This document shows, piece after piece, positions 1 to 26,530 of a stretch of 26,530 nucleotides of DNA. Below the pieces are notes generated by a model. The model saw only the letters and a program-made list of their open reading frames with translations, ran no database searches and had not been told where the DNA came from. Numbering within the stretch: the stretch's first letter is position 1; each line of letters opens with the position of its first letter. The stretch is from Physcia stellaris (taxonomy: Eukaryota > Ascomycota > Lecanoromycetes > Caliciales > Physciaceae), in NCBI GenBank assembly GCA_018902385.1, contig JABSSW010000106.1:1-26530 (forward strand). Direction: 5' to 3'. A program made the position numbers and the translations under genes.

Positions 1-584
1 AACGTCGTCAAAATGAAAAAAATGATGCACGTTTCGAACGTGTTAAAGTTTCGTCGTCAAATTTAAAAATTGATCGTTGCGTTACGACGTCAAAGAAAAA
101 CGTTCGATCGTTCGATGTCATGATATCGATAAAAATGAAAATTAAAAATTTCGTAAAACATGATTTTCGAAATGAAAATTGAAAAAAACGATGAATTTTT
201 TTTGTTGAAAATTAAAAATTCGACGTTGAACGTTATTTGCTTTTATGAATCATGTTACGAAAAATCAATATTATGAAAAACGATTTCATCGTGTTCGCGT
301 TACATGCGACGATACGAAAAAAAAATCAATCGATTGTTTTTGATTGCATTGATTCATGATTTATTCGTATTTTAAATCAAATTTCACAAAACGAAACAAA
401 AATACGAAAGTTTGAATAATAAATACGATTTTTTTCATTTTCGAAAATCTCAAAAGAAAAAACGACAATAACAACAACAATAACATAAAAAAACAACAAA
501 AATTCGATTTTTCGCGTGAAATCATTCTGTATGAATCGTACAAAATTCGACAAATATTTTTTTTTTTAAATGATTCATATTATG
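1..584. other. No recognisable gene; flank downstream of gypsy-1
   Basis: This stretch lies beyond the 3' end of the minus-strand gypsy-1 pol relic. Open frames on both strands are short, very rich in F, K, I and N, and show no motif I recognise. A 3' untranslated region and LTR of gypsy-1 would be expected here, but I could not find by eye a matching direct repeat on the far side of the element (5401-6900), so no LTR is called. Confidence 0.5.
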
Positions 585-784
585 TCATCGTTTTCAAAAA
601 ATTCATTTTTCGAAAATGACATATAATTTTCATTCGAATTTTTTTTTTCAACATTTCGAATTTTGCGCGATTTGTCACGTTTTTTTTTCGATGTTACGAT
701 TTTTTTCGCAACGACGACAATGACATCAAATTGTTTTTTTGTTTTGAACGAACGTTCGCGATTTTTAAACATACGTCAATTTTT

Positions 785-1620
785 TTTCATTTTTTCGTTC
801 ACATTGATCAATTTCATTTTGTATCATTGATCAAATATTTATTAAACGACTTTTCAAATGATTTGAACACATAAATATTCAAAATTTCATTGCGTACGAT
901 TTCGTAAAAATCATATCAATCGATTTCGAATTTTTTTGATTTTTTGATTCGTATCAATATTTTGTCGTTTTCGTGAAAAGTTTTTTTTTTTTTTTCGCAT
1001 TTCAAATTGTTTTGTTTTTTTTGACACGTTGCATGATTTTTTTGAATGTTTTTGCGCGTTCACGATTCAAAAATGAAATCGAATTTATTTTTTCGTTATA
1101 CAAATCAAAAGTTGATTCATCGACATCGTCAAACAAAATCGAATTAACTTCATAAAAAATAAAAAATGAAAAGTCAATCGTCGTATGCGTTCGAATTCGC
1201 GTGACGAACAAAATTTGATTCAAATAAATATTTCAATTTTTGATGAAATTTTCAATGCAATATTTGATCAACATATGATTCAAAACGTCATTGAAACGTT
1301 TCATTGTTTCGTTCGTTTTTGAATGATAAAAAATAATATTTTTATGTTTAATTTCAAGCAACGCAAATGTTTTGATCATAACAAATGTTCACAAATTGAC
1401 ATCACGATCAATGATGATTTTTTTCGAAATTTCATAATCACGATAAATATCATTGATCACGAAATTCGCAAAAATTTCGAAAATTGTTTCAAAAATAACG
1501 CGTGCGACGAATCATTTGATCGCATAATCGATAACAATCACGATTCATTTGTTTTCATTGATTGTGATAAATAATGATTCGATCAAATCGAAATTTTAAC
1601 GTTCAAATAATTGATTTTTA
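785..1620 (-). pseudogene. pol: gypsy-1 integrase relic
   Basis: The catalytic core is readable in one minus-strand frame. IVIVIDYAIK then TGA then FVARVI is the first Asp block (ID.ATKW..A). IINDIYRDYEI leads into IIIDRDVNL, the second Asp block (TDRG..F/L). KTNETMKRFND is the third-acid block, where the catalytic Glu is now Lys, consistent with GTG-GAA becoming ATG-AAA. The C-terminal part includes NQILFVTRIRTHTTIDFSFF and the SH3-like segment WYDFYEIVRN at about 900-930. Integrase inserts the cDNA into the genome. The frame stays largely open beyond 785 toward 585, which may be the C-terminal tail. Confidence 0.9.
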
Positions 1621-1959
1621 TCAAATCACGTTTCAAAAAAATGCATTACATTTTTTTTGACGTTTTTGAATTTGACGATCAATTGACATTTTGAACACGT
1701 TCGCACAAAATGTTTGATATTTTTGCGCATGTCGAATTATCATTGTTTGACTTTAATGATGTCAAACACGATCGTATTCGAGCAATGATCATAAATTTTG
1801 TAAACATGATTCAAATAGTTTGCACGAACTCAAAATTCGATGTAAAAAATTCAATTGTCAACGAGAAAATCTCGATGATGCGATACATTATCGTCGTTCA
1901 ATTTGAATTGATTTTCATATTTTTTCAACTTCGCATTTCATTTTATTTCATTTGACAAA

Positions 1960-2612
1960 ATTTCATCGCGCGCATAAATTATCATCGCTTCGTCGAAAAT
2001 GATGATACGCAAATTTATTTGCAAAAATCGCAAACGATAATCGTTTTTTCGATTCAAAATATCGAACACAATCATTTTAAATTTCGATTTATATTTGATG
2101 TTTAAACGATATTTTTCGAATTTCGCGAATCAACGAATCAAACGACTCGATGATTTTATCGTATTTTTCAAATGTTGCAATTCGACGTGATTCGTACGCA
2201 TCAAAATTGTCGTTTCATTTTTCACGTAACATTTTCATTTTCGCAAACTTTTTTTGATGATCAAAAATTCACGTTCGTGAATCGCATAATTACGTTCGAC
2301 GAAAAAAAACGTTTTGCTTTCGAAAACAATAAAATGTTTTTTGTCATCGAAATTTATTTGATAAAACATCGTTTTTCATTCGAAATTCGAAACATCGATT
2401 TCAATAATAAACGACAAAAATATATCAAATTGCGTCAATACACGATCATTACACATGACGTTTTTGATAATCGTAAAAACGTTTTTGATCGAAAATATCA
2501 TAAACATCGATTTATATTTGCGATTTTCAATTTTTTGAATAAATTCATAAAATGATTCAATGATAATGACGAAATTCTTTATGAATTTTCGATAATAAAC
2601 ACAAAAATTCAA
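1960..2612 (-). pseudogene. pol: gypsy-1 RNase H relic
   Basis: Downstream of RT on the minus strand, the open stretch 2376-2612 reads YYRKFIKNF (the conserved RT-connection pattern YYRRFI.NFS) and ends in FIIEIDVSNFE, which matches the RNase H opening F..E/T-D-A-S-x-x-[GA]. The reading continues past a TGA as YQINFDDKKHFIVFESKTFF, matching the following beta strands (Y Q . . . . . . H P I . F . S K . L). RNase H removes RNA from the RNA/DNA hybrid during reverse transcription. The C-terminal limit toward integrase is not resolved. Confidence 0.8.
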
Positions 2613-2654
2613 AAAAAAACGAACATCGTGTATCGTTTGAAACGACGATCAATT

Positions 2655-3667
2655 TTAAATAATTTTCAATTTGATTTCGTTCATGCGCATTTCATCGTTG
2701 TCAACGATATGTTCACAAAATTTTATTTGTTGTTGAAAAAAAAAACATTTCGACGATTTCGCATAATAATCATGTTTATGAAAAATTTCAATCACGAATT
2801 TTATATGCTCGAAATGTTTTTCGTCGTTTTTGAAATAAATCAATATGTCGTTCAAATAAACGATCACAAATTTGTTCAAATACGATTTCAACATATCGTT
2901 CATGATTGTTTGAAAATCGCAAAAACATTAATCAACTCGAAAAATATAACGCAAAATTCGTATTTGTTTCGTCTAATATTGAATGTTGTTTTGTGACGAT
3001 TTTTTTCGATCACATTGATTTGTCAATAATCATTAATTAAATCAATTTTGTTAAAATTTTTCGCTGTTTCGATCATGTTTAAACAATCTTGAATTTTCGA
3101 CAATGAATAATCGTTCTTTTGCGTCATCGCGTTGAGAATTCTATAATTTATACACATACGTCAAATGTCATTTTTTTTTTTGACAAAGAAAATTGACGTT
3201 TTTCATGACGATGTGCTTGATCGTATTAAATTTTTTTTCGTTAAATAGTCGATTTGAATAATTTGTTCGTTCAGCTGTTTTTTAGAAAAATCGTACGAAA
3301 ACTTGTTTATTGATTTAGCGTTTTCAATATCAATGCGATGATTTTGCGATCGTTTCGAAAATGATTGATTCGAAAAATCGTTTCGAAAAACGTTTTTCAA
3401 CACGTCGAAATTCAAAACTTTGTTCAATCTCGCGTGATCGATAATGTGTTGAATGAAAACAAATTTTTCAAAAAATTTGACGATTTCTTGATCAATAATA
3501 CGAACAACGTACAGATAAATTTGAGCGTTTTTTCGTATCAATCGTTCGAAAACACGTTTATTTACAATTTGAATTTCAAATGATTGATTTTCGAGAATTT
3601 GCAAACGAGAATTATGATTTTTCATGTTCGCAAACAGAAATTTTTGATTTTCGTTTGTTACACGCAT
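2655..3667 (-). pseudogene. pol: gypsy-1 reverse transcriptase relic
   Basis: The minus strand carries the ordered RT landmarks of Ty3/gypsy elements. The upstream linker reads SKKQLNEQIIQIDYLTKKNL. Next comes FVKKKNDI, a TGA, then RMCINYRILNAMT, which matches the family pattern FVKKKDGTWRMC(I/V)DYR. Last is the catalytic block YLNDILIYFKNDEKHFEHI at about 2802-2858. The family catalytic box is YxDD; here its first Asp is Asn. The change is explained by GG to GA at TTG-GAC, that is, C followed by C on the other strand. The TGA at the expected tryptophan and the loss of glycine fit the same rule. Non-functional. Confidence 0.9.
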
Positions 3668-4110
3668 ATCGAGCGTATTGTAATCAAAAATTAAACGATA
3701 TTTTTATCAAAAGTTCTCGTTTAAAATCAAATCGTTATTCATATTAAGAATCAAACAATCAATGATCGTATGAAATTCATTTTTTTTTCAATTAAACTTA
3801 ATGAAATCAACGACGTCAACAATTTTATCATTTTTCAATTGCATTTTGTCAGAAAAATGTTGTAATTTCAATTTCAACAAATCGACAATGCGTTGAACAA
3901 TGAAACAATGAAAAATATTCGAATTTGCAAATACAGCAACGCGACGTTTTTTTTTTGCGTTTACATCGAAACGTAATCACGTTTTCGACATACGTTTATT
4001 GACATTCAAATTGATTAAATATATCAATTCGTCGTTCGATCGTACTTTTGAAATGTACGAATTCTTTTCACGAATTTCAAAATTTCAAGATTTCGACGTT
4101 TTTATATTTG
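3650..4110 (-). pseudogene. pol: gypsy-1 aspartic protease relic
   Basis: Between the gag zinc knuckle and RT, the minus strand reads through a retropepsin-like stretch. The C-terminal part is the clearest: NDLILNENF followed by a TGA where tryptophan is expected, then RLIFDYNTLDMRV, which I read as the family pattern 'D-L-I-L-G-x-[DP]-[FW]-W ... D-Y-x-x-L'. Upstream hydrophobic strands fit the protease fold. The active-site D-[ST]-G triad cannot be located with confidence, because glycine codons are erased. In intact elements this domain processes the gag-pol polyprotein. The call rests on position and on the C-terminal motif. Confidence 0.55.
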
Positions 4111-4287
4111 ACATTTTCGAAATCGTGATTGTAATAAACGAAATCTGTTCATTTTCAATTATCAAATCGTTTTTTTTGCAAATTTTGAACGATTCATCGC
4201 GATCATCGTGCAATTCATGCGACGACGATTTCAAACGTTTTTCGAATTTTTGTTTTTGTCACGATTTTTATCGTCTCGACGAAATCG

Positions 4288-5400
4288 TCAATCAAACGAA
4301 TCATTTTCAAACACGATGAAATTCGAACAAATTGAAAACAAATGATTCGTTTGATCACAATTGTAACACTTTTTCGCGAAAACATTCATAACGTTTAAAT
4401 TTTTTTGTTGTTTATTGTTTTGAGCGACAAGAATTTGTGTTGATTGATTCGTCGTTGAAATTGTTCGAAAAACACGAAAGACATATTTTTCGACGTTGAC
4501 ATTTTCGTGTTTCGAAACATTCGTCATCATGTTGTGCAAATTCATATTCGAATACATTTGATTTTGATTGAGAATGTAATTTCGAATATCGATTTTGAAT
4601 TCGTCACGATATTTTTTTTTGATCGCAAATTCAATAACGTGTTCGCGAATGTTTTCGTATATCGACGTGAACTTGTTGTTGTAATCGACGATTTTGTTGT
4701 ATGCGTCAAATTGAATGATTTCGTTGTATATTTTGAAAAATTTCTGTTGTCAATCGTGCTCGTTTCAACGAATGAAAAAATATTTTTTGAATTCGAATCA
4801 TTTGTCATCAAATTTTTGCAAATAAACAAACAAAAAAATAAATCATTCGACAATTTTGTTCTCGAAATATTGTTCGATGACGATGAAAACGTTGATTTTG
4901 TTGATTAAATATGAATTGAACACATGAAATTTCTCGTGCTTGAATAAAAAGTTCTTAATTTCAACATGATTACGTTTACGTTTTTGAAAAACTGAAAAAC
5001 GACGATCGATAATTTAATCATTGAAAATGATTTGCGTTTCAATTTGCGCGTCAAACAGAATAAAATCAAACAAATGATCGTCGTCGTTAAAATCAACGAT
5101 GTTCGCAAAAAATTGATTGTGATTCATGAATAAATTGTTTCGTGATGTACGTTCACGATCGCGACGAAATTGATCATTTAATTGAACGACGACATCATTT
5201 TCGACGACGACATTATTTTCGACGAAATCGACGTTTTTTTCGTTCGAATTTTCGAAAATATCGTCAACGATTTTATCGAATTGATTATCGAATTTTGCGA
5301 TCGAATTTGTTGAATTTGAAAATTCGAAAACATTCGTACGCGAATGAAAATCATTTGAACGATCACGACGAAATTTTAAATTATCATTTTGAATAAACAT
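4288..5400 (-). pseudogene. gag: gypsy-1 gag relic with CCHC zinc knuckle
   Basis: Gag would form the capsid-like particle that packages element RNA. The diagnostic part is at 4327-4368 on the minus strand, where CYNCDQTNHLFSIC gives the exact retroviral spacing C-x2-C-x4-H-x4-C, here near the end of an 89-codon open stretch (4288-4557). Further upstream on the same strand, 5014-5400 is open for 128 codons and rich in N, D and R, and probably represents the N-terminal gag region; 4542-5108 joins the two through frame changes. The protease and RT of the same element follow directly, which supports the assignment. Only the knuckle is certain; the N-terminal limit is a guess. Confidence 0.7.
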
Positions 5401-6900
5401 GATGATTGATGAATAAAAAATTTTAAAAATTTTGAATTTTCAAATGAATATCAATGACAAAAAAACAATTTGAATTGACAAAAACAATGAACACAATCAA
5501 ATACATTGTAAATGTAAAAAAGATGATGTTATCAATGTAAAAATTCAAAACTAATAGAATTAATGTGAAAAATCGTTTGATTTTATATAATAAACTAATC
5601 GCAAAAAACGCATAATTGATTTTAACAAAATTCAAAATCAAAATTGAATTTTGAATTTTAAACGAATATATCGCTTCGATTGTCGAAATGTTTTTTGTCA
5701 AACAATTTGATCATTACAACGTCAACAATTAAATTTTAAACGTGCAACGAAAACGAAAAAGTTTTATTCACGTGAAATCAAAAATTCAAACGATTCGAAT
5801 GAAAATATCGAAATTTTATTTCACGCAAATCATTTTTTAAAAAATAACGATTTCGAATGTGAATTTTCACGAAAAAATTATTTCGATATTTTAACAAAAC
5901 GACGACGAAATCGTACGTTACAAATCGAAACGACGAATTGACATTATTTTCGATCATTGAACGAAAACGACAAATTATGTAAACGACGTTCGATTTTATC
6001 AAAAATTAATATTCATAACAAAACATCACGAATGAAACATCAATTATTCATTTTGTTTATCACATTTTTAAACAACACGTTACATATCATTCGTTGTTTT
6101 TCGCAATTGATAATGATCAAATAATGATTTTTTTTATTTTTTATTGCAAACGTTTTTCGATTTCGATTTTTTTTTTTGCAAATTAAATTTTTTTTTTACA
6201 AACAATTATGTTATTCAACATATTCGTATTCATGAAACGCAAACGCATTATTCAAATCGATCGTATTGTTGTTTTTAAATCAAAACAAAAATTATTTGAT
6301 TTCATTGTTTTGTTTTTGAATTCGAACATTTTTTGTTGTTATTTCGAAAACGTTCATCAATTTTCGATAAAAAAAACGATTGTGAAAATTTTTTCAACAT
6401 TTGTATTGAAACACAATTGATCAATTGAATTCGTCATAATTCGACATCAATTTTTAAAATTTTCGAAAAATTACGCGTCGATAAAAATATCGACGTAATT
6501 TGTATTGTTCAATGAAACGAACATGTCGATAATTACAATAAATTTGTCAATACAATTCAAATTATTCGAAATCAACAAATCGATTTTAAATTTAAAAACA
6601 ACGATTTTTTTATCGAAAATTTTCAATTCACGATCGAAAACGTCATTTTTCAAATCAATTTGAAAAAAATCGATATCATCGTTTCAATTTTATTTTCGAA
6701 TACAAACGTCACAAAAAATAAAAAACGTAATGTTAAAATTTTTGATTTTTTTAAATTTTCACAAAACATTTCGAAATTATCATATGAAATTTGAAAACAA
6801 TTGATTCGTGACAAATTCATTATCAACAATGATCATTATTCAACGAATTAAATGAAAACTTTAATCGTGTTATTATAATTGAATGAAATCGTTCGCGATC
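5401..6900. other. Unassigned spacer between gypsy-1 and gypsy-2
   Basis: This 1.5-kb stretch separates two divergently oriented gypsy copies, so it should contain the 5' leader or LTR of both. I could not find a convincing LTR, TG...CA termini or a target duplication. Small open stretches (for example 5778-6002 minus, 6208-6420 plus, 6471-6653 minus) show no family motif. The minus-strand frame at 6471-6653 is rich in residues that can arise from P/T/S codons by C-to-T change, so it may be a low-complexity N-terminal gag segment. That is speculation. Confidence 0.4.
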
Positions 6901-6989
6901 ATGTTTTTGTTCGACGTAAACATGATTTTTTATTTTTAAAACGATCGACGAAATATTTATTTTATTAATTACAATTTTTGTCGAAAAAA

Positions 6990-7513
6990 ACATCGATCGT
7001 ATCGTGCGAAATAAATTCAAAAATTTCAAAATGAACATCAATCAACGTTTTTCGAAATTCGTATTTTTATTTAATCAATTATTCAATTATTTTTAACAGA
7101 TTTTGATTGATGAATTTCGCGAAAAATTAACGTTTATTTTTCAACGAATTATCGTCAACAATGAAAAATACAACGATATCAATTCGTTGAAAAAGTTGAT
7201 CGAAACGATAAATTAAAAATTTCACAATTTGAAAAATTATCAAATTGTTAAATTTGAAATATTCATTCGATTTGATCAATCAATTAATAAAAAAATTAAC
7301 GTCAAATTTTTTATTCGTGTTTTCATTTCGTCAATTTTTAAAAAAATTTTCGTTTCGAAATTGATCGCGCTTAAAAATTTTCAAATTAAAAAAAAATGTC
7401 GTCAAATTGTTACAAATGCGAAACGTCGAATTATTGATCAAAAAATTATTCAAAATCAAAATCGATTGTTTTTTACATTCAAAAAATATTACGTAAAGAA
7501 TAAAACGTTTTGA
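6990..7513 (+). pseudogene. gag: gypsy-2 gag relic
   Basis: Upstream of the gypsy-2 protease, the plus strand reads LFLTDFD, two stops, ISRKINVYF and then an open 94-codon frame at 7229-7513. The first segment resembles the gag pattern of fungal gypsy elements in which an 'F..AL..FG..D' helix is followed by 'A...L..L...' helices. No CCHC knuckle could be read; its cysteines may lie in 7514-7900, which is broken. The assignment depends mainly on position before the protease and on a helical, charged composition, so confidence is limited. Confidence 0.4.
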
Positions 7514-7899
7514 AAATTCACAACATAATCGACTTTTTGTTTAAAAATTTAATTCAATTAAATTAATTTGTCACGAACGATAAAATCAACGAAATTAACG
7601 AGAAATTTTCATTCGAACATGAATCGAAAAAAATTTAAATTTTTTCAAAATTTCGAAAAAAATATTATCGATTTCAACAATATTCAAAACATTTAACACG
7701 TTCAATAAATTCACAAACAATTCATTAATCATTCAATATACATTAATTTTCAATAAATACGAACATAACGTGTAAACATTAATGAACACAAATGTCATTG
7801 AATTTGTTTTCATTGATAAAAAAATTGCGCAATTAATTTGTGAAAAATTTCAAATAAATTTTGTAATTTTTTTTGATTCAAACACGTTAACGAATTTAA
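7514..7899. other. Broken gag-protease linker of gypsy-2, nothing specific
   Basis: No open frame over 60 codons and no readable motif. By position this is the gag C terminus and the start of pol in gypsy-2. Runs of A and T dominate. Confidence 0.4.
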
Positions 7900-8140
7900 C
7901 GATCGTTTAATTAAATTTATTATTTATGTTATTTATTTTATATTCACAATGCAAAATTATTTTGAATTATTTATTTTTATGTTCATTACGAAAATAAACG
8001 TTCATTTTTTGATTTTGAATAAATTTTGAATAAACGCGCACGACGTGATGTTAAATATGCAAATCGATAAAATTATTTTTAAATTTGATCGTTATATTCA
8101 TTTCGAAACGTTTAAAAATTTGAAAACGTTTTTTTAACAA
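7900..8140 (+). pseudogene. pol: gypsy-2 aspartic protease relic
   Basis: One plus-strand frame reads YFELFIFMFITKINVHFLILNKF, a stop, INAHDVMLNMQIDKIIFKFDR, then Y.HFET. This matches the C-terminal half of fungal gypsy proteases, where a beta strand ending in 'LILG.PW(M/L)..H...L(D/N)M..D.I.F..G.C.H' is conserved. The stop replaces the expected tryptophan and glycine is absent, as elsewhere. The active-site triad should lie upstream but is not readable. RT begins about 500 bases downstream, as expected. Confidence 0.65.
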
Positions 8141-8644
8141 CGACATTCATCAAAAAATATTTATTTATTTTTTTTCACGTCGTTCGAAAAGTTTTCAACA
8201 TCGATAAATTTTCAAAAATATACGATTTTGCAAAAACGTTTATCGTCGAAAACGATCAAAATTCGATCATTTCGATTTACAATTGAAAATTACGTCGAAA
8301 AAAATGAATTTTTTTCGAAAATCGTGTTAAATTTCAATTTTCGATATGTCATTGAAAAAATCGATAAAAAATATTTTTTCGTCAAATTTTTTAAAAAAAA
8401 ACGACGTATTAAAATCATAAAAGAATTTCAACAATTTACATTTATGAAATTTTTTATTTGAAAATCGAATTTAATTAAAAAATTCATTCGACGATTTAAT
8501 CGACGATTTAAAATCACGATTTTCGACAACGAAAAATACGAAAACGATTTAAATTTCGATATTTTTTTAAATGTTTTCTTTATCGACGCGATCGTTTTTT
8601 AATTTCTGATCGAATTTAAAAAAAAAAAAATCAAAACGTTTTCG

Positions 8645-9361
8645 TTGATCATGAAAAAATTAAATGAAATCATTAACAACGTCAAAAAAAACTTAATTCA
8701 AGCGAAATTCGATTTCGATATGAATTCAAAAAAAACGTTTAAAATTATAAAAACAATCGTAAAAAAATTGAAACGTAAAATTTTTGATTTTTTTAAACGA
8801 TTCGAAAACGTATTTAATTTCAAAAAAATCAATAAATTATTTTTTCACAAATTATACGATCACAAAATCGAATTAATTGAAAAATCGATTTAATTGTTTC
8901 GAAATCGAATTTATTTTTTATCGTTTAAAAAATTCGAAATTTTACAAAAATATTTTTATGAAAATTTTCAAAAAAAATTTATCAATTCAAACAAAACATT
9001 TTATATTTCGTTTATTTTATTCGTTGTCAAATCAAACGATCAATTTCGTTTGTGTGTAAATTATCGAAAATTGAACGTTATAATCAAACGCAATAATTAT
9101 TTTATTTCATTAATCGAGAAAATTTTCGTTAAAATTATCGATTGTAAATTTTGTTCAAATTAAACATCATATCGATTTTCAACAAATTTCGAATGAATTC
9201 ACAAAACGAAAATTTTACAATTTTTATATGTTTATTGAACATTTACAAATATCACGTATTGTCATTCGAATTAATCAATGATTCGATCAATTAACAACAT
9301 TATATGAACGATTTGTTATTCGAATACATCAATTATTTTTGTCAAATGTATTTGAACGATA
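8645..9361 (+). pseudogene. pol: gypsy-2 reverse transcriptase, N-terminal part (split by insertion)
   Basis: The frame 8645-8893 ends KLYDHKIELIEKSI, the RT entry motif (H.I.L..G..P). The next frame (8894-9163) reads FEILQKYFYENFQKKFINSN, then LCVNYRKLNVIIKRNNYFIS, matching 'L..Y..E.L..GFI..S..P..SP..FV.K..G..R.CVDYR.LN..T..N.YP.P'. After a frame change come a degraded DII/FNEFRMN block and QMYLNDI, the YxDD catalytic box with its first Asp changed to Asn. The relic stops dead after that Ile at 9361, and the continuation FIYNKIRKKHERH is found only at 11812, so an insertion of about 2450 bases interrupts the gene. Confidence 0.9.
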
Positions 9362-9419
9362 TAAAACACAATCTATAAAAAAAAATATTTCGTTTTCTTT
9401 TTCAAAAACTTATTATTTT

Positions 9420-9573
9420 ATCAGATTAAATCAATCTTGACGAAAAACATCAAAACTTTCGTGCAATTATTGCACATTTTGCACATCAATCATATATTTC
9501 ATATGATTTTTACTTAGTTATTTGAAATTGTAAAACTTTTTGAGAAAAATTCAACGCTGTAACAATCATTAGA
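9420..9573 (+). repeat. Dispersed repeat copy A (Helitron 5' subterminal region)
   Basis: The block around CGTGCAATTATTGCACATTT followed by GCACATCAATCA and later AAATTGTAAAAC recurs with about the same spacing at 11300-11462 (copy B) and 21660-21790 (copy C). Copies A and C both lie just inside elements that share their first ~25 bases, so this is best read as Helitron 5' subterminal sequence. It keeps more CT and AG than the surrounding gypsy relic. Confidence 0.6.
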
Positions 9574-9718
9574 TTTGAATGTGTGCGCATTGAATTATCA
9601 AAACGTGAAAATTTGATCGCATACAAATTGATGAATTCAAAATTCAATAATTCAAAACATCAACACGTCAAAACATCAATTTCATATCAATTCAATTATT
9701 TGCACATTTTAACATATC

Positions 9719-10207
9719 ATGCAATTCACGTTGAATTTAAATTTTTTTATCACGACGTATTCGCGTAATGCAACAAATCGTCACGCGAAAAAACGAAAAA
9801 AAAAACGTCAACGTCAAACATCAATTTTTAAAATCAAGTTTGTTTTTGTTTTTGTTATCGTTTTTGTTTTTATTTTTATTTTTGCATCGATCGAAATAAA
9901 CGCTTTTTACGAATATCATTCAATGATTGTTAAATTTCAAACATTAACGAAATTTCGAAAATCTCATTACACGATCAACGATCGAAATGAAATGATATTG
10001 AATAAAAAAAAATTTGAAATATATTCGATCATACAGTCAATTATCATTCAGAATTCAATGATTCGAGCACGTTTTATGTTTGACGTTGCATTCGATGTTT
10101 CGAAAATAAATAAACACACGCGTTTTCAAGTGAAATCACAGCAAAAACTGTTACAAAAAAATCAAAAATTTGAAAAAATCAAATCTTTCAGTATTGATGA
10201 CAATTGA
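9719..10207 (+). pseudogene. Unrecognised 162-codon open frame inside the candidate Helitron
   Basis: The product is unknown. An N-terminal basic stretch (RHAKKRKKKRQRQ, about residues 22-34) is followed by a strongly hydrophobic run of about 15-20 residues (KFVFVFVIVFVFIFIFASIE) that could look like a membrane helix. That run is encoded by a degenerate TTTGTT-type repeat, so it may be an artefact of base composition. The rest is charged and helical, with no P, G or W. It may be a captured gene fragment, as Helitrons often carry, or a chance open frame; I cannot tell which. Confidence 0.2.
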
Positions 10208-10876
10208 AACGAGCTGAAATCATAAAAATCAATGAAAAATTATTTTCGAAGTTGAAATATCGTTTAACGCGTTCTTTAAATGTTTTGTTGAAAAATCATT
10301 GTCGTTTTCAAATTTGAATAAAACGTTCTGTATGAAGTGAATACGCTCATTGCAAATGAAAAAAGCATTTTTTTTTTTATCGTTGTTCGAATCAACGATG
10401 AGAAGAAAATTCGTTTGCATATGAAAAAAAAAAATCAAACATAACAATCGTTTTTTTTTTAAATCGTTGACGAAATACGTTTGCAATGCAATGCAAAAAA
10501 AAAAATGAAAATTTGATTTTTCACACAATATTTCAACTTTTCAAAAAATTCAATTTGCAAAGAATATCAAACGAATCAAAAAAACGAACGAAAAAATAAA
10601 TGCGAAAACAACAAAAAAAAAAACATTCAATTTGATCAAACGAATCGAATGATTTTGATGAGTCGAACGATACATATATGACAAACGAATCGATCGATTT
10701 TGACACATGTTTTGACGACGACGAAAAATGCAATGAAACGAATTGATTGAATTAAAAATCGAAACAAACGAGCACAAATGAAAACAAAAAAAAAAACTTT
10801 ACTCGATTGCAAATATGTCATGATCGATTTAATTTTCACGAATTGTTTTTTTCAAATCGAATCGATTTTCATCAAA
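10208..10876. other. Interior of the candidate Helitron, no recognised gene
   Basis: Overlapping open frames occur on the minus strand (10229-10528, 10533-10839) and shorter ones on the plus strand. None shows a family motif. The S/F/R/I-rich minus frames overlap in several registers, which suggests chance openness. Scattered CAAACGAATCGA-like words recur at 10565-10700 without forming a regular array. Confidence 0.35.
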
Positions 10877-10984
10877 TGTTTTATCAATTGTTTTATCAAA
10901 TGTTTTATCAAATGTTTCAACAAATGTTTCAACAAATGTTTTAACAAATGTTTCATCGAATGTTTCATCGAATGTTTTCATGCG
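10877..10984 (+). repeat. 12-bp tandem repeat, about nine units
   Basis: Units of the form TGTTTYAWCRAA follow each other from 10877: two or three TGTTTTATCAAA-type, two TGTTTCAACAAA, one TGTTTTAACAAA, two TGTTTCATCGAA, and a final variant TGTTTTCATGCG. Because 12 is a multiple of three, the plus frame reads as tetrapeptides CFIK, CFNK and CFIE. Adjacent units share the same variants, the usual sign of tandem duplication. Confidence 0.85.
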
Positions 10985-11046
10985 CGAATCATTTTCGCAA
11001 ACATACATCGATGCAAAGATTGCAAATTTGAACTTTTTGAATTTTA
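10978..11046. repeat. 60-bp segment shared with the interior of E2
   Basis: TTTTCGCA..CATACATCGATGCAAA, then TGCAAATT, then TTTTTGA and TTTTAATAA occur here and at 20018-20080 inside E2 with only a few changes and single-base indels. In one plus frame it reads IHRCKDCKFELFEF, a C-x2-C pattern, but the frame differs in the second copy. Confidence 0.6.
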
Positions 11047-11299
11047 ATAAGTCGAAAAATCTCGTTGAAGAAACAAATTCGATTTGTATGACATAATTTC
11101 GATATTTTCGTAATATATGATCAAATCAATTTACATAATATTCAAAATGATCGATATCAAAACAAATACATTCTGATATTCTATTGCGTTATATTCAATC
11201 GAAAATCATGATATGTTTCGAAAATGTGATCAAATGATTGCAATTGACATTGAGATTTTTCGAATTATGAATTTCAAATTTGCGACATTTTTTTTCAAT

Positions 11300-11462
11300 T
11301 TGATTAATTCAAAGTCTGTTTGACGTTCAATCATCGAACTTTTTGCGTCGTACAGTTGTTTCGCATTTTGCATTTCAATCAAAAATCACATATGATTTTC
11401 ACTCATTTAGTCACAATTGTAAAATAAAATGAGCGCAATTCAATGTTGCAAAAATAACAAAA
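11300..11462 (+). repeat. Dispersed repeat copy B
   Basis: Homologous to copy A by eye: GATTAATTCAAAG..., then CGTACAGTTGTTTCGCATTT, TGCATTTCAATCA, CACATATGATTTTCACT, and CAATTGTAAAATAAAATGAG. It lies inside the same element as copy A, 1.88 kb downstream. The element may therefore be a composite of two Helitron copies, or may have a duplicated subterminal region. No second copy of the TARAACACAAT end was found upstream of it. Confidence 0.55.
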
Positions 11463-11770
11463 ATCGATTCATTATCGCAATAGTTTTGAAATTTGAAAAA
11501 TCATGTTAAACATGTGTTTGTAAAACAATTTCGCAACAACGTTTGCGAAACAACAATGTCATATTCATCATAACTCAATGCGCACTCGTTCGATTTTCGA
11601 TATTTTTGATTTTTTGAATAGTGCTCACTTCGTGCTTCAGAACAAGTCTTCGATTGTATGATTTATTTATTGAATTAAAAAGTTATTAAGATGCGAAATC
11701 GATGAGATCGCAAGAAATTCGATGCGAAAATTTCATAATCTTATCAGATTTGATTTTAATTTTTAAAATT

Positions 11771-11803
11771 CTCGACAAAGTTTTTTTTAAAAAAACTTTC
11801 GAG
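11771..11803 (+). other. Hairpin near the right end of the candidate Helitron
   Basis: The arms are CTCGA-CA-AAGTTTTTTT and AAAAAAACTT-TCGAG, a stem of about 14 pairs with a two-base bulge and almost no loop. It ends 8 bases before gypsy-2 RT resumes. Helitrons carry a palindrome of this kind about 10-12 bases from their 3' end, where it serves as a transposition terminator. The retained CT and AG in the stem are notable in a region where these are rare. Confidence 0.55.
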
Positions 11804-11811
11804 TCTATTTG

Positions 11812-12250
11812 TTTTCATTTATAATAAAATTCGAAAAAAACACGAACGACATTTCATTCAAATATTTCAAAAATTAAAAAAAATCGAATTTCAAATCGAT
11901 ATTAAAAAATGCGAATTTTTTAAAACGAAAATTTCATTTTTAAAAATTATATTATCAACGAAAAACTTACGCATGAATTTTAAAAAAATACAAAATATTG
12001 TCGATTGAATTCGTTCAACGTGTATCAAAAAAATGCAAACATTTATAAATTTTTGCAATTTTTATCGACGTTTTATCAAAACATTTTCGAAATTCGTCAA
12101 ATTTTTGATTCGAATAATTAAAAAAAAATCGATTTCGAATGAATCGATTTCGTTAACGAAACGTTCGAAATTTTGAAAAAACAAATAATCGAAATTTCAA
12201 TTTTTCGACATTACGATCGCAATCGTAAAACAATTTTAAAAACAAATTTT
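11812..12250 (+). pseudogene. pol: gypsy-2 reverse transcriptase, C-terminal part
   Basis: The frame resumes with FIYNKIRKKHERHFIQIFQK, the segment that directly follows YLDDI in Ty3/gypsy RTs (LIYS.T..EH..H...V). It continues as IDIKKCEFFKTKISFL (thumb entry, 'K.EF....I.FLG..I'). Next is QTFINFCNFYRRFIKTFSKF at 12036-12095, matching the connection motif 'FLGF.NFYRRFI..FS..A'. All expected glycines are replaced. This block is the other half of the RT that stops at 9361. Confidence 0.9.
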
Positions 12251-12259
12251 TCGAATTAA

Positions 12260-12640
12260 TGTTTAAATGAAATTTTATCACAATACGACGACGAAAAAAT
12301 TTTTCATTCGATTGTTTTTTTCAATAAAAAAATGATTTTCGTCGAATGCAATTACGAAATATACGATAAAAAATTTTTAATTATTATTCGATATTTGAAA
12401 TATTGAAAATTCGAATTTGAAAATATCAATAAATTCGTCGAAATTTACATTAATCATAAAAATTTGAAAATTTTCATAACAAACAAAAAATTCATTTTTC
12501 GTCAAATACGTTAAATCGAAATTTTGATCGATTACAATATCAAAATTCAATATCAATTCGAAATCAAAAATGTTAAAACGAACGTTTTGATTTGATTGTT
12601 TGAATTTCGTTTTGTCGATAACGACGAACGAAAATTTTAT
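12260..12640 (+). pseudogene. pol: gypsy-2 RNase H relic
   Basis: From 12283 one frame runs, with only TGA at tryptophan positions and one TAA, through [47 protein letters not shown] and VKTNVLI. These match the RNase H series 'H.(V/I).(F/Y).S.K', 'NYEI.DKELLAI', 'V.TDHKNL.YF' and 'ADALSR'. Two catalytic acids are replaced (DKE to DKK and TDH to INH), each by G-to-A after a purine. The block follows RT directly and precedes the integrase zinc finger. Confidence 0.9.
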
Positions 12641-12919
12641 AAAAAACAAATTTTGTTATCGTTTTTTAAATTGCAATTATGTTCGATTGACGTTCAAAAC
12701 GATTTGTACGAACGAATCATGCAAATTAATCGAAAAAATGAAAATTGTATTAATTATCGTCAAATTTTGATCGATAAATAAATCATCAATGACGAAATAA
12801 ATTTGCAAAAATGTTTCGATCGAAATGACATTTTTTTTCAAAAACGAAAATTTATGAATATCAAATCATTTAAATTTCATGATTGAAATAATTCGCGATA
12901 CGTACGATCAATTTTTTTG
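12641..12919 (+). pseudogene. pol: gypsy-2 RNase H-integrase linker
   Basis: The frame stays open from 12596 to 12781 and reads ILLSFFKLQLCSIDVQNDLY, INRKNENCINYRQ and similar. This fits the variable linker between the RNase H domain and the integrase zinc finger of gypsy elements ('..L.P..L...' then '.D.L.Y....I.VP'). There is no catalytic motif in this part. Confidence 0.6.
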
Positions 12920-13500
12920 TATTCATTTAAACATGAATCGCATTGAAAAATTCATTAAACGTTATTATTATTGATTTAATATGCGATTATTTATTAAACG
13001 TTATATTCGTAATTGTCACAAATGTTAACGATTTAAATTTTCACACGATAATCGTTATAAATTGTTAACATTATTGTCAATATTTAATCAACGATAAATA
13101 AATATTTCGATAAATTTCATAATCGAATTATTTGAATTCAAAAAAAACAACGTTATTTGTATTATTATCGATCGATTAATCAAAAAACGACATTATGTTT
13201 TTTGCGTAATCGATGATGACGAATTGACAATCGAAATTTGCGTTAAAATATTGTTTCATTACGTATTTCGCACGCATGATTTATTTTTTTTAATCGTTTC
13301 GAATCGAAATGATCAATTTATGAATCGCGTTTGAAAAATTTTTGTAAACGTTTAAAAATCAAATGTAAATTGTTCACGATATTTCAATTTCAAATCAATA
13401 ATCAAATCGAACGAATTAATCAAAACATTGAAATTCGTTTACGTTTGTATTGCAATTATCGTCAAAACGATTAAATTGATTGAATCGATATCATGAAATT
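12920..13500 (+). pseudogene. pol: gypsy-2 integrase: zinc finger and catalytic core
   Basis: The H2C2 finger region reads RIEKFIKRYYY, a TGA at the expected tryptophan, FNMRLFIKRYIRNCHKC (family pattern 'H.G...T...I...YYWP.M...I..Y...C..C'). The core follows with NISINFIIELFE (first Asp now Asn), ICIIIDRLIKKRHYVFC, RTHDLFFLIVSNRNDQF (second block, SDRD.QF, Asp now Asn) and KSIIKSNELIKTL for the third-acid block. Several TGA stops fall at conserved tryptophans. Confidence 0.88.
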
Positions 13501-13930
13501 CGTTAACAACAATGACGTTTTCGCAATTATCGAATTCATTTTTTTTTTCATCAATAAAAATTATCATTTTCGAATGATTTTTGATTCAAATTTGAATAAT
13601 TACGAAATTATTAAAAAACGTTTATTAATCAAACAAAACGAATTTATTGTCGAAAAAATGAATCGTATTATCGAATAAATCAAAATTAACGTTGTCGATG
13701 TTAAACAAAAAATAATTGTTCGAATCAACAAATTTCGTTTTTTTATCAATTTTGAAATAAAAAATTATGTGTGATTAAATCGTCGTCACATCAAAACGAT
13801 TCGTTTATTTGATAAATTGAATGACAAAAAATTAAATTTATATTTCGTTGTCAAAAAACGAAATATTGTTTACGAATTCGAATTGTTCGATGATATACAC
13901 ATTCATTCAATTTTTCATTTTTGATTGTTA
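13501..13930 (+). pseudogene. pol: gypsy-2 integrase C-terminal domain
   Basis: Directly after the core, one frame (13493-13678) reads EFIFFFINKNYHFRMIFD and MNRIIE, matching 'EFAYNNS.......SPF....G..P'. The next part reads RRHIKTIRLFDKLNDKKLNL then YFVVKKRNIVYEFELFDDIH, then HSIFHF. That is the SH3-like domain of chromoviral integrases ('V.L....I.T.RPS.KLD.K..GP..I....G...Y.L.LP....IHPVFHVS'). It leads straight into the chromodomain. Confidence 0.88.
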
Positions 13931-13979
13931 AAAAAATTCAATGATTTATTAAAAAAACAACACAACGATTTTTCGAAAT

Positions 13980-14182
13980 TCGTTATTGCAAATGAAACGT
14001 TCGAATGAAAATTCGACGACATATTGCAATTTCGATATTATTATTATCGTTTTCAATATCGTTGTAAATGATCGAATTAAAATTTTCACGATCGCATTTG
14101 ATATTATGTCGACGACGATAAATTTCAAAATGTTCAAAATATCGTCGATGTTTTTCACGAAATTAATTCAAAAACAACGAAA
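13980..14182 (+). pseudogene. gypsy-2 chromodomain relic
   Basis: At the C terminus of the integrase, the frame reads DDILQFRYYYYRFQYRCK, then TGA at the expected tryptophan, further broken codons and a TGA before YYVDDDKFQNVQNIVDVFHE. This matches the chromodomain pattern 'V..IL..R.....QYLVKW.GY....TWE...NL.N....I..F'. Chromodomains of fungal chromoviruses bind methylated histone H3 and direct insertion to heterochromatin, which would suit the crowding of elements here (inference). The gene is cut 4-5 codons later by the LTR element E1. Confidence 0.8.
14178..14182. repeat. Target-site duplication of E1, left copy
   Basis: CGAAA lies immediately before the TGTT terminus of the left LTR and again immediately after the AACA terminus of the right LTR at 17223-17227. 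Five bases is the usual duplication length for LTR retroelements. The duplicated bases are part of the gypsy-2 relic. Confidence 0.75.
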
Positions 14183-14351
14183 TGTTGTTTTGCATGATAG
14201 TCGATATTCATTAAACGAGAATTTTAAAACTAAAAAGAAAGTATGTACAGATGAAAATCGAAATGTCTGATGTAAAACTTGCGAATGTCAAAATTCTAAT
14301 CACGTGTTTCTTTTAACTTTGCGACAATGTCTTCGAAACACGCTCGTAACA
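14183..14351 (-). repeat. E1 LTR, left (3' LTR in element orientation)
   Basis: It aligns with 17044-17222 over almost its whole length. From TGCATGATAGTCGATATTCA to CTCGTAACA about ten substitutions can be counted, all transitions in CpC/CpT or ApG/GpG context, plus one gap of about 8 bases. The first few bases (TGTTGTTTTG against TATTACAGTCGTG) align poorly. Confidence 0.85.
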
Positions 14352-14368
14352 CTATTTTTTTTTCTCTC
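14352..14368 (-). other. Polypurine tract of E1
   Basis: Read on the minus strand this is GAGAGAAAAAAAAATAG, directly followed by the LTR start TGTTACGAG. In LTR retroelements the polypurine tract primes plus-strand DNA synthesis and sits immediately upstream of the 3' LTR, so it fixes the orientation of E1 as minus. Confidence 0.65.
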
Positions 14369-14457
14369 ACAAATTTCGTCTCGAAGCGACTATCTCTCTC
14401 ATATTTCTCTCATCGATCGGCGATTTCAAGAATATCGTTGATTGAAACGTAAATAAT

Positions 14458-16976
14458 TCAATGAATCATTGCGAAAGTTGAAATGATCGAAACAAATGCA
14501 ACAAACGTGATTTGAAGACGAAAATCGAAAGAACGGCGAAAACGTGAGCGGAAATCTAGATCGAAATCATGCGAATGAGAATTTTGATTGCAAAAATGAG
14601 AATTTTGATTGCAACGAGATGTAAAAAAATCTGACTTTTGTATGACGAAAAGATCGATTTCTTTGACAAATAGATCAATAAGACAAAGCGACAAAGCGAA
14701 AACGATTTCGCAAACATAAATTGCTGAAAATTCTTCGAATTCGAGCTTTTCAAACTCTGACTAATCGATGTCTTTTGATTGACTGCAAACAGAAAATATG
14801 CGATGATTCGTGACTGATAGAGAATGTCAAAGTTTCGTGAAAAAAAACGACGTTTTTGATGTTGCGACAAATCAAATGATTTCGACTTCTCAACAAACAT
14901 GCGATGAAAATCATGAATTGTAAAATAGAACTTCGAAATCGATTTTCGAAACCTTGATGAAAATGTTGCGAACGAAATTGACGAACAAGTTGTTGATGCA
15001 ATCTTCGCACGCTTTGATGTTGATTTCGATATAAGTGATGCAATTGTTGCAAAAATGACGAACGAAATAAATGAATTTCTCAGTCGTTCTGAGAGTGTAA
15101 TTGATCTAAAAATCGAAAATTTTGAAATTGTTTTTGATGAGATTGTTGTTGAAATTGTTGATGAGATTGTTGATAAAAAAGTTGTTTTTGATGAAATGAT
15201 TGATGAAATTGTTGATGAGATTGTTGATGAGATTGTTGAGATTTTATCTTTTTTTATTGAAGTTTCGTTTCGAAGCGTTAACTATTTTCTTCGCATGATG
15301 TTGACGAATGTGCTCGTGCAACTTGTTTTTGACTCGAAAATTTTCTCGCAATGTTTGCAAACGATCTTTTGACAGATAACATTTTGAGTATGTTGCAAAA
15401 GTCGAATCAATGACGAAAAGAACGCGAAACAATTGAGACAAAAATGATATTGTGACGAAGAATGCGACGCAGACGAAACAGAAAAAGAAATCTGAATCGA
15501 CGATTTCGCAGAAAATTTCTTTGAAAATGCAATGATCAAAGCTTCTAATCACTCGCTTAGTTTTTTTTTGACGATTTCGATTTCGAGTTTGCTTTGTTGT
15601 TTGTATCAGATTAATGCAAAATCACGAAAACAATCGAATAACAAAGTCAACACATTTGACTCGCGATATTGATGTTGACATTGTCGAAGTCGTTGCACAA
15701 AATTCGCGATCTCGCAAAACAGACTGAATTTCTGAATATCACACAGAAGAATTGCATCGAAAAAATCAATATTTGCAGCAACTGAAATGAGTTTCGCGAT
15801 CTCGACTATAGTTTTTGAAGTTTTCTTTTCGAGTTGTAAGGCGAGAGAAAGCATTCAGATGATTTTCGAAAATGATATTTTAACGATTGTTTTTCGCGAT
15901 CAACGTCAAATAGTTCTATCGAACAATGAATACATTGTGTTTTGTAACAAATATCAATGTCATTGAATTCAGCGACGATCAAAACATTCTTTGAATCAAC
16001 ATTACGTCATTTGTTTAGACTCGTTAGTCTGTCTTCGTATGTGTTCAAAAACTTGACGAGCAGAGCGAAAACAGAAAAAAGTTCAATTTTCGACTTTTCA
16101 ACAACGTTTTTTTCAGCGATTTTCAATTCGATCTTCTGTTGAAGTTGTTGAGCGAACGAGCAGTGTGATGCGTTTCGAAAATGCTTTTTCAACGACTTGA
16201 AAGTGTAGTATTTCGTATATAGTCTCAAGAAGCAAGTCAAACATTCGATGACATTCGAATTTGTTGAATTGCTCTTTTCTGAAAAGTCAACGACGATCAT
16301 GATTGTTTTGAAGTGAAAACGACGTGTTGCGCTGAGATAAGATCGAATGATTAACAGATTCGCTAATCGTTTTTCGTATGTGAATAACGACTTCAACGAA
16401 AGAGAAATCGAAGTCGTATCATCTGTAAAAGTCGCGAAAATAAAGGCTTTCATAATGACGAAGCGAAATCGAAATCGAAATCGAATTGAGAAGTCTTTTG
16501 AACGCAAAAAGAAAAAAAACGCGTCGATTTAACGTGCGAACGCGTATCTTTTCGTCAAATATTTCGAATTGTAATGAAGATGCGATGCGAAACAAATAAA
16601 TAAAAAAATGTGATGTTGACGAACGAATCGAAAAATTGTTTCGGACGAAGTTGAAGAGAACGCGTTAATTTGATTTGCAAACGCGTATATTACAGAATCT
16701 TTCTCGAACTGTAATGAATAGAATACTTTTGCAATCGTTGAAAAAGTTGTCGAGTAAATAGTAGATGTTTTTGACTCGTGCAATTATCGAAGAGATATGT
16801 CGAGCAAATGAAGAAAAGACGATCAATGAAATTGTACGATCTGCTGAATAAAATCGTACTGACGTAGCAGTTGATTTTGCAATTGATAGATCAAATATTT
16901 GAATCTTGATTGATTGATTTCGATAGCATCGTTGATTGATGATTAAATTCAATTCTTGTTGTTTTCTTTCGATCAC
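14458..16976 (-). pseudogene. E1 gag-like protein with C2H2-type zinc fingers (relic)
   Basis: The minus strand reads through a protein in several frames. 16665-16976 and 16529-16783 are S/T-rich and may be the disordered N terminus. At 16160-16243 is IECLTCF...LKKHFRNASHC, a C-x2-C-x16-H-x5-H-C finger. 15606-15854 contains RLRQCQHQYRESNVLTLLFD, which resembles a gag capsid helix preceding 'LRG.A..W'. 15240-15442 holds two fingers: FCLNCFAFFSSLIRLLQHTQ (C-x2-C-x12-H-x5-C), and CKHCEKIFESK continued after a frameshift by KLHEHIRQHH (C2H2). A glutamine/histidine-rich repeat tail follows. I believe similar proteins are common in fungal repeat families, but that is memory. No polymerase is encoded. 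Confidence 0.6.
15136..15237 (-). repeat. 12-bp tandem repeat inside the E1 gene
   Basis: Units of GATGARATTGTT on the plus strand (15136, 15160, 15202, 15214, 15226, with variants between) form an irregular array. One minus-strand frame reads QQSH/QQFH tetrapeptides, which could derive from QQPH by C-to-T change; this suggests a Q/P/H-rich linker after the zinc fingers. The plus strand is open over it as DEIV repeats, but that frame is probably a shadow. Confidence 0.75.
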
Positions 16977-17043
16977 TGATGATTAAGCAGACGCATACAA
17001 CAAGTACACGTTTTCATTGAATAGAAATGAAATTTTAGAATAA

Positions 17044-17222
17044 TATTACAGTCGTGCATGATAGTCGATATTCATTAAACGAAAATTCTAAAACTAGAAA
17101 GAAAGTATGTACAAATGAAAATCGAAATGCTTGATGTAGAAATTTTCATTTTCGAATGTCAAGATCTTAATCACGTGTTTCTTTTAGCTTTGCGACAATG
17201 TCTTCGAAGCACGCTCGTAACA
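17044..17222 (-). repeat. E1 LTR, right (5' LTR in element orientation)
   Basis: This is the partner of 14183-14351. It starts TATTACAGTCGTGCATGATA and ends CTCGTAACA, followed at once by CGAAA. Where the two LTRs differ, sometimes one and sometimes the other keeps the ancestral C or G. At two places an inferred ancestral CCT became TCT in one LTR and CTT in the other (GTCTG against GCTTG; ATTCT against ATCTT), which is direct evidence of independent hits in the same CC dinucleotide. Confidence 0.85.
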
Positions 17223-17227
17223 CGAAA
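17223..17227. repeat. Target-site duplication of E1, right copy
   Basis: CGAAA directly after the right LTR, identical to 14178-14182. Beyond it the sequence (TTTGTTTTGCG...) would continue the 3' end of gypsy-2. Confidence 0.75.
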
Positions 17228-17480
17228 TTTGTTTTGCGAAATAATTAAATCGTGAATTGTATTGTTTATGATCGATCAAAAAATTGTTATCGAATTCGTT
17301 ACAATCCATTTTCAAATTGTCGTCAATAATTTTTTTTGTCATTCGTTTCGTTTTCATTTTGCGTTATTTACAATCAAAATTTACGTCGCATGAAAAATTG
17401 AATCGTGTCAAAAACATTTTCAAAAATTGTCGTCAAATTTTATTGAACAATAAATGATAATGTAAAATATTATGCAATAA
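17228..17480 (+). other. 3' end of gypsy-2, no recognised motif
   Basis: By the logic of the E1 insertion this is gypsy-2 sequence just past the chromodomain. The frame closes within a few codons. No LTR, polypurine tract or target duplication was found. Confidence 0.4.
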
Positions 17481-18020
17481 TATAAATAAACAACAAATTG
17501 TCAAAAAATTCAAACATTTACAAATTCGTCGACAAAATTTTCAATTGTTTATTAATGACACGCGAAATTATTTGTAAAATTCGTACAAAATATTTGTTTT
17601 TCAAAAAATTTATTACATGCATATTTCGTTGAATGCATTGTACGAATTAATTGTTTTATATGTGATAACGTCGACATGTTAATCGTGATAACAAAAATTT
17701 TATCAATTTCGTCAAATTGTTTGTTTCGTAATATCAATTTGATTTTGCAAAAATTTTCAAAATTGTCGATACGCGAAATTCGATTTTCAATAATTTGTTT
17801 ATTAATGTTCGTCGAAATTGTTTTTAACGAATTGCATAAATTGATTATTTTTTAAAACATTCATTGCATTTATGTTTTGTCGCATGCAATGTACACATTG
17901 ATTTTCGCATGTTCGAAAATATCAATGCATTAAAAATTATCACGACGATTTTATTAATAAATTCAAATTGTTTATTTCAAAATATAATCATATGAATGTT
18001 TTCGAAATTTAAACGAATTT
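17481..18020 (-). pseudogene. Unrecognised tandemly duplicated segment
   Basis: Two minus-strand blocks, about 252 bases apart, encode similar segments. 17552-17737 reads RNKQFDEIDKIFVITIN, then TMHSTKYACNKFFEK; about 17796-17990 reads QNKQFEFINKIVVIIFN, then TLHATKHKCNECFKK. The shared pattern is NKQF..I.KI.VI..N...(about 12 residues)..T(M/L)H.TK..CN..F.K. I do not recognise the family. Conservation of residues across the duplication suggests a real coding segment that duplicated before it decayed. It lies between the 3' ends of gypsy-2 and gypsy-3 and could belong to either, or to a third element. Confidence 0.4.
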
Positions 18021-18359
18021 ATTTCGTTGACGAAATTTTTTTCGCGACGTTTCGCGTTTATTTTTTTGTTTGAACGATCAATCAATTCAACGTTATTCAA
18101 CAATATATTTATATCGCGCAAAACGTTTATCGAAAAAAAAATCAATTAATCGTTTCGAAACGAAATTGAAAAAAAAACGAAAAATAATGTAACGAACGTG
18201 CATCGAATTCAACATTTGACAAATTAACATCGTGTTAATATCGTTATTTTATCACATCGAATGTTAAAATCGAAAATCGCTTTGACGCATTCAAACGATT
18301 TAATTTTTTACATATATTTTTACAAATTTTCATGTATTTGTTTTTTACTTAGAAATTTT

Positions 18360-19646
18360 CGTGTAATTATGTATTAATTCAATCAATGCATGACATTTCA
18401 CAATTAATTTGATTTTCGAAAAAATTACAAAAAAAATTGCGAAAAAATCAACAATAAAACACATTATAAATTCGCATTGTTTCAAATAATTCAAATTGAT
18501 AAAATTTGTTTCGACGTTGTAATATTTTGAATAAATTCAATTTTTTGTCATCGAATTTGTCGAATGATTTAACGATTTTGATATTTGATCAATTTAAAAA
18601 AACGTAATTTTTTTCAACGTATTTCACGATTTTGCGATGTTTATTGATTTGTGTTGTTATGCGTTTTTGAATTATGTCGACGTAAATTTGTACATAATCG
18701 AAAATATTTTATATTTTGTTCGTGATGTTTTTCGTTTTATCGATCAAAAATCGTTTTTTTGTAAAAATACTTGAAATGAAATTCGATAAAAAATTTATAC
18801 GAAAATGAAAATTTTTATTGACGAAAAATAATAACAATTCAATAAATATAAAAATCGCGTTATGATTTGCAAATTCAATTATAAATAATAAAACGTTTTA
18901 ATCGTTTTGTATATAATTGTAATATTATCGTAATATTTTTTCGATGTTTTAAATAATTTTTTCGATTTAATTATCAATTTTTGAATAAAAAATCGTAAAA
19001 AATTTACATTTGATGTCGAAAATTTTGCAAAAAAATTGTTATACAAAAAACACGAATTAAAAATTTCGATTAAATATTATTAAAAAAAACAAATCATGAA
19101 TACGAAACACGTATTGAATAAATATTTTTGTTGTAATTTTAACATTCGTGTTTTCGTTTTTCGTTGTACAAAATGCATGATGACGTTTTTTATTAAATTT
19201 GTCGATTATTGTACAAATGACATTATGATCGTGAACGTTAAATGATTTCGTAATAAAATTAATTAATATATTCGTTCAACGTTATAAAAATATAATAAAA
19301 AAAATGAATAAATCGTTTTTACGATTTTTGAAAATTTTAATTCGTTAACATTTATGACAATTACGTACGTATTGACGAATTATTTTACGCATGTTAAATC
19401 AATAATAATCACGACGTAAAAAAAATTTTATACGATTAAATTTAAAATGATTCGACACGAAAATTTCATGAATTTTTTTAATAAAATTAACAAACAAAAA
19501 ACATCGACGAACATTCATAATCGATTTTTGTAATATAAAATATCGTTTTTTTGACAATCGTGTAAATTAATTTTATTTACGAAAATGAAATTTTGATTGA
19601 ATTTTTCACGATATGTTTTGTAATTGTCGTTTGTTTTATTGACGAT
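18360..19646 (-). pseudogene. pol: gypsy-3 integrase relic
   Basis: Minus-strand reading gives the linker INLHDCQKNDILYYKNRL, matching '...DGLLYY..RLWVP'. The zinc-finger end reads DYY, TGA, FNMRKIIRQYVRNCHKC. The core reads NILINFITKSFNVHDHNVIC, then TIIDKFNKKRHHAFCTT, then RIHDLFFLIIFNRN (the SDR block). The C-terminal domain reads YVFLN, TGA, SNIKIVKSFDKFDDKKLNLF, ending FELFETMRIYNVF ('L.LP..MRIH.VFHVS'). It resembles the gypsy-2 integrase but is clearly a different copy or family. Stops fall mainly at expected tryptophans. A chromodomain after 18360 is possible but not readable. Confidence 0.87.
19642..19646. repeat. Target-site duplication of E2, left copy
   Basis: ACGAT precedes the TGTT end of the left LTR and recurs at 21182-21186 directly after the right LTR end TTTAACA. 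Five identical bases, at a point where the gypsy-3 reading rejoins. Confidence 0.75.
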
Positions 19647-19805
19647 TGTTACAAATAAAAATACGTGATGCAATAATAAATATAATAATTGTTAATTTTT
19701 TAAAAAATACGCGAAAAAATTATTTACATGTTCGTTTGACGACGTTAATTTTATTGAAATTGTTACGTGACGTTTTTGAAATTATTTTCGAAACAGTTTT
19801 TAACA
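19647..19805. repeat. E2 LTR, left
   Basis: It aligns with 21030-21181: the core AATAATTGTTAATTTTT and GACGTTAATTTTATTGAAAT is identical or nearly so in both. Differences are mostly TG/TA, CA/TA and CG/CA, not the CT/AG type seen in E1. Confidence 0.75.
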
Positions 19806-19981
19806 ACATGTTCATTTTTTGAAAAAAAAAACGACGTTTTCGTCGTTTCACGAATTTTTCAAATTTTTCAATTTTTCGTGCAATATTCATAATTTGTTAT
19901 TTATGCGATTCGACGTTAAAAAATTCAAAAAAAAAAGTTATCGAATGTAAAAAAATCAAAAAATAATCAAAAAAACGAAAT

Positions 19982-20790
19982 TTGAAAACAAAAACAAAAA
20001 ATTTTTTATCGAAATATTTTCGCATTCATACATCGATGCAAAAATGCAAATTCGACGTTTTTGATTTTAATAAACGAACAAAACGATTTCAAATCAATCG
20101 AAAAATCAAATCGATTAATATGACAAAACGTTCGATATTTTCAACATTTATTGCATTTATTGTTTTTTTTATTAATCGAATTTTTGTTTCACAAAATCGT
20201 GATATAAAAACGCACGACACGTCAGAAAAAAATTAACGATCGAAAATCAAATCAACAAAAAAACAAAAAATCGTTATATGTTGTTAACAATGCAATCAAT
20301 GTACGTTTCAAAACAAAACGAAATCAACGAAAAAATAAAATAATCACAAATCGAAAATACGCAAATGAAATTCTCGTTACGAACGTATTTGATGATAATA
20401 TTGTTGTAAACAACGAAATAAATTTCGCAAAATCGTTTTGATCAAATTGAAAAAAATTGTTCGACAACAAATATCGATTCAATTTTGAATTGTTTTGATT
20501 CGTGAACGATCGAATTTCACGATATTGATTAAAAATATGTAAAAAATGCAAACACGAAAACAAAAACAAAATCGAAATAAACGTTAATAATTTCGATAAT
20601 CGTACGTTCGAAAAATTTTTTCAAATCGTTTATTTGTTTTTGATTGAAAACAAAAATTATTTGTTATTCGATCGACATGATGTTGAAATCGCAAAACATT
20701 TTTGTTAATTTAACGAAAAATAATGAATAAAATTTGATTTAATGAAATGCGAAGACTGAATGTATGACGAGCTGACGTGAAAATATTTAA
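19982..20790 (+). pseudogene. Possible E2 gene, unrecognised
   Basis: A plus-strand frame is open for 84 codons (19982-20236) and then continues to about 20790 with few stops, most of them TGA at places where tryptophan would fit (KSF.SN.KKLF, ELF.FVND, RY.LKICKKC). The opening reads SKYFRIHTSMQKCKFDVFDF. A C-x2-C pair is visible in LKICKKCKHEN near 20540. I do not recognise the protein and make no functional claim. The minus strand is also open at 20324-20569, so the coding strand is uncertain. Confidence 0.3.
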
Positions 20791-21029
20791 TAAAAAAATT
20801 TTAAAATTTTTTATCAATGTGATTGAAAACGTTGAATATATAACAAAATGTAAAAATTATCGTAAAATTGTTTAAAAAATTGTAAAAATTTGATATGATT
20901 TGCAAACATTATATATAATACGATTTTGTAATCGTAAATTGTTCGAAATCGTTTATTAAAATTTAAAATTCGTTGTGATTTGCGAATAAAATATAACGAA
21001 AAAACAAATCGATAAATGATATTATCAAT

Positions 21030-21181
21030 TATCACGAATAAAAATGCGTGATACAATAATGAATGTAATAATTGTTAATTTTTAAAAAAAATATATGCGA
21101 AAAAATATTTACATATTCGTTTTGCGACGACGTTAATTTTATTGAAATTGTCACGTGATATTTTTGAAACAATTTTTAACA
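21030..21181. repeat. E2 LTR, right
   Basis: This is the partner of 19647-19805. It starts TATCACGAATAAAAATGCGT, against TGTTACAAATAAAAATACGT on the left, and ends ATTTTTAACA before the ACGAT duplication. In E1 as well as E2 the right LTR begins TA where the canonical end, and the left LTR, have TG. Confidence 0.75.
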
Positions 21182-21507
21182 ACGATAAAAATTCGTTCGT
21201 AAATTGATTTGTCAAATTCGACGACATTATTTCGAATCGTTTCGAAATAAACAATATTTATTTTTAATATTGATGTCGTTCGTCGTTATCGTTTTTAAAT
21301 CGTAAATTCGAAATACGAATTAAAACGTTTATTTTAACATTTTGAATTTTTAATTGAAATTGAATGACGATATTGAATTTCGATAAAAAATTTGTTTAAC
21401 AAATTTGACGAAAAATTAATTTTTTCGAAATTATAAAAATTTTCAAATTGTTATGATCGATGAAAATTTTAATCGATTCGTTAATGTTTTCGAATTTTAA
21501 ACGTCAA
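21182..21507 (-). pseudogene. pol: gypsy-3 RNase H, C-terminal part
   Basis: One minus-strand frame reads DVKFENINESIKIFIDHNNL, then KIFIISKKLIFRQIC, a stop, TNFLSKFNIVIQFQ and QNVKINVLIRI. This matches the RNase H series 'W...LEG......TDHKNL.YF...K.L..RQ.RW.E.LS.F.F.I.Y.PG..N..ADALSR'. It is cut at its N-terminal side by the Helitron at 21508 and rejoins the integrase linker across E2. Confidence 0.88.
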
Positions 21508-21659
21508 TAGAACACAATTTATAAAAAAAAATGTTCAATAAATTCGTTTGACGCGAATGATCGATCGAGAAAAAATTTTGATCAATTCTACGTTTGTATT
21601 TGTTAAATTCGATAACTTTCATCAATTGAAAATTCAAATTTTCAAAAAAATAATATATT

Positions 21660-21790
21660 ATTTTTGATTCGATTAATCATTAAAATCTTTGCGTTCGTGC
21701 AATTGTTACACACGTTGCATCGCAATCATTCAACGCGTACATTTTTTATTGTTTGAATTAAAATTGTAAAATTACTCATGCGTTTTTCAA
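21660..21790 (+). repeat. Dispersed repeat copy C (Helitron 5' subterminal region)
   Basis: TTTTTGATTCGATTAATC, then CGTGCAATTGTTACACACGT, TGCATCGCAATCATT and AAATTGTAAAATTACTCATG align with copies A and B. Relative to copy A the element has about 110 extra bases between its terminus and this block. Confidence 0.6.
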
Positions 21791-22600
21791 CGACGCGAAA
21801 ATCATGTAATTTGATTTTTTGATGATGATGTTATGATGTTTCGAACGTTGTCTTTTTGATTTTTTTTTTTCGATGATTTTGTCAAGCGTTTTGCAACAAC
21901 AAAGTTTCGCGTTTTCATTTTTACACGTTTTCATTTTTTTCGCATTACATTTTTCTGTTTTTATTTCGCAGCATGATTTCATTCGATCGTTCAATTTTCG
22001 CTTTCAATGAACATAATAATTGTCATGTCGTCAATGTTGCGAATCGCGTTCGTCAACAGCAATTTGCGATGTGAATGAATTTTTATGAAATCATCATTTT
22101 GTTTTTTCATTTTGCAAATTCAACGAAAACAACGTTTAAACGATTTTTTAACGATGTCATTAATATTGTTAACAATGATGTCACGTCGAAAAAACGACGA
22201 AAACGTTTTTTAAAATCAAAAAACGATCAACGAGTTTTTTCAGTCAACGTTTTCGCTTTTTACCAATTTATTTTTTTGAATTTGTTGTTGTACGTTTTCG
22301 TCAAGAAATTCGACGATTTGCGCGTTTCGCGAGTCGTGTTTTCTCATTTTTTCAATTTTTTTTCAAAAAAACGACGATCACGATTTCGACAATATTTTTT
22401 CATACGATCATACGCAAATTTCGTCGATCACGAATTAAATTAAAAATTTGAACATGTTTCGAATCACGATGATGAAAAAAAAAAAATCACGTTTGTTCAA
22501 TAAAAAAAAAAAACATACGCGAAAGAAATTGTCAAACAACGCGTTCGAATTCGAAAATTTGATTTCAAAAATCGACGTGACGACAAAAATTTGAATTTTG
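21791..22600 (+). other. Helitron leader and possible N terminus of its gene
   Basis: This stretch lies between the 5' subterminal repeat and the first certain Rep motif. A plus-strand frame is open at 22075-22443 (122 codons), with two basic patches (SKKRRKRF and SKKRRSRFRQ). It may encode the poorly conserved N-terminal region of RepHel. The cysteine-rich minus-strand frame at 21776-21994 is probably a shadow. No promoter element was identified. Confidence 0.4.
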
Positions 22601-24624
22601 ATTATATGATCGCTCGCAAAAAAAACGTAATATTTAATAAATATGTATTGTCGAAATTCGAAAAAAAAAAAAAACGTTTGTTTTTTTGTGATGTTTATCA
22701 ATACGTCGAAAAATGTCATCGAAAATTCATCGACGATAAATATTGACATTGTTGCGTCAACGACAAAATTTCATCGAACATGATGATTTTTGAAACAAAT
22801 TTTGATATTGTAACGAAATTGTTCGACGATTTCGAAAAAAACGTCGTTGTACAACGTGACGAAAATTTCAAATATTTCGATCATTTTTTATGACAAATGA
22901 AATTTACAAATGATTTCATTTTTCGCAAACGATTGATCAAACGATGCAAAAAATTTCAAAAATGATCATTATTTTCAACAACGTTTTGTCATTTATCAAT
23001 GAAAACGCGAAAATGAATGAATTACACAACGTTTGAATTATTTTTCGCATCATGAAATCGATTCATCACATGTTGAATGTTTTTTTTGTCGATTCAAATG
23101 ATCGTCGTCGTTTTTGTCAAATATATTCGTTCGATTTTTCGCAAAAAATTTTATTGAAACGTTTGATTCACGATGAACAATTGTTTGAAAAAAAATTTCA
23201 CGAATTACAAAATTTGATAATCAAATACAATTTATACGTTCAATCGTTCAAAAATTGTGATGATCGTTTGAAAAATGACGATTTTGAAATCAAAATCGTT
23301 TTGAAACAACATGATTTCAAACGAATGTTAAAAAATACGCACAACAAATTCATTTTCGAAAAAATTGTTATTATTTTGAGCGTTTTCGAAATGTTCGATT
23401 CGAATAAATCAATCGAAAAAATATTGTGATGTAAATTTACGATGATGATTTCATTCGAATGTTTTATTGACATTTTTGTTACATGACGTTTCGATATTTT
23501 TTTTGTTTTTTTGCGAAAAATAAAATTGAATGTTTATTATTTTTTTCGATCACGAAAACAGTCGTGATTTTCGTGTTCGCAAAATTTTTTCGATGCAATT
23601 TCTCGATCGATTCAAAAACATGATCAGAAATTCAATGATGACGAGAACGAAAAATTTGCACGTGATCAAAACGAGAAAAACGACGACAACGATGTTCGAA
23701 TTGAAAAAAAAATCGAAACGAATGATTCAAAAAAATTTTATTCGTACATCATTCAAATACGTCGTTTTTTGCATTTTTCGCATCGAAATACGATTTTTAT
23801 TTCGATTAATTTTTTTTTTTTACGTAAATTTTGTCAAATGTTTCGTTTTTTGCATATTTGATCGAAAAAAAAATACGAAAATTATTTTTTTATTAATAGA
23901 ATTTTTCATTCGTCAAATCGTGAAATTTTCAATGATAATGAATTGTTATTCGTGTTTTGAATTTCAACAACGTATTTTTGACACGATTTAACGCGTTGTT
24001 GAAATTTTCATCACGATGTAAATTTTGCATACGTTTAGCGAATCGATCGATTGATGCAAAAAAATACGATGAATTTGTTGTTTTTCTGTTGCGCGAAATC
24101 AATGTATTAATATAAAAATTTCGTTTTTTTATTTTCGTCAATGTATTCGTGTCAAAATCACGTTTTTTTGATGTTATATATACAAAATCGCAAAAGAAAA
24201 TTCAATCGTGTGTTGCATTCGAAACGATTGTTTCAACATTTTTTGATGAATGCGTTTGTTTGCGTGAAATTCAATAATTTCAATTTCGTTCGTTTTAATC
24301 AGCAATTTTTGCGAGTTGAATTTTATCGAAATTTGATGAATCGATTGAATCAAAATTATGAATTCAATGATATTGATCAAAAAATGACGATATTGTCGTC
24401 AAATCATACGAGATTTTTTCGATACATAAAAATTCAAAAAGCAAAACGCTTTCGCTTTGATTCGAAAATTCAATAAATTTATTTTTTCATCATTTTCATT
24501 TGCAATTCACGTTGAAAAAATTCGAACGAAATTTTTTTTTAAACGTTGATATCGTCAATCGTTTCGACTTGATAACTAAAATGTTTCAATTGAAATTCAA
24601 AAATTTTTGCGCGATTTTATCGAA

Positions 24625-24720
24625 CATTATGTCATGAAAATAATAAACGCGCACATTTATGTTATCGAATTTCAAAAAAAAAAATTTGTCACACGTTCAT
24701 ATTTTGTTCATTGCAAATTT
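24625..24720 (+). other. HUH motif region of the Helitron Rep domain
   Basis: NAHIYVIEFQK in one frame and LSHVHILFIANF in the next align with the Rep pattern 'H.Y.(I/V)EFQKRGLPHAHIL'. The His-hydrophobic-His triad (HVH, 24692-24700), which holds the catalytic metal in HUH nucleases, is intact. A single-base frameshift lies in the A run just upstream. P to S, and the loss of G and R codons as A runs, follow the CpY rule. Confidence 0.8.
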
Positions 24721-25040
24721 TCGAAATGAATTCGATGAAAATAACATTGATAACGTCGTTCATGCAATTATATTTTTCAAAAAATATTTGAATTCAACGC
24801 GATACGCAAAATTTTTTACGAATTAATTGTTGATCAAATGATTCATTTAAAAATTAAAAAAAATCAAAAAATTTTTTTGTTATGATTTCGAAAGTAAATG
24901 CATCAAATGATTTTTCAAAAAGAAATCGATAATGACGAATTTGTGTCATCATTCGAATTTTTCGCGATATCGTCGTTTTCGTGTAAATTTGTCGAAAAAA
25001 ATATTGAAACAACAAATGAATGATTTTTTACAATTTTTGA

Positions 25041-25253
25041 TTGTTGCAAAAGTATGAAATTTATATCAACGTTGAAATTTGCATCAATGCGAAATTCGTG
25101 AAATATTTGTACAAATATTTTTTCAAAAAAAACGATCACGTCGATGTATTTTTCAATATTATTACAATTCGTCGAGTTAATAAATTTCATGCGAATCGTC
25201 AAAACAACGATGAATTCGTTGACGAGATTAAAATATTTCATGACACGCGTTGA
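25041..25253 (+). other. Tyrosine motif region of the Helitron Rep domain
   Basis: The open stretch reads INVEICINAKFVKYLYKYFF followed by KKNDHVDV, then DEIKIFHDTR. This matches the conserved Helitron segment 'N.EVC.....VKYL.KY..KG.D...........DEI..Y...R'. The KYLYKY tyrosines are retained (25101-25121). In active elements a tyrosine here forms the covalent link to DNA. Confidence 0.85.
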
Positions 25254-26530
25254 ATAGAATTTTGTAAAATCGTTTAACGAATATTTGATTTTTTTTCGAC
25301 GAAATCAAATTCGCGATTACTCGATTTCAATTGCATTTGAAAAATCGAAATCGAATAATCATTAATTCAAACGATAAAAAAATTTCAAATCAATTGATTG
25401 AAAACGAGAATTTTCGCACGATTCAATTAATCGAATATTTCGAACTCAATCGCAAAATTCACGAAATCGAACGCAATAATGAATTTTTTTTTTTGTTATT
25501 CGCAAAAAAATCGCGATATCGTTGTGAATTCACGAAATCATTTTTATCAAAATATTCTCGAATTTTTTGTATGAAACAAAATCAAAAAATTTGAACGATA
25601 CGAAAAATGAACAAATGCGTAAATCGAACGTATTTCATTAATTTCAAATCAAACGATGTTTTTTATTTACGTTTGTTGCTCGTCAATCGAAAAAAAATTT
25701 AATTTTTTTTGACGATTTAAAATCGTGAATGTGCAAATTGAAAAACGTTTGATGAAAAATCGTTTTTCAATTTTTGAATTATAAACAAATTTGCGTTCAA
25801 TTCGAATTAATTAACGACAATGACGAATAAAATGCAATCATGATCGAAATTATCGAATTCGATATTGCGACGATGTTGAAAAAATTATTCGTAACGATTT
25901 TGATCGAATGTGATTTTGCGAAATTTTTGAAATTGTGAATGAAACACAAAAAAATGTAAAACAATTTTGATTTTTTTTCAAATTTTGAAATGTTCGAAAT
26001 GAATTTGAATATACAAAAATTTTGTATAATAATGTTGAATTTTTTAAATTTTTCATTAATCGAAATTGAAATGACACGTGCACATTTTCGAATGTTTTTT
26101 GATTTTTGTTTCGATTTTTATTTTTTGCGATCGCATTTTCGATTTTCGTGCATTTTCATTAATTTTATCGCAAATTTTTTTTCGATTGCAAAAACATAAT
26201 AATTCGCGATTATTTTTTATTGCAAAAATTTATTTTGAAAAATTTTATTGAAATCGATTTGAATGCGTTGCACGATCAAAAAATCAATTGACGTTATTTT
26301 TGTTGTCAAATTTGTTAAATAAAATCGTTGACGACGAAATTTCAAATTTTTTTCATTATAATTTGTTCGAATTTTTTATTGATTTCGATCAATACGTTCA
26401 AGTCAAAAATCGTTTGATTCGCGAAAAACGACATTGATTGATTTTTCAATTTTCGTCGTCGCGAATTAAAACAAATTTAATGCAAATCAATTGCATGCGA
26501 TCAATACAATCGTCAAAACAATCAAAAAAA

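Follow-up and report, generated by a model that had tools for sequence, protein, structure and literature searches.

Why does a stretch of fungal DNA come to be almost free of CC and GG while its CA, TG and CG stay abundant? The question is raised by a contig (C106) of the lichen fungus Physcia stellaris, which was analysed over its whole length (1..26530, unstranded; hereafter the window, 26,530 bp) and which consists of CpC/CpT-depleted repeat DNA with a GC content of 26%. A count of all 16 dinucleotides returned three CC and six GG (observed/expected 0.01), 219 CT (0.17) and 256 AG (0.20), together with 1571 CA and 1547 TG (1.22), 1642 CG (3.67) and 1541 TA (0.42), and so confirmed the composition reported in the initial annotation. 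The depletion of CC/GG and CT/AG is equal on both strands and extends over the full length of the window; residual CpC and CpT are found mostly at ~14.0-17.2 kb, less at 3-5 and 9.5-12 kb, and not at all at 12-14 kb. A simulation on host DNA that converted CpC and CpT to T and nothing else matched the 16 dinucleotide ratios of the window (r 0.99), and CpY-only mutation of DNA with 50% GC ended near 26% GC. We consider it highly probable that P. stellaris possesses a RIP-type, repeat-directed defence with the target order CpC > CpT >> CpA, CpG.

The window is made up of nested LTR retrotransposons. An older Ty3/Gypsy relic, interrupted by TGA stops, lies on the minus strand at 765..5013 and includes a gag knuckle identified by eye (CYNCDQTNHLFSIC, in 4159-5013), a reverse transcriptase (2801-3703) and an RNase H (1737-2654). 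Its RVT_1 match stays under the curated Pfam cut-off (E 5e-5), those to RT_RNaseH (1e-19) and RT_RNaseH_2 (1e-15) exceed it, and no Pfam family matched 4159-5013 or 765-1595. The second Gypsy relic, on the plus strand at 8894..14080, comprises the start of a reverse transcriptase (~8894-9163, by eye), its end (11760-12188) and an integrase-end SH3 domain (13679-14080), with matches to RVT_1 (E 0.0067) and SH3_Tf2-1 (E 2.5e-5) that are both under the curated cut-off. This relic is apparently split by a younger insert (~9.2-11.7 kb), as suggested by the residual CpY, of which 9.5-12 kb retains more than 12-14 kb. A younger, less CpT-mutated LTR element of 3.04 kb occupies 14183..17222, with its coding strand in minus orientation and LTRs at 14183..14351 (left) and 17044..17222 (right), whose ends were set by eye. 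It is flanked by the target site duplication CGAAA at 14178..14182 (by eye; the empty site is present in L023 on contig C100) and 17223..17227, and an unmutated relative encodes a BIR-domain protein. An Rfam scan of the window gave no match, a tRNA scan added nothing, one sequence pattern tried for rDNA had no hit, and a search of viral contigs for related relics found none.

Neither chance nor host-wide composition accounts for the pattern. In the DNA of the one strain examined, eight stretches of 8 kb are normal, of which five surround named genes (L016-L018, L030, L031) and three were picked arbitrarily (L033-L035), with a GC content of 0.49-0.51 and C followed by A/C/G/T in shares of about 0.27/0.23/0.22/0.27. 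The ninth stretch, a fourth arbitrary one (L032), is AT-rich and mutated, with a CpC share of 0.01. All AT-rich stretches sampled elsewhere in the genome carry the same CpC/CpT signature as the window, and among 221 AT-rich 500-bp windows none has a CpC share above 0.10 or a CpA share below 0.25. The loss is nearly all-or-none, as CpC stands at 5%-50% of the CpA/CpG mean in just 14 of 453 windows of 500 bp. Sharp borders separate mutated from normal DNA, gene-bearing DNA is spared, and unmutated element copies sit within mutated DNA (L028, L029).

The direction and context of the changes were read from an alignment of nine mutated with two unmutated copies of the 3-kb element at sites where both references agree; the alignment left out L027, with its main match of only 702 bp, and most of the 50 element matches in the genome. 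C had changed to T at 2220 of 2472 CpC sites (90%) and 1544 of 2187 CpT sites (71%), compared with 265/2263 for CpA (12%) and 184/2192 for CpG (8%), and the changes T to C and A to G amounted to 2.9% and 3.7%. The copy in the window retains 7 CpC, 240 CpT, 391 CpA and 378 CpG, and the two unmutated copies have 367/392/389/358 and 364/395/401/374, respectively; about 98% of CpC is thus gone from the window copy, with CpA and CpG counts unchanged. In an unmutated control copy (C26) the corresponding changes were 19/299, 20/261, 7/275 and 14/259. A search of the alignment for a 5' or +2 motif revealed no clear context, with GCT slightly low (0.64 versus 0.72-0.73).

These alignments bear out the proposal of the initial annotation that C before a pyrimidine has turned into T on both strands, within repeats but outside gene-bearing DNA; neither a lack of CC/GG in host genes nor a dominance of CpA or CpG changes between copies, which it had named as contrary evidence, was found. 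Both proposed targets stand, with the refinement that CpC is hit more than CpT and CpA slightly more than CpG (0.117 versus 0.084, p 3e-4). CpA per base is 1-12% lower in the nine mutated copies than in the unmutated ones, CpG is not consistently lower, and five LTR pairs hold 14 CpA versus 4 CpG differences. This small excess possibly reflects weak CpA activity or ageing. Decay of CpG or methyl-CpG is ruled out by the CpG excess in the window and the few changes at CpG sites.

Partial and complete stages of the process occur side by side. Within one copy (C42) an almost intact part gives way to a mutated one, and CpC is affected first: C to T changes before this switch number 20/125 at CpC, 4/98 at CpT, 1/90 at CpA and 2/84 at CpG, and after it 111/126, 58/112, 14/133 and 6/126 (compared by Fisher tests). 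LTR pairs, which require no reference, differ at 7 CpC and 2 CpT in the C36 copy and at CpT only in the window copy. In the latter, the right and left LTRs show 14 changes in 161 aligned bases; 13 are C/T at CpT, and no C/T change falls at CpA, CpG or CpC. Same-strand concordance of changes exceeds the shuffled mean in all nine copies, by ~3 sd or more in four (L019, L021, L022, L023), and opposite-strand concordance is lower than the shuffled mean in six, equal in one and higher in two (L024, L025). Neurospora RIP likewise clusters its hits on one strand, according to a passage in PMC7296669.

Features of RIP in the broad sense are present, namely directional C:G to T:A change in repeats, sharp borders with gene-bearing DNA spared, strand clusters and RID-class genes. 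The genome search for RID and DIM-2 homologues suggested earlier retrieved both kinds: three C5-methyltransferase genes, of which two are RID-class (class I) paralogues, one long (C5:498.8-499.8 kb) and one short (C6:791 kb), and one is DIM-2-like (C3:340 kb). A tree of 51 rows, 49 drawn from a set of 276 proteins and two from P. stellaris, separates the two class I clades; P0017 and DIM-2 sit on very long branches in it, and it was used only for the class I split. The long paralogue has NHR in its specificity region where several relatives have NHD; as a clue to target choice this was dropped, as the site varies.

In the mechanism that we propose, near-identical repeat copies would be recognised, probably through their homology and at some point of the sexual cycle, and C on either strand would be changed to T if a pyrimidine follows it. 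CpC sites would be hit first and almost completely, CpT sites at a rate several times lower, and CpA and CpG would barely be affected. The agent may be a RID-class cytosine methyltransferase with altered 3'-base recognition (the long or the short paralogue), possibly together with the DIM-2-like enzyme. More tentatively, and with more doubt than confidence, we speculate that a RID-class enzyme of this lichen-fungus lineage gave up adenine as the 3' base it recognises in favour of pyrimidine, with CpC as best target, that one class I paralogue could serve the fast CpC phase and the other, or the DIM-2-like enzyme, the slow CpT phase, and that the trait is clade-wide and missed by standard RIP indices. 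Identity between copies points both ways. Three unmutated full-length copies, from the best 40 candidates scored, share 78.7-81.4% pairwise BLAST identity, which was counted in favour of a RIP-type explanation. Weighed against it were the C48 and C36 copies, 85% identical with gaps uncounted, and unmutated fragments that reach 90% over 641 bp (L062 and L063) and 87% over 663 bp (L063 and L064), which would mean a high threshold of identity or length, or else an escape of these fragments.

A passive route, in which DIM-2-type methylation of CpC and CpT in repeats is followed by slow deamination and no active RIP step takes place, could draw on the DIM-2-like gene and on the CpT preference of Neurospora DIM-2 noted in part of a 2026 review (PMC13297926). 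We regard it as improbable: the window copy has lost nearly all of its CpC with CpA and CpG counts intact, at T to C and A to G levels of ~3-4% over the nine copies, and slow decay misfits the scarcity of intermediate windows, the change of state within the C42 copy and the clustering of changes on one strand. That same clustering at CpT would suit an enzyme outside the RID class, for example a single-strand cytosine deaminase of AID/APOBEC type, and the genome does contain eight matches to the deaminase domain PF00383, all unclassified. AID/APOBEC enzymes, however, read the 5' base, and here the context lies on the 3' side of the target, with hardly any preference on its 5' side; judged by context only, and with RID-class genes at hand, this alternative seems still less likely.

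Repeats can polish badly in assemblies. Nanopore miscalls of methylated C, or converted DNA, could on that account be suspected, the more so as the assembly combines Nanopore and Illumina data according to part of its description (PMC7513301). Such an artefact is very unlikely indeed, as 34 of the 36 proteins matched by a mutated pol piece are nearly devoid of Pro and Gly (ENA records, in which the sequencing method is not visible) and unmutated copies lie within mutated DNA. Copy-specific mosaics misfit conversion as well, and one-strand conversion is ruled out by changes on both strands of a single contig.

The RIP-type reading has consequences for how such DNA is detected. The genetic code implies that CpY mutation should create stops from Trp only (TGG to TGA), and for this reason frames in the relics stay longer when read with code 4 and contain hardly any Pro or Gly; pseudo-proteins of this kind, as the pol-piece matches illustrate, are already in databases. 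Most fungi studied target C before A, whereas here C before C or T is targeted and C before A or G is left almost untouched, so that usual RIP tests miss the damage. By classical thresholds (TpA/ApT >= 0.89; (CpA+TpG)/(ApC+GpT) <= 1.03) the window, with 0.44 and 1.32, scores as unmutated, and the eight gene-bearing stretches give 0.61-0.70 and 1.22-1.36; the TpA/ApT and CpA-based indices of genome surveys thus produce a false negative here. Together with the CpA count of the window copy (391 against 389 and 401), these values rule out classical CpA RIP, and with the CpG excess they uphold the earlier statement that neither Neurospora CpA RIP nor CpG deamination fits. The genome makes the choice of RID targets directly testable through swaps of natural enzymes.

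With classical RIP, as in Neurospora and Leptosphaeria, P. stellaris shares change of C to T only, restriction to repeats, spared genes, an AT-rich compartment, strand clusters and RID and DIM-2 homologues; it differs in its intact or almost intact CpA, in its depletion of TpA and in its best target, CpC, which usually ranks last. A 2025 kingdom-wide survey describes, in the part consulted, a CpA preference common to RIP-like defences (PMC12543289), and the P. stellaris genome displays a different one, near saturation for CpC. Our literature search on RIP targets, with preprints and most subscription papers (e.g., Clutterbuck 2011) outside its scope, yielded no case that is CpC-first and CpA-spared. 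CpT signatures are described, in excerpts, for Botrytis, Sclerotinia and Magnaporthe (PMC4352252), Anisogramma (PMC10998396), Colletotrichum truncatum (PMC6180176) and Neurospora Tad1 (PMC2621366); there CpT likewise ranks among the targets, and heads them in some families, but by these accounts CpA is hit too, whereas P. stellaris nearly spares CpA and prefers CpC to CpT. The basidiomycete CpG/TpCpG signature of Microbotryum (PMC4352252) and Rhizoctonia solani AG8 (PMC4014442) has in common with it, as far as these sources were available, C to T change outside CpA. In Table 2 of the AG8 study CpC changes are densest (one per 214 bp; CpG 370, CpA 422, CpT 491), yet genes and repeats are mutated alike there and CpA is not spared (PMC4014442, in part), whereas P. 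stellaris keeps CpG, needs no 5' T and leaves genes unaffected. Another lichen fungus is Cladonia rangiformis, whose RIP, on the partial account in PMC12542154, likewise involves sharp borders, nested elements and RID and DIM-2; its ripped DNA peaks near 16% GC, and this peak sets it apart from the CpY-only endpoint of ~26% in P. stellaris.

The initial annotation had claimed that CC and GG are nearly absent from the window, that AG and CT are depleted and that CA, TG and CG stay abundant, and counts over the 26,530 bp bear this out: CC occurs 3 times and GG 6, CT 219 and AG 256, and CA 1571, TG 1547 and CG 1642. By the standard RIP indices, TpA/ApT (0.44) and (CpA+TpG)/(ApC+GpT) (1.32), the window is unmutated, as are eight gene-bearing stretches of the host (0.61-0.70 and 1.22-1.36, respectively). 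Simulated host DNA in which 99% of CpC and 88% of CpT were changed, rates that we chose ourselves, has a GC of 0.269 vs 0.260 in the window, and all 16 dinucleotide ratios match at r 0.99. Seven target sets were also compared, each applied at 95% to host DNA. CpC+CpT fits the window (r 0.99, rmsd 0.13); the agreement is poorer for CpA+CpC+CpT (r 0.86, rmsd 2.35), CpA+CpC (r 0.68) and CpA+CpT (r 0.52), and r is zero or negative for CpA alone, CpG alone and all four contexts. The longest frame on both strands measures 499 aa with TGA read as Trp vs 241 aa under the standard code (323 aa if TAA is read through, 360 aa if TAG is), a gain expected if mutation of C before a pyrimidine (CpY) creates stops from Trp codons only. 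Such DNA can mislead gene-finding programs.

At 14,183-17,222 lies the youngest element visible in the window; it carries LTRs and a 5-bp duplication, its ends being read by eye, and its empty site is present in the L023 copy on contig C100. In other copies the LTR reads TGTTAC...GTAACA. The copies on C48 and C36 have a GC of 0.53 and normal CpC, though flanked by mutated DNA. At sites where these two references are the same, C-to-T changes in nine mutated copies number 2220/2472 CpC, 1544/2187 CpT, 265/2263 CpA and 184/2192 CpG; the order CpC, CpT, then the rest is unchanged with either reference alone, and the 5' and +2 bases have little effect. CpC, of which an unmutated copy has about 365, is down to 0-8 per mutated copy, and CpT, at first about 393, to 36-240, some copies being shorter. 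CpA and CpG counts of the window copy show no drop against unmutated copies; across the nine, CpA per base lies 1-12% under the unmutated level and CpG shows no consistent drop. Estimated by hand, the CpC rate is roughly eight times the CpT rate in the window copy (C48 reference) and four times in the C44 copy (L022). The unmutated 3-kb element on C48 encodes a BIR (inhibitor-of-apoptosis type) domain protein (L028:3811-5634, E 4e-15), with relatives on C36 and C26; a part that looks gag-like and C2H2-like was read by eye.

LTR pairs, which require no outside reference and were usable in 9 of 11 elements, differ by C/T at 56 CpT, 7 CpC, 14 CpA and 4 CpG sites, the CpA differences being limited to five copies (L021, L022, L024, L025 and L026). 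The pair of the nearly unmutated C36 copy shows 7 CpC and 2 CpT differences. A natural half-finished case is the copy at C42:41600-44450 (L061), whose first 1.07 kb is nearly intact and whose other 1.78 kb is mutated: its light part has changes at 20/125 CpC vs 4/98 CpT (Fisher p 0.004) and at 3/174 CpA and CpG together. The unmutated C26 copy (CpC 19/299, CpT 20/261) lacks this CpC excess.

The host is Physcia stellaris, a lichen fungus of the family Physciaceae (Caliciales, Lecanoromycetes), and the window is a complete contig of its 43.97-Mb, 147-contig assembly. The published genome (GC 43.3%, 46.57 Mb, 184 scaffolds) came from an axenic ascospore culture sequenced with Nanopore and Illumina, and the accessible portions of that paper hold no mention of RIP in Physcia (PMC7513301). 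Among 8-kb stretches that either surround named genes or were placed arbitrarily, eight (L016-L018, L030, L031, L033-L035) have a GC of 0.49-0.51 and even CpN shares; a ninth, arbitrarily placed (L032), is AT-rich, and its CpC share is 0.01. In 20 arbitrary 2-kb samples GC is 0.21-0.26 in four, all with a CpC share of 0.00, 0.38 and 0.42 in two mixed ones, and 0.46-0.55 in the other 14. GC is below 0.34 in 221 of 453 windows of 500 bp, many picked around element copies; none of the 221 has a CpC share above 0.10 or a CpA share below 0.25. CpC is lost (<0.05) with CpT still above 0.24 in 5/453, and CpT lost (<0.10) with CpC retained (>0.08) in 0/453. Telomeric TTAGGG arrays, which contain many CpC and CpT sites, remain intact at the starts of C1, C69 and C72, the end of C46 and C77:147186-147249.

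We consider an active process of the RIP type more likely than slow decay because CpC loss is near-total with few other changes, because its spread is nearly all-or-none with sharp borders, and because the state switches inside one element and changes cluster on the same strand. This clustering exceeds the shuffled mean in 9/9 copies and is clear in about four. CpT status shows only a weak correlation from one copy to another (phi -0.02 to 0.36), so that the copies were largely mutated separately. All nine mutated copies have more changes at CpT sites on the element's coding strand than on the opposite one, which could reflect either mechanism or shared history. The three full-length unmutated copies are mutually 78.7-81.4% identical by BLAST (85% for C48 vs C36 with gaps uncounted), which fits an identity threshold. 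Three unmutated fragments of about 650 bp (L062 on C46, L063 on C20, L064 on C14) are mutually 85-90% identical, and the pairs that share 87-90% make a low threshold unlikely.

Three methyltransferases are candidates for the enzyme: two of class I (RID/Masc1-like), one long (932 aa, on C5) and one short (on C6), which form separate clades in a tree of 51 rows, and a DIM-2-like one on C3, whose best solved relative (9bap_A/9baq_A, 630 bits) we take to be Neurospora DIM-2. PPC and EQT/EET, which are marks of class I, were read from the methyltransferase sequences, and one host methyltransferase is 99% identical to P. stellaris G7Y79_00005g016670. The best cytidine-deaminase-domain match (C64:178666-179121) holds four in-frame TGA, which may mark either an intron or a mutated copy.

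A mutated pol piece used as query found 36 proteins, all ENA-labelled, in a search biased toward Pro- and Gly-poor matches and confined to proteins. Scarcity of Pro and Gly is the expected protein mark of CpY loss; Pro is at most 0.5% and Gly at most 0.9% in 34/36, the values for the remaining two being 2.3/0.6% and 4.3/4.3%. When P0245 and P0250, both among the 36, were searched in the host genome, their best matches reached 60% and 58%, so the same signature is probably present in other genomes too.

The literature searched, with preprints and most subscription papers outside its scope, yielded no case of a CpC-first, CpA-sparing preference. In the sections available of the papers cited here, CpT is targeted alongside CpA in known RIP (PMC4352252, PMC10998396, PMC6180176, PMC2621366) and is the leading target in some RIP-capable control fungi (PMC7882544), and a 2025 survey describes CpA preference as common to RIP-like defences (PMC12543289). 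Where CpC loss has been reported, CpC is one among several targets: Stagonospora repeats are depleted of it as well as of CpA and CpG (PMC2621366), and in Monilinia CpC to TpT double changes occur alongside CpA (PMC8959702). In Rhizoctonia solani AG8 CpC is the densest SNP class, but there CpA is also mutated and genes are not spared (PMC4014442).
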